A stretch of 50,467 nt of DNA, taken from assembly GCA_017651315.1 (NCBI GenBank), contig JAGCDE010000054.1:1-50467 (forward strand). Direction: 5' to 3'. Source of the stretch: Bacteroidaceae bacterium (GTDB taxonomy: Bacteria > Bacteroidota > Bacteroidia > Bacteroidales > Bacteroidaceae). Each line of letters begins with the position of its first letter. Positions within the stretch are counted from its first letter, which is position 1. Both the position numbers and the translations under genes were made by a program. Below the pieces are notes generated by a model. That model did no database searches. It saw nothing but the letters and a program-made list of their open reading frames with translations, and had not been told where the DNA came from. Of the stretch, positions 1 through 50,467 are shown piece after piece.

Positions 1-154
1 AGAAGCTCTCGGATAGCCTGATAGGGGTAGTTACTGACCATCTCCTCGCGAAGGATAGAAACGAATTATCCATGTCACCTGTTGACGTGCTTCGCTCCAC
101 ACGATAGGTTTCCGTGCTATGCAGCAGTTCTTGTATTTCGTCTTTTGTTATCAT
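1..154 (-). pseudogene. Truncated AlbA_2/ATPase-type regulator, internal deletion, runs off left edge
   Basis: Reading down from an ATG at 154, the first ~25 residues (MITKDEIQELLHSTETYRVE, then RSTSTGDMD) look like the start of the AlbA_2 putative DNA-binding family (also called Schlafen-like or RecG-like ATP-binding proteins). After that the frame no longer resembles the family. A second frame, open from about position 62 to 1, reads FVSILREEMVSNYPYQAIRELL, which looks like the stretch just before the HATPase_c_4 domain some 200 residues later in such proteins. The simplest reading is an internal deletion with frame change joining the two ends. The rest lies beyond the left edge, so I cannot exclude a rearranged functional gene. 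It is the last gene of a minus-strand run with the Fic and XRE genes. Confidence 0.45.
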
Positions 155-232
155 TTGACTTCGTCTTCTTCCTTCTTGCAAGGCATAGCCAAAACAAGCT
201 TTGGCTATGCTCTTGCTTCGTTCGTCATTTGA

Positions 233-448
233 TTATTTCTCTTGATTGAATTCTTCCTGTCTCACCAACTCCTGCACAGGCACTTCAAGCGCATTGGCTA
301 TTGCAATGAGAGCTTCAAGGCTGGGCTGGGTGGTATTAGTAACCCACTTGGACACTGTAGCAGGATCCTTACCGAGTTTATCGGAGAATTCTACAAAGGC
401 ATCGCCTTTTTTGAAACGTTGCATTGGCTTTGATGCTATTTTGTCCAT
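233..448 (-). CDS. XRE-family helix-turn-helix protein (short)
   Basis: A 71-residue protein if translation starts at the methionine of MDKIASKPM; an upstream in-frame ATG at 505 would overlap the end of the Fic gene and adds residues with no family resemblance. The core (KLGKDPATVSKWVTNTTQPS, then LEALIAIANALEVPVQELV) is a Cro/C1-type helix-turn-helix in which ATVSKWVTN is the recognition helix. The N-terminal helix that usually precedes the motif looks altered (FKKGDAFVEFSDKLG), so it may be a diverged or decaying copy. It sits 26 bases after the Fic stop codon and is probably cotranscribed. A role as autoregulator or antitoxin-like partner of Fic is inference from position only. Confidence 0.6.
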   Translation of the reverse strand: MDKIASKPMQRFKKGDAFVEFSDKLGKDPATVSKWVTNTTQPSLEALIAIANALEVPVQELVRQEEFNQEK

Positions 449-474
449 ATTCTCTTTTTCTTTAATGATACACT

Positions 475-1551
475 TTATACCGATGGCGTGATTATTAGTC
501 GCCATGTTCCATCCTTCTCCACTCGTTGAATGTAGCCTTTTGTGGTCAACTGCTTTAGTTGCTTGTTTACAGCAGCCACGTTGATGCCGACCTCCTCAGA
601 CAACTTCTGTATGGTGATATCAGGAGTGGCATACATGAGGTTGAGAATCTTGCTTGTTGAGTCGCTACGGAAGTTCACTCGTTCACCGTCAAACCACCAG
701 ACATTGTCGCCACGTTCTGTGAGAAATCGAATATTGTACGTAACCTCTTCTACAAACAGTTTAATGAAATAGGTGAGGAATTGCTGTATATCCCTTTTTG
801 AGGCATGAGCGCCAAGGGCTGGTTCAGAACCAACGGTCAGGTCGGTTTTGTGCAGAGCTTCTAAGTATTCGTCCTTCTTTCGGCTGCGCACCACTATCAT
901 CGGATAGCCTTGACGTGATAGAATGTAATTAGCCATCAGACGGGCTATACGGCCATTTCCATCCTCGAATGGATGGATGCGAATGTAACGGTAATGGAAT
1001 ATGGCTGCAAGTTCAATTGGAGTGTATTTGCCTGATTGCTCTGCTTCATTATACCAATCCACAAGATCAGTCATCAAGGCTGGTGTCTCTTCGGGTGAAG
1101 CATACTCAAAACAATCTCCATAACGTGTGATAACACTATTAGGACGAGTCTTGTACTGTCCGGCATGAATCACATAGCTCGTTGTTTGGCCTCCTGGCAG
1201 ATTGCGATAGACAGTATAGTCTTCGCGAAGCAATGTCTTATGTAGGGTACGGATAAAGTTCTGCGTAAGTGGTACATCCTTTAGGCTTGCCTCCTCAGTC
1301 ATCATCTTCAACCCCACATTACTTGCAGTCATCTCCTGCACATCTTTTGCTTCAGCCTCACCAATAATCTTCCCGAAAAGCAGCAGTATCTCTGTCTGTC
1401 CATATGTCAGTGTATTGCCCTCGATATGATTACTATTGTAGTTGAAGTCAATAGTAAAGCGACGGCTCAGCATTTCTCTGTCTCTGTCAGAGAGAGGTTG
1501 CAGAGCTGTCCAGCGTGCCATTATTTCTTGTATCTTATCCATTCTTGTCAT
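475..1551 (-). CDS. Fic family protein AMP-transferase with N-terminal inhibitory motif and C-terminal winged helix
   Basis: A 358-residue Fic-domain protein. The catalytic motif HPFEDGNGRIAR lies at residues 193-204 and matches the HPFx(D/E)GNGRxxR signature of enzymes that transfer AMP from ATP to a protein hydroxyl. The N-terminal region has S40-NHI-E44-G, the (S/T)xxxE(G/N) inhibitory helix motif whose glutamate blocks productive ATP binding; this puts it in the class with the inhibitor inside the same chain, ahead of the Fic core. The last ~60 residues (about 295-355) form a winged helix-turn-helix of the kind found in many bacterial Fic proteins. It is flanked by two small XRE repressor-like genes on the same strand (47 bases after one, 26 before the other). 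The target protein cannot be read from sequence. Confidence 0.9.
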   Translation of the reverse strand: MTRMDKIQEIMARWTALQPLSDRDREMLSRRFTIDFNYNSNHIEGNTLTYGQTEILLLFGKIIGEAEAKDVQEMTASNVGLKMMTEEASLKDVPLTQNFIRTLHKTLLREDYTVYRNLPGGQTTSYVIHAGQYKTRPNSVITRYGDCFEYASPEETPALMTDLVDWYNEAEQSGKYTPIELAAIFHYRYIRIHPFEDGNGRIARLMANYILSRQGYPMIVVRSRKKDEYLEALHKTDLTVGSEPALGAHASKRDIQQFLTYFIKLFVEEVTYNIRFLTERGDNVWWFDGERVNFRSDSTSKILNLMYATPDITIQKLSEEVGINVAAVNKQLKQLTTKGYIQRVEKDGTWRLIITPSV

Positions 1552-1598
1552 ATATTATTTGCAAGTTTTCGCTCTTAAAGGTATACACCGTCTACTTT

Positions 1599-1808
1599 TT
1601 AAAGCGAATTCTTGCCTTTTTCTATCCTCAATAGATCGTTTATATCGACTTCGAGGAGTTCCGCAATCTTGACGAATGTCTCCATAGGTGGCTGGCTGGA
1701 ATTGGTGCACCATTTACTCACAGTAGTCGGTGCGCACTCCAGTTGCTCAGATAGCCATTTGTTTGTCCTCTTCTTGTCTGCGAGAACCACTTTGATTCTA
1801 TTTTCCAT
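1599..1808 (-). CDS. XRE-family helix-turn-helix regulator, 69 aa
   Basis: A complete single-domain Cro/C1-type repressor: MENRIKVVLADKKRTNKWLS is helix 1-2, APTTVSKWCTNSSQP is the turn and recognition helix, and METFVKIAELLEVDINDLL completes the bundle. This length and layout is typical of small Bacteroidales XRE proteins. It is the first gene of the minus-strand run that continues with Fic. An AT-rich inverted repeat (TTGTA and TACAA halves) lies about 26 bases upstream of its start and could be its own operator. Function beyond DNA binding is unknown. Confidence 0.8.
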   Translation of the reverse strand: MENRIKVVLADKKRTNKWLSEQLECAPTTVSKWCTNSSQPPMETFVKIAELLEVDINDLLRIEKGKNSL

Positions 1809-1833
1809 TCTTCTTCAGATGAATTGTACCTTA

Positions 1834-1854
1834 TTGTATAATATACGCGTACAA
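1834..1854. promoter_or_regulatory. Inverted repeat upstream of XRE-Fic genes, candidate operator
   Basis: The halves TTGTA (1834-1838) and TACAA (1850-1854) frame an 11-base AT-rich centre, 26 bases before the XRE start codon. Small XRE repressors often bind such sites and repress their own operon. This is pattern plus position only; short arms like these arise by chance in AT-rich DNA. Confidence 0.25.
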
Positions 1855-2492
1855 AATAAATTAATTATCCACGAAATAAAGAAAAGAAATCTATTTTTCT
1901 GCAAAATACGGCTAATTTTATATCTTTTTCTTCACTTTTATTCTCTGCAATGAGCATTATTTTGCACTTTACTTGATACTCACGACTAAAAGTTCTCAAT
2001 ATTGGCATATTTAAGTCATGACGTTTTTGCCATTACTGTATTCCACGTCTAGCATAAATCAAGAAAATGTGACAAGAAACATATAATTATTCAATTTAAG
2101 TGTGATTCTTGCGAGAAAACTACAAAAATCGCATTTAAAAATGGGTTTAATATCGTTTTGGGGAATATCCTCTTTGTTTATCCAAAGGATGTAAAGGGTG
2201 ATTGGCTGGATTAAAAGTTACACGCCATTTGCTTTTTTGGGGGGTCATTTCATCTCTCCAAATTGCACTTTCTACTGCATATCAAAATCGCTCATAGTCT
2301 GGGTGATTACAGTATTGGCAATAGATGCTTGATTATGGCAAACAAAAGAGAACCGTCTCCATCCCTGCTGATGCGAAAGATTGCCCTTTTCATCTGTGAG
2401 GGCGAGTAGGGGAATTTGGAAATTGATATACCGTGTGCCACTGTTTACGGATAATGCAGACGGTGTGAGGCCGTGACATGTCCATACATAAA
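1855..2492. other. AT-rich intergenic stretch, no gene seen
   Basis: About 640 bases between the XRE-Fic operon promoter region and the terminator of the fimbrillin operon. Composition is clearly more AT-rich than neighbouring genes. No open frame has a recognisable family, RNA gene or repeat; the one frame of any length (2272-2502, minus) starts inside the terminator hairpin and looks accidental. Confidence 0.5.
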
Positions 2493-2527
2493 AAATCGCC
2501 ATGATTCTTCGGGAACCATGGCGATTT
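2493..2527 (-). terminator. Rho-independent terminator of fimbrillin-like operon
   Basis: Perfect 11-base arms AAATCGCCATG (2493-2503) and CATGGCGATTT (2517-2527) with a 13-base loop. On the minus strand the stem is followed directly by a run of T. It begins 19 bases after the stop codon of the lipoprotein at 2547-4295, so it closes that operon. Confidence 0.8.
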
Positions 2528-2546
2528 GGTAGTTTATGAATAAATA

Positions 2547-4295
2547 TTATTCAGCTTCGCGGATCAGGCGCACGGATAGACCAAGTCTGCGCACAGTTTT
2601 GTTATCGGCACTTGTTGAAACATTTCCTGTATTACTAAAGTCCAAAGAGCCGCCCCTCCACTCATTGCTATACTTGAGTATTGTACTTGACCAATACTCG
2701 CCTTCATTTGGATAAGTCAATTCAACGCCACTTCTGACATTCGCCGCAGGAAGGAACACGCATCCCTGTTTTTCAAACGTTGCCCATTTTTCAGCATCAC
2801 AAGTTGTTCCTGCATATCCGGTAGTTTTATATTTTATTGTTTTGTCTAACGATCCATCCCAGTTATCCGGGAACAAAATTATGCCTTTCACACCCATGAC
2901 GGTAGCGGAAGTGTACAAATTCTTCGTCTCCATATAGGTGGGAACATCCGTCCTTGTATATACTCTTCCCGTTCTTGCTATAGCGTATGCCCATTCTTCA
3001 CTTGTGAAAAGCCGCCATGGATAATCACCGCCATTGGTAATCGTCTCGGTGGAATTACCCGTTGCACTATGATATACGCCCCAATCATAATCGGTGCCAG
3101 CTAAATCGCCGCTATAATAATCATTGGTAGTTTTGGAGGTCATCCATGGATTATAGCCGTTATAACCGCTTGTGCCCCAACAGAAAAGGTCACGGGCCAC
3201 ATCCTTGTCAGCAGACGTATTGTATTTTGTATAGCCATCAACCGTCACATTACCTCGGTAAGTAGCCGTTTCGGCTGGTCCGTCACCCATGAAATCATAC
3301 TGATGCTCTGCGAAACGCCATGTTCCTGTGCCGTCAGCATTGCCGAGATACTGCAGGTTTCCTGGAGCAAAGAATACCTTCTTGGTTGCACTGACTGAGA
3401 TAGGGGAGGGCATCGAAGCGGTGACCTTACGACCGTATGCGCGTAAAGCGGCATAGGCTTCGCCGTCCTTAAACGGACTGGTGACGGAGATGATAGCTTT
3501 GTCGCTGCTGTTGTAAGCCGTGACGGTGATGTCGGTATAGTCGCCTGTCGGCAGAGGGATGTTCAGCACCATTCCGTCAGTCCAGTCAGTGATGCCAAGA
3601 TCGGTGATTGTGATAATGTCGTTGGTACCCTCAGCGGTGTTGGTAGCGATGACCGATGTGCCGGGAGTGACGGGGCTGGCAATGGAGAATGCGCCCTGCA
3701 CCTTCTTACCGTTGAAATCAATCGTCAGATAGTTAGTGCTGGCGGGTATGCCGTTCACCGTGAGGCGCAGCAGGCCGCAGAGCTGCTTGAACTCCAATGT
3801 TCCGCTCGGGGCGTTCGTGGCAATCATCGGGCAGGGTGTAGTGGTGCCGCTCACCTGGGCCAGGGTATAGCTGCCGGGCAGCGTCACGTCGAGGACAGTG
3901 CCGGACTGGCCGTAGTTTGTTGCATCAGTGGCCACGATGGAGGCGGGGAATACTGCGAAGGCATTGCGAACCTCGCCCTCAGGATAAGAAACGGTGAAGG
4001 AAGCTTCGGCATTGTCGTCGGTAAGATCTTCGTCGATAAGTTCCTCGGTAGTATAGTATTTGTCGTTCACGTGGATGGCAATATGGTCGTCGGTGCTCCA
4101 TGTGAAGGCGGCACTTGTGTTGTCAATTTCCGCACGCGTAGCGGAGCTGTTGTCACCGTTGGAGGCCGTGATGGTCTCGGTAATCATATTGACTTCAGGA
4201 GCCGGCTTGCTGCCGTTCTGAACAGAATCGTTATCATTGCTGCAGGCAGCTGCGAGCATGGCTATCGCAGCCATATACAGATAGTTCTTTTTCAT
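2547..4295 (-). CDS. Fimbrillin-like lipoprotein (Mfa-like N-terminus, FISUMP-like C-terminus)
   Basis: I place the start at MKKNYLYMAAIAMLAAACSN, which gives a lipoprotein signal with lipobox AAAC and a 582-residue protein; the longer frame adds 16 residues without signal character. After the lipid-anchored cysteine comes a fimbrillin family (Mfa_like_1) region with the typical SATRAEID segment and the FTWSTDDHIAIHV strand. From about residue 310 a second domain begins with SVSATKKVFFAPGNLQYLG, rich in W, Y and G, ending in LGLSVRLIREAE; this resembles the FISUMP-type domain common in Bacteroidetes surface proteins. It is the second lipoprotein of a duplicated unit and ends just before a terminator. 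Likely surface or fimbrial-tip exposed; ligand unknown. Confidence 0.75.
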   Translation of the reverse strand: MKKNYLYMAAIAMLAAACSNDNDSVQNGSKPAPEVNMITETITASNGDNSSATRAEIDNTSAAFTWSTDDHIAIHVNDKYYTTEELIDEDLTDDNAEASFTVSYPEGEVRNAFAVFPASIVATDATNYGQSGTVLDVTLPGSYTLAQVSGTTTPCPMIATNAPSGTLEFKQLCGLLRLTVNGIPASTNYLTIDFNGKKVQGAFSIASPVTPGTSVIATNTAEGTNDIITITDLGITDWTDGMVLNIPLPTGDYTDITVTAYNSSDKAIISVTSPFKDGEAYAALRAYGRKVTASMPSPISVSATKKVFFAPGNLQYLGNADGTGTWRFAEHQYDFMGDGPAETATYRGNVTVDGYTKYNTSADKDVARDLFCWGTSGYNGYNPWMTSKTTNDYYSGDLAGTDYDWGVYHSATGNSTETITNGGDYPWRLFTSEEWAYAIARTGRVYTRTDVPTYMETKNLYTSATVMGVKGIILFPDNWDGSLDKTIKYKTTGYAGTTCDAEKWATFEKQGCVFLPAANVRSGVELTYPNEGEYWSSTILKYSNEWRGGSLDFSNTGNVSTSADNKTVRRLGLSVRLIREAE

Positions 4296-4457
4296 TTTCT
4301 TCTGCTTTTTTAAATGATTAAAAACAACAAAAAAACAGTTCAATTATCCCCAAGTGAAGTTTTCGCCTCTGCCTTTTGGGTTGCTGGCAGCGAGGATGGA
4401 ACACAACTGAATCATTACGACCGTAGTGGCCGGTGTCTGATACTCTTTCCTTTTCAT
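4067..4457. repeat. Direct repeat unit, copy 2 (peptide gene plus lipoprotein N-terminus)
   Basis: About 390 bases that recur at 6253-6643 with constant offset of 2186 and only scattered substitutions. The unit covers the small peptide gene, the leader between genes, the lipoprotein signal peptide and the first ~75 residues of the fimbrillin-like protein. A second conserved block in the middle of the N-terminal domain (about 3780-3920 against 5965-6105) extends the similarity less strictly. This is a recent tandem gene duplication or conversion tract. Confidence 0.8.
4344..4457 (-). CDS. Small peptide gene preceding fimbrillin-like lipoprotein (37 aa), copy 2
   Basis: An open frame for a 37-residue peptide starting MKRKEYQTPATTVVMIQLCS and ending NFTWG. 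It differs from the copy at 6530-6643 by one residue (T12 instead of K12). An in-frame ATG four codons upstream (4469) could give a 41-residue form. It lies 48 bases ahead of the lipoprotein start at 4295. A related peptide is found at 49221-49367 (shared pattern MK[KR]..YQ.P.T....IQ.....IL.AS). Conservation of the reading frame and of the pattern in a distant third copy argues that it is translated. Role unknown; a leader, translational-coupling or secreted peptide are all possible. Confidence 0.65.
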   Translation of the reverse strand: MKRKEYQTPATTVVMIQLCSILAASNPKGRGENFTWG

Positions 4458-4564
4458 TGTTCTTTTCATTGTTTTGTTGTTGATTAAAAATTGATTATAA
4501 AGTTGTTCTTTTTATTTTTTTCCTGAAAGCCACAACCGTCCCGGAAGGAGGTGGCGGCAGAGGA

Positions 4565-6481
4565 TTAATTGACATCGTGGATGAGGCGGACACGCATTCT
4601 TGCTTGATTTGCAAACCAAGCAACTTTGGGTGTTCCTGTAGATGTCCATGTAAAATAGAAGCGGTTGCTTGTATTGTTTTGACGCACCAGCCAATACCAT
4701 CCTTCTTGACTACTGCCCCAAGATAAACCGCTTGTTGCCGTAGCTTTACCAGTATTCATCAGAAGCACAAATCCTTTTCCGAGATATTTGACGTAGTCTG
4801 TAATAGTGGAACCGGATGTCAAACCTTCCACGTCACTTGCTACCGCTTCATCCGGCGGCAAAAGTAAGCAATTTGTCGAACCTATTTTAACGTGATAATA
4901 AGATGCAACATTTCCACCGTCAATGGTGCGGCCAATGAGATAATTCCATTCATACTTATTTTCGGTGGACAAACTATTATTATTATACCAAGTTTCTATT
5001 CTCCAATTTACACCATAAATTGGAAGACCGTTATCTATGTCTGTGTAATTAACCTCAGGGTAATTGAACCACACTCGTTTCGTAGTGCTATTGTTGCCCT
5101 CCCAACCCCACGTGGTAAACGGCTCCGTAAACGAATAGACGCCATTGTCAACGCCTAAGTCACCTGGCGAGAAGCAAACCTTCTTGTTTGTGCTGACAGT
5201 AAATTTGTAGAGATTGACAGGCACTGAAACTATATTCTTATAGTAATAGCCATTCTTGAACCTAACCGGAGCAGTGGTGATGCCGGAGTAAACCTTTCCG
5301 TCGGCGTCTATTACCTGGACAACGATGGGAGACTGTGCTGTTTCATTGAAACGCATACCTAAGTAAACAGTCTGGGGCAGATTGTCGTCATCGTCATTAT
5401 TACGTGCTTCAGTAATGGGACCATTTGTTGACTCATTAGTTCCTTCCTTATATGTTGCCTGCAACAAGTTGTCTTCGGAGAAGATTCTTACAAACCGGAG
5501 ATTGTCGAGGGTGGTTTCGCCAACTTTGAACTCGAATCCGATGATGCTCTCAAGCTCTACTGCGTTTGAGGAACTCGGAGTGATGACAGTGCCTTGCTTA
5601 AAAGTAATAGTCGTGGAGGGAATGTCTATGCTGCTCTTTTTTCCTTTGGCGCGATTTGCCTCGTAGCTGAAGCTCAGTCCGCCCACCTTTACATTGCTGC
5701 TGGTCACAGCCGAAACGGTGAGGCTGCTGTATTGTCCTGCAGGGAGAGGGATGTTGATGACAGCCGAAGTGGCACCTCCCAGGTCTGTGATTTTAATCTT
5801 GTCGCCGGCGTTGCTTGCAGATGTGCCGGTAATGGCTGAAGTTGTAATGGTTGAAGTGCCGGGAGCGGGCGAGGCGATGGAGAAATCGCCGCAAACCTGT
5901 TTTCCGTCAAAGTCCAACTGCAGATACACTGCATCTGAGGGTATGCAGTTCACCGTGAGACGCAGCAGGCCGCAGAGCTGCATGAAATCCCATCCGCTGC
6001 CTGCTTCGTTCGTGGCAATCATCGGGCAGGGTGTAATGGTGCCGCTCACCTGGGCCAGGGTATAGCTGGCGGGCAGGGTAACGTCGAGGGCAGTGCCGGA
6101 TTGGCCGTAGTTCGCTGCATCAGCGGCCACGATGGAGGCGGGGAATACGGCGAAACCGTCGCGAGACGAGCCCTCGGGATAAGAGACGGTGAATTCGGCT
6201 TCGTCGGTGTCGCCCGCGGCAAGAGGATCGGTGGTATAGTAATTTCCATCGCTCACGTGGACGGCAATCTTGTCGCCGGTGCTCCAAGTGAAGGCGGCAC
6301 TTGTATCATCAATTTTCGCACGCGTAGCGGAGCTGTTGTCACCGTTGGAGGCCGTGATGGTCTCGGTAATCATATTGACTTCAGGAGCCGGCTTGCCGCC
6401 GTTCTGAATAGGATCGTTCTCATTGTTGCAGGCAGCGGTGAGCATGGCTACCGCTACCAGATACAGATAGTTCTTTTTCAT
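4565..6481 (-). CDS. Fimbrillin-like lipoprotein, first copy of duplicated unit
   Basis: Start chosen at MKKNYLYLVAVAMLTAACNN (lipobox TAAC), giving 638 residues; ten upstream in-frame residues are left out because they precede the signal. The N-terminal ~240 residues closely match the protein at 2547-4295 (SATRAKIDDTSAAFTWSTGD, then strand-rich Mfa-like repeats). Residues from about 300 on differ: an extra domain (FKQGTVITPSSSNAVELESI and following) and then a diverged relative of the FISUMP-like region starting TNKKVCFSPGDLG and ending RMRVRLIHDVN. Probably anchored at the outer membrane and surface exposed. It follows the 37-residue peptide gene at 6530-6643 and is the first lipoprotein of the operon. 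Confidence 0.75.
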   Translation of the reverse strand: MKKNYLYLVAVAMLTAACNNENDPIQNGGKPAPEVNMITETITASNGDNSSATRAKIDDTSAAFTWSTGDKIAVHVSDGNYYTTDPLAAGDTDEAEFTVSYPEGSSRDGFAVFPASIVAADAANYGQSGTALDVTLPASYTLAQVSGTITPCPMIATNEAGSGWDFMQLCGLLRLTVNCIPSDAVYLQLDFDGKQVCGDFSIASPAPGTSTITTSAITGTSASNAGDKIKITDLGGATSAVINIPLPAGQYSSLTVSAVTSSNVKVGGLSFSYEANRAKGKKSSIDIPSTTITFKQGTVITPSSSNAVELESIIGFEFKVGETTLDNLRFVRIFSEDNLLQATYKEGTNESTNGPITEARNNDDDDNLPQTVYLGMRFNETAQSPIVVQVIDADGKVYSGITTAPVRFKNGYYYKNIVSVPVNLYKFTVSTNKKVCFSPGDLGVDNGVYSFTEPFTTWGWEGNNSTTKRVWFNYPEVNYTDIDNGLPIYGVNWRIETWYNNNSLSTENKYEWNYLIGRTIDGGNVASYYHVKIGSTNCLLLPPDEAVASDVEGLTSGSTITDYVKYLGKGFVLLMNTGKATATSGLSWGSSQEGWYWLVRQNNTSNRFYFTWTSTGTPKVAWFANQARMRVRLIHDVN

Positions 6482-6643
6482 TTTCTTCTGCTTTTCTAAA
6501 TGGTTAAACACAACAAAAAAACAGCTTAGTTATCCCCAAGTGAAGTTCTCGCCTCTGCCTTTTGGATTGCTGGCAGCGAGGATGGAACACAACTGAATCA
6601 TTACGACCTTAGTGGCCGGTGTCTGATACTCTTTTCTTTTCAT
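6253..6643. repeat. Direct repeat unit, copy 1 (peptide gene plus lipoprotein N-terminus)
   Basis: Partner of 4067-4457 at a constant offset of 2186. Near-identical sequence through the small peptide gene and the start of the lipoprotein gene, then falling similarity further into the lipoprotein. Confidence 0.8.
6530..6643 (-). CDS. Small peptide gene preceding fimbrillin-like lipoprotein (37 aa), copy 1
   Basis: A 37-residue open frame starting MKRKEYQTPATKVVMIQLCS, continuing ILAASNPKGRGENFTWG. It is the first gene after a good minus-strand promoter (-7 box at 6721-6728) and 48 bases before the lipoprotein at 4565-6481. The basic start, central hydrophobic stretch (VVMIQLCSILAAS) and Gly/Arg-rich tail recur in the third family member at 49221-49367. 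The hydrophobic part is too short and polar for a typical membrane helix. I do not recognise a function. Confidence 0.65.
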   Translation of the reverse strand: MKRKEYQTPATKVVMIQLCSILAASNPKGRGENFTWG

Positions 6644-6720
6644 TGTCCTATTGTAAGTTAAGTGTTAATGTAAAATTAATTTATCCTAATATAATAATTA
6701 TATTTTTCAAAAATAAATTA

Positions 6721-6728
6721 CAAAAGTA
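6721..6728 (-). promoter_or_regulatory. -7 box (TACTTTTG) for the fimbrillin-like operon
   Basis: Exact match on the minus strand to the Bacteroidetes -7 consensus TAnnTTTG, 78 bases upstream of the first peptide start. The -33 element is weak (TTG within TGTTGT), so the assignment rests mainly on the -7 box and on its position. Confidence 0.5.
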
Positions 6729-6770
6729 TATATTTTCTACAACACATTCGCAAGGAGCCTGCAAAAATAT

Positions 6771-6778
6771 TATTTTTG
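6771..6778 (+). promoter_or_regulatory. -7 box (TATTTTTG) for GH115 gene
   Basis: Exact match to TAnnTTTG, 73 bases upstream of the GH115 start codon, in the divergent intergenic region. No clear TTTG -33 element stands 19-20 bases upstream. Confidence 0.45.
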
Positions 6779-6851
6779 TACCATGATTTTTGTCACGACT
6801 CGGGATGGTTCAAGACAGATCCTGAATTTTAAACACTTTTAGACCAAAACT

Positions 6852-9242
6852 ATGCAAAGGAGAGTAATCATGTCAGTAATCCTGACCTTATGTGTGACAG
6901 CTATCCATGCTGTGGACCTGACTAAGGCTACAATTGTCTATAACCCCAAGGACCCGGCACTGGCAGGACAGATGGCAGGGGTGCTGGCCGATGATATAGA
7001 GCGTGTGTCGGGCGTAAGACCTGAAGTAGCTACACTGAAATCAAAAGGTCAGAATGTGATTCTGGCTACTGCAAAGAATACCGGCCGCCATAAGGAACTG
7101 CGCGGCAAGTGGGAGTGTTATGCCATTGATACGGATGTCGATAACATCTATATTACCGGGTCCGACGCCAGAGGCCTTGCATACGGTGTATTCCACATAA
7201 GCGAGCAGATAGGCGTGAATCCCTGGTACTGGTTTGCCGATGTGCCTGTAAATAAAAAATCAGCCAAGAAGGTGGAGGACTTTAATGAGAACTATGTAAG
7301 TAATTCTCCTACAATAAAATATCGCGGGGTGTTCCTGAATGATGAGGACTGGGGCCTCAAGACATGGGCCGAGCATACGTATGAGAAGGAACTCGGTGAC
7401 ATCGGCCCCAGGACATACGACAGGATATGTGAGCTGATCCTCCGCCTCAAGGGCAATATGCTCGCGCCGGCCATGCACTCCTGCACAGGCGCGTTTTACA
7501 GTCATCCCGAGAGTCAGGTGGTGGCCGACAAATGGGGGATTATGATTACCACCAGCCATTGTGAGCCGTTGCTGTTCAATAATGCCGCCCTGTCGGAGTG
7601 GGACAAGGAGCGTGACGGCGAGTGGAACTATGAGACCAACAGCGCGACCATCATCAGGAAACTGGATGACCGCATCCGCGAGACAGCACAGTATGACAAC
7701 ATCTACACTATGGGCATGCGCGGACTTCATGATGAGGCCATGCACGGGAGCAGTGACCCAAGAGACCGTGCCCGTACCCTTGAGAAAGTGTTCAGCGAGC
7801 AGCGCTCCATCCTTGAGAAATACAAGAAGAAGCCGTCCCGACAGCTACCTCAGATATTTGTACCCTACAAGGAGACCCTTGACATTTACGATGCCGGACT
7901 GCGCGTGCCCGATGACATTACGCTTGTGTGGCCCGATGACAACTACGGCTATATGAAACGCGTAAGCAATGCTGAGGAGCAGAAACGCAGCGGTGGAAGC
8001 GGTGTATATTACCATATCAGTTATTGCGGCGTGCCTCATGATAACCTTTGGATATCGACCACAGCCCCGATGCTTATGTATGAGGAGCTGCTCAAGGCCT
8101 ATACCGCCGGTGCCGACCGCTACTGGCTGCTCAACGTGGGGGACATCAAGCCCATGGAGATAGAGATGACTATGTTCATGGAGATGGCGTATAACTTCGA
8201 TGCGTTCACGTATGATAATGTCAACAAGTGGCAGGCCAGGTGGCTGACGGGGATTTTCGGCGATGATGACGATGAAATGGAACCCGTGTTCCAGAATATC
8301 CTTGACCATTATTACCGTCTGGCCTGGGACCGCAAGCCTGAGTTCATGGGCTATGAGATGGAGTGGGATTCCCCCAATTACAGCCGTCTGTATGACACCG
8401 ACTTCTCATTTGAGACCGGCAGCGCCCAGAAACGCCTTGTGGAGTATCAGGACATCTGTTTTGATTATGATGTGCTTGAAGGGTCGGTCTATCCTGAATA
8501 TGTACCGGCCCTGTTCCAGATGCTTGGCTACAGTCTGCATTCGGCCTATCAGATGAACCGCAAGTTCCTCTACACTCAGGCCAACCATGAAACCGGCAAT
8601 GTGCTGTATGCCTATCAGGCAAATCACGCCATGAATGAACTGGACAATCTGCTGGAGCGCTACAACACCCAGTTAGACGGCAAGTGGAACCAGATGATAT
8701 CGGAGATTACTCCAGGATATACAGCGCTTTACCAGAACCGTCCCGAATACGTTGAGGAGCCGACAACCCGTTTCCGTCTGCCCGACAACCAGCGTCATCC
8801 GGAGTTCAGCAACAAGATAGACCTGACAGGGCTGACGCTAACCCCGCCGTTCCGTATGCTTGAGGGCATCGGCACAGACTGGAAGGCGCTCCAGATGGGA
8901 CAGCCGCTTGATTTTGAGACCCTTGGTTCCATCAGCATTCCCATCCCGGCAGAGTATATCGGAAGCAATGCGGACTCTGTAACCATCTGCATATCGGTGG
9001 TTCCGCTATGGCCTGTGGCGTATGACAGGAGCAACCGCTTCGGCGTAAGTGTGGATGGCTGTGCTCCGGTGTTATGCGAGAACAGGTTCCAGGAGTGGGG
9101 GCGCGAGTGGAAGATCCAGGTGCTTGAGAACCGCAAGGAGTTCGTGATGACTCTGCCTTTGGACAGGAAACAGAAAGGTCACGCCATCACGCTCTCCATA
9201 ATCGATCCCGGACAGATTATCCAGAAGATTACTGTCCGATAG
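6852..9242 (+). CDS. GH115 alpha-glucuronidase, secreted
   Basis: A 796-residue protein with a Sec signal (MQRRVIMSVILTLCVTAIHA) and family-wide GH115 features: GSDARGLAYGVFHISEQIGV at about 103-122, NPWYWFADVPV, YRGVFLNDEDWGL at 158-169, ILRLKGNMLAPAMH, and TMGMRGLHDEAM. GH115 enzymes remove glucuronic acid or 4-O-methylglucuronic acid from internal xylose units of glucuronoxylan. The first ATG is preferred over the one at 6870 because it supplies the basic residues of the signal. The last ~120 residues form a separate beta-rich C-terminal module. The gene is alone on this strand; its end overlaps the convergent lipoprotein gene by 14 bases. Cell location: periplasm or outer surface; no lipobox. 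Confidence 0.93.
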   Translation: MQRRVIMSVILTLCVTAIHAVDLTKATIVYNPKDPALAGQMAGVLADDIERVSGVRPEVATLKSKGQNVILATAKNTGRHKELRGKWECYAIDTDVDNIYITGSDARGLAYGVFHISEQIGVNPWYWFADVPVNKKSAKKVEDFNENYVSNSPTIKYRGVFLNDEDWGLKTWAEHTYEKELGDIGPRTYDRICELILRLKGNMLAPAMHSCTGAFYSHPESQVVADKWGIMITTSHCEPLLFNNAALSEWDKERDGEWNYETNSATIIRKLDDRIRETAQYDNIYTMGMRGLHDEAMHGSSDPRDRARTLEKVFSEQRSILEKYKKKPSRQLPQIFVPYKETLDIYDAGLRVPDDITLVWPDDNYGYMKRVSNAEEQKRSGGSGVYYHISYCGVPHDNLWISTTAPMLMYEELLKAYTAGADRYWLLNVGDIKPMEIEMTMFMEMAYNFDAFTYDNVNKWQARWLTGIFGDDDDEMEPVFQNILDHYYRLAWDRKPEFMGYEMEWDSPNYSRLYDTDFSFETGSAQKRLVEYQDICFDYDVLEGSVYPEYVPALFQMLGYSLHSAYQMNRKFLYTQANHETGNVLYAYQANHAMNELDNLLERYNTQLDGKWNQMISEITPGYTALYQNRPEYVEEPTTRFRLPDNQRHPEFSNKIDLTGLTLTPPFRMLEGIGTDWKALQMGQPLDFETLGSISIPIPAEYIGSNADSVTICISVVPLWPVAYDRSNRFGVSVDGCAPVLCENRFQEWGREWKIQVLENRKEFVMTLPLDRKQKGHAITLSIIDPGQIIQKITVR

Positions 9243-9693
9243 CCTTGCCGTGGTATGATGTGGGAGTCGAGCCGAAATTGAGTGAGAAAGTAAGCTCGTC
9301 ACCTGCTATTTCACCTACAAAACCGGTGACTGTATAATTGGGATATTCACCGCCCATTGCCAACGGCACCACTCTTGGACAGGATAGCGCAGCGCCTTTT
9401 TCTGTCTTCTTCACGATGATGCCGGGCACGGTTACATCAATGGTCAAGGGCATACGGGGTGAGAACTTGACCTGATAAAGGGTGATGGATGCGGAATCGG
9501 CTTTCTCTGTCGAGGAATAGCTGACCTTAATGTTTTCATTATCGAATTTTCCGCTTGAAGCATCCACTGTCAGTGTGCCTGAATAATCGGTACTCGCAAT
9601 GATGGTCTTGACATCATCGTCCTCTTTCTCATTTTTGTCGCAACCCACAATAATTGCCGCTAAGGCAAGCATAAGGAAAAAAGTCTTCTTCAT
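9229..9693 (-). CDS. Calycin-like beta-barrel lipoprotein
   Basis: A 154-residue lipoprotein: signal MKKTFFLMLALAAIIVGC with a cysteine at 18. The mature part has the pattern of the Bacteroidales calycin-like family: a 'YSGTLTV' opening strand, 'SASITLYQVKFSPRMPLTID' in the middle, and 'LTFSLNFGSTPTSYHGKAIG' at the end. The gene starts 3 bases after the stop of the TonB-dependent receptor and is surely cotranscribed, so it may be a surface binding partner of that receptor. Ligand unknown. Its 3' end overlaps the convergent GH115 gene. Confidence 0.8.
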   Translation of the reverse strand: MKKTFFLMLALAAIIVGCDKNEKEDDDVKTIIASTDYSGTLTVDASSGKFDNENIKVSYSSTEKADSASITLYQVKFSPRMPLTIDVTVPGIIVKKTEKGAALSCPRVVPLAMGGEYPNYTVTGFVGEIAGDELTFSLNFGSTPTSYHGKAIGQ

Positions 9694-9696
9694 TGT

Positions 9697-11916
9697 TTAT
9701 AGTTTGATTGTTATACCAGTCATTATTATTCTCGGTTTGACCGATGCAAAGAACTCATTGCCCATCGATTTGAAATAGAAGCTGCGCCCGGACTTGTCCG
9801 TCAGGTTCTCCCCGCGCACATAAAACTCCCATCTGCCCGAAACCAGTGCCATACGGCCGTTAGCCCTGATACTGAACGGCTCCCGCCTTGTTCCGGATTC
9901 ATCCCAGTTGAACGGACCTGCACCGTTCAGGGATGCATCTATGTCTATAGTCTTGTCGTTTATCGCAAGACTGTATCCCATGCTCATGTACAAGGTGTGT
10001 TCCGGTACGTACGGGATGCGGTTGCCGGAATAGTCGCTGTTGCCGTCATTGAAGCGGGTGAACCTTGCATCGCACCATGACCATGACAACTGTGACCGGA
10101 AACGTCCCGGATTCCAGCCAAGTTCAGCCTCCACGCCATAGCTGCGGCTGCGGCCTGCATTGGTCATCATCCGGCCGGTTGACATTCCCGGCGGGAACAC
10201 TGTGAGCTGCTGGTTATGCACATTTATGCAGTAGGTGGCCAATGACGCCCGCACGGAGCCCTTGTGCAGACGTGTCCCGGCCTCCATGTTCCAGGCTGTC
10301 TCAGGATCGTATTCCGTGTTCCCGGCCGATACCGAAACGAACTGCCTGTCAAGATGAACGCCAAGATCCTCCATCAGAGCGTTCATGGTCATGTTCTGCA
10401 GGATATCGGAGAAAATCTGCGTGTTGAATCCTCCGGCCCGATACCCTTTGGAGAGTGTCGAATAGATAATAACCGCGTCCGATGCCCTGAACAGTGCCGA
10501 CAGCTTGGGGATTACCTCAATGCGCTTATGGCCTACAGAACCATTGTACGGAACCGACAGTTCCCTGTCCGCTGCCATGATGGGCACAAAACGGTAGAGC
10601 AGACGTGTCATACAGTCATAATCCATGTTACCGCCTTCAAAGTCCATACGTAATCCGGCGGTGAACAGCCATCGCTCCATATCAAAGACCGACTCGTGGA
10701 ATAATGCCGCATTCCATGTATCAATCATGAAATCCGAATAGACAGGAATCTCATTGTCGGAAATGGTGAGATAGCCGATATCCGTGGGGATATGGCTGTT
10801 CGCGTTGTTCAGCATGAGACTCTCTATGCCTTCACGCTTGAACACCACAGGGGCGTGCATGCTGTTCCGTTTATAGAATGAGAATATTCCTGTCATAGGT
10901 TGCCATGCCGCGTCTGTATCCGCCCTGCGCAGCGAAAGCTCCATTGTCCCTGCACCGCTCAACTGCCTTTGCTGCAACGTGAATATGGAATGTTCCGTGT
11001 AATCCTGATCCATAAGCATGTCATCGGCAAGCAGCTGTACAGATGCTGTGGCATCGGTTATCACGGCATAACCGTGGTAGCGGAACCTGTAGCCGTCAAT
11101 GACGGACAGCCTGCTGTAACCTGCTTCGTCATTGTACGATACGGGACGAAGCGTGTCATTCTTCCACTGTCCGTACGCAAAGCCTCCTTCACGGGATATG
11201 CAGGACATCAGGAGATTGCTCATCATGATACGCTCCCCGTAATGACGCTCCCATCTCCAGCGGAGTGAGAGGCCGTCGTACGGATCACAGCTGCTGTTCT
11301 TGAAAGTGTTCCGGAAATAGCCGTCGGTATGCCTGTATGTGGCTGACAACGCATTGTTGCCCAATATCATGGATGCACCGGCTCTCACTGTGCCGGCGGT
11401 ACCATATTCAACATTTATGACCGGATCGGAATCATCCGTCGGTGACAGAGTGGAGAGTGAAAGGACTCCGCCCATTGCATTGCGGCCATAAAGCGTACCC
11501 TGAGGCCCTCGCAGAACCTTGACGCTGTTTATGCCTTCCCAGTCGGAATCGTATGCGTTCTTGTCCAGGACAGGGATGCCGTCAATGTATAGTCCCATTA
11601 CAGGGTTTTCCATCCTGGAACCCAATCCACGCATATATATGGTCGATGTCAGTGAGGCTCCGTAGTCCGGAATATGCAGTCCGGGGATTATTTGGGAGAG
11701 AGTATTAGGACGATACTTGCCTTCCCTTTGCAGCGACACCTGAGAAATGGACGATACGGCCGACGGTAAGTGCCCGACAGATACCGGTTCCTTGGCCGCG
11801 GTTATTATGATATCCGGAATATGATGGGTAAGAGTATCACCTGACGGCGATACGAATGTCAATAACGATAAGAGGAAAGTTGTCATTGCAGATGCAAAGG
11901 TCTGCAAAAACATCAT
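9697..11916 (-). CDS. TonB-dependent outer-membrane receptor
   Basis: A 739-residue protein with signal peptide, a plug domain (about residues 40-155: PDIIITAAKEPVSVGHLPSA, MGLYIDGIPV, VKVLRGPQGTLYGRNAMGGV) and a 22-strand-type barrel. It lacks the N-terminal CarboxypepD_reg extension of SusC proteins and there is no SusD next to it, so it is better compared with siderophore, vitamin or metal transporters. The VLRGPQGTLYGRNAMGG motif is the strongest family mark. It lies between an AraC regulator (27 bases upstream) and a calycin-like lipoprotein (3 bases downstream) in one operon. Substrate cannot be read from the sequence. Confidence 0.9.
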   Translation of the reverse strand: MMFLQTFASAMTTFLLSLLTFVSPSGDTLTHHIPDIIITAAKEPVSVGHLPSAVSSISQVSLQREGKYRPNTLSQIIPGLHIPDYGASLTSTIYMRGLGSRMENPVMGLYIDGIPVLDKNAYDSDWEGINSVKVLRGPQGTLYGRNAMGGVLSLSTLSPTDDSDPVINVEYGTAGTVRAGASMILGNNALSATYRHTDGYFRNTFKNSSCDPYDGLSLRWRWERHYGERIMMSNLLMSCISREGGFAYGQWKNDTLRPVSYNDEAGYSRLSVIDGYRFRYHGYAVITDATASVQLLADDMLMDQDYTEHSIFTLQQRQLSGAGTMELSLRRADTDAAWQPMTGIFSFYKRNSMHAPVVFKREGIESLMLNNANSHIPTDIGYLTISDNEIPVYSDFMIDTWNAALFHESVFDMERWLFTAGLRMDFEGGNMDYDCMTRLLYRFVPIMAADRELSVPYNGSVGHKRIEVIPKLSALFRASDAVIIYSTLSKGYRAGGFNTQIFSDILQNMTMNALMEDLGVHLDRQFVSVSAGNTEYDPETAWNMEAGTRLHKGSVRASLATYCINVHNQQLTVFPPGMSTGRMMTNAGRSRSYGVEAELGWNPGRFRSQLSWSWCDARFTRFNDGNSDYSGNRIPYVPEHTLYMSMGYSLAINDKTIDIDASLNGAGPFNWDESGTRREPFSIRANGRMALVSGRWEFYVRGENLTDKSGRSFYFKSMGNEFFASVKPRIIMTGITIKL

Positions 11917-11943
11917 CCTGTTTTAGAACTGAGAATGCAATAA

Positions 11944-12750
11944 TTAGGATTTTTCTTGCATCGCTTTCCGGAAGTCGGTGGGAGTCTGACCCGTCTCCCT
12001 TTTGAAGAAACGGGCAAAGTATGACTGGTCCTCAAGACCTACAGCTGCCGCCACGTCAATCACCGGCAGTGATGTGTCGGCCAACAGACGTTTGGCTTTG
12101 ACAATCCGCACGGAATCTATCCATTTCCCGACGCTTCGGCCTGTAAACTGCTTGACCTGACGGCTCAGGTGGTTTACACTTATTCCAGCCTCCCGGGCGT
12201 ATGATTCCAGAGTGCCGGCGGCCTTATCAGGGCTGAATACGGACTCCATGAAAAGGTTCACGTTATCGGGCACGGCAACAGGTTTGCCGGACTTGACACG
12301 TGAAAGGAACAGATCCAATGCTTTCTCTATGAAAATCTCGTCACCCTTCTCAAATGAGGTCATAATCATATTGAAGAGCTCACCCATAAAAACGCCTTCA
12401 TCAAACCAGAATGCCTGATGGACAGGCCTGGTCAGATACCGTAGCGGCTTCGTATCGGTAAGGAATGAGGTTGAGAAAGCTCCGGTGTAGCCGGTGGCAT
12501 CGCGGTAGTAACGTATGGAGAAGGGGCAATGCTCAGGAATTATGAGACTGTGACCGGGTTGGCACAGGTATGGGACACCTTCGGCCTCGACCAGGATCTC
12601 ACCCCGGGTTACGTATATGAAGCCTATCAGCGGAAACCTTGAAACCGGAATCTCTTCAGTTCCGGTTCTTCCTGCGGTGTCCATACGCCGGATAAAGAAC
12701 CGGCAGGATGTGAAATCTATGTCAGAATCCCAGTGTGGCTTAACTTGCAT
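11944..12750 (-). CDS. AraC-family transcriptional regulator
   Basis: A 268-residue regulator with a cupin-like N-terminal sensing domain (about 1-150, with GEILVEAEGVPYLCQPGHSL) and a C-terminal pair of helix-turn-helix motifs (about 165-262, including SYAREAGISVNHLSRQVKQF and DQSYFARFFKRETGQTPTDF). The second motif is the AraC signature. It is the first gene of an operon with the TonB-dependent receptor and probably activates it in response to a small ligand. No ligand can be named. Confidence 0.92.
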   Translation of the reverse strand: MQVKPHWDSDIDFTSCRFFIRRMDTAGRTGTEEIPVSRFPLIGFIYVTRGEILVEAEGVPYLCQPGHSLIIPEHCPFSIRYYRDATGYTGAFSTSFLTDTKPLRYLTRPVHQAFWFDEGVFMGELFNMIMTSFEKGDEIFIEKALDLFLSRVKSGKPVAVPDNVNLFMESVFSPDKAAGTLESYAREAGISVNHLSRQVKQFTGRSVGKWIDSVRIVKAKRLLADTSLPVIDVAAAVGLEDQSYFARFFKRETGQTPTDFRKAMQEKS

Positions 12751-12818
12751 TCCACGAAGATAAGATATGGTACGGAATCAGTGTAGATTGATGTCGGAAA
12801 TATCAACCAGATTGTTCA

Positions 12819-13277
12819 TTATCGCGTATTGTCAGAGCTTGTGCCGGAAAGCCTGGATATTATATCGTCCAGCATCTTGAACAGGGAGGGGAGGGTGTCC
12901 GGGGTGATGGTGTCACACATCACGGTACTGCCTGCCTTTTGCGGGACATCGGCCATCTGTTCCTGCAGGTGCACTCCTTTTTCAGTCAGCTTTACAATCA
13001 TCTGCCGGGCATCAACAGTGCCTTTTGTACGGGTCAGGATACCCTCAGCCTCCATGCGTTTGAGCAGGGGTGTCACAGTATTGGTCTCGAGCATGAGCCG
13101 TTTGGCTATGTCGTTGACAGGCTGGGCATCCTTCTCCCAGAGTACCAGCAGCACCAGATACTGAGGGTAGGTGAGTCCGTGTCCCGAAAGGATAGGGTAG
13201 TAGGCCTGCGTTATCAGGCGTGATGCAGTGTAAAGCCTGAAACAAAGCTGGTTGTCAAGCCTGAACTCTTCTTTCAT
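12819..13277 (-). CDS. MarR-family regulator, OhrR-like peroxide sensor
   Basis: A 152-residue winged-helix repressor. The N-terminus (RLDNQLCFRLYTASRLITQA, then HGLTYPQYLVLLVLWE) carries the OhrR signature, with the reactive cysteine at residue 12; in OhrR this cysteine is oxidised by organic hydroperoxides and releases DNA. The recognition region KRLMLETNTVTPLLKRMEAE and the wing with GTVDARQMIVKLTEKG follow. It starts 4 bases after the stop of the glutathione peroxidase gene, so sensor and enzyme form one transcript. A long inverted repeat around the promoter of that transcript is a candidate operator. Confidence 0.85.
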   Translation of the reverse strand: MKEEFRLDNQLCFRLYTASRLITQAYYPILSGHGLTYPQYLVLLVLWEKDAQPVNDIAKRLMLETNTVTPLLKRMEAEGILTRTKGTVDARQMIVKLTEKGVHLQEQMADVPQKAGSTVMCDTITPDTLPSLFKMLDDIISRLSGTSSDNTR

Positions 13278-13281
13278 GGGG

Positions 13282-13824
13282 TCACAGCATCTCTACTATA
13301 TCCTTCTCGATGTCTTGCGGTGTGGCGACCGGAGCATAACGCTTTACCACCGAACCGTCACGGTTTATCAGGAATTTGGTGAAGTTCCACAGGATGTCAC
13401 TCTCTTTCTCCACGCTCTTGCTGAGGGTCTTGAGCATCTTTTGCGTAGCCTTGGCCTTGAGTCCCCTGTACTCCTCGGCAGGAGCGGCCTCTTTGAGATA
13501 GGTATAGACAGGGTGCTCCTGTGCGCCGTTCACGTCAATCTTTTTCATGAGCGGGAATGTCACTCCGTGGTTCACGCGGCAGAACTCCTCGATCTCAGCG
13601 TCGCTGCCCGGCTCCTGATGTGCGAACTGGTCGCAGGGGAATCCTATAATGACCAGCCCCTGGTCCTTATATTTTCTGTAAAGAGCCTCCAATCCGTCAT
13701 ACTGCGGAGTGAAACCGCACTTTGACGCTGTGTTCACAACCATCAGAACCTTGCCCTCATACTGAGCCAAATCTGTCTCTATGCTCTTGTTGTTCAGAGC
13801 CTTGAAATCATAAATCTTTGCCAT
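13282..13824 (-). CDS. Glutathione peroxidase family protein (thiol peroxidase)
   Basis: A 180-residue cytosolic peroxidase of the GPx family. The peroxidatic cysteine is C36 in NTASKCGFTPQY, followed by GFPCDQFAHQEPG with the catalytic glutamine (the usual Asn before it is Asp here) and ILWNFTKFLINRDG with the conserved Trp-Asn. Bacterial GPx proteins of this cysteine type usually take electrons from thioredoxin. It is first in an operon with the OhrR-like regulator, behind a clear TATCTTTG promoter box, consistent with induction by peroxide. Confidence 0.92.
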   Translation of the reverse strand: MAKIYDFKALNNKSIETDLAQYEGKVLMVVNTASKCGFTPQYDGLEALYRKYKDQGLVIIGFPCDQFAHQEPGSDAEIEEFCRVNHGVTFPLMKKIDVNGAQEHPVYTYLKEAAPAEEYRGLKAKATQKMLKTLSKSVEKESDILWNFTKFLINRDGSVVKRYAPVATPQDIEKDIVEML

Positions 13825-13854
13825 AACCTTATGTTTTAACTGTTATTATATCGT

Positions 13855-13892
13855 TTGCGATACAAAGATAGGGCGAATAATTCATATCGCAA
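13855..13892 (-). promoter_or_regulatory. Promoter and candidate OhrR-type operator of the peroxidase operon
   Basis: The -7 box TATCTTTG (plus-strand 13863-13870) exactly matches TAnnTTTG and lies about 40 bases before the peroxidase start. Perfect 8-base inverted arms TTGCGATA (13855-13862) and TATCGCAA (13885-13892) flank it, extending to 10 of 11 matching bases. The upstream arm covers the -33 region. A repressor bound to both arms would block the promoter. Confidence 0.5.
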
Positions 13893-14192
13893 GCGACATT
13901 TTGATTATTTAACTTTTTCCATAGAGGATAGGGTGGTAGGAACAGATCAAGACAGATTCTAAGACAGACACTGATAATGACGGACGGAATGTCACCACGG
14001 TGAAACGCATAGAAAAACATTTACCCGAAATTTTTACTGAAATCACCTTCTGAACGGAATAATTATGTACCTTTATCATCGGTAATCATAGCGATAAGTT
14101 ACAGAGACTGTCAATTACTGCAATTTTATCGCTTTTTTATTACTAACTGATTAATAGTTATATCGTAGGATTCACGTTTATAGATTACAGAT
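13893..14192 (+). other. Intergenic region upstream of GH3 gene
   Basis: Three hundred bases between the divergent peroxidase promoter and the GH3 start. A TACCTTTA at 14068-14075 is one base off the -7 consensus and could drive the GH3 gene with a leader of about 110 bases. Nothing else recognisable. Confidence 0.3.
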
Positions 14193-16439
14193 ATGTACAA
14201 CAAGCCAAATCAGAAAGGTAACATCGGACTTGAAAAAAAGGGCAGACCGGTGGCCGGAATGACTGTAAGGGTTCTTATCCTGTCATTAGTGGCAGGACTG
14301 TTCCTTACTGCAGAAACCTATGCCCAGGAGTCGAAGGAAGCCGCTATGCACAAGAAGGCGGCCGAGTTAATATCCCAGATGACCCTCGATGAGAAAATCG
14401 GAATGATGATGAACAGCACTCCCGGAGTGGAGAGATTAGGAATCAAGCCATACGACTGGTGGAATGAAGCCCTTCACGGAGTGGCCCGCAACGGCCGTGC
14501 CACCGTTTTCCCCGAGCCTATAGGCCTGGGCGCCACATTCAATCCGGAGTTAGTCAGGAAGATTGGCGACATTGTTTCCGATGAGGGACGCGCCAAATTC
14601 GACAAGGCACGTGAAATGGAGAACTACAGCCGCTTCACAGGTCTGACCTTCTGGGCCCCTAACGTAAACATCTTCAGGGATCCCCGCTGGGGCCGCGGGA
14701 TGGAGACCTACGGAGAGGACCCGTTCCTCACCGGAACTCTCGGTTCGGCATACGTCAAGGGTATCCAGGGTGATGACCCTTTCTACCTGAAGGCAGCCGC
14801 CTGTGCAAAGCACTATGCAGTCCATTCCGGTCCTGAATCCGTCCGCCACAGCTTCAATGCCGTTCCATCCATACGTGATCTGTACGAGACCTATCTCCCT
14901 GCTTTCGAAAAGCTGGTCAAGGATGCCGATGTGGAGGTTGTCATGGGAGCCTACAACCGGGTGTTCGGTGAAAGCGCCTCCGGCAGCAAGTTCCTGCTCA
15001 CCGACCTGCTCCGCGACACATGGGGGTTCGACGGACATATTGTGTCCGACTGCGGTGCCATCGATGACATCTTCGGCGGCCACCACATCGCCAAGGATGC
15101 TGTCGAGGCCAGTGCCATCGCGATCAAGGCCGGCCTGAACCTGGAGTGCGGCAGTTCCTTCCGCAGCCTGAAGACCGCCATCGAGCGTGGGCTCCTCTCA
15201 GAGTCCGACATCGACAAGGCCCTTGAACCGCTGCTGATGACCCAGCTCAAGCTCGGCATCCTCTTCAACGACCCGGATTGCCCCTACTACGGGATTCCCG
15301 CCTCGGTCATCGGAAGTGCCGAGCACTTTGCCGTTGCCCGTCAGGCTGCCGTGGAGTCTATGGTTCTCCTCAAGAACGACAATGACCTCCTGCCGCTGCG
15401 CAAGGATATACGGAACGTTTACGTGACCGGAACCGCCGCCACTGACACATACTCCATGATGGGTAACTATTATGGCCTTTCCGACCACTACAGCACCTAT
15501 CTGCAGGGTATCATAAGCAAGGTCAGCGACGGCACCAATGTCAACTACAAGCCTGCATACACCATAGTTCCCACAAAGGACGTGAACCCCGGGAACTACG
15601 CCACGGCACAGGCTGCACAGGCTGACTACACCATAATGTTCATGGGCAACAACGGAACCACCGAGGGCGAGGAGAGTGACGCCATCAGTTCAGCCAGCGT
15701 AGGGGACCGCCTGAGCATAGACCTTCCCGAGAACCAGATGTCGTTCTTCAGGAGCGTAGTCAGGATGCGCCGGAGCAACAACCACCTCATTGTGGTCCTG
15801 ACCGGCGGAAGCCCCATCAATCTTCAGGAGATTGCAGCAGGTGCCGATGCCGTGATAATGGCCTGGTATCCCGGTCAGGAAGGTGGCGACGCCCTTGCGG
15901 AACTGCTTTTCGGAGAGAGGAATTTCAGCGGCAGGCTGCCTATCACATTCCCTGTCTCTTCACAGGAGCTCCCTGATTTCAGCGACTATACTATGAAGGG
16001 ACGTACCTACAAGTATATGACAGGCAATACCATGTATCCGTTCGGTTATGGCCTCTCATACGGCAGCAGCCAGTATGGTGACCTGACTCTTCTCACCAAG
16101 AAGCCCAAGCTCGGCAAGCCCGTGGATGTAGAGATACCTGTCACCAATACAGGCAAGGTGGAAAGGACAGAGACAGTGCAGCTCTATGTGTCAACACCCA
16201 ACGCAGGTCAGGGAGCACCCTTCAGCCAGCTTGTAGCCTTCGAGAGGATAACCCTCAAACCGGGCGAGAGCCGGACGGTACACTTTACCGTTGATCCGGA
16301 ACAGATGAAGGAGTTCCAGGATGACGGAAAGACAAAACTGCTCAAGGGTACTTACAGGATTACCGTAGGTGCGGCTTCTCCAACCGCAAGGACCGAGGAG
16401 CTGGGCGTTCCCCTCAAGAGCGTAAGTTTCAAATTGTAA
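14193..16439 (+). CDS. GH3 beta-xylosidase-type glycoside hydrolase, secreted
   Basis: A 748-residue family 3 enzyme. The N-terminal half has GVERLGIKPYDWWNEALHGV and VFPEPIGLGATFN, typical of the xylan 1,4-beta-xylosidase branch; the nucleophile is the Asp of HIVSDCGAIDDI (D286). The (alpha/beta)6 sandwich domain follows (VVLTGGSPINLQEI, AWYPGQEGGDALAELLFGE), then a fibronectin-like C-terminal domain (about 650-745). A PA14 insert is not present. The signal sequence is MTVRVLILSLVAGLFLTAET at residues 23-42, so either M1 or M23 could be the true start. It should release xylose from xylo-oligosaccharides in the periplasm, complementing the GH115 nearby. Confidence 0.9.
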   Translation: MYNKPNQKGNIGLEKKGRPVAGMTVRVLILSLVAGLFLTAETYAQESKEAAMHKKAAELISQMTLDEKIGMMMNSTPGVERLGIKPYDWWNEALHGVARNGRATVFPEPIGLGATFNPELVRKIGDIVSDEGRAKFDKAREMENYSRFTGLTFWAPNVNIFRDPRWGRGMETYGEDPFLTGTLGSAYVKGIQGDDPFYLKAAACAKHYAVHSGPESVRHSFNAVPSIRDLYETYLPAFEKLVKDADVEVVMGAYNRVFGESASGSKFLLTDLLRDTWGFDGHIVSDCGAIDDIFGGHHIAKDAVEASAIAIKAGLNLECGSSFRSLKTAIERGLLSESDIDKALEPLLMTQLKLGILFNDPDCPYYGIPASVIGSAEHFAVARQAAVESMVLLKNDNDLLPLRKDIRNVYVTGTAATDTYSMMGNYYGLSDHYSTYLQGIISKVSDGTNVNYKPAYTIVPTKDVNPGNYATAQAAQADYTIMFMGNNGTTEGEESDAISSASVGDRLSIDLPENQMSFFRSVVRMRRSNNHLIVVLTGGSPINLQEIAAGADAVIMAWYPGQEGGDALAELLFGERNFSGRLPITFPVSSQELPDFSDYTMKGRTYKYMTGNTMYPFGYGLSYGSSQYGDLTLLTKKPKLGKPVDVEIPVTNTGKVERTETVQLYVSTPNAGQGAPFSQLVAFERITLKPGESRTVHFTVDPEQMKEFQDDGKTKLLKGTYRITVGAASPTARTEELGVPLKSVSFKL

Positions 16440-16453
16440 GGCGTCAATACCTG

Positions 16454-16491
16454 AAAAGGTTCGGGTGGGAGAGTTCCCGTCCGAACCTTTT
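16454..16491 (+). terminator. Rho-independent terminator after GH3
   Basis: Perfect 11-base arms AAAAGGTTCGG (16454-16464) and CCGAACCTTTT (16481-16491), followed by further T residues, 15 bases after the GH3 stop codon. Confidence 0.85.
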
Positions 16492-16494
16492 TTG

Positions 16495-16502
16495 TACCTT
16501 TG
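16495..16502 (+). promoter_or_regulatory. -7 box (TACCTTTG) directly before DUF4491 gene
   Basis: Exact TAnnTTTG match whose last base is only 5 bases from the ATG at 16508, so transcription would start at or next to the start codon (a leaderless message). Confidence 0.5.
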
Positions 16503-16507
16503 CGGCC

Positions 16508-16843
16508 ATGAATTTTAGTGGTATCATAGTAGGCGCGGCGGTGTTCCTGAGCATAGGGTTATGCCATCCCGCCGTCATTAAGATGGAGTATCATTGGGGT
16601 AAGCGTAGCTGGTGGATATGGCTGGTCGTGGGCATAGTCTGTTGCATAATGTCGATTATCGTCAGGAACCAGACAGTATCGACCATAATCGGCGGTTTCG
16701 CATTCTCATGCTTTTGGGGTATAGGCGAGATGTACAAGCAGGAGAAACGGGTCCTCAAAGGCTGGTTCCCCGAGAATCCGGCCCGCCATGAATATTACGA
16801 GTCCGTCAGGAAAAACACGGGTAAGGACCTGACAGACCGGTGA
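16508..16843 (+). CDS. DUF4491 small membrane protein
   Basis: A 111-residue protein with three or so predicted membrane segments: residues 4-24 (GIIVGAAVFLSIGLCHPAVI), 34-52 (WIWLVVGIVCCIMSIIV) and 58-75 (VSTIIGGFAFSCFWGIGE). The layout and the 'KRVxKGWFPENPxR' tail fit the DUF4491 family, which has no known function. It is a single gene between a terminator and the convergent oxidoreductase. Its promoter appears to abut the start codon. Confidence 0.85.
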   Translation: MNFSGIIVGAAVFLSIGLCHPAVIKMEYHWGKRSWWIWLVVGIVCCIMSIIVRNQTVSTIIGGFAFSCFWGIGEMYKQEKRVLKGWFPENPARHEYYESVRKNTGKDLTDR

Positions 16844-16886
16844 CAACCGTCACAGCCTCCGTTAACCAAATAATCAGAACAGATTC

Positions 16887-17855
16887 TCAGTCCATAGGAT
16901 AGACCACTCCCCATTTCCGCCGCAGGGAGTCCATCACCTTCATTATGTCCAAGGTCTCCTGATGAGGCATGTAGGGCGATTCCAGCAACCCCTTCTGCAT
17001 AGCATCCCTGCAGGCCAGCACCTGATATTCATAACCGGTAATCTGTGTGGCAGGCTTTTCAATGACCGTTGCAGGCTTGTAGTCGTTATATACCGTGATG
17101 CGCTCCGGGCAATTGATGTTGTCCACGATCAGATAACCTTCGGTGCCGCATATCTGACCCAGACGGCCGCAGAGACAGAGGGCGCTGGACTGGATATTGG
17201 CCATTCGGCCGTCGCTGTATGACCAGCTTATGGAGTTGTGCATGTCCATGCCGGTATCGCTCTTTATGCAGCTTGACACCTCATCCTTCACATCGGCTCC
17301 GAAATACATGCGACAGAAATTGATGCTATATACCCCAAGGTCCAGAAGGGCCCCTCCGCACAGGTCGGGGCGGAGGATTCGCTCCTTGAACTCCATCATA
17401 TAGCACAGGCTGGCGTTCAGAAGGCGCGGTTTTCCTATTGCCCCGCCGTCAAGCAGCTCCTTGACTTTCAGGGAGAGGGGCATGTAGCGTGTCCAGATGG
17501 CTTCGGTTATGAATATGCCTTTCCTGTGGGCCAGGTTGAGCAGTTCATCGGCCTCACGTGCATTGGCTGTGAAAGCCTTCTCGCACAGCACCGGCTTGCC
17601 TGCATTGATGGCTAATGAGGCGTGCTCAAAATGGTGGGAGTGTGGGGTGGCTACATATACCAGGTCCACATCGGGATCCTCGACCATCTCCTTGTAGGAG
17701 CCATACGCTTTCCGGAAGCCCCAGTGCTTTGCAAACTCCTGTGCGCGTCCCAGGTCACGTGCAGCTATAGCATACTTCATTGAACAGTCCAGGCCGGTAA
17801 GTGTCTCGGCCATCTTGTCGGCAATCCAGCCGGCTCCTATAATTCCTACATTCAT
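16887..17855 (-). CDS. Gfo/Idh/MocA family NAD(P)-dependent oxidoreductase
   Basis: A 322-residue two-domain oxidoreductase. The N-terminal Rossmann fold has GIIGAGWIADKMAETL (residues 4-19), the VYVATPHSHHFEHA strand and the CEKAFTANAREADELL motif with the family's Glu-Lys-[Pro/Ala]. The C-terminal alpha/beta domain carries GGALLDLGVYSINFC. Such enzymes oxidise or reduce sugars, inositols or trans-dihydrodiols. The esterase gene lies 32 bases upstream on the same strand, suggesting a two-gene transcript that could act on a sugar released from plant polysaccharide. Substrate unknown. Confidence 0.9.
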   Translation of the reverse strand: MNVGIIGAGWIADKMAETLTGLDCSMKYAIAARDLGRAQEFAKHWGFRKAYGSYKEMVEDPDVDLVYVATPHSHHFEHASLAINAGKPVLCEKAFTANAREADELLNLAHRKGIFITEAIWTRYMPLSLKVKELLDGGAIGKPRLLNASLCYMMEFKERILRPDLCGGALLDLGVYSINFCRMYFGADVKDEVSSCIKSDTGMDMHNSISWSYSDGRMANIQSSALCLCGRLGQICGTEGYLIVDNINCPERITVYNDYKPATVIEKPATQITGYEYQVLACRDAMQKGLLESPYMPHQETLDIMKVMDSLRRKWGVVYPMD

Positions 17856-17887
17856 GACAAGTCAGTATAATTAAGGTTAATAATCTG

Positions 17888-18868
17888 TTATCTTCTTCTT
17901 TTACGTGCGCCGTACATCTCCAGCATTGACATGTTCGTCCAACGGGTGGGGATGAGGTCCGAATCGGTCATGGTGGCATCGAGAGTGGTGACGCGGCCCG
18001 ATAGCGTAAGGTCGGCAAATGTGCAGAACAGGTCGATAGACCCCGGCAGCCAGTTGGCCACCTCATGTCCTATGCCGTCAAACCTGATGAACCAGTGCGG
18101 AATATCCTGCCGGTTCAGGGCCTTGTCCATCTTCTTGCCCCCATGTATCTTCCCCATGAACGGCAGCCCGAAACTCCTGTATGACACAATCTTGTCCTTC
18201 ATTCCATGCATCAGCATCGTTGGAGCCGGGTCTGTGGCGTATTTGAGCTCCCTGTCCCGGCACATCACTCCGCCGGAGTAGGGGACCACTGCCGCCGGTT
18301 TCCATCCTTCAGGCAGAGCCGACGCCTCTTCCAGGGAGTTAGCCCTGCAATAATCCAGCTGAAGCACTGTGATGGCTCCGGCCGAACTGCCGGTGAGTAT
18401 CAGTCTGGAGGGATCTATGTCCAGCATTCCGGAATTGGCGCACACCCATGATACGGCTGCCGCGCAGTCCTCCACAGCTATGTCTATGCAGTACCTGAAC
18501 AGGTCCGGCACCTTTAGCAGTCTCTTGTGGCTTGCCACTACCGCACTGTCTTTCAACCCTAAGCGGTAGTCAATGGATATGACGGTGAACCCTCTCTCCA
18601 CAAGTGCCTGTGCACTCTCTTTCATAAGGCGGCTGTTACGCTCCCCGATGGCGAAACCTCCGCCGAAGAGTGTCATGACCGCAGCCTTGTCGGCTCTTGG
18701 CGCTGACGGCCTATATACATCTAAGAAGAGTGCGGAGTCACGCCGGATGTATTCATACGTCTCGCACTCCGTCCAGCCCCGCTCCTGTGCCGTTACCTCT
18801 GCAGACAGCGTCAAGGAGAAAATCAGGGCAAGAACAAGGGCCGGAATATATCTGAAAACTTTTTTCAT
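17888..18868 (-). CDS. Secreted alpha/beta-hydrolase, carboxylesterase type
   Basis: A 326-residue hydrolase with an N-terminal signal (MKKVFRYIPALVLALIFSLT) and the esterase/lipase fold: oxyanion region MTLFGGGFAIG (the HGG position reads FGG), nucleophile S162 in LTGSSAGAI, an Asp in LMHGMKDKIV and a His in GIGHEVA. The charge-relay set is therefore complete. Such enzymes in xylan-related settings often remove acetyl or feruloyl groups, but family assignment to a named carbohydrate-esterase group is not possible by eye. Cotranscribed with the oxidoreductase downstream. Confidence 0.82.
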   Translation of the reverse strand: MKKVFRYIPALVLALIFSLTLSAEVTAQERGWTECETYEYIRRDSALFLDVYRPSAPRADKAAVMTLFGGGFAIGERNSRLMKESAQALVERGFTVISIDYRLGLKDSAVVASHKRLLKVPDLFRYCIDIAVEDCAAAVSWVCANSGMLDIDPSRLILTGSSAGAITVLQLDYCRANSLEEASALPEGWKPAAVVPYSGGVMCRDRELKYATDPAPTMLMHGMKDKIVSYRSFGLPFMGKIHGGKKMDKALNRQDIPHWFIRFDGIGHEVANWLPGSIDLFCTFADLTLSGRVTTLDATMTDSDLIPTRWTNMSMLEMYGARKRRR

Positions 18869-18912
18869 TAAATAAGAATATGGTTAGCAGACGTAAAGAT
18901 ACGGGAAAATGC

Positions 18913-18920
18913 TATTTTTG
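18913..18920 (+). promoter_or_regulatory. -7 box (TATTTTTG) for the S46 peptidase-sirtuin operon
   Basis: Exact TAnnTTTG match, 23 bases before the peptidase start codon. In the same short divergent region the minus strand has TATCTTTA, one base off consensus, which could serve the esterase gene. Confidence 0.5.
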
Positions 18921-18943
18921 CAGCATCGGAAAATATAAAAATT

Positions 18944-20926
18944 ATGAAGAAGGTGATTATTATGCTGGTCCTGGCACTGGCTGTTAACGGCGTCAAGGCC
19001 GACGAGGGCATGTGGATGCTTTCCACACTCAAGAAAATGAACCAGGCGGATATGAAGAAGCTTGGTCTGAAGATCAAGGTATCGGACATCTATAACGAGA
19101 AGAAACCGTCCATCAAGGATGCCGTGGTGCATTTCGGCGGGGGCTGCACGGCCGAGATCATATCGGACCGGGGCCTGCTGGTGACTAACCATCACTGCGG
19201 TTACTCCAGCATCCAGGGGCTCTCCACACCGGAGCACAACTATCTTGAGGACGGCTACTGGGCCATGAACCAGACAGAGGAGATACCTGTCCCCGGACTC
19301 ACCGTCACGTTCCTCCAGAGCATGACCGACATCACTGGAATGAAACAGGACAAGGTCGAGGCCCTTCTTGACAAAATCAGGGAGGAGAACCCCGGATGCC
19401 AGGTGCAGGTCACGGGATTCTACAATGACAACCAGCAGTATATTATCGTAAACAAGGTATATAGCGACGTAAGGTTTGTGGGAGCGCCGCCCGCATCGGC
19501 CGGAAAGTTCGGCGGCGAGACCGACAACTGGATGTGGCCGCGACATACGTGCGATTTCTCCATGTTCCGTGTCTATACCGCCCCTGACGGCAGCCCGGCC
19601 GACTACAGCGCGGATAATGTGCCGTTGCGTCCCAAGCAGTTCCTGAGCATCTCCCTCAAGGGGATGGAGGAGGGCGATTTCGCCATGATAATGGGCTATC
19701 CCGGCCGGACGCAGCGTTTCCAGACAGCCGCCCAGTTGGAGCAGATGATGGAGGTGCAGGATGTGCGCATAGCCGCCCGCACCGTGCGCCAGGACGTGAT
19801 GTGGCAGGGGATGCGTTCCAATGACACCATCGGCCTCCAGTATGCCAACAAGTACGCTTCATCGGCCAACGGCTGGAAGAAATGGCAGGGTATGCGCGAA
19901 TGTTTCGAGGACCTTGACGTGATTGGCCGCCAGCGTCAGAAGGAGGCCGATTTCATGGAGTGGGTGAACGCCAAGCCCAAACGCGCCGCCAAGTACGGCA
20001 ATCCCATAGAGGTTATCGAGAGCTCTGTCCGCGCCAATACCGAGTACAATCTCCGCAATGCCGTCTATAGCGAGAGCTTAGGCAACATTGAGCTTCTCAG
20101 GCTGGCCCAGATGGGCAGTTCCGACCGCGAGGTGTTCTACCGCAACTACAGCCCCTCCTTGGACCGTGACATCTCCAAGGCCATGGTCCGTTTCTACACC
20201 ATGAACGCCAGCCCTAACGACTCCCTGGACCTCACGATGTTAGACATCGACTCCCTGTTCGTATTTAGCGCATTTACCGATTCCACCAGGCTCAGGGGCC
20301 TTGACGCAATGGCTTTAGCCGATGATCCCGCCAACCTTCTCAACCGTCAGCTCAGGGAGGCCCGCAGTCACATAAACGCCTCATATTCATACGATGCCGC
20401 TAACCTGCGCGACTCCGCCTCCACCATCTTCACTGCCGGACTTATGGAGTGGAACAAAAAAGCCAAGTCCTACCCGGACGCCAACTCCACCTGCCGCCTT
20501 ACCTATGGCACCGTCCAGGGCTATACCACCAAGGAGGGCAAGCATTACGATTTCTACACCAACATGAAGGGCGTGATGGACAAGGAGGATCCCACAAACT
20601 ATGAGTTCCGTGTTCCCGCACGTCAGAAGGAGCTGTACCAGAAGCGTGATTTCGGGCAGTATGCAGGTCCTGACGGCGAGGTTCCCACCTGTTTCCTGAC
20701 CAACTTAGATATAACCGGCGGCAATTCCGGCAGTCCTGTCATGGATGCCTATGGAAACCTGATAGGCCTTGCTTTCGACGGCAACTGGGAAGCCATGAGC
20801 GGCGATGTGATTTTCGAGCCTGAGCTGCAGCGCTGCATCTGCGTAGATATACGCTATGTGCTCTGGATGATGGACAAGTTCGGAGGTGCAGGCTATCTGT
20901 TGGACGAGATGAATATTGTAAAATGA
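18944..20926 (+). CDS. dpp7: S46 family dipeptidyl-peptidase, DPP7-like
   Basis: A 660-residue exopeptidase of the S46 family, which removes dipeptides from peptide N-termini in the periplasm of Bacteroidetes. Signal sequence MKKVIIMLVLALAVNGVKA; catalytic His region LLVTNHHCGYSSIQGLSTPE (H83-H84); catalytic Ser S595 in ITGGNSGSPVMDAYG; C-terminal RCICVDIRYVLWMMDKFGG. The residue 18 after the catalytic serine, which separates Gly (DPP7, hydrophobic P1) from Arg (DPP11, acidic P1) enzymes, is Gly613 in FDGNWEAMSGD, so DPP7-type specificity is inferred. It is somewhat shorter than the ~710-residue Porphyromonas enzyme. The stop overlaps the start of the sirtuin gene by 4 bases. Confidence 0.92.
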   Translation: MKKVIIMLVLALAVNGVKADEGMWMLSTLKKMNQADMKKLGLKIKVSDIYNEKKPSIKDAVVHFGGGCTAEIISDRGLLVTNHHCGYSSIQGLSTPEHNYLEDGYWAMNQTEEIPVPGLTVTFLQSMTDITGMKQDKVEALLDKIREENPGCQVQVTGFYNDNQQYIIVNKVYSDVRFVGAPPASAGKFGGETDNWMWPRHTCDFSMFRVYTAPDGSPADYSADNVPLRPKQFLSISLKGMEEGDFAMIMGYPGRTQRFQTAAQLEQMMEVQDVRIAARTVRQDVMWQGMRSNDTIGLQYANKYASSANGWKKWQGMRECFEDLDVIGRQRQKEADFMEWVNAKPKRAAKYGNPIEVIESSVRANTEYNLRNAVYSESLGNIELLRLAQMGSSDREVFYRNYSPSLDRDISKAMVRFYTMNASPNDSLDLTMLDIDSLFVFSAFTDSTRLRGLDAMALADDPANLLNRQLREARSHINASYSYDAANLRDSASTIFTAGLMEWNKKAKSYPDANSTCRLTYGTVQGYTTKEGKHYDFYTNMKGVMDKEDPTNYEFRVPARQKELYQKRDFGQYAGPDGEVPTCFLTNLDITGGNSGSPVMDAYGNLIGLAFDGNWEAMSGDVIFEPELQRCICVDIRYVLWMMDKFGGAGYLLDEMNIVK

Positions 20927-21657
20927 AAAGGATAGTGGTACTGAGCGGCTCCGGCATAAGCGCCGAGAGCGGCATCTCCACATTCCGTGGAGGAAACGGG
21001 TTGTGGGACAACGAGCCGGTTGAGGCTGTAGCCACCATCGAAGGCTGGTACCGCGATCCCGGGCGCGTGCTGAGGTTCTACAATGAACGTCGCGCACAGC
21101 TGTCCACAGTCGCGCCGAACGAGGCGCACCGCATAGTGGCTGAACTCGAGAAAGAGTACGAAGTGTGTGTGGTGACACAGAATGTCGATGACCTGCACGA
21201 ACGTGCCGGAAGCACCCATATAATCCATCTGCACGGTGAACTCACCAAGGTCCGTCCTGAGGACACCTACACCGATATGGACTGGTGGAGCGAGCGGTAT
21301 GTGCAGGACATAGGCTACAAGGCAATCCGTTTAGGTGACAAGGGAGGGCCGCACAACACCCAGCTGCGCCCGCACATAGTATGGTTCGGCGAGCAGGTGC
21401 CCAACCTCCAGAAGGCAGCCGATGAGGTGAGCAGGGCAGACATACTGCTCATTGTAGGAACCTCCATGCAGGTATATCCGGCCGCAGGACTCTATCAGTA
21501 CGCCCCGTCAGGATGCCGCATATTCATGATAGATCCCGATGAGTCAGCCGCCGCCCACGTGAGAGGGGTGGTGCACATAAAGGATGTGGCTACGGCAGGT
21601 ATGCGACGCTTCAGGGAGATTATCGGGAAACAGGAGGATTCTCTTCCTCAAGGGTAA
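20923..21657 (+). CDS. cobB: Sir2-family NAD-dependent protein deacylase without zinc cysteines
   Basis: A 244-residue sirtuin. NAD-binding motifs: SGSGISAESGISTFRGGNGL (usual GAG reads GSG), TQNVDDLHERAG and the catalytic His in HLHGE. The FYNERR segment has the Tyr-x-x-Arg pair found in class III (CobB/SIRT5) enzymes that take succinyl and malonyl groups. Between HLHGE and LRPHIVWFGE the usual four zinc-binding cysteines are absent; the only cysteines in the protein are elsewhere (EVCVV, SGCRI). It is translationally coupled to the S46 peptidase (ATGA overlap) and its end overlaps the convergent PurF-like gene by 38 bases. Confidence 0.88.
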   Translation: MKRIVVLSGSGISAESGISTFRGGNGLWDNEPVEAVATIEGWYRDPGRVLRFYNERRAQLSTVAPNEAHRIVAELEKEYEVCVVTQNVDDLHERAGSTHIIHLHGELTKVRPEDTYTDMDWWSERYVQDIGYKAIRLGDKGGPHNTQLRPHIVWFGEQVPNLQKAADEVSRADILLIVGTSMQVYPAAGLYQYAPSGCRIFMIDPDESAAAHVRGVVHIKDVATAGMRRFREIIGKQEDSLPQG

Positions 21658-23065
21658 AGAACGAGCTGCCGTCAAAACAGTGTGTGCATATCTGCTCCTT
21701 TGGAAGGCCGATGGCATGTACCAGAGTCTCAAGCGAGCTGAACTTGAGTGTGGTAAGCTGTAGCCGGTGAGCTATCTCGGCAACCATCCTGTTGTATTCG
21801 GGGGAACCTGTGGTTGCATATTTCTTTAGGGTCTCCTGGCTTGGATCATCTCCTTCGAAGTCCTTGATAACGCGGCGTGTTATAAGCTCCAGGTCATTCT
21901 TGCTGGCCGAGTAGTTCACGAACGGGCAGCTGAATATCAGCGGCGGGCACGATATCCTCATGTGTGCAGCCTTTACTCCGGACTCATAGAAGTCATGTGA
22001 GTTATCCTTGAGCTGGGTCCCGCGAACGATACTGTCATCGCAGAAGACCAGACGTTTCCCGTTCAGGATATCCTTGTTCGAGATGAGCTTCATCTTGGCC
22101 ACAAGGTTACGGCGGGCCTGGTCAGTGGGCATGAACGAACGGGGCCAGGTCGGGGTGTATTTGGCCACAGCCCTCACATACGGGCACTTGTGCCCCTCGG
22201 CATATCCAACAGCCATGCCTAAGCCGCTGTCAGGGATACCGCAGGCTCCATCCACCTCTACATCGTCCTCGCGGCCCATGACACGGCCGAGCTCGTTCCG
22301 GACATCCTCCGCATTACGTCCCTCATAGCAACTGGTGGGGAATCCGTAATATACCCACAGGAACGAGCATATCTGCATGTTACTGTTGGGCTTGCGCAAC
22401 TCCTCGTAACCGTTCCCGGTTATCCTGACTATCTGTCCGGGGCCGAGATACAGTTTGGTCTCGTATCCTAAGTTGGGGAATGCAGTCGTCTCGGTGGTAA
22501 CGGCCACCGCTCCGTCCTTGCAGCCCAATGTGACAGGTGTGCGTCCCCATGAATCACGGGCCGCTATTATCCCGTCCTCCGTAAGCAGAAGCATGGAGCA
22601 CGAACCCTTTATGGTCCGATAGACATTCTCAATACCATCCACGTAGTCCTTGCCTTTGATTATGAGCAGGGCCACAAGCTCGGTGATGTTTATCTTGCCG
22701 CTGCTGAACTCGCTCAGATGCATGTTCTCGCTGAGCAGATGTTCGCATATCTCCTCCTTGTTGTTGATTTTGGCCACAGTGACCAGTGCAAAACGCCCTA
22801 AATGGCTGTTCATGAGCATCGGCTGCGCATCCGTGTCACTTATCACTCCAATGCCGCTGTTGCCGCTGAAACGGTCCAGCTCGCGTTCAAACTTGCTCCT
22901 GAAATAATCGTTCTCAAGGTTGTGTATGCTCCTGAAGAAGCCATCATTTTGGCTGTATGTTGCCATTCCGGCGCGGCTTGTCCCCAGATGTGACTGATAG
23001 TCAGTTCCGTAAAAAAGGTCGTTTATGCATCTCTCCTTAGAGACAACTCCAAAAAATCCGCCCAT
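21620..23065 (-). CDS. PurF-like amidophosphoribosyltransferase paralog lacking the N-terminal nucleophile cysteine
   Basis: A 481-residue protein with the two-domain layout of glutamine PRPP amidotransferase. The C-terminal part keeps the PRPP-binding loop VFCDDSIVRGTQL and other family segments (GIPDSGLGMAVGYAEG, CSFLWVYYGFPTSCYEG). The N-terminal Ntn-hydrolase-like domain begins MGGFFGVVS, where true PurF has Cys2 (MCGI.G) as glutaminase nucleophile; codon 2 is GGC, so glutaminase activity is not expected. I recall related Cys-less proteins in other Bacteroidetes, so it looks like a stable paralog, not an error. It may use ammonia or act on another PRPP reaction. True purF is not in the window. 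Confidence 0.85.
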   Translation of the reverse strand: MGGFFGVVSKERCINDLFYGTDYQSHLGTSRAGMATYSQNDGFFRSIHNLENDYFRSKFERELDRFSGNSGIGVISDTDAQPMLMNSHLGRFALVTVAKINNKEEICEHLLSENMHLSEFSSGKINITELVALLIIKGKDYVDGIENVYRTIKGSCSMLLLTEDGIIAARDSWGRTPVTLGCKDGAVAVTTETTAFPNLGYETKLYLGPGQIVRITGNGYEELRKPNSNMQICSFLWVYYGFPTSCYEGRNAEDVRNELGRVMGREDDVEVDGACGIPDSGLGMAVGYAEGHKCPYVRAVAKYTPTWPRSFMPTDQARRNLVAKMKLISNKDILNGKRLVFCDDSIVRGTQLKDNSHDFYESGVKAAHMRISCPPLIFSCPFVNYSASKNDLELITRRVIKDFEGDDPSQETLKKYATTGSPEYNRMVAEIAHRLQLTTLKFSSLETLVHAIGLPKEQICTHCFDGSSFFTLEEENPPVSR

Positions 23066-23320
23066 TCGCTATGTTGGTAAATGTGTTGTTCTTTTCGCCC
23101 GCGAAATTACAACAATAATCTGAAATCCGCTATCGGCAGAAAAACCCTTTATCAACAACTTTAGTTAAGATTCTTAAATGACGCTGACAGTTACCCGGGT
23201 ATGCCGATAATGAAAAAAAGCCATCCCATTTTGCTCTTTCAGAAAAGACGCTTACCTTTACATCCAACAAGAAATTATCTGCCATGATATAATCATATAC
23301 CATTATTTCAGATATAAATC

Positions 23321-23351
23321 TTTGTAACTAATATTAATTCTCGTACTTTTA
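23321..23351 (+). promoter_or_regulatory. Promoter of hicAB (TTTG, 19 bp, TACTTTTA)
   Basis: TTTG at 23321-23324, a 19-base spacer, and TACTTTTA (one base off TAnnTTTG) at 23344-23351, ending 10 bases before the hicA start. HicB-type antitoxins bind such promoters and repress their own operon. Confidence 0.5.
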
Positions 23352-23361
23352 CACGCAAATC

Positions 23362-23550
23362 ATGAAATACAGCAAACTCGAAAGAATATTGAAAAAATCC
23401 GGTTGTTACGATACCGGTGAGGTTCATGCAGGACATCCATTATGGATTAATCCTAAGACTGGAGTAAAGTTCTCTGTGAGTCATCATCACTCACAGGAGG
23501 TAGCATCCGGAATCTTGAAAAGTATTTTGAGGGCAGCAGGTATAAAGTAA
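23362..23550 (+). CDS. hicA: HicA-type mRNA interferase toxin
   Basis: A 62-residue protein of the HicA (YcfA) family, a double-stranded-RNA-binding-like fold that cleaves mRNA. MKYSKLERILKKSGCY is the first helix; AGHPLWINPKTGVKFSVSHH carries the histidine at the place of the catalytic His of the family; the ending SGILKSILRAAGIK is the conserved last helix. It is followed after 12 bases by the antitoxin gene. Complete and apparently intact. Confidence 0.85.
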   Translation: MKYSKLERILKKSGCYDTGEVHAGHPLWINPKTGVKFSVSHHHSQEVASGILKSILRAAGIK

Positions 23551-23562
23551 CAGAATTACAAT

Positions 23563-23967
23563 ATGAGAAAGGTATTTGCAATAATCGAAAGAGCAAATGA
23601 CGGTTCATTCAGCATATACAGTGATGCTGATGATTTGGGCTATCTTGTAACCGGGACCGGATTGACAGTCCAGGAGGCAAAAAAATATTTCGAAGGCAGC
23701 TATAGCGACATCAAAAGGTCTTTTGAACAGCATAATGAGCCTTTTGTTGAGGTTGAGATGGTTTACAAGTATGATATGGCTTCATTTCTGTCATATTATG
23801 CCAGTTCATTTACACTGGCAGGCTTGTCACGTATTACCGGAATAAATCAAGGCCAGCTTTCACATTATGTCACAGGCAGAAGCGTTCCTACCCGCAAAAC
23901 CGTCCGGAAGATGGAAAAAGCGATACATGATTTTGCCGATGACCTAAAGTCCGTCCGGTTTATCTAA
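23563..23967 (+). CDS. hicB: HicB-type antitoxin with C-terminal helix-turn-helix
   Basis: A 134-residue partner of HicA. The N-terminal ~60 residues (VFAIIERANDGSFSIYSDAD, then TVQEAKKYFEGSYSDIKRSF) form the partially degraded RNase H-like fold that binds HicA. The C-terminal part (about 85-125: AGLSRITGINQGQLSHYVTG) is an XRE-type helix-turn-helix for autoregulation. Sits beside a tRNA-Ser and copies of the tRNA 3' end, a usual place for acquired modules. Confidence 0.85.
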   Translation: MRKVFAIIERANDGSFSIYSDADDLGYLVTGTGLTVQEAKKYFEGSYSDIKRSFEQHNEPFVEVEMVYKYDMASFLSYYASSFTLAGLSRITGINQGQLSHYVTGRSVPTRKTVRKMEKAIHDFADDLKSVRFI

Positions 23968-23972
23968 AATAA

Positions 23973-24023
23973 GGAGGGATTCCACGAATCCCGCTCTTTC
24001 CGCAAAATAAGGCTGCTCGAAGG
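23973..24023 (+). repeat. Inverted copy 1 of tRNA-Ser 3' end plus terminator arm (51-bp direct repeat A)
   Basis: Fifty-one bases that recur at 24121-24171 with three differences. The part GAATCCCGCTCTTTCCGC and onward to GGCTGC (23986-24016) matches 30 of 31 bases of the minus-strand sequence that ends the real tRNA-Ser and begins its terminator, but here lies on the plus strand. It is therefore a copy of the T-arm, acceptor 3' strand and terminator arm in opposite orientation to the tRNA. Confidence 0.75.
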
Positions 24024-24120
24024 TCTGGTTGAAATTCAGAAAGTTATTATTGGCAGTTATCATTCGGCCCGAAGGGACGAATCGGCCGGAGGCCGCCGTT
24101 TCCGAAGGAAACTAAAAGGA
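24024..24120. other. Spacer between the two tRNA-end repeats
   Basis: Ninety-seven bases with several short G+C-rich palindromes (for example GGCCCGAAGGGAC and CGGCCGGAGGCCG). No reading frame or recognisable RNA. Confidence 0.3.
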
Positions 24121-24171
24121 GGAGGGATTCCCTGAATCCCGCTCTTTCCACAAAATAAGGCTGCTCGAAGG
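24121..24171 (+). repeat. Inverted copy 2 of tRNA-Ser 3' end plus terminator arm (51-bp direct repeat B)
   Basis: Second copy of the 51-base repeat. It directly abuts the terminator of the tRNA, so that 24135-24202 forms one long imperfect palindrome with arms of about 31 bases: tRNA end on one side, its mirrored copy on the other. Confidence 0.75.
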
Positions 24172-24183
24172 CAGCCTTATTTT
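24152..24183 (-). terminator. Terminator of tRNA-Ser, symmetrical
   Basis: Perfect 13-base arms AAAATAAGGCTGC (24152-24164) and GCAGCCTTATTTT (24171-24183) with a 6-base loop. A/T flanks on both sides let it work in both directions; it directly follows the tRNA 3' end. Confidence 0.85.
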
Positions 24184-24184
24184 G

Positions 24185-24272
24185 CGGAAAGAGTGGGATT
24201 CAAACCCACGGTACGGCAAAGCCGTACGCCGGATTTCGAGTCCGGTCCATTCGATCACTCTGGCATCTTTCC
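24185..24272 (-). tRNA. tRNA-Ser (anticodon CGA)
   Basis: Class II tRNA of 88 bases. Acceptor arms GGAAAGA and TCTTTCC pair fully; anticodon stem CCGGA/TCCGG holds the loop CTCGAAA with anticodon CGA, which reads serine codon UCG; a long variable arm (TACGGCTTTGCCGTA) is present as expected for tRNA-Ser; T-arm GTGGGTTTGAATCCCAC is canonical. The 3' CCA is not encoded. The discriminator is G, as in most bacterial tRNA-Ser. Confidence 0.96.
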
Positions 24273-24344
24273 GGGTGCAAAGGTACACTTTTTTGAATGA
24301 ATCCCAAGCATCAGAACCTGAAAAAAACAGATTCCGGATTGCAT

Positions 24345-24743
24345 TCAAAGTTCCTGAATGATCTGGTTGGCCAGCTCGATGTTGTCCGGGCGGATGATAA
24401 CCCTTGAGAACTCCGATGACGAGTCCGCAAATGCATACATATACTCAACCGAAATGCCGGCAGCCGAAAGCCGTTCCATGGCATCGGCCATAGCCCCGGG
24501 CACATTGCCGCACTCGAGATAGACCACCTTGGTCATGGTCACGGCATACGAGTTGGCTTTAATCAGGTTAAAGGCGCGTTCTATCTGTTCGCGCTCCACT
24601 ATGATACGCGCAATACCGAAATCCTCAGTCTCGGACACGGTGAAAGCCTTCATGTTTATGCCGTTGTTGCCAAGCAGCCTTGCTATCTCGGCAAACTTCC
24701 CTTTCTCGTTCTCAAGGAAAACTGAAATCTGTCTAATAAGCAT
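24345..24743 (-). CDS. Tandem ACT-domain protein
   Basis: A 132-residue protein starting at MLIRQISVFLENEKGKFAEI; the longer frame to 24797 has no family-like residues in front. It has two ACT domains (about 4-65 and 70-130) with the typical G-x-x-x-x-I-A-x-x-L start (KGKFAEIARLLGNNGINMKA) and a second with GAMADAMERLSAAGISVEYM. Such stand-alone double-ACT proteins usually bind amino acids. It follows the PaaK ligase by 25 bases; the same pair occurs in other Bacteroidetes, where it is linked to aromatic amino-acid breakdown. Confidence 0.88.
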   Translation of the reverse strand: MLIRQISVFLENEKGKFAEIARLLGNNGINMKAFTVSETEDFGIARIIVEREQIERAFNLIKANSYAVTMTKVVYLECGNVPGAMADAMERLSAAGISVEYMYAFADSSSEFSRVIIRPDNIELANQIIQEL

Positions 24744-24768
24744 GGGTAGGATACAATTAATCAGGTTA

Positions 24769-26070
24769 TTACTCGAATTTACGGTGGTCAATGGCACGTT
24801 TGGCCTTGCCTGTTGAACGCTCTATGGTACCCGGCTGCACAATCTTGATGCTGGGCTGGATGCCGATTACGCTCTGCACTCTTGCTGTCAGACGCTGACG
24901 CAGACGCACCAGTTCATTCACCTGGTCGGTGTAGAACTCCGGCTTGACCTCCACCTGGATGTCGAACGTGTCGGTGTTGTTCACGCGGTCCACCTCGATG
25001 AGGAAGTACGGCTCGTACTCGGGGAATTCGAGCAGGATTGACTCGACCTGTGACGGGAACACGTTCACGCCGCGTATAATCATCATGTCATCGCTTCGGC
25101 CCAGAATCTTACCCATGCGCACGGCTGTACGGCCACATTCGCACTTGTCATAGTTAAGATAGGTGAGGTCACGTGTACGGTAGCGTATCATCGGCATACC
25201 CCACTTGTCAAGGGTGGTGAACACCAGCTCGCCCTTCTGCCCGTGTTCAACCGGCTGCAGGGTCACAGGATCAATAATCTCCGGATAGTAAAGGTCCTCC
25301 CACAGGTGAGTTCCGTTCTGGAACTCGCACTCGCCGCCCACACCGGGACCGCTTATCTCTGTGAGGCCGTAGATATCGTATGCCTTAATGTGCAGTTTCT
25401 CCTCAAGTTCCTTGCGCATGGCGTTGGTCCATGGCTCAGCACCGAAAATACCCACCTTGAGCTTGAAATTCCTTATGTCAAGCCCCTGTTTGCGTATCTC
25501 CTCGGCCATATAGAGGGCGTAGGATGGGGTGCAGGCCACTGCCGTGGCCCCGAAATCCTGCATGAGCTGGAGCTGTTTCTGGGTGTTTCCGCTACTGGTG
25601 GGGATAACGGTTCCGCCAATCTTGGTCACGCCGTCGTGAGCCCCTAAACCGCCCGTAAACAGTCCGTAGCCGTATGAAATCTGCACCATATCGTCACTTC
25701 CCAGACCGTATGCCGTGAGACAGCGTGCCACAGCCTCGGACCATTTGTCCAGGTCACCCGCGGTGTATCCCACCACAATTGGCTTGCCCGTTGTGCCGGA
25801 CGAAGCGTGCAGTCTGAGAATCTCTGTCATGGGAACGCACATCATTCCGAATGGATAGTTGTCCCTGAGGTCCTGCTTGACAGTGAAAGGCAGCTTGACT
25901 ATATCATCAATGCTGCGGATGTCCTCCGGGCTGACTCCGTGTTCATCGAACCTTTTCCTGTAGAAAGGCGAGTTGTTGTAGGCATGAGCCACAATCTTCC
26001 TGAGTTTTTCACTCTGCAATGCGTGCATCTCGTCCCGCGACATGCACTCAATCTCTCTGTTCCAGATCAT
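24769..26070 (-). CDS. paaK: Phenylacetate-CoA ligase
   Basis: A 433-residue adenylate-forming ligase. Motifs: P-loop-like ASSGTTGKPIVVGYTAGDLD at about 91-110, YGLTEISGPGVGGEC, RYRTRDLTYL, and the C-terminal IERSTGKAKRAIDHR with the lysine of the thioester-forming step. Length and order match PaaK, which couples phenylacetate (or another aryl acid) to coenzyme A via an acyl-AMP. It has its own promoter (-7 box at 26100-26107) and is followed by the double-ACT gene. It lies just beyond the terminator of the NRPS operon, so any link to that pathway would be by shared substrate, not transcript. Confidence 0.92.
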   Translation of the reverse strand: MIWNREIECMSRDEMHALQSEKLRKIVAHAYNNSPFYRKRFDEHGVSPEDIRSIDDIVKLPFTVKQDLRDNYPFGMMCVPMTEILRLHASSGTTGKPIVVGYTAGDLDKWSEAVARCLTAYGLGSDDMVQISYGYGLFTGGLGAHDGVTKIGGTVIPTSSGNTQKQLQLMQDFGATAVACTPSYALYMAEEIRKQGLDIRNFKLKVGIFGAEPWTNAMRKELEEKLHIKAYDIYGLTEISGPGVGGECEFQNGTHLWEDLYYPEIIDPVTLQPVEHGQKGELVFTTLDKWGMPMIRYRTRDLTYLNYDKCECGRTAVRMGKILGRSDDMMIIRGVNVFPSQVESILLEFPEYEPYFLIEVDRVNNTDTFDIQVEVKPEFYTDQVNELVRLRQRLTARVQSVIGIQPSIKIVQPGTIERSTGKAKRAIDHRKFE

Positions 26071-26099
26071 GTACTAAAGTGGTATGAAGTAATTGGGTG

Positions 26100-26107
26100 C
26101 AAAGATA
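26100..26107 (-). promoter_or_regulatory. -7 box (TATCTTTG) for paaK-ACT
   Basis: Exact TAnnTTTG on the minus strand, 29 bases before the paaK start codon. Confidence 0.5.
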
Positions 26108-26124
26108 ATGCAAGCCGAGAGGAG

Positions 26125-26150
26125 AAAAAAGCAAGTTTACTTGTTTTTTT
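26125..26150 (-). terminator. Terminator of the NRPS operon
   Basis: A6-GCAAG-TTTA-CTTG-T7: a short stem extended by A and T runs, 39 bases after the MATE stop codon, with a T-run in either direction. It separates the NRPS operon from paaK. Confidence 0.65.
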
Positions 26151-26189
26151 CTTCCGAGGCGAAGCTTGTCTTATCAAAAGATAATGCAA

Positions 26190-27506
26190 TTATACTTTTA
26201 CCTGTCGTTTTTTTGTCAATATGTGAAGCACAACGATAACCGCAATCTCAATGGAATAGGCTATGAGGTAGCTGTACCATAGCAGATGCGGCGCAGTCCG
26301 TGAAACCACCCACAAGACAGGTATGACCGTAAGCGACAGCGCGAACGAAATGAACAAAGCCATTTTATGCCAGCCATATAGCTTGTAAACTATCATCACC
26401 GCATATATGTAGCAGAACGGGATGAAACTGAGCGCGAATATCCGGAGGGCATGGATGGTCTCGCTCTCCATTTCAGGAGAGTCCGCTCCGAAAAGTCCGG
26501 CGATTGCCTGCGGATACAACCATACAAACAGACAGGTTATAATCATGGCAATAGTGATGAAACGGAATGCCTTGATCATTACGAACCGGAAAGACTCCTT
26601 GTCCTCCTTGCCAATCTGTATGGCACCCAATGTCTGGAGAGTCCGGCACGTGCCTGCAAGGAAAAGATTGTAAATCTGTAACAGATTCATGCAGACGGCA
26701 AATACAAATATGCCTATGCGTCCCGATGTTACGAGGACAATCCTGTTGGCTGAAAACAACAGAACGGTAAGACATACCGAAGCTACAGCAAGAGGTGCGC
26801 CCTGTGATATAATGTTACCCCATTCGGGAGCATCATGCTGGAAGGAGAAATGAAGATGGTTGTCTTTGTTGCGGAAATGAAGGCACATGATGGCAATGCC
26901 TGCCAGATGACCGGTAACGGTTGCAAGGGACGAACCGGCAATGCCCCAGCCGAACGCCTGGATGAATACAAGATCCATACTGAGGTTCAGAATGTTATCC
27001 GCAAGAACTGCAACCGATGCAAGACGAGGGCTGCCATCCACGCTTATCATTATACTGATGGCCCACATCATCAGATATGAAGGGGCACCGAGCAGCATGG
27101 GATGCAGATAATCTGTAGTGGGAACCAGGAGATTCACGTCGCTGCATAACAGACGTCCTGCCGCCATCGGGAAAAGCAATCCTATAAAAGTGAACAGGAT
27201 GCCGATAAACAGGTTAATTGTAAAGGACTGGGTATAAATATATCTGACGCGACGCAAGTCTTTTTTGCCTAAGGCGAAACCAACAAGCATGCTTGCCCCT
27301 GAGGCGGTAATCATACTCAGGGTAAACAGCAGTTGAACTACCGGTTTTGAAAGGTTTATGGCACTGACTCCGTCGGGGCCGATAAGCTTTCCCACAATTA
27401 TTCCATCGACTACGTTACCCAGGCAACCTGAGAGAGAAATAAGGATGGATGACCAGATGAACCGTCTGAATTGTGCTGTCAGTTCTGAACGCTCCTTGTT
27501 GTCCAT
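26190..27506 (-). CDS. MATE-family efflux transporter, last gene of NRPS operon
   Basis: A 438-residue polytopic membrane protein with about 12 hydrophobic segments in two similar halves. FRRFIWSSILISLSGCLGNV, VDGIIVGKLIGPDGVSAINL and ASGASMLVGFALGKKDLRRV match the N-terminal half of MATE (NorM/DinF-like) drug-sodium or drug-proton antiporters. It starts 15 bases after the stop of the adenylate-forming ligase. As the last gene of an operon with an NRPS it is the natural candidate exporter of the peptide product across the inner membrane. Confidence 0.9.
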   Translation of the reverse strand: MDNKERSELTAQFRRFIWSSILISLSGCLGNVVDGIIVGKLIGPDGVSAINLSKPVVQLLFTLSMITASGASMLVGFALGKKDLRRVRYIYTQSFTINLFIGILFTFIGLLFPMAAGRLLCSDVNLLVPTTDYLHPMLLGAPSYLMMWAISIMISVDGSPRLASVAVLADNILNLSMDLVFIQAFGWGIAGSSLATVTGHLAGIAIMCLHFRNKDNHLHFSFQHDAPEWGNIISQGAPLAVASVCLTVLLFSANRIVLVTSGRIGIFVFAVCMNLLQIYNLFLAGTCRTLQTLGAIQIGKEDKESFRFVMIKAFRFITIAMIITCLFVWLYPQAIAGLFGADSPEMESETIHALRIFALSFIPFCYIYAVMIVYKLYGWHKMALFISFALSLTVIPVLWVVSRTAPHLLWYSYLIAYSIEIAVIVVLHILTKKRQVKV

Positions 27507-27521
27507 TGTACTGTTCTTTGT

Positions 27522-28871
27522 CTATAGCTTTATGTAAATTGGTATCTTGCCACCACGCCTGTTAGGGATAAACGGCTTGTCTGACCACACCAGATTGGCA
27601 TCGGGACATCCCTGGCTTGAAAGGAAAGCCTTTAGGTGGGCGCATAGACTGTCCATCACCTTGGCTTTATCAGCACTTGTATTGCATAAGGCACGCACTT
27701 CCAATGTGTCATCACTTGTCTGGACGAACTGATAGCGGATTACATCCGGCCACACTTCAGTTTCAGAGAGCAGTCCAATCACACCGAATGTCTTGCCACA
27801 GATAGTGTACATGTCAAATCTCCTGCCCCGGATTTCCATTCGCGGCAGCGGACAACAGTCTGAAGAATCCCGGTGCAGACGAATTACGTCGCTGACATAA
27901 TAGCGGATAATGGGCTGTACATAGTTGCTTAAGTCGGTCACCAGGACGCCTTCCGACCAGTCATTACTGTTTTGTACAGGCTGCATGTTCCTGTCAACAG
28001 GCTCAATGATAACCCAGTCATCATTTACATGCAGGTGCGGACAGTTGTGGGTCATCGCTATCTCGCCCCCCTCTGTCATGCAGTAGTTGTTGGCCACAGG
28101 ACACTTGAATGCATCCTTCAGTAGATAGTAGTTGGATTCTGACAGCATCTCGCTCGAGGTTGCAAGATGTTTCAGGTTAAGGTGTAACTTTCCAGCCTGC
28201 TGTTCCAACGCCAGCTGTACAATCATTGACGGATATCCCGCCATGGTCTCCGGCTGGAAATCATTCAACTGGTCAACAATATGGTCAACGCTATCGAGTA
28301 CTGAAACGCCTAACAGGTTATGGGCACTCTCGGGATGGGCCGCCTTCATGCGCAGGAAAGCGCCGTAACTGGAAGCTCCGTTGGACAGGTGGATGACACT
28401 GGCCCGCTTGTGCTTTGATATGTCAAGCACATCCATATCAACATTCCCAAAGAGCCGTTGGGCAATCAGCTGACTGTGAATCTTGTTGTGATAGTCGTCG
28501 CGCACCATTGGCAACGGGTTACCCGTGGAGCCCGATGTTCTCAGTGCCGTATATTCGCCTAAGAACAGACTTTGGTCCTTTGACGCGTCACGGGCCACAT
28601 AATCAAGCACGTCCTGCAGATGTATGCGGCGGTCTGTCACCCACTCGTCATAGTGCTCCAGAAGCGTCTTCTTTTCCGTGACGGGAAGATCAGTCAACCT
28701 GAAATCATTCTTGATGCCAGCGTAAAGAGCGGCAAAATATGGGGAATGGGTTTTCACGTAACCCACAAGTTCATGCAACCTTTCCTGTTGCAGTGCAAGA
28801 CGTTCAGCTGCCGGAAGAGCAGCCCCTTCGGCCACAAGCCGTTTTGCATTTTCAAGTTCAATAGTCTTCAT
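27522..28871 (-). CDS. CapK/PaaK-type adenylate-forming ligase in NRPS operon
   Basis: A 449-residue protein of the PaaK/CapK (coenzyme F390 synthetase-like) group. It has the P-loop-like LRTSGSTGNPLPMVRDD (about 110-126), NNYCMTEGGEIAM in place of the YG.TE motif, and YYVSDVIRLH with the adenosine-binding Asp. The C-terminus (KPFIPNRRGGKIPIYIKL) lacks the standard GKxKR lysine context of PaaK. It starts 24 bases after the NRPS stop. No separate carrier protein is seen, so it may make an acyl- or aryl-CoA or -AMP used by the first C domain of the NRPS; alternatively it could modify the product. Substrate unknown. Confidence 0.8.
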   Translation of the reverse strand: MKTIELENAKRLVAEGAALPAAERLALQQERLHELVGYVKTHSPYFAALYAGIKNDFRLTDLPVTEKKTLLEHYDEWVTDRRIHLQDVLDYVARDASKDQSLFLGEYTALRTSGSTGNPLPMVRDDYHNKIHSQLIAQRLFGNVDMDVLDISKHKRASVIHLSNGASSYGAFLRMKAAHPESAHNLLGVSVLDSVDHIVDQLNDFQPETMAGYPSMIVQLALEQQAGKLHLNLKHLATSSEMLSESNYYLLKDAFKCPVANNYCMTEGGEIAMTHNCPHLHVNDDWVIIEPVDRNMQPVQNSNDWSEGVLVTDLSNYVQPIIRYYVSDVIRLHRDSSDCCPLPRMEIRGRRFDMYTICGKTFGVIGLLSETEVWPDVIRYQFVQTSDDTLEVRALCNTSADKAKVMDSLCAHLKAFLSSQGCPDANLVWSDKPFIPNRRGGKIPIYIKL

Positions 28872-28895
28872 GTTAGTTTGTTTTTTATGTCGCTG

Positions 28896-31800
28896 TCAAT
28901 CAAAAAAGCCCAGACCGTTGATGGCGGTCAACATACGTTCGATATAGTCCCATGAGGTGGGAGAGAATGCGAATCCAAGACGGTAGAGCACCTGTGTGGT
29001 ATATTCATTGTCCCGGCTTACCTCGGTTGTAATATGTCCGTGCGCCATATCCTTATATGCGAGCAGAGATGCCATTATCTTAGCATTCTGCGGGTCTGCC
29101 GCCGCTTTATCCATCGCTTGCCGGAACTCTTCCTGCTCCACGAACCGGATGCCGTTCCCGACAGTTGAAAGTGCGGAGAGCACGTCACCTAACAACTGCA
29201 TGTGGATGTTGTATGGATGGAACACCGTACATTCCTGTGGTGTGGTTGCCAATAGGATTATGGCGCGACTCACCTCGTTGACCGGCGAGAACTCCACGCG
29301 CATGTCACGTAAGCTGTAGGGGCAGCAGCCTATCATGTTATAGACCTTGATGCGCCCCATGGATGAGTTGGTCCCGAAATTGACCTGGAATTCACCATCG
29401 GTGGAACGCGCCGACAGGTTACCAACACGCATGATCTTGGCATTGAGACCGTGGCGGGCCACAGCTTCAAGTATTATACGCTCGGCCATGAACTTAGAGT
29501 GGATATACTTGTTGCCAAGATACTGCCCCATATACAACCTTTGTTCGGTGAAGACATCGCCTTGCTCTTTTCCTGCCCATAAACCACGAGTACTTGCTGT
29601 AGAGACATGAACAAGGCGGGCTCCAGTCCTGATGCAGAAATCCACACAATGCCGGGCTCCGCCAACGTTCACGTCCTCAATCCCGGAACCCTCGGAGAAG
29701 TGCTTGACGACGGCTGCGCAGTTGAACACGGTATCTATCCTTCCATCCACGCTGATCTCCTTTGTCACATCACCTGGGATGATATGCAGACGTTTACCGA
29801 ACAGTTCTTCATAAGTATTGTCGAAATAGTAGAACAGCATGGTCTTCAGGCGTTTCAGCGCATCGTTTCCATCCTTGCCGCGTATCAGGCAATAGATATT
29901 CGGGGCATCGCTGTCTATCAGTTCTTTAAGGATATGGATTCCCAGGAAACCTGTGGCTCCTGTCAGCAGGACATTGCCTATACTCTGACGTTCTCCCTTG
30001 CGGAAATTGTCAAGGGTGTTGCGCTTGAGCAAGGCATCAATGCCTGTATAGTCATAGCCCTCCACCTCGTCATCCCTGAGAGCGTCATCCTTGACTTCGG
30101 TACCAGTTATGAGGCTCGCCAGCAGTCTGGGGGTAGGATTGGCAAACACATCCCCGTATGCCACGTGCATTCCTGCCTTGTCGGCTTCAATGATGATGCG
30201 GGTGACCACGAGCGATGTCCCTCCGAGTTCAAAGAAGTTGTCGGTGGCACCCACCTTGTCCATCTGCAGGATGTCGGCAAAAATTTCACAGAACTTGCGC
30301 TCCGTCCCGTTGGCTGGAGCCGTGTATGCCGATGTTATTGCAATCTGGGGGTCGGGCAGGGCTTTGACGTCAGTCTTGCCGTTGGGGGTCATCGGCATAG
30401 CCTTGAGTTGCAGGTAGGCCGTTGGCACCATGTACTGCGTCAGACTCTTTGATATTTCAGCCTTGAGGGCATCGGGCGCAATTTCGCGGTCGGCGGTATA
30501 ATAGGCACAGAGGTGCTCCTTGTCATTGATCTTGCGGATAATGATAACCACCTTCTTCATACCTTCCACCTTGAGCATCACGTTCTCTATCTCACCCGGT
30601 TCTATACGCAAGCCACGGAGCTTGATCTGATGGTCCGTACGTCCGAGAATGACCACATTGCCGTCGGGCAGCCATTTGGCATAGTCACCGGACCTGTAGA
30701 TGCGTATCTGAGTGCTCTTGTCATCACGGACGGGACAATAGTCTATGAAACTTTCACGTGTCTTCTCTTCAAGGTTGTTATAGCCGCGTGCAACGCCACG
30801 GCCTCCGATGTACAGTTCACCGACAACACCGACAGGCAGTTCGTTGCCGTCAGGGTCAACAATGAATTCCTTCACGTTCAGCTGTGGCCTGCCCACTGTG
30901 ACCTGAGTGGCATGGGTGAGCTCGGCATTATTCGATGCAACCGTTATTTCCGTGGGACCGTAGCAGTTGAAGATTCGGGCTTTGGTGATGCCGCGCATAA
31001 GGGCAAGCAGCTGGTCTGGGAATTTCTCACCACCGGCACGGCAGATATCGACATGACTTATCGCCTTACAGAATTCTTCGCTGGTGAGCCATGTCTGCCA
31101 GCGTGACGGAGTACCTGACACCATGTTTATATGCTGGCTGTCGATAAGACGTGCAAGCTCAATCGGGTTGTTCGCCTGCTCTTCGGTGGCCAGAACGAGT
31201 GTCTTGCCGTTGTAGAAGGCCATGCCTATGTCCTGCAGTGCGGCATCGAACGATATTGTGGTCACGCTCAGCATACGCCGGGCATCGGTCATTACGGCGT
31301 TGGCGAACACATTGGCAGGATGTCCGTACAGATAGTTGCAGATTCCCTCATGACGCAGCATTACACCCTTTGGACGGCCTGTGGAGCCGCTGGTGTAGAT
31401 AAGATAGGCAAGATCATCGGGGGTTATCGACAACTGGAATCTTTCAGCCGGCAACCCGGAACCGATAAGGTCCTCTACATCAATAGCCTTGCCTGATGGC
31501 AGAGAATCCATGCGGTCGGCCGTAGTGATGATAAAATTCGCTTCACTGTCCTCAAGAATCAGTCTTATGCGGTCGGCAGGATATCCGGGGTCGCAAGGAA
31601 TATATGCGGCACCCGATCTCATCACACCGAACAGCGAGAGTATCAGACGGCTGGTCCTGGGTAAAAGCAGCGCTATACGGTCGCGTTCCTTCACACCGCG
31701 TCTGCGCAGTTCCGAGGCGATGCGGGCCGTTATCTCATCCATCTGTCTGTATGTGAACGTTCCGTCAATGGCAACCAGCGCCTCATGGCCGGGATCTGTC

Positions 31801-34800
31801 TTGGCAAAATGACATATACAATCATGGAAGAACCTGAATGGAGCATCACCCGTTGCAGTCTGGCGAATATGGTTCAGTTCCTCCTCCTGACCTGGGCTTA
31901 CAATTGACAACTGACGCACTTTGCCATCGGGTCGCTCCATCATAAGGTTGCTCACGGTAACGATGCTCTCGGCCAATGCACGGCCCAGCCTTGCGGAATA
32001 GAGCGAATCATCATATTGAACCACGACTCCGCGTGATTCTATCTTGATGTTTATCTTGAACTTGGGTGTATTCAGTTCAAGCAGTTCATGCCCGACGGCC
32101 TTCCCGCCGGTACTGTATTCCGACAACACGCCGACCTGATAGGCGTATGCAACAGATGGGCGGAAGCCATAGTCCGATGCAATGCGGGCAAACGGATAGT
32201 CCTCATGGCGGAGTGTCTGTTCAAAGGTGTCACTGGCCTTCTGAAGGAAACCGGTCACACTCACATCATCTATGTCTATACCGAGCGCAAGGGTGTTGAC
32301 GAACATACCTACGGTGTCGGCTATCTTCAGGTTACTGCGTCCGCTGCTAACTGTGCAGAGATAAACCTCACGGTTGTTGGTATATCGTGAAACAACGTAT
32401 GCTGTTGCGGCAAGGAACAGGTGGGCTGGTGTAATCCCGTGCCTGCGGCAGAAATCTGTCGCCTTGTCAAAGTCAGGCATACATACAGACTCGCCGATGA
32501 ATCCTTGTACCGATAAATCCTTCTTATGAAGGTCGGCGGGTATCTCGCTGGCTCCCTCGCAGGTCTTCAGCTTTTCGGCAAAGAACTGTCGGGCCTCAAG
32601 GAACTCACCGGTCTCCCGGGCCGATTGCTGGTCGGCCACAAAATCCAGATATGTGTATGATTCCTTCTCTATCCCGTGACCTTCGAGCGCACTGCATATT
32701 TGACGTATGAACAGGTCGGCCGATCCTCCGTCAAAGACAAGGTGATGAATATCCATAAGCAGATGGACCCCGCTTTCCGTCTTTACTATCTCAAACCGGT
32801 ACAGAGGTGCTTTCTGCAGGTTGAACGGACGCACGAAATCGTTCTTGTAGGAGGCCAGCTGTCCGTCTGTCATTTCACTGATGATACCGCCGGCTCCGTC
32901 ACGGAATGAAATGGTGACACAGTCATCGGTAGTCTGTACGATGCTGTTGTCCTGAGTGGCGAAGTGAACGCTGAGTCCGGGATGACTCATAACAACCTTT
33001 TCAACCGCATCGGCCAGTCTGCCCACATCGGTCCCTTGTGGGAAGTGAAGGAGGTATGGGATGTTGTAAAGTGTTGATGTAGGATTCTTTATACACTCAA
33101 AATAGACACCGGTCTGGGCGTATGAGAGCGGAACTGTCTTTAATCGTGAATCATCGGGCAAGCCAGAAGTATCCTTTGCGGCAGGATTAATGCTCCGGGA
33201 GCCGGAATGGACGTTGGAAGTATCAGGATTATCTCCCGGACCTTGATCCAACAGTCCTTTCAGTATTTCGTTCTCAATGCTCTGCAATGTGGCTGTCTTT
33301 GAAAGTGATCTGGCATCAAGGGTGACATTGAAACGCTTCTGTATCTGAACGGCCAGCTTGATGGCGGTTATGGAAGTCAGTCCTGCATAGCCAAGAACGG
33401 TGGTAATGTCAAAATCGTGGTTGTTCACTATGTCCGCGATTATCCTGAATAGTTCCTCCTCCAGCACATTCATAGGCGCGTTTACGCCTCCTTCGCCCTT
33501 CTGGGGGCTTTTCTTCTCAGGTCTTGGCAAAGCTTTCCTGTTCACCTTCTGGTTCTGGTTGAGCGGAATCCTGTCTATCTGCATAGTCACCGCAGGAACC
33601 ATGTACGGCGGCTTCCGGTCAAGGATGAAATTGTTGAGTGCTTCAATGTCAGTCTCGTTGTCACTGACTATATAGGCTGCTATGAATTTGCCAGCTCCAC
33701 CTTCCTCGTCGAAGGCCTGCACGGTGGCATCCTTTATGCCCGGGAACTCGCGGATGACAGCTTCCACCTCCTTCAGCTCAATACGGAAACCGCGTATCTT
33801 TACCTGTCCGTCACGACGGCCGATGAACTGGATATTGCCATCCGGAAGATAACGCACGATATCACCGGAGCGATAGACCCGCTGATATTTCCTGTCATCA
33901 GTGAAAGGATTGGATATATAAACCTCCGCCGTCTTTTCCGGACGGTTCAGATAGCCTTGGCTCACCTGAGGACCGCTAACCCACAGCTCGCCTGACGCCC
34001 CTGCTGGCAGACGGTGACCTTGTCCGTCAACGACATACAGGCGTACGTTGTCAAGGGGCTTTCCAATAGGTATCTCCTTCATCTTCTTTTCCGTTGGATA
34101 GATAGTGGTGAAGACGGTACACTCTGTAGGGCCATACCCGTTGTAGAACCTATATCCCTTAGGCGGTGCTAATGATGCCAGCTTCTCGCCACCTGTAGAG
34201 AGGTGTAACAGCGAATGGTTCTCTATACTCGTGGCAAACTGATATCCTACCTGAGTGGTCATGAAAGAGTGGGTGATATGGTTCGCCTCGAAGTAACCGT
34301 TCAATGACACCAGGTCCAGACGTAGCTCCTCAGGGATGATGTGAACCGTAGCTCCACAGGTCAGGGCAGGGTACAAGTCCATCATGCAGGCATCGAAGCC
34401 ATAGCTGGCATAGGCTGCCACATTATGTTCCGGCTGCAGGTCAAAATAACGCTGATACCAGTGGCAGAAGCACACCAGGTTGCCATGCGTCAGCCGGCAT
34501 CCCTTCGGCACGCCTGTAGAGCCCGAAGTGTATAACAGGATGAACAGGCTATCCGGATCAGGACCTTCCGGTAATGTCCCGGGCATTGGCAATTGCTTCA
34601 GGTCCCTGGTCAGCAGAACGTCACCATGGTATTCATCCACGATGGAGCATAGCTCCTCGTCGGCAATCAGGAGCTTCGCCCCCGCATCCTGCATCATAAA
34701 ATTCAGGCGCTCTTTGGGATAAGTGGGGTCGAGCGGCTGGTAGGCACAGCCTGCCTTCAGCACACCGAGAGAGGCTATTGCCATCCATTCGCAGCGGGGA

Positions 34801-36266
34801 ATCAGCACCGACACGACATCCCCGGCTCCTAATCCCTTACTGGCGATATAGCCTGAAATGCGGTCACTCAACCCATCTGCCTCCTGATAGGTATAGACAC
34901 GGTCCTTGAACACCACAGCCACGGCATCGGGCGTGGCATTCACCTGACGGCGGAACAACGACACGATGGTCTGTGCCGTGTCATAGTCCACATCGGTCCG
35001 GTTGAAACTGTCAAGCATCTCCACCTGCCCGGCTGTGGCTATACTAATGTCACGCAGGTACTCCTGTGTGAGGAATCCCTCGACAACGGCCTCATAGCTC
35101 TCAAGATACTGTGCAATCAGTTCCCTGGAATACTCGTTGGAGTTGTATTCCGCCTTGACATGATACTTGCCGTTCAGGATAAAGGCCTTGAGATATAGCG
35201 ATGCTTCCAAAGTGCTGTTGCACAGACGTATGGTCTTCATGGGCTTGCCGCACAACTGCTCGTCGGAAAACATGAGTCCGTGCCATGCGAACATCGAGTT
35301 GGACTGAAGCCCCAACTCGTTCACTACTTCACCGAAGGAAAAGACATCATGCTTCCGGCAACCGCTCATCTGATCCTGGCCTGCCTTGAGATAATCAAGA
35401 ACGGTGGTGTCATTGCCAAACCTGGCATATACGGGAATCGTCTTTACCGTCATACCCACAGAGTGCAGGAACCGCTTGTCAGTACGGCCATTATATATGG
35501 TGGTGAAGTAAGATTCCTGCTCGTTGTTGTATCTGGCCAGAAGGAAAGAGTAGGCAGTGGTGAAGAAATTGCTCTTGAAAATGCCTTTCCCCTTGCAGAA
35601 CTCATCGACACGGGCCATGTCTATGCCCAAGGTACGCACCATCGAGTCCTCGGAATGTTCGGGAATCTCCAGGTCAGGCGTGAGCTGAGTGAAGCAGTCG
35701 CCGCAGTCAAAGTTACGGGCGTACCACTGCCGGCCTTCCTCGAGTGCCGCAGTCTTGCGCAGCTCTGCTTCGGCTATTGCCACTTCCGCCATAGTGAGCT
35801 GCTCGGGAGCCAGTTCTCCGCCGTTGTAGGCAGTCTCCAGGTCGGACAGCATCACCTTCAGTGTAGTGCCGTCACCAATGATATGGTGGATGTCAAGGAA
35901 AAACCAGTAGTGTTCCCGGTCTTTCAGCAGCCTGATATGGAACAGGCGGTCCCCGTAGATATTGAACGGAACTATCAGCAGCTTCTTCACTGCCTCTATG
36001 TCATCGGCAGGCTCCACACCGAGTGAGAATGTCTCGCTCAGATCAATGGTCTGAAGGGGGTCGCCGTTCTCATCGAGCCTGATGCGGGTGAACAGGGTAG
36101 GGTGAGCATTCACGGCCGCCTCAATGGCACGGCAAAGCCTTTCGCCGTCAAGGGAGCCGTCCAGCATATAGAGATAAGGCAGGTTATAGCAAGGTTCGCC
36201 GATATGGCCTACACACTCCACGTATAGACCGTACTGAACCTTGGTTAATGGTGCTGATGTAATCAT
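28896..36266 (-). CDS. Two-module NRPS with terminal reductase (C-A-T-C-A-T-R)
   Basis: A 2456-residue nonribosomal peptide synthetase. Domains: C1 (about 1-430, HHIIGDG at ~127), A1 (440-930, YTSGSTGVPKG at ~580, YNGYGPTE at ~710), T1 (carrier Ser965 in AGLTSITAIKL), C2 (1070-1500, HHLVFDG at ~1174), A2 (1510-2000, YTSGSTGRPKG at ~1625, NCYGPTE at ~1768), T2 (Ser2018 in LGGTSLVV), and R (2085-2456, GATGFLG at ~2105, Tyr2254 and Lys2258 in YIHSK). All catalytic motifs are intact. The reductase should release the chain with NAD(P)H as aldehyde or alcohol. An intact C domain at the front implies an acylated first residue. Related two-module reductase NRPSs from gut bacteria give peptide aldehydes that inhibit proteases or close to pyrazinones. 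No epimerase, thioesterase or Sfp-type activator gene is present here. Confidence 0.95.
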   Translation of the reverse strand: MITSAPLTKVQYGLYVECVGHIGEPCYNLPYLYMLDGSLDGERLCRAIEAAVNAHPTLFTRIRLDENGDPLQTIDLSETFSLGVEPADDIEAVKKLLIVPFNIYGDRLFHIRLLKDREHYWFFLDIHHIIGDGTTLKVMLSDLETAYNGGELAPEQLTMAEVAIAEAELRKTAALEEGRQWYARNFDCGDCFTQLTPDLEIPEHSEDSMVRTLGIDMARVDEFCKGKGIFKSNFFTTAYSFLLARYNNEQESYFTTIYNGRTDKRFLHSVGMTVKTIPVYARFGNDTTVLDYLKAGQDQMSGCRKHDVFSFGEVVNELGLQSNSMFAWHGLMFSDEQLCGKPMKTIRLCNSTLEASLYLKAFILNGKYHVKAEYNSNEYSRELIAQYLESYEAVVEGFLTQEYLRDISIATAGQVEMLDSFNRTDVDYDTAQTIVSLFRRQVNATPDAVAVVFKDRVYTYQEADGLSDRISGYIASKGLGAGDVVSVLIPRCEWMAIASLGVLKAGCAYQPLDPTYPKERLNFMMQDAGAKLLIADEELCSIVDEYHGDVLLTRDLKQLPMPGTLPEGPDPDSLFILLYTSGSTGVPKGCRLTHGNLVCFCHWYQRYFDLQPEHNVAAYASYGFDACMMDLYPALTCGATVHIIPEELRLDLVSLNGYFEANHITHSFMTTQVGYQFATSIENHSLLHLSTGGEKLASLAPPKGYRFYNGYGPTECTVFTTIYPTEKKMKEIPIGKPLDNVRLYVVDGQGHRLPAGASGELWVSGPQVSQGYLNRPEKTAEVYISNPFTDDRKYQRVYRSGDIVRYLPDGNIQFIGRRDGQVKIRGFRIELKEVEAVIREFPGIKDATVQAFDEEGGAGKFIAAYIVSDNETDIEALNNFILDRKPPYMVPAVTMQIDRIPLNQNQKVNRKALPRPEKKSPQKGEGGVNAPMNVLEEELFRIIADIVNNHDFDITTVLGYAGLTSITAIKLAVQIQKRFNVTLDARSLSKTATLQSIENEILKGLLDQGPGDNPDTSNVHSGSRSINPAAKDTSGLPDDSRLKTVPLSYAQTGVYFECIKNPTSTLYNIPYLLHFPQGTDVGRLADAVEKVVMSHPGLSVHFATQDNSIVQTTDDCVTISFRDGAGGIISEMTDGQLASYKNDFVRPFNLQKAPLYRFEIVKTESGVHLLMDIHHLVFDGGSADLFIRQICSALEGHGIEKESYTYLDFVADQQSARETGEFLEARQFFAEKLKTCEGASEIPADLHKKDLSVQGFIGESVCMPDFDKATDFCRRHGITPAHLFLAATAYVVSRYTNNREVYLCTVSSGRSNLKIADTVGMFVNTLALGIDIDDVSVTGFLQKASDTFEQTLRHEDYPFARIASDYGFRPSVAYAYQVGVLSEYSTGGKAVGHELLELNTPKFKINIKIESRGVVVQYDDSLYSARLGRALAESIVTVSNLMMERPDGKVRQLSIVSPGQEEELNHIRQTATGDAPFRFFHDCICHFAKTDPGHEALVAIDGTFTYRQMDEITARIASELRRRGVKERDRIALLLPRTSRLILSLFGVMRSGAAYIPCDPGYPADRIRLILEDSEANFIITTADRMDSLPSGKAIDVEDLIGSGLPAERFQLSITPDDLAYLIYTSGSTGRPKGVMLRHEGICNYLYGHPANVFANAVMTDARRMLSVTTISFDAALQDIGMAFYNGKTLVLATEEQANNPIELARLIDSQHINMVSGTPSRWQTWLTSEEFCKAISHVDICRAGGEKFPDQLLALMRGITKARIFNCYGPTEITVASNNAELTHATQVTVGRPQLNVKEFIVDPDGNELPVGVVGELYIGGRGVARGYNNLEEKTRESFIDYCPVRDDKSTQIRIYRSGDYAKWLPDGNVVILGRTDHQIKLRGLRIEPGEIENVMLKVEGMKKVVIIIRKINDKEHLCAYYTADREIAPDALKAEISKSLTQYMVPTAYLQLKAMPMTPNGKTDVKALPDPQIAITSAYTAPANGTERKFCEIFADILQMDKVGATDNFFELGGTSLVVTRIIIEADKAGMHVAYGDVFANPTPRLLASLITGTEVKDDALRDDEVEGYDYTGIDALLKRNTLDNFRKGERQSIGNVLLTGATGFLGIHILKELIDSDAPNIYCLIRGKDGNDALKRLKTMLFYYFDNTYEELFGKRLHIIPGDVTKEISVDGRIDTVFNCAAVVKHFSEGSGIEDVNVGGARHCVDFCIRTGARLVHVSTASTRGLWAGKEQGDVFTEQRLYMGQYLGNKYIHSKFMAERIILEAVARHGLNAKIMRVGNLSARSTDGEFQVNFGTNSSMGRIKVYNMIGCCPYSLRDMRVEFSPVNEVSRAIILLATTPQECTVFHPYNIHMQLLGDVLSALSTVGNGIRFVEQEEFRQAMDKAAADPQNAKIMASLLAYKDMAHGHITTEVSRDNEYTTQVLYRLGFAFSPTSWDYIERMLTAINGLGFFD

Positions 36267-36284
36267 GTCAATTCTGTTTTTGTT

Positions 36285-37643
36285 TTACCATTTTTCAATA
36301 AAAAGTTGAGGCGAGATAACCAGCGAGAACCAACCCCAGTTGGCGCGCTTGTCACCGGTGGCCTGCTTGAGGCGGTCCATCGTTTCCGTGCCTGACATCT
36401 GGGTGTAGCCAGCCATGATGGAAATGTTGTCAGTAAACCGGTAACTGGCCTGCAGGTCTATATCGTGCCCTAATGTGCGGCCAAGCTTATCCAGATCCGT
36501 AGCCACAGCCAGATAGTGGTAGGAAACGCCACAGGAAAGCTTGGCTACAGGCTTGCAGTTTACACCGATGAAGGCGTTCTGCAGTCCAGGGGTGAAGCCG
36601 TTGATATAGGCACTTTCATAGAAATAGTCCATCAAACCGTAGAACTTCGTGCGTGAACCATATACGGGAGTGAAGCCGCGCAACAGGTCGTGCCTTACCA
36701 TGCCGAGGGCTCCAGGCCTGATTACAGGCACATAGTCATCGCCGCTAAGGTAATCATAACCTAACTCGAAACTGTAGCGGTCAGAAGGCTTGACGGTGAG
36801 CTTCGCGCTGGCCATCCAGGCATCGATCTTTACCGGCATGTTGTAATTGTTCACCTGGCTTCCACTCTGCCGGTAGTAGGATCCTTCGAGAGTAAGGAAT
36901 CCGGGATGATAATTCATGTAACCGCCAAACGTCCGGTGGTATTTGGTACAGGGCGGATTGTACACGTCATCAGGTTCACCTGCCTGCATACCGATGTTCA
37001 TGCACAGGGCTGAGAAACCTAACGGGAATTCCGGAAAACCGAAGTGGTACCAGAACGTCTGCATGGTCTTGTAGTACTGCGCACCGTTTACATAATATGT
37101 ACCTGACAGGATATTCGACGCATTCTGGTTGTAGGCCAGAATGGCATGGAGCTTGTGACCGTGACCTTCATAGCCCAACCGCAGGATGTCGTGTGACAGG
37201 GCGGCAGTTGCAAAGTCGTTGGTGCCTATGATGCGCTCGTCATCGTATGCCAACGCCACACGGCCCATTTGTGCGAAAAACCCGTGACCGGCATTCACCT
37301 TAGCCCAGCCTTCGTACAGGCCAAGGGACTGGTTGCCTTTCATGCCCCAAACGGCACTGTTCTGGATCACCGCACGGGTCTCGATAGTGGAGTTCCGGTA
37401 GTTTACTGTCAGACGTGTACGCCCGAAGAGGAAGTTGGCCCTGCTGTCCACCGTTTCATTCTCGTTTGCGGGACGCGGCAATCCTCCGCCACGCACTTCC
37501 CCGTGGGTCATGAACTGCATCCCTATGCTCAGTTCGTTTGCGCCCGCAGGCTCCGGCTGCCTGCTCCCAGTGGCCTGTCCGTAAGTTGCCGCTGTCAAGA
37601 ACAGGCCAAGAGCCATGCAAAATAAGAATCTGTTTTGTCTCAT
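36285..37643 (-). CDS. Outer-membrane beta-barrel (porin/alginate-export-like) in NRPS operon
   Basis: A 452-residue protein with a signal peptide (MRQNRFLFCMALGLFLTAAT) and alternating hydrophobic strands throughout, ending in IEKW with a C-terminal aromatic residue, as outer-membrane barrels do. Segments such as FLFGRTRLTVNYRNSTIETR, GLYEGWAKVNAGHGFFAQMG and VALAYDDERIIGTNDF resemble the alginate-export-type porin family of Bacteroidetes. It lies between a lipoprotein gene (3 bases upstream) and the NRPS (18 bases downstream). An attractive role is passage of the NRPS product or of the large surface protein's ligand through the outer membrane, but this is inference from position. Confidence 0.8.
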   Translation of the reverse strand: MRQNRFLFCMALGLFLTAATYGQATGSRQPEPAGANELSIGMQFMTHGEVRGGGLPRPANENETVDSRANFLFGRTRLTVNYRNSTIETRAVIQNSAVWGMKGNQSLGLYEGWAKVNAGHGFFAQMGRVALAYDDERIIGTNDFATAALSHDILRLGYEGHGHKLHAILAYNQNASNILSGTYYVNGAQYYKTMQTFWYHFGFPEFPLGFSALCMNIGMQAGEPDDVYNPPCTKYHRTFGGYMNYHPGFLTLEGSYYRQSGSQVNNYNMPVKIDAWMASAKLTVKPSDRYSFELGYDYLSGDDYVPVIRPGALGMVRHDLLRGFTPVYGSRTKFYGLMDYFYESAYINGFTPGLQNAFIGVNCKPVAKLSCGVSYHYLAVATDLDKLGRTLGHDIDLQASYRFTDNISIMAGYTQMSGTETMDRLKQATGDKRANWGWFSLVISPQLFIEKW

Positions 37644-37646
37644 CTC

Positions 37647-38411
37647 CTAGAACTCAAGATTATAGGTCAGTTCACCTTTAGTTAACATGAATGTCCTGTC
37701 CAGGGTATATACGCCTCCCTTGTCAACACTGTAGTAGCGGACCTGCATGGTCTCGCCCTCCTGCTTTCCATATACCGTGAAAGACTGGCCATAAAGGCCC
37801 ATGCCGCGGCATTCATCGCCTGAGAACACTGCCACCATGTCATCGACTGTCACGTTGAAAGGCATTGTCGCGGGCATCTTAACAGTCAGCTCGCATTGTG
37901 CCGGATACTTGGAGCTCCCGCTCAGCAGCGGCGGCACGAAGTCAATGTCAAAGCCGTACGTGTAACCCGACGCGAAGTTGTTCCTGCCCAGTATGGAGAA
38001 TACCTGGTGCAGCCGGGCGCTATAGTAGCTCAGGGTCAGGAACAACTCTGTGGTGGAGCTGTTGCCGCGTATCTTCAGAAGGAAATAGACACCTCCGTCA
38101 TCGCTCACGTTGCGGACATCGGACAGGGCACGGCACTCGTCTCCGATGAACACCGCCATGAGGTCATCGTCCGATGACAGGGCGGCCAGCTCATCCTCAA
38201 GGCGCAGCCTGATGAACACCGAGCTCTCGAACTGTGACGGGTCGGGGGCGGTCCATGCCGGAACGCCCTCGTCCGAGGTCAAATCGACTTGCCAGTCCGG
38301 TCTCACCGATACGGCGAACGTGCTGGACGTTTCCTCCTTCTCGTCATGCCTGCAACCCCACGCGAGCACGAGGGCTGCCGCTATCATCATTGTATTTAAA
38401 AGCGTTTTCAT
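37647..38411 (-). CDS. Lipoprotein with two 'GDECR' domains, coupled to the giant protein
   Basis: A 254-residue lipoprotein (lipobox LAWGC, Cys20). It has two copies of a ~90-residue beta-rich domain: the first contains DDLMAVFIGDECRA (residues 82-95), the second DDMVAVFSGDECRG (190-203). The same domain occurs at least twice in the 3292-residue protein encoded just upstream (see there). The start codon overlaps the stop of that gene (ATGA), so the two are translated together. This suggests a membrane-anchored partner or cap for the giant protein. No known function for the domain. Confidence 0.75.
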   Translation of the reverse strand: MKTLLNTMMIAAALVLAWGCRHDEKEETSSTFAVSVRPDWQVDLTSDEGVPAWTAPDPSQFESSVFIRLRLEDELAALSSDDDLMAVFIGDECRALSDVRNVSDDGGVYFLLKIRGNSSTTELFLTLSYYSARLHQVFSILGRNNFASGYTYGFDIDFVPPLLSGSSKYPAQCELTVKMPATMPFNVTVDDMVAVFSGDECRGMGLYGQSFTVYGKQEGETMQVRYYSVDKGGVYTLDRTFMLTKGELTYNLEF

Positions 38412-41400
38412 CTTACCACCTGTTTTTTACCGTTATGAATATAGACACCGCTCTCAACCGGCTTGCCCTGAAGCTTTATGCCATGCAGAGTGTACCAGCC
38501 GTCATCCCACAGACCGTCGGTCTTGGAGAACACGATGTCGGTAGGCTCTGCAGGTGAACCGCTTATGGCATCCGCACTGTATGTCATGAACTCCCATGCA
38601 GTAGCTATCACCTCACCGTCGCGCTCAATGGCAAGCGTGACAGGTGTCTCGCGGTCACCGCTTATGCTCAGGAAGAACAGGGTGGAGGGCTCTGCCTCCT
38701 TTCCCTTGAACTCCAGGGCTGTTGCCTCACCGCACACGTCGCCGTCACTGTAGGCCACCAGGCGGTCCCCGTCCTCAAGCTCTATGCCCTTGACCGTTGC
38801 CACCATGGTCATTGTCGTGCCTCTCTGGACTGCGCGTGGCGGGGCATCCTTGGCGCCGTCAATGAACGTGGCACCAGGCTCATAGTACGGATAGCGGAAC
38901 TTCACTGTGGTGGAGCCGTTGCGTTTGAGCATATAGCCTTCGCCGGGCTTGAGGTACTTGAGCGAACCCGTCCATTCACGGGTGCCGTTGGCTCCCTCGG
39001 TGAACATGGCGAACTCGTTCTGGCTCTTGATAAGGTCACCGTCGCTGGCGTTGCTCCAGTAGTCGGCAAGCGCGGTAGCTATGGGCAGGTTCACCATCGG
39101 AGTGTAGCCAATGCCGTTCCAACCCTTCTTCAGGGTGATGGTACGGTCGGCCTCATCCGTCAGGGACGATCCCGTTATCTCCACATCGAACGACCTGCCC
39201 ACCTTGACGCGGTAGCATTCCGACGGCAGGATGGCATATTCCTCCGACATCTTGCTGTTGGTCTCCCAATGGCCGTTGCCAGTGAAAGTTATGGTCACGT
39301 CATCATTGTCGTTGGTCAGTATGTCGCCCTTCTTCCATGGGATGATGGAGTATCCTGCGGTTTTAAGCAGATTCCGGACATAATCGTTATAGACATTGAA
39401 CGATATCCAGTTCCATCCCTTCTCGAAGTGTATCTTCTGGACATACTCGTTATAGGCCTGCAGGACGAGCGGCTCCTTCACGGTACCGACTATATCCTGG
39501 TCGCTGAAATACACACTCTCAGTGGTCTGGAGCGTCATGGTCTTGCCCGAAGAATAGTGCCACAGCCTGAAATGCAGCGAAGGATGAATATTCGATGCAA
39601 GGCTGTCATAGACGGTCAGATAGGCCAATGCCTGTCCTAACTGCTCGTTGTAGTCGATATGGGCGCTCCCACGGCATTCACCGTTGCTGTCAAACGCCGC
39701 CACGATGTCGTGTGTGTCAGTGACTATGTCATTGCCTATCAGCACTTGCGCCACGACACTCATCGAGTACCGCTTCATGGACGGGCTGACTTTCCATTCC
39801 GGCTCCTCGCCCTTGACGGTCAGGTTCATCGCCACCGGTTCGGACAGCCCGTCCTCCGAAGTCAGGTAAATCAGCTCGTCGTATGTACCCACGTTCAGGT
39901 CCTCACTGACATAGAAGGTGACCTGCTGCTCCTCCAACGGCTCGATTATGTCACTCCACTTGCTCACAGTCATCCATTGCGGCAGGTTATCAATCGTATA
40001 TGTATGCGGCGTTCCGCTCTCATTCACTATGCGCAGTGTGAATTCGCCCCTCTCGCCGGCGGAAAGCTCCTGGTGAAGGGTCTTGTCGCTCCAGCGAAGC
40101 GGGTTACGGTCCACAAAGAAGCTTACGGTGAAAGGCGATGCCATGTAGTTGCCGTTCAGGTCAGGTATGTCGGTCAGCGTCACATATACATTGCGCTTGT
40201 TGATGCGTGAGTCCGCCTCGTTGATGTTCAGCATAATCTGGTTGTCACGGCCCACAAAGTTGAAATTGAGGTTACGCAGCTCCCTGAACATCTGTACCGG
40301 AGCACCCATATCCGTGTCTATCAGAGCCATGATATCCCCGACAGGATCCGCGAATACGGTGTCGCGTCGTTCCGTCTCCTTGCCGTCCATGTCAAGCGGT
40401 ATCACGTTGCTCAGGGCGAACGGGGTCAGCACCATCTGGTTCTGCGCGTCACGCTCCTGCCTGCTGAAACTCATGTAGGTTATCAACCCCTTCTCAGTGC
40501 CTATCGGCGACTTCACGGAATACCGCTTGATGAGGCTCAGCGGCAGGGCCTGCCCGAACAGGCAGAGCTCGTCGATGTTACCGGTCAGGGCATTTGCCTG
40601 ATGCTTGACATCGGCTCCCGAAGCCCCGTCCACATAATATACCATGTTGCCTATGAAGAAGTCATCGCCTGTCATTCCGCCTAATGTGTCGGTGCGGAAT
40701 GTCTGCCGCAGTGTACGGTCAATATAGATGTTAGCCGTGTTGTGCGCCCGGTTCACAGTCATGGCGTAGTGGTGCCATGTATCATCGCTGTAGTCACCCG
40801 GAATGACCAGCTCCATCCCGTTAGAGCGGTATTTGAGCGATGCCCCCTCGAAACCTATGAAGAACTTCCCGGCCGCATCCACATCGGTGCTGTAACCTGC
40901 ACCGTTGCTTATCAGCGCGCCACGTCCGACGGCATCGGTCTTGAACCAGAACATGAGGGTGTAGTCACTCTCCGCCGAGCGGCTGAACCGCTCAGGCCTC
41001 AGCTTCAGGCCATTGACCTGCACACCGTCAATCTCCTTGCTGAGGCTGCCGTCCAAGTGCAGCGATAATCCCTGTGGCAGTGACCATGTGGCTCCTGTCA
41101 GGGCGAGGTGAGCGCCTTGGGCCATGTCCATTGCCATATCCCCCTCGCCGTCGTTCATCGGGTAGTAGTCCGAAAGCCCCATCTCGTAGCCGGTCAGGGT
41201 GCGGTTGGCGTACAGGTCCAGAAGCGTCTGGTCCATGGCGCGGTTCCAGATACGTGCCTCCAACATGCGGCCTGAGTAGTGACGGCGTTTGCTTATGTCG
41301 CTCTCGTCGGTGGCGCCGAATATAAGCTGCCCGTAGCCGCTGTAGCTTATGCTGTCCTTAGAGCCTATCAACGAGTTGTTGTAGAGCCGCAACTGCCTCC

Positions 41401-44400
41401 TCTCATGGTCAATCACCATTGCCACATGCTGGAAGCCGTCATTGCCGATCGGCTTGGAGCTCGTGCATTCGGCATTACCTACAATCGCCTTCAGCTTGAG
41501 GTCCTTTGTCAGCCACAGCTGGAGAATGTTGCCGTCGGCGTCGTGCGAGAATATCGGCATGTCCTTGCCGGTATCGTCAGGCTTTATCATCAGTTCTATA
41601 GTCACGCTCTTGTCGGTGTAGTTGCGGCGGGCGTCGCTCTCGGCAAATCCCGTGCCGCTGAAGAGCAGTGACGGCTCGGCGGCCAGGCCGGTCTCATTGG
41701 TCTCGCCCACGACCTCGAAGTTAGTCACCTTGCTCAGATAGTTGTACTCCACATTCTCCGAGAAGCTGAAGGTGATGTCATCGCCGGCACCCAGGATGCC
41801 GTTCCTCGGCGCGGCCTGGCCGAACAGCTGCGGACGGCGTGTATCCTTGATTCCGCCCAGCACCTTCGACGCATTGGTCAGGTACTCGTTGCCGTTCCTC
41901 GTGAACAGGACCGCGCGCAGGTCGTAAGCCTTCTCCATCTCGAAGCCCTCACCGTAGAAACGGGTGCTGATGTAACCGTTCCCGGGTATCATCTCCTTGG
42001 TACCGGAAGCCAGCTTGTAGAGCGAGTCATTGGCATAGAAGGAGCACAGGTTGGTCCAGTAGTCGTCACCGCGCGTGGATTCCTTGTACTGGAACTCTAT
42101 GTGGTCAAAGTTCTTCTGGTTCTTGTCATAGCCGCTTATCACCACCGGCATGAAGTAGCCCCGGCTGTCCTGTGCGGCATCCGTGTTCATGATCCACTTG
42201 TCACCAGGGGTGGAGATGGTCACAGGACCGGCCGTATGCAGGTAATGCACCGACAAGGCCACCTGTTGCACAGTGTTGAAGTCATTGAGCGATGCAAGGT
42301 TGACATGCAGGTCCTCATAGTCGAAGTCCTCGCTCGCATAGACCTCAAGCGTCTTCTCTGTCACCTTCCCGGGCACGATCATCACGGTACGGGCATCGCC
42401 GGTCAGAGGCATACCGTCTATGAGCAGCTTGGCACCCTTCGGGTTTGAACTCTCATCCAGATAGATTCCGTAATAGTTATATGTTCCTTCAGGCTGCTCG
42501 CTCTCGTTGGCCAAGTATAGCTTGAAGCGTGCCGGCTCGCCATACGGCACTCCGCTCACGCTCTGCTTGTCAACGGTGATGACCGGGTTCTCTATCTTCT
42601 TGGTCCGCTCGTCAAGCACCGTACCGGGCTTATAGACTATTGTCTTGCGCTCACCCTCCCACGGACGGCATGTGGCACCGCCACGGGTACGATACACAAA
42701 ACTCCGGGCATACTGGAAATCATCGGAATCGGCGTGGCGTCCAAGATAGAGGCTGTCTAAGCCTACCTGTTGCATGTAATTCCAGTTAACGAATATATTC
42801 ATGGCATCGTCCGATTTGAGCTCACTGTTGTCGGTCTTGGTCTTGACACGATACACATCGAAGTCCAAATGGCTCTTGTTGTCCATCCTTATGCTGAAGC
42901 TCTCCATACGGTTGTACTGGCTCGATTCGGTATGCCTTGGCGTGACATTGTAACTGATTACGGGAGTAACCTTTATCCCGAAGTGCCATCCGGGTAAATC
43001 AATGGTCGTATTGTTGGATTGCTCTTTGTCAACTACATCTGAACTGCTTGGTCCGTTATTGAATGATTTGCTGAGGATACTGGTTAAGCCACTGGCGGCA
43101 GGTCCGAAAAGTCCTGCCATCCATCCGAATGCTGTTGCAGTATTACCAGGATCATCGTCATCAAAGTATTGGTCTGTCAGTGCAGAGATACCTAACGGCC
43201 ATATTGTGGTCGTACTGGAGGAATAGTCACTCGTGAAGTTTTCACTGTATGAGGTTGCGGCCCCGCCGTCAATATCGAAATTCCTGACAAGCTCCTTGGC
43301 TTCCAGTTTCTCCTTCTCATTCTGCCCTATGAATCCCGTCCAGGCTACGATGCTCTGACACAGTTCGTTGATCCTGTCCGGTGTTCGTTTAATATCATCC
43401 TTTGAGAATGTTGAAGGGTAGATAATTTCATAATAATCCTTGGCCTTGTCTGAGTCCTTGAATCCTACATCATTGATATCGGCAGTAAGCCTATAGACAG
43501 GTTGCTTAGTGGCATCGGCCTGTGCCTGTGCGGCTGCCTTGTCGCCGGTGAACAGCATGCTCATGCACTGTTCAGCAAGTTCAGGCAGTAACTGCTTCAC
43601 GATATACTGCTGGGAGTGGTTGAATACGGATGTGACTGTGTCACCGAAAGCCACCACTTCATCGCGAACTAAATGCATGATCTGGCCGTTGTAATTGCCT
43701 TGGGCTATCTCCACCATCCGGCCGGCTTCCACCTGTCCCTGTACTTGCCGGTACATGGAGTCGGGTATAGCGCGTACGGCAACGGCAGGCTTGGCGAAAA
43801 TATTGTGTTCCATGCCGATATAGACATCGGCATCAGCTCCCACCATTGTGGAACCGCTGCTTGTGGATATGTCTTCATTCGCGGTTATAGTGTAGTTGAA
43901 TGCACGTTCACCGCTGCCGGAGAAGACAATATCAAGTGAAAAATTGAAATTGGTTCCTGACTGATGATTAAAACCGGTGACCACGCCAACACCCATACCT
44001 GCAAACGCACCGTTGAACATAGAGAATCCGGTACCGATGGAGAAGTCAAGTTTGGCACCGGCAGCCCAAGAGAGATCCATCTTATAGGCATACTTAAGCG
44101 TGGAACCCTTCTTGATTGTGGCCGATGAACCGCCGCCTGGCGGGTCACGCAGGATATCCACAAGCAACGGCCGCTTTACGCTCAGTATGTCCTTAGCGCC
44201 ATCCTTGGCTTTTACTGACAGCACGTAGGCGCGGAGAGGTTCTGCCTCATGCTTGACACCGTCCATCTCAAGGGTCCATGTCACGTTGCGCAGAGCCTGC
44301 TCGCCGGTAAGGGAGTAGGGGGTCTGTCCGGCTGTCAGATAGTATTGCGCCTCGCCGTTCCCGTCAAGCTGCACTTCGTCGCGATGGGTGGTGCTGACCA

Positions 44401-47400
44401 TCTGGTTCTGCACGGTCACTGTACCGCCCTTGAGCTTCACTATGTCCATCTTGCCCTTGAGCGGGTCATTGTTCCAGTAATAGACCTCGCGGGCCGACAG
44501 CTTGACAGGATACTGACGGTCAGTGCTGAACACAGGGTACCCGAATGTATAGACAGTCTCTATGGAATCGGCGCGTCCCTCCGGCCAGCTGTCCGGGGAG
44601 TTCAGGTATGAATCCTTCAGCTCGTAATATGCCAGCGGCACGGTAGCCTTGTTACCGGCCAGATCCTGGGCAATGTAGTTCTTTTCACCGAAATAGTCGA
44701 ACTTGTCATAACTCTCCTGGAAGTAGGAGAGTTCAACAGGAGAGTGGTAAATCCGGTCATAACGGGCATTATATTCAGTTGTCACCTTGGTAACGGTATT
44801 CCCATCTACCGTAGTCCATGTGCCGTAGAGCACATCCTGGTGCAGTGTGAGCGAATCGGTAATGTCAAGCACATCGCCGGTCTTGCCGGGCTGGAAGAGA
44901 GTGGGGTAGCCCTCGGCTGTAATCTGCTGCACCTTCCACTTGACCGGCGGCAGCATGACGCTGTACTCGCCCGTAACCTCGTCGGGCCATATTTCTATGC
45001 GATGCCGTGTGGTATGCATCCGGGTCTTGTGCCTGCCCTTGCTGTCGGTATTGAAACTCTCGTCACGCTCCGTAAGCGAATGGTCCTGCAGGTCATAGAC
45101 CAGCCATGAGGTGTTGTCGCCCTCAAGCGTCATGACAATTTTGATATCCTCGCCAAGGTTGTTCCTTGAGAGCGATACCCCGAGAGGCAGCTCGCCCTGG
45201 ACATGACCGCCTGTCACACGACCGATGAGCTTGACGCGGGTATCGTCGAACAGGTATATGCCGGCCACGCCGTCAGTGCCGGTGTCGGCAGTGAACTTGC
45301 CAAGCTTGCTGTCAAACGTATGTCCCTCCTTCACAGCCTGGACAGTCACCTTGCCCTGTCCTTTCAGTACATAGAACGAGAACTCACCCTTGCTGTCGGT
45401 CGTCACAGGCTTGCCGCCCGAACGCACCTCGTATGTGCCGCCGTCGGACCTGTTCATGGTGAAGCTTACATCCTTGACCGGGATGCTGGTACCGGAATAA
45501 AGCACCGTTCCTGTCAGCTTGCAGCCCTTCACCACGGTAAATACCACGTCATTCCGGATATTTGAACTGTTGGCTGTCCCGAATGAGAACACCAGACCGC
45601 CCTGGCAGTCGGCCTGCAGGTCATCGTTGCTAACCCCGCTGATTGTCGCCATGTAGCTTCCGTTCTGGCCGCTCTGCCCGTAGTAGGCAAGTTCATCGGC
45701 CTTGAAATAGCCGCTCTCGTCGGTCGTCACGGTCTTTCTCGTGCCACTCTTGCCGGTCTCGTCACCATTGGGCGATATGCTGACAGTGATGCCCGGGATA
45801 CCTGTCCCGTCGGCGAACCTCACATATCCATCCACCGAACCGGTCTGTATGCAGTAACCCTCCAAAGGAGTGGTCTCCACATAGTGCAAACCCTCACAAT
45901 CCACCACCGAGCGCACCTTATAGATATATTTATAGACCGGTGACACTGTGCGGTCCTCCCATTCGGTCTGCTGAAGACTTGCGACAACCGTGAAAGTGCT
46001 GTCCGGCTGGCCCTCAATCTTGCGCAACACCTCAAAGTAATCCACAGGTTTGGGGTACTCTTCACCATCCTCCAAGACTAATGACCACTTGAGCTGTACC
46101 GATGTGGGGCGTGTGACCGTGCTGAGAGAGTTCTGCTCTACAGCTCCGGGAGAGTTGTAATAAGTGTCTGTCTGTGAACATTCTGTCTCGGAGTGTGTAA
46201 CCCTTTCCCTAATGAATCCCGGAACGGATGTCATCTCGATTTCCGAGATAGCCAGACAGTCGCTTCCAAAATTCTCTGACACTTCAAGACGGTAGTACCG
46301 ATAGGATTTTCCTCCGGCATCAAATTTGTAGTTATAAGGTTTGCTGTTGGAATTCTCCATTCGGGAATCCTCCACTTCGGCAATTAATGTCCCGCTGCCT
46401 ATATCCCCGCCTGGAGCCGAAGTACCATACAACTTCCAATGCTTTGGGTTACGTCCCTGGAAGGTATAGCTGTCGTTGCCTGTGTAGATTGTAATTGTGC
46501 CCGGAATGTTATTTATATCAGAGCTGACTCCAACCTTGAAATCGACATACCAGACCCCGTTATTCCTTTTGTCAAGTCCTGTGCACCATTTGTTATCAAG
46601 CCTTCCGTCAAACAAAGCATCAAATGTTTCATCATCATTGAAGCCTTCACTTCCAGAGAGTCCTGACAACTCATACTTGGTACCGGGATCATAGACCTGG
46701 CTTTTTAATGCTAACGGGGAGTCCTTGCTATCCACCACAAGCAGGAAACTGTAATTGACGCAGGAGCGGTTCACCGGAACAGTCGCTGTCCCGGAAATAA
46801 TCTGTTCATGTGTAAGCACCTGTTCAATACGGTCTATCTCCTTGATGTTGTCCCTGTCTTTCAGAACCGAAACAATCTTCATTTCAGCGCGGTCATCCCA
46901 GATGCCGGCCTCTTCATAGTCCCAAGTAAGCGTCACCTCATAATTACCCTTCTGTTCACGCGTCTGCTGCAGAGCCTTGAACGAAACAGGATTGAGCAGT
47001 GTCAGCGATGTGCCTTCAGAGGTGCATTCCGCCTTGGTCGGGTTGTTGTCCCATCCCCATAGCATCTGTGCCGATGCCCTGCATATACGGTAGCGGATAT
47101 TGGGCTTGTCGGTGTATTTGTCCAGATGTTCCGGTTGCAGGTTGCCGACCATAGTCTCGTCAATAAATTCGTAATCAGTCACGTCAGGATCATAGATTAC
47201 AGGGCATGGCAAGTCCTCGAAATCCTCGTCCTTGCCGGACAATGAACGCTGTATGCTGAACATGTCGCCCTCGAACACGTCAGGCCACTCGTTGTGGTCG
47301 GTCTGCCATGTAAGCCTGACCGTGCCGTCCTGCTGCAATCCGGCATTGAAATCCTTCGGTGCGTGGACCATTGGCAGTTTGCCCTCCCTGACCTCGGAAC

Positions 47401-48286
47401 TGACCCATCCGTAATTGCTGGATGGCTCGTTTTCATGGGCATCATCCCATGTGGCGGTCATCACCCTGACATTGACCGAGACATCCTCGTAGGCCGAAGT
47501 GGGATTGTACTTTATGAACCCGTTGTATTCATCGACAGTGATATCCGACTGTTCCAGGTTGACCTTCGAGCCGCCACTCCGGAACTCGGCACCGCTTATG
47601 GGCTTGTCACTTGAGAAAGCAAGCTGCAACTTTGGCTCCTCAGTGCTCGGTACGGGATCATAGATATTTACATTGACCGAAAAATCATCAAACGTGATCT
47701 CACCGAATTCCTTCTGGTAATCGGTCGTTTCGTAGGTAAAAGTTGTCGCCAGCCATTGTCCGGTAACCAGTCTGCCTTTTACATAGAACCTGTATGTCTT
47801 GCCTGCAAATCTTGGAGGATAGTACCAGTCCATTTCCAACCAACAATTATAAATACTCTCCTTTTTACAATTGTGTTCCTTAGCTACACCTGGAATGAGC
47901 CATTTGGGTGCGCCGTCGGTACCATTGGTCATAAATAGCACCGACTCGTCAGACAGAAGGTTGATTCCAGAATATTCTCCGTATGAATATGGAATAACTC
48001 TATTTAAATTACTCAAATAGGGATTTATATTGAAACAGGCAATCCAGGTGCCGTTCTCATCTATCACACCTATTTCAGCATCAGACATTAATCTTGTATC
48101 TTTGAACAACTGCATCTTGAAATGCACACGACCAGACTCCGGCCCGGAAAACTGGAACGCCTCAGCGGGATTGTCATAGATGCCGTTGTCGGCCACTATT
48201 TTTTGAGGCATTAAGTATAACGCTATCAGCGTCATCAACAGTGTGGCCTTCCATCGGCACACACACCTTTGTCGATTGGTGTCCAT
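38408..48286 (-). CDS. Giant secreted multidomain protein (3292 aa), first gene of NRPS operon
   Basis: Signal peptide in the first ~33 residues (after a basic stretch, LLMTLIALYLMPQKIVA). Recognisable parts, approximate: FN3-like 300-430 and 720-820; F5/8 type C (discoidin)-like 550-680; CarboxypepD_reg-like 820, 925 and 1019 (SVDGYVRFADGTGIPGITVS); a Gly-rich hydrophobic stretch 1410-1445 (FSIGTGFSMFNGAFAGMGVG); two LamG-like regions 2220-2380 and 2440-2580 (TIELMIKPDDT, TLMFWFKTDAVG); a Cys domain at Cys2871 (IVAAFDSNGECRG) and again near 3185 (LVAYSDGDVCGEA); paired 'KGWNWISFN' and 'KKGWNGIGY' segments about 2960 and 3065. The tail GVYIHNGKKQVVR is the kind found on type IX-secreted or surface-anchored Bacteroidales proteins. 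Likely an adhesive or scaffold protein at the cell surface; no catalytic domain seen. Confidence 0.85.
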   Translation of the reverse strand: MDTNRQRCVCRWKATLLMTLIALYLMPQKIVADNGIYDNPAEAFQFSGPESGRVHFKMQLFKDTRLMSDAEIGVIDENGTWIACFNINPYLSNLNRVIPYSYGEYSGINLLSDESVLFMTNGTDGAPKWLIPGVAKEHNCKKESIYNCWLEMDWYYPPRFAGKTYRFYVKGRLVTGQWLATTFTYETTDYQKEFGEITFDDFSVNVNIYDPVPSTEEPKLQLAFSSDKPISGAEFRSGGSKVNLEQSDITVDEYNGFIKYNPTSAYEDVSVNVRVMTATWDDAHENEPSSNYGWVSSEVREGKLPMVHAPKDFNAGLQQDGTVRLTWQTDHNEWPDVFEGDMFSIQRSLSGKDEDFEDLPCPVIYDPDVTDYEFIDETMVGNLQPEHLDKYTDKPNIRYRICRASAQMLWGWDNNPTKAECTSEGTSLTLLNPVSFKALQQTREQKGNYEVTLTWDYEEAGIWDDRAEMKIVSVLKDRDNIKEIDRIEQVLTHEQIISGTATVPVNRSCVNYSFLLVVDSKDSPLALKSQVYDPGTKYELSGLSGSEGFNDDETFDALFDGRLDNKWCTGLDKRNNGVWYVDFKVGVSSDINNIPGTITIYTGNDSYTFQGRNPKHWKLYGTSAPGGDIGSGTLIAEVEDSRMENSNSKPYNYKFDAGGKSYRYYRLEVSENFGSDCLAISEIEMTSVPGFIRERVTHSETECSQTDTYYNSPGAVEQNSLSTVTRPTSVQLKWSLVLEDGEEYPKPVDYFEVLRKIEGQPDSTFTVVASLQQTEWEDRTVSPVYKYIYKVRSVVDCEGLHYVETTPLEGYCIQTGSVDGYVRFADGTGIPGITVSISPNGDETGKSGTRKTVTTDESGYFKADELAYYGQSGQNGSYMATISGVSNDDLQADCQGGLVFSFGTANSSNIRNDVVFTVVKGCKLTGTVLYSGTSIPVKDVSFTMNRSDGGTYEVRSGGKPVTTDSKGEFSFYVLKGQGKVTVQAVKEGHTFDSKLGKFTADTGTDGVAGIYLFDDTRVKLIGRVTGGHVQGELPLGVSLSRNNLGEDIKIVMTLEGDNTSWLVYDLQDHSLTERDESFNTDSKGRHKTRMHTTRHRIEIWPDEVTGEYSVMLPPVKWKVQQITAEGYPTLFQPGKTGDVLDITDSLTLHQDVLYGTWTTVDGNTVTKVTTEYNARYDRIYHSPVELSYFQESYDKFDYFGEKNYIAQDLAGNKATVPLAYYELKDSYLNSPDSWPEGRADSIETVYTFGYPVFSTDRQYPVKLSAREVYYWNNDPLKGKMDIVKLKGGTVTVQNQMVSTTHRDEVQLDGNGEAQYYLTAGQTPYSLTGEQALRNVTWTLEMDGVKHEAEPLRAYVLSVKAKDGAKDILSVKRPLLVDILRDPPGGGSSATIKKGSTLKYAYKMDLSWAAGAKLDFSIGTGFSMFNGAFAGMGVGVVTGFNHQSGTNFNFSLDIVFSGSGERAFNYTITANEDISTSSGSTMVGADADVYIGMEHNIFAKPAVAVRAIPDSMYRQVQGQVEAGRMVEIAQGNYNGQIMHLVRDEVVAFGDTVTSVFNHSQQYIVKQLLPELAEQCMSMLFTGDKAAAQAQADATKQPVYRLTADINDVGFKDSDKAKDYYEIIYPSTFSKDDIKRTPDRINELCQSIVAWTGFIGQNEKEKLEAKELVRNFDIDGGAATSYSENFTSDYSSSTTTIWPLGISALTDQYFDDDDPGNTATAFGWMAGLFGPAASGLTSILSKSFNNGPSSSDVVDKEQSNNTTIDLPGWHFGIKVTPVISYNVTPRHTESSQYNRMESFSIRMDNKSHLDFDVYRVKTKTDNSELKSDDAMNIFVNWNYMQQVGLDSLYLGRHADSDDFQYARSFVYRTRGGATCRPWEGERKTIVYKPGTVLDERTKKIENPVITVDKQSVSGVPYGEPARFKLYLANESEQPEGTYNYYGIYLDESSNPKGAKLLIDGMPLTGDARTVMIVPGKVTEKTLEVYASEDFDYEDLHVNLASLNDFNTVQQVALSVHYLHTAGPVTISTPGDKWIMNTDAAQDSRGYFMPVVISGYDKNQKNFDHIEFQYKESTRGDDYWTNLCSFYANDSLYKLASGTKEMIPGNGYISTRFYGEGFEMEKAYDLRAVLFTRNGNEYLTNASKVLGGIKDTRRPQLFGQAAPRNGILGAGDDITFSFSENVEYNYLSKVTNFEVVGETNETGLAAEPSLLFSGTGFAESDARRNYTDKSVTIELMIKPDDTGKDMPIFSHDADGNILQLWLTKDLKLKAIVGNAECTSSKPIGNDGFQHVAMVIDHERRQLRLYNNSLIGSKDSISYSGYGQLIFGATDESDISKRRHYSGRMLEARIWNRAMDQTLLDLYANRTLTGYEMGLSDYYPMNDGEGDMAMDMAQGAHLALTGATWSLPQGLSLHLDGSLSKEIDGVQVNGLKLRPERFSRSAESDYTLMFWFKTDAVGRGALISNGAGYSTDVDAAGKFFIGFEGASLKYRSNGMELVIPGDYSDDTWHHYAMTVNRAHNTANIYIDRTLRQTFRTDTLGGMTGDDFFIGNMVYYVDGASGADVKHQANALTGNIDELCLFGQALPLSLIKRYSVKSPIGTEKGLITYMSFSRQERDAQNQMVLTPFALSNVIPLDMDGKETERRDTVFADPVGDIMALIDTDMGAPVQMFRELRNLNFNFVGRDNQIMLNINEADSRINKRNVYVTLTDIPDLNGNYMASPFTVSFFVDRNPLRWSDKTLHQELSAGERGEFTLRIVNESGTPHTYTIDNLPQWMTVSKWSDIIEPLEEQQVTFYVSEDLNVGTYDELIYLTSEDGLSEPVAMNLTVKGEEPEWKVSPSMKRYSMSVVAQVLIGNDIVTDTHDIVAAFDSNGECRGSAHIDYNEQLGQALAYLTVYDSLASNIHPSLHFRLWHYSSGKTMTLQTTESVYFSDQDIVGTVKEPLVLQAYNEYVQKIHFEKGWNWISFNVYNDYVRNLLKTAGYSIIPWKKGDILTNDNDDVTITFTGNGHWETNSKMSEEYAILPSECYRVKVGRSFDVEITGSSLTDEADRTITLKKGWNGIGYTPMVNLPIATALADYWSNASDGDLIKSQNEFAMFTEGANGTREWTGSLKYLKPGEGYMLKRNGSTTVKFRYPYYEPGATFIDGAKDAPPRAVQRGTTMTMVATVKGIELEDGDRLVAYSDGDVCGEATALEFKGKEAEPSTLFFLSISGDRETPVTLAIERDGEVIATAWEFMTYSADAISGSPAEPTDIVFSKTDGLWDDGWYTLHGIKLQGKPVESGVYIHNGKKQVVR

Positions 48287-48322
48287 AGGGTTATGTTTTT
48301 ATATCCACGTTAGTTTTGTTTC

Positions 48323-48354
48323 GCAAGTTAATACTTTATTGGAAAGTATTCAAA
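48323..48354 (-). promoter_or_regulatory. Promoter of the NRPS operon with palindrome in the spacer
   Basis: On the minus strand: TTTG (48354-48351), exactly 20 bases, then TAACTTGC (48330-48323; six of eight matches to TAnnTTTG by position, a weak -7). The spacer is almost entirely the inverted repeat AATACTTT-5-AAAGTATT (48330-48350), an ideal place for a regulator. The giant gene starts 37 bases downstream. Confidence 0.45.
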
Positions 48355-48393
48355 AAAAAGCATAGGAGATTTCAACCAAATCATAATAACGAA

Positions 48394-48425
48394 GCCGGCA
48401 CATCAGAAATAACTGATGCACCGGC
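48394..48425 (-). terminator. Hairpin after upstream lipoprotein
   Basis: Thirteen-base arms GCCGGCACATCAG (48394-48406) and CTGATGCACCGGC (48413-48425) with two mismatches and a 6-base loop, 26 bases after the lipoprotein stop. No T-run, so a weak or factor-assisted terminator; it sits ahead of the NRPS operon promoter. Confidence 0.5.
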
Positions 48426-48451
48426 TGCCAAGATTATTGACACCTATGGTG

Positions 48452-48979
48452 TTACTTCAATTTGTTCCCGTCCTTGTCCACCCTGAAAGTGTTTATCTGG
48501 TCAAGCTTCTTTTCATTGATTAATTTGACCATCTTCTCACCGGAAGCCGATGAAGAGTTGGTGAAGCGGTTGCTGTCCATGATGTCCAAAGACTCACCGG
48601 CAGCATTAAGGATTTCATATTCGTAGCTGTAACCGGTGGTATATGATATCTTGTCGGCCTTGGTGATATCCTTGTCCGTTTTCAGTGTAACTCTCCTGTT
48701 GAAAGTGAAAGTCACCGGCAGGTCCGCAGTCAGGGTCTTGGTCCAATTAGTGGATGTCACTGTTTCAGTCTTGGCACCAGTGCCGTCATTGTACTCCACC
48801 ACCACATCACAGTAATCAAGAATGTCCTGTGTGTTCATGTAAGTGAATGTCAGTGACACCTTGGCCGGAACCGTGTCTTTTTGGGGCTTCTCCGGCTCAA
48901 CCTCCTTATTGCAAGCCGTGAATACCGCAACCGTCATCATGCAGCCAATGGCTGCCCAAGTCATAAATCCTTTCCTCAT
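48452..48979 (-). CDS. Lipoprotein of unknown family, 175 aa
   Basis: Start set at MRKGFMTWAAIGCMMTVAVF (48979), whose lipobox is FTACN; the frame to 49006 adds nine residues without signal features. The mature part is strand-rich with Thr/Asp/Lys (KVSLTFTYMNTQDILDYCDV, TKTLTADLPVTFTFNRRV) and resembles small immunoglobulin-like lipoproteins, but I do not recognise a family. It sits upstream of the NRPS operon on the same strand, separated by a hairpin and a promoter, so it may be regulated apart from it. Confidence 0.7.
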   Translation of the reverse strand: MRKGFMTWAAIGCMMTVAVFTACNKEVEPEKPQKDTVPAKVSLTFTYMNTQDILDYCDVVVEYNDGTGAKTETVTSTNWTKTLTADLPVTFTFNRRVTLKTDKDITKADKISYTTGYSYEYEILNAAGESLDIMDSNRFTNSSSASGEKMVKLINEKKLDQINTFRVDKDGNKLK

Positions 48980-49084
48980 AATAAAACACTTTGATATGCA
49001 TGGCAATAATACTGTTTTTTCTTTGAACGACCAAATATGGAGTTGCGGAATTGCGGAAAACGGATTTCGGGTGTTGGATAGAGA

Positions 49085-49116
49085 AATCCCAGGCGGGGTG
49101 ATTCCTGCCTGGGATT
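49085..49116 (-). terminator. Hairpin downstream of small peptide gene
   Basis: Perfect 10-base arms AATCCCAGGC (49085-49094) and GCCTGGGATT (49107-49116), 104 bases after the stop of the peptide gene and 105 bases before the lipoprotein start. Followed on the minus strand by TCTCT, so a moderately good terminator. Confidence 0.5.
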
Positions 49117-49220
49117 ATGACCTTTTTAGGGTGGGGGCTTGACATATAATGGCGGCATCAACCGTCAATAGTCAAGCGGTATGCTCTTTCGGCTTTTCGA
49201 TAACAGCCGGGGCTTAGAGC

Positions 49221-49367
49221 TTAAGCCATGAGCTCGTCACTTGCGTTCAGGCCGGGAACCTGTGCACCCCAACCTCTGTACGGACCTTTTTTGCTCGCCT
49301 GCAGTATCTGGCCCTCCATCTGTATCTCAAACATCTCAGTCCGGGGTTTCTGATAATTCTTCTTCAT
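49221..49367 (-). CDS. Small peptide gene (48 aa), third member of the fimbrillin-linked family
   Basis: An open frame starting MKKNYQKPRTEMFEIQMEGQ, continuing ILQASKKGPYRGWGAQVPGL and ending ELMA. Aligned to the peptides at 4344-4457 and 6530-6643 with one gap it keeps M-K-[KR], Y-Q-x-P-x-T, I-Q, I-L-x-A-S and a Gly/Arg-rich tail. It stands between the large secreted protein (49485 on) and the lipoprotein at 48452-48979, again in front of surface-protein genes. Function unknown. Confidence 0.65.
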   Translation of the reverse strand: MKKNYQKPRTEMFEIQMEGQILQASKKGPYRGWGAQVPGLNASDELMA

Positions 49368-49431
49368 ATCTGTAATCGTTTAATCGTTATCTTATTTGTT
49401 CATTAATACTTTGTTTCTGAATGACTCCTGA

Positions 49432-49470
49432 AACTGTCCGGAATCGTCGGCCTGACTTATCCGGACAGTT
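49432..49470 (-). terminator. Terminator after the partial secreted protein
   Basis: Perfect 11-base arms AACTGTCCGGA (49432-49442) and TCCGGACAGTT (49460-49470), 15 bases after the stop codon, with TTTC following on the minus strand. Confidence 0.7.
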
Positions 49471-49484
49471 CCACAGTCATATCA

Positions 49485-50467
49485 TCATTTCACCATGACT
49501 GCACGGCCGTTCCTGATGTACAGACCGCCCTCAGTGGGCTGGCCTTCTATCTGGATGCCGTCAATGGTGAACCACTTATCCTCACCGCTCACGCTGATGG
49601 TACCTATCTTGGTGATGGTACCGTCACCATTCACAATGATTACCTTCAGAGTCCTCGGCATGCTGCTTGCCGATACGTCACGGCCGGTAGCCGATGACTG
49701 CAATGACAGGTCACCACTGCCCGTATATTCCAGATATGCGCGGAAAGGAGCAGCCTTGGTGGCATCGTTCTGGGTATCGGTTATGACAAAGTCACCTGCA
49801 TTGATCTCAACATTTTCTTCAACATCCTTCTGATCAGTGGAGGCGAAGAAATAGATGGCCTTTTCCTCAGGTTTAACATCCTTGAACGACTTAACATTAT
49901 AGGTTCCCTTGAATGCCCAGTCTGCATCATCAGGTGCTGTTGTCGGTTCACCAGCAGGATTGATGGTAAGATTACCAGAGGAGAATGACACCTTATCAGT
50001 AGTGGATTCAGGTTCTATTATATAAGGTGTATTTGCTGCAAGGCCACCTGACACCTCATCCATGACTACCTCATAATTGTCGCTGATTCCAGTGAACTGA
50101 TAGAATTTACCGGCAGCAGCAGCTTCCGATGCACTTACCGCGAACGGCAGGCAGATGGTGGCGTAAGGCGTATCAAATGTACGGGTGTACGTTACCTCAG
50201 TGGCTTCAACACTCGTGCTCAGTTCGTTACCAGTCAGAGAGCTGGGGATGTCACCATTGATATCAACAGTGGTGCTATTACCGGTTTCCGTCACAGTTAT
50301 GAAATCATATTCTGTTACCTTGGGATTGATGGCCTTGCTGCCAACGATAGGCGTAACGGCAGTGCTCGTATGGTTCGCATCACCAGCCACATAGTACCAT
50401 ATATAGTAGGTGCCGGCATCCGTACCTGTGGGAACGGTCTCCGTCCAGCCGTCAGCTTCGGTTGATG
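49485..50467 (-). CDS. Large secreted protein, C-terminal part only (runs off right edge)
   Basis: The frame is open to the window edge, so 326 residues are visible and the N-terminus lies outside; an apparent start at 50390 is an internal GTG. The first visible part (TYYIWYYVAGDANHTST) is the end of the MBG/Big-like repeat ('AGTYYVYYxVxGDANH') seen in Bacteroidales adhesins. A beta-rich stretch with FDTPYATICLPFAVSASEAA follows, common in these proteins. The tail WFTIDGIQIEGQPTEGGLYI plus RNGRAVMVK parallels WYTLHGIKLQGKPVESGVYI plus HNGKKQVVR of the 3292-residue protein, implying the same sorting route. Probably a surface protein. Confidence 0.75.
   Translation of the reverse strand, partial: STEADGWTETVPTGTDAGTYYIWYYVAGDANHTSTAVTPIVGSKAINPKVTEYDFITVTETGNSTTVDINGDIPSSLTGNELSTSVEATEVTYTRTFDTPYATICLPFAVSASEAAAAGKFYQFTGISDNYEVVMDEVSGGLAANTPYIIEPESTTDKVSFSSGNLTINPAGEPTTAPDDADWAFKGTYNVKSFKDVKPEEKAIYFFASTDQKDVEENVEINAGDFVITDTQNDATKAAPFRAYLEYTGSGDLSLQSSATGRDVSASSMPRTLKVIIVNGDGTITKIGTISVSGEDKWFTIDGIQIEGQPTEGGLYIRNGRAVMVK

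Follow-up and report, generated by a model that had tools for sequence, protein, structure and literature searches.

The window, meaning the whole stretch of DNA that was analysed (50,467 nucleotides), is one entire contig (C53) of the 59-contig genome of a Bacteroidaceae bacterium. Six genes on its minus strand, here called GIANT, LIPO, BARREL, NRPS, LIG and MATE, lie in a row between a terminator-like hairpin and the chromosomal gene paaK, as follows.

24769..26070, minus strand: paaK, the chromosomal gene bordering the block and the divergent neighbour of tsaD in sister genomes
26190..27506, minus strand: MATE, an exporter of 438 aa (Pfam MatE, 7.4e-26)
27522..28871, minus strand: LIG, a putative PaaK/F390-synthetase-like AMP-forming ligase of 449 aa (TIGR02304, 1.7e-27, under the cut-off)
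28896..36266, minus strand: NRPS, domain order C-A-T-C-A-T-R, 2456 aa (Pfam domains and motifs)
36285..37643, minus strand: BARREL, a predicted AlgE-like outer-membrane barrel of 452 aa with about 18 predicted strands (fold prediction)
37647..38411, minus strand: LIPO, a lipoprotein of 254 aa (signal peptide and Cys, read by eye)
38408..48286, minus strand: GIANT, a secreted protein of 3292 aa with two LamG stretches (ORF and Pfam)
48393..48426, minus strand: terminator-like hairpin of 14 pairs ahead of GIANT

An earlier sequence-only reading had described six minus-strand genes in tight succession, and this description was reproduced: all six ORFs were found again, and the re-measured intergenic distances are an overlap of 4 bases between GIANT and LIPO and gaps of 3 (LIPO/BARREL), 18 (BARREL/NRPS), 24 (NRPS/LIG) and 15 bases (LIG/MATE). 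With gaps of 3 to 24 bases a single transcript is likely, so that co-expression with GIANT would be genuine in this strain, provided the assembly is correct. GC3 declines from 0.73 in LIPO to 0.54 in MATE, a trend that is not decisive. Elsewhere in the window, a 48-residue ORF (49221-49367, minus strand) is flanked by the lipoprotein gene at 48452 and the repeat-protein gene at 49485, and two adjacent minus-strand genes (2547-4343 and 4565-6511) have N-terminal halves that look alike by eye, an apparent tandem duplication.

Scans gave no support to the proposal that these genes stand between one promoter and one terminator; a terminator-like hairpin precedes GIANT. That hairpin (48426-48393 on the minus strand) likely marks the end of the unit upstream of GIANT. 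The exact Bacteroides-type promoter pattern had 0 matches in the window. A terminator scan of positions 25950-29050 and 36100-49500 flagged none directly after MATE, where an A/T-rich hairpin can be read by eye; its totals of 2 and 11 terminator-like structures in the two regions, counted on both strands, are within one standard deviation of those from shuffled sequences (2.9 and 10.2).

The NRPS has the organization of a terminal-reductase dipeptide synthetase. Pfam matches reveal two C, two A and two T domains and one NAD_binding_4 reductase domain, with a C domain between the two A and T pairs and the R domain at the C terminus, and the motifs HHxxxDG (twice), LTSIT, GGTSL, GATGFLG and YxxxK, which we take to be condensation, carrier and reductase motifs, are intact. 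The best NCBIfam match is AusA (aureusimine synthetase), at 1094 bits against a cut-off of 2500; because this equivalog score falls below the cut-off, the protein is not an AusA, but it may function in a similar way. At the Stachelhaus pocket positions, set by eye, the two A domains read DAMFSGGVF and DAQSCACVA, and we know of no code that matches either string. Both strings are near-identical in the ten closest NRPSs, none of which has a giant in its available flank, so the type of product is not linked to the giant; a further seven NRPSs in the tree group described below have a different second string. LIG has a weak Pfam AMP-binding match, under the cut-off, and matches phenylacetate-CoA ligase among PDB sequences (1.6e-9). 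These similarities are those of a distant PaaK/F390-synthetase-like ligase, and the protein is a candidate supplier of acyl-CoA. It is an uncommon companion, standing beside the NRPS in only two of the 39 loci considered below, L097 (68%) and L070 (99%).

The product of this NRPS is perhaps an N-acyl dipeptide aldehyde, and the previously suggested role as a protease inhibitor is a fair guess based on domain order and the literature. Gut NRPSs that reportedly make dipeptide aldehydes or pyrazinones (said to be the subject of Guo 2017), the ruminopeptin system of Ruminococcus bromii and AusA of Staphylococcus share with it two modules and a terminal reductase. In contrast to these, the NRPS of the window starts with a C domain and has an AlgE-like barrel and a MATE exporter as neighbours, and its relatives are accompanied by partner-switch regulators. 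Ruminopeptin, dipeptide aldehydes and pyrazinones are treated in passages of PMC12327764 and PMC6694145.

The predicted fold of BARREL comprises about 18 strands and has AlgE as its best fold match. The Alginate_exp family (PF13372) is matched by 16 of 19 aligned BARREL family members, at best with 6.4e-13, the window protein itself giving no match at E 0.01; a BARREL profile likewise found nothing among PDB sequences at E 0.01. While the strand number and predicted fold resemble those of the alginate export porin AlgE, no alginate genes were noticed, and some distant BARREL homologs sit in other contexts. Homologs of 38-40% identity lie directly behind cytochrome c genes in two other genomes, at L182 (4121-9513) and L183 (4899-10390), the neighbour being identified as cytochrome c552 (nitrite reductase-type) by Pfam in L182 and by eye in L183, and a 27% homolog adjoins genes that read by eye as molybdate transport. 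The cytochrome c552 and molybdate-type contexts point to a general porin type that several operons have adopted. From its operon position and predicted AlgE-like fold, BARREL is the best candidate for outer-membrane passage of the NRPS product, a direction of transport that we infer.

A scan of GTDB genomes with the NRPS yielded 40 loci, 39 of which have an NRPS match above 200 bits and were tallied; flanks of at least 5 kb on both sides were available in only 15. Judging from record titles, many of these loci derive from the rumen or other ruminant gut and some from horse faeces, the source of others being unstated. A gene order recurs among them, RSB (a sensor phosphatase/kinase), STAS, BARREL, NRPS and MATE, with a phosphopantetheinyl transferase in some, so that the regulators and transferase named by the sequence-only reading as expected NRPS partners are in fact present in the relatives. 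Upstream sequence of 2.5 kb or more was available for 30 loci, of which 25 have STAS, 25 have RSB and 18 have a barrel match of at least 300 residues; in L084 and L088, only the C-terminal part of RSB is present. Ten loci keep STAS and have the barrel absent or reduced to a remnant (L078, L083, L084, L088, L089, L090, L091, L098, L105 and L107), which indicates that the barrel is not essential to the NRPS. Short C-terminal barrel stretches, probably remnants of lost barrels, lie between STAS and NRPS in L090 (304-474, 57 residues) and in L107 (9803-9928, 42 residues), the latter being one of the 30 loci. A transporter-like gene occupies the barrel slot between STAS and NRPS in L084 (8662-9996) and L088 (8628-9959); the L088 gene belongs to the SNF family of transporters by Pfam, its L084 counterpart being alike by eye only.

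The same association was apparent from the barrel side. BARREL matches occur in 53 of 349 family genomes, the genome of the window included, and of the 29 best-scoring loci from other genomes (flanks of up to 1.5 kb), 19 have an NRPS immediately following the barrel in the same orientation and 22 have STAS; in L061, the NRPS stands beside the barrel on the opposite strand, at a contig edge. On this comparative sequence evidence, BARREL-NRPS-(ligase)-MATE is the core of a recurrent operon, found mostly in rumen Bacteroidales and normally headed by RSB and STAS. Variants of the arrangement were also seen. L181 (G270:C93) carries RSB-STAS-BARREL and a transferase-like match at 12047-16583, with no NRPS in the 17 kb of sequence available, and L073 (18686-27296) and L080 (18721-27249) contain a further NRPS and MATE after the first pair.

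An NRPS tree of 34 rows, calculated in quick mode with no bootstrap and with long branches flagged, was derived from 37 rows by leaving out the giant ORF L085_10858 and two duplicates. The window falls in a group of 19 rows (SH-aLRT 92, not starred), nested among STAS-bearing relatives, and the smallest starred sets that contain it have 10 and 12 rows. Its 18 relatives in this group, 17 named loci and G057, include STAS in 18, RSB in 17, the barrel in 15, MATE in 16, the transferase in seven, LIG in one and GIANT or LIPO in none. The sole relative with no RSB, L105, has just 662 bases of upstream sequence. The MATE homologs beside the NRPS in the 16 relatives are 57-66% identical, the one in L100 being in two pieces. 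The nearest assembly by NRPS is G004, at 99% identity over the part of the NRPS present there, and the NRPS of L070 (RGIG8382, water buffalo rumen) is likewise 99% identical to that of the window.

The window thus combines barrel, NRPS and MATE in a single run of genes and departs from its relatives at the operon head: searches of the window for RSB, STAS and the transferase gave no match better than E 0.049. In G057, RSB is one protein with a PDC/dCache sensor, a SpoIIE phosphatase and an HATPase_c_2 domain, and STAS is a separate protein. These domains resemble those of the RsbU/RsbW/RsbV partner-switching regulators, homologs of which head most of the sampled operons; the window, in contrast, is without such regulators. 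Because RSB and STAS are missing, BARREL-NRPS-LIG-MATE is presumably read from the GIANT promoter. On another contig of the same genome (C8), an RSB paralog (48% over residues 339-736) was found together with a gene that looks STAS-like by eye.

GIANT and LIPO belong to a different context. The view of the giant as a LamG/discoidin-type protein held for LamG, Pfam finding two Laminin_G_3 stretches, and was not confirmed for discoidin, for which there was only a weak DUF5000 match (E 0.037). A GIANT part of 1221 residues has matches in 30 of 150 genomes, and LIPO in 26 of 150 genomes at E 0.001 and in 56 of 349 family genomes at E 1e-10, all counts including the genome of the window. Searches of Pfam and NCBIfam found no family for LIPO. 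In each of the 30 best-scoring LIPO loci from other genomes, LIPO is preceded on its own strand by the C-terminal portion of a giant, mostly within 150 bases, and none of the 30 has a barrel, NRPS or STAS in flanks of up to 1.5 kb. Eight larger LIPO neighbourhoods likewise contain a giant followed by the lipoprotein, with neither barrel nor NRPS adjacent. GIANT-LIPO is, from these comparisons, a recurrent surface-protein cassette in which LIPO is a partner of the giant and not of the NRPS.

Several further observations concern these two proteins. An NCBIfam search of GIANT for a Type IX sorting domain gave no match at E 0.01; SprA is present in the genome, over the cut-off. The idea that LIPO is a domain relative of the GIANT of the window was rejected (BLASTP E 1.2), and LIPO matches weakly inside some other giants. 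In L171 (G046:C8:104000-112000), weak MATE (26%) and C-domain (24%) matches lie at 2786-5802, about 10-13 kb downstream of LIPO and on the other strand, a loose echo of the pairing seen in the window.

The chromosomal setting of the block was compared in sister genomes, the paaK neighbourhood being retrieved for 10 of 37 genus genomes. In all nine with sequence past the paaK start, paaK divergently adjoins tsaD (identified by Pfam in one and by like N-termini in the others); in the tenth, G004, the contig stops at the paaK start. In the window, paaK is instead adjoined by the MATE gene and then the rest of the block. Because tsaD and paaK are adjacent in the nine sisters and apart here, the block is probably a lineage-specific insertion. 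The tsaD gene of this genome is located on C47, beside a PD-(D/E)XK family transposase gene and repeat-rich genes like those at the right end of the window; within L253 (G000:C47:30000-46996), this region, in which tsaD faces the PDDEXK_2 family transposase gene and the repeat-rich genes, spans 8369-16996. The end of C47 and the end of the window (repeat region 49485-50467) share 140 bases at 95%, members of the same repeat family, and the two contigs may be neighbours.

The sequence-only reading combined all six genes in one model of making, export and surface presentation. It is highly unlikely that they constitute one evolved system presenting a protease-inhibiting peptide aldehyde at the surface with, or in protection of, the giant. 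Tight spacing on a single strand is what such a system would show, and there are weak signs of co-occurrence, uncorrected for kinship: 13 genomes, the present one included, share barrel and LIPO where 8.5 are expected (53 and 56 genomes, assumed to be drawn from the same 349; P 0.057), and strong NRPS and giant matches, hand-counted from tables for 150 genomes, occur in nine genomes each, the present one excluded, with three shared (P 0.011, or 0.043 within the family). Linkage argues otherwise. In their available flanks, none of the 39 NRPS loci has LIPO and one has a giant homolog, which is not adjacent, lying in L085 about 2.7 kb downstream of the NRPS with intervening ORFs on both strands; none of the 29 best-scoring barrel loci from other genomes has GIANT or LIPO within 1.5 kb; and G057 and G073 each carry the NRPS operon on one contig and the giant-lipoprotein pair on another. 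With cross-linkage at 0/39, 0/30 and 0/29 in NRPS, LIPO and barrel loci, a single six-gene system was rejected, the pairing being absent from the related genomes sampled; the earlier reading had itself named absence from all related genomes as a refutation. Linkage of NRPS, MATE and AlgE-like barrel is conserved and supports the making and export part of that model; there is no such support for the idea that the product is delivered to the giant or tunes it, the giant and lipoprotein forming a separate cassette in 30 of 30 loci.

Two other explanations concern the LIPO/BARREL junction, which was found in one of 37 genus genomes, namely the assembly of the window. That the junction is an assembly error fusing two loci of a MAG seems rather improbable. 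Its restriction to this assembly, the division of the genome into 59 contigs and the fact that the near-identical G004 breaks within its NRPS and at the paaK start would all fit such an error, yet the LIPO and BARREL ORFs are both intact and on one strand with a 3-base spacer, and no repeat of at least 20 bases occurs when 36900-38400 is compared with itself. Recent selected rewiring, in which the surface cassette took the place of the sensor/STAS pair and production of the metabolite became tied to that of the giant in a new joint function, is also unlikely. The presence of STAS in 18 of 18 tree-group relatives and its absence here, together with the close fit at the junction, are consistent with this idea; against it, the arrangement is that of a single lineage, in which selected replacement and chance insertion are indistinguishable. 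We consider it probable that two independently recurrent modules, GIANT-LIPO and BARREL-NRPS-LIG-MATE, abut in the window, the second releasing and exporting its product as outlined below. The pairing of NRPS and giant is then probably due to chance or very recent, and no working link between giant and metabolite is needed.

In the pathway envisaged for the second module, the substrates and product of which we infer from domain order, motifs, linkage and predicted fold, LIG would charge an acid, or an acyl group would be drawn from the CoA or ACP pool of the cell. The first C domain would condense the acyl group with the first amino acid, after which the second module would add another, and reductive release by the R domain would give an N-acyl dipeptide aldehyde or alcohol. 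The product would then cross the inner membrane by way of MATE and the outer membrane through the AlgE-type barrel. In relatives, the sensor phosphatase/kinase and STAS would probably control the operon by partner switching. A more far-reaching interpretation, which is speculative and to which we assign a low likelihood, is that the operon forms a complete signalling circuit by itself in rumen Bacteroidales: a reduced acyl-dipeptide released via MATE and the AlgE-type channel would be sensed by the periplasmic dCache domain of the phosphatase, which would control the operon via STAS, and the window would have lost the sensing half, leaving the making and export half under the promoter of the giant.

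NRPS clusters number in the hundreds in rumen Bacteroidaceae, the consulted portion of one survey giving 934 among 8,160 rumen genomes (PMC8241843). In open-licence papers, which offer weak evidence of absence, neither a product or circuit for this NRPS type nor the recurrent combination of NRPS, AlgE-like barrel, MATE and partner switch in rumen Bacteroidales was found described. Terminal-reductase NRPSs, AlgE-like porins, MATE exporters and partner-switch regulators are each already known separately. The gene row of the window illustrates that a tight arrangement can comprise two unrelated modules, and its interest lies in the operon family rather than in the pairing of NRPS and giant. This family is open to testing, as it supplies candidates both for the export of one small molecule across the outer and inner membranes and for its sensor.
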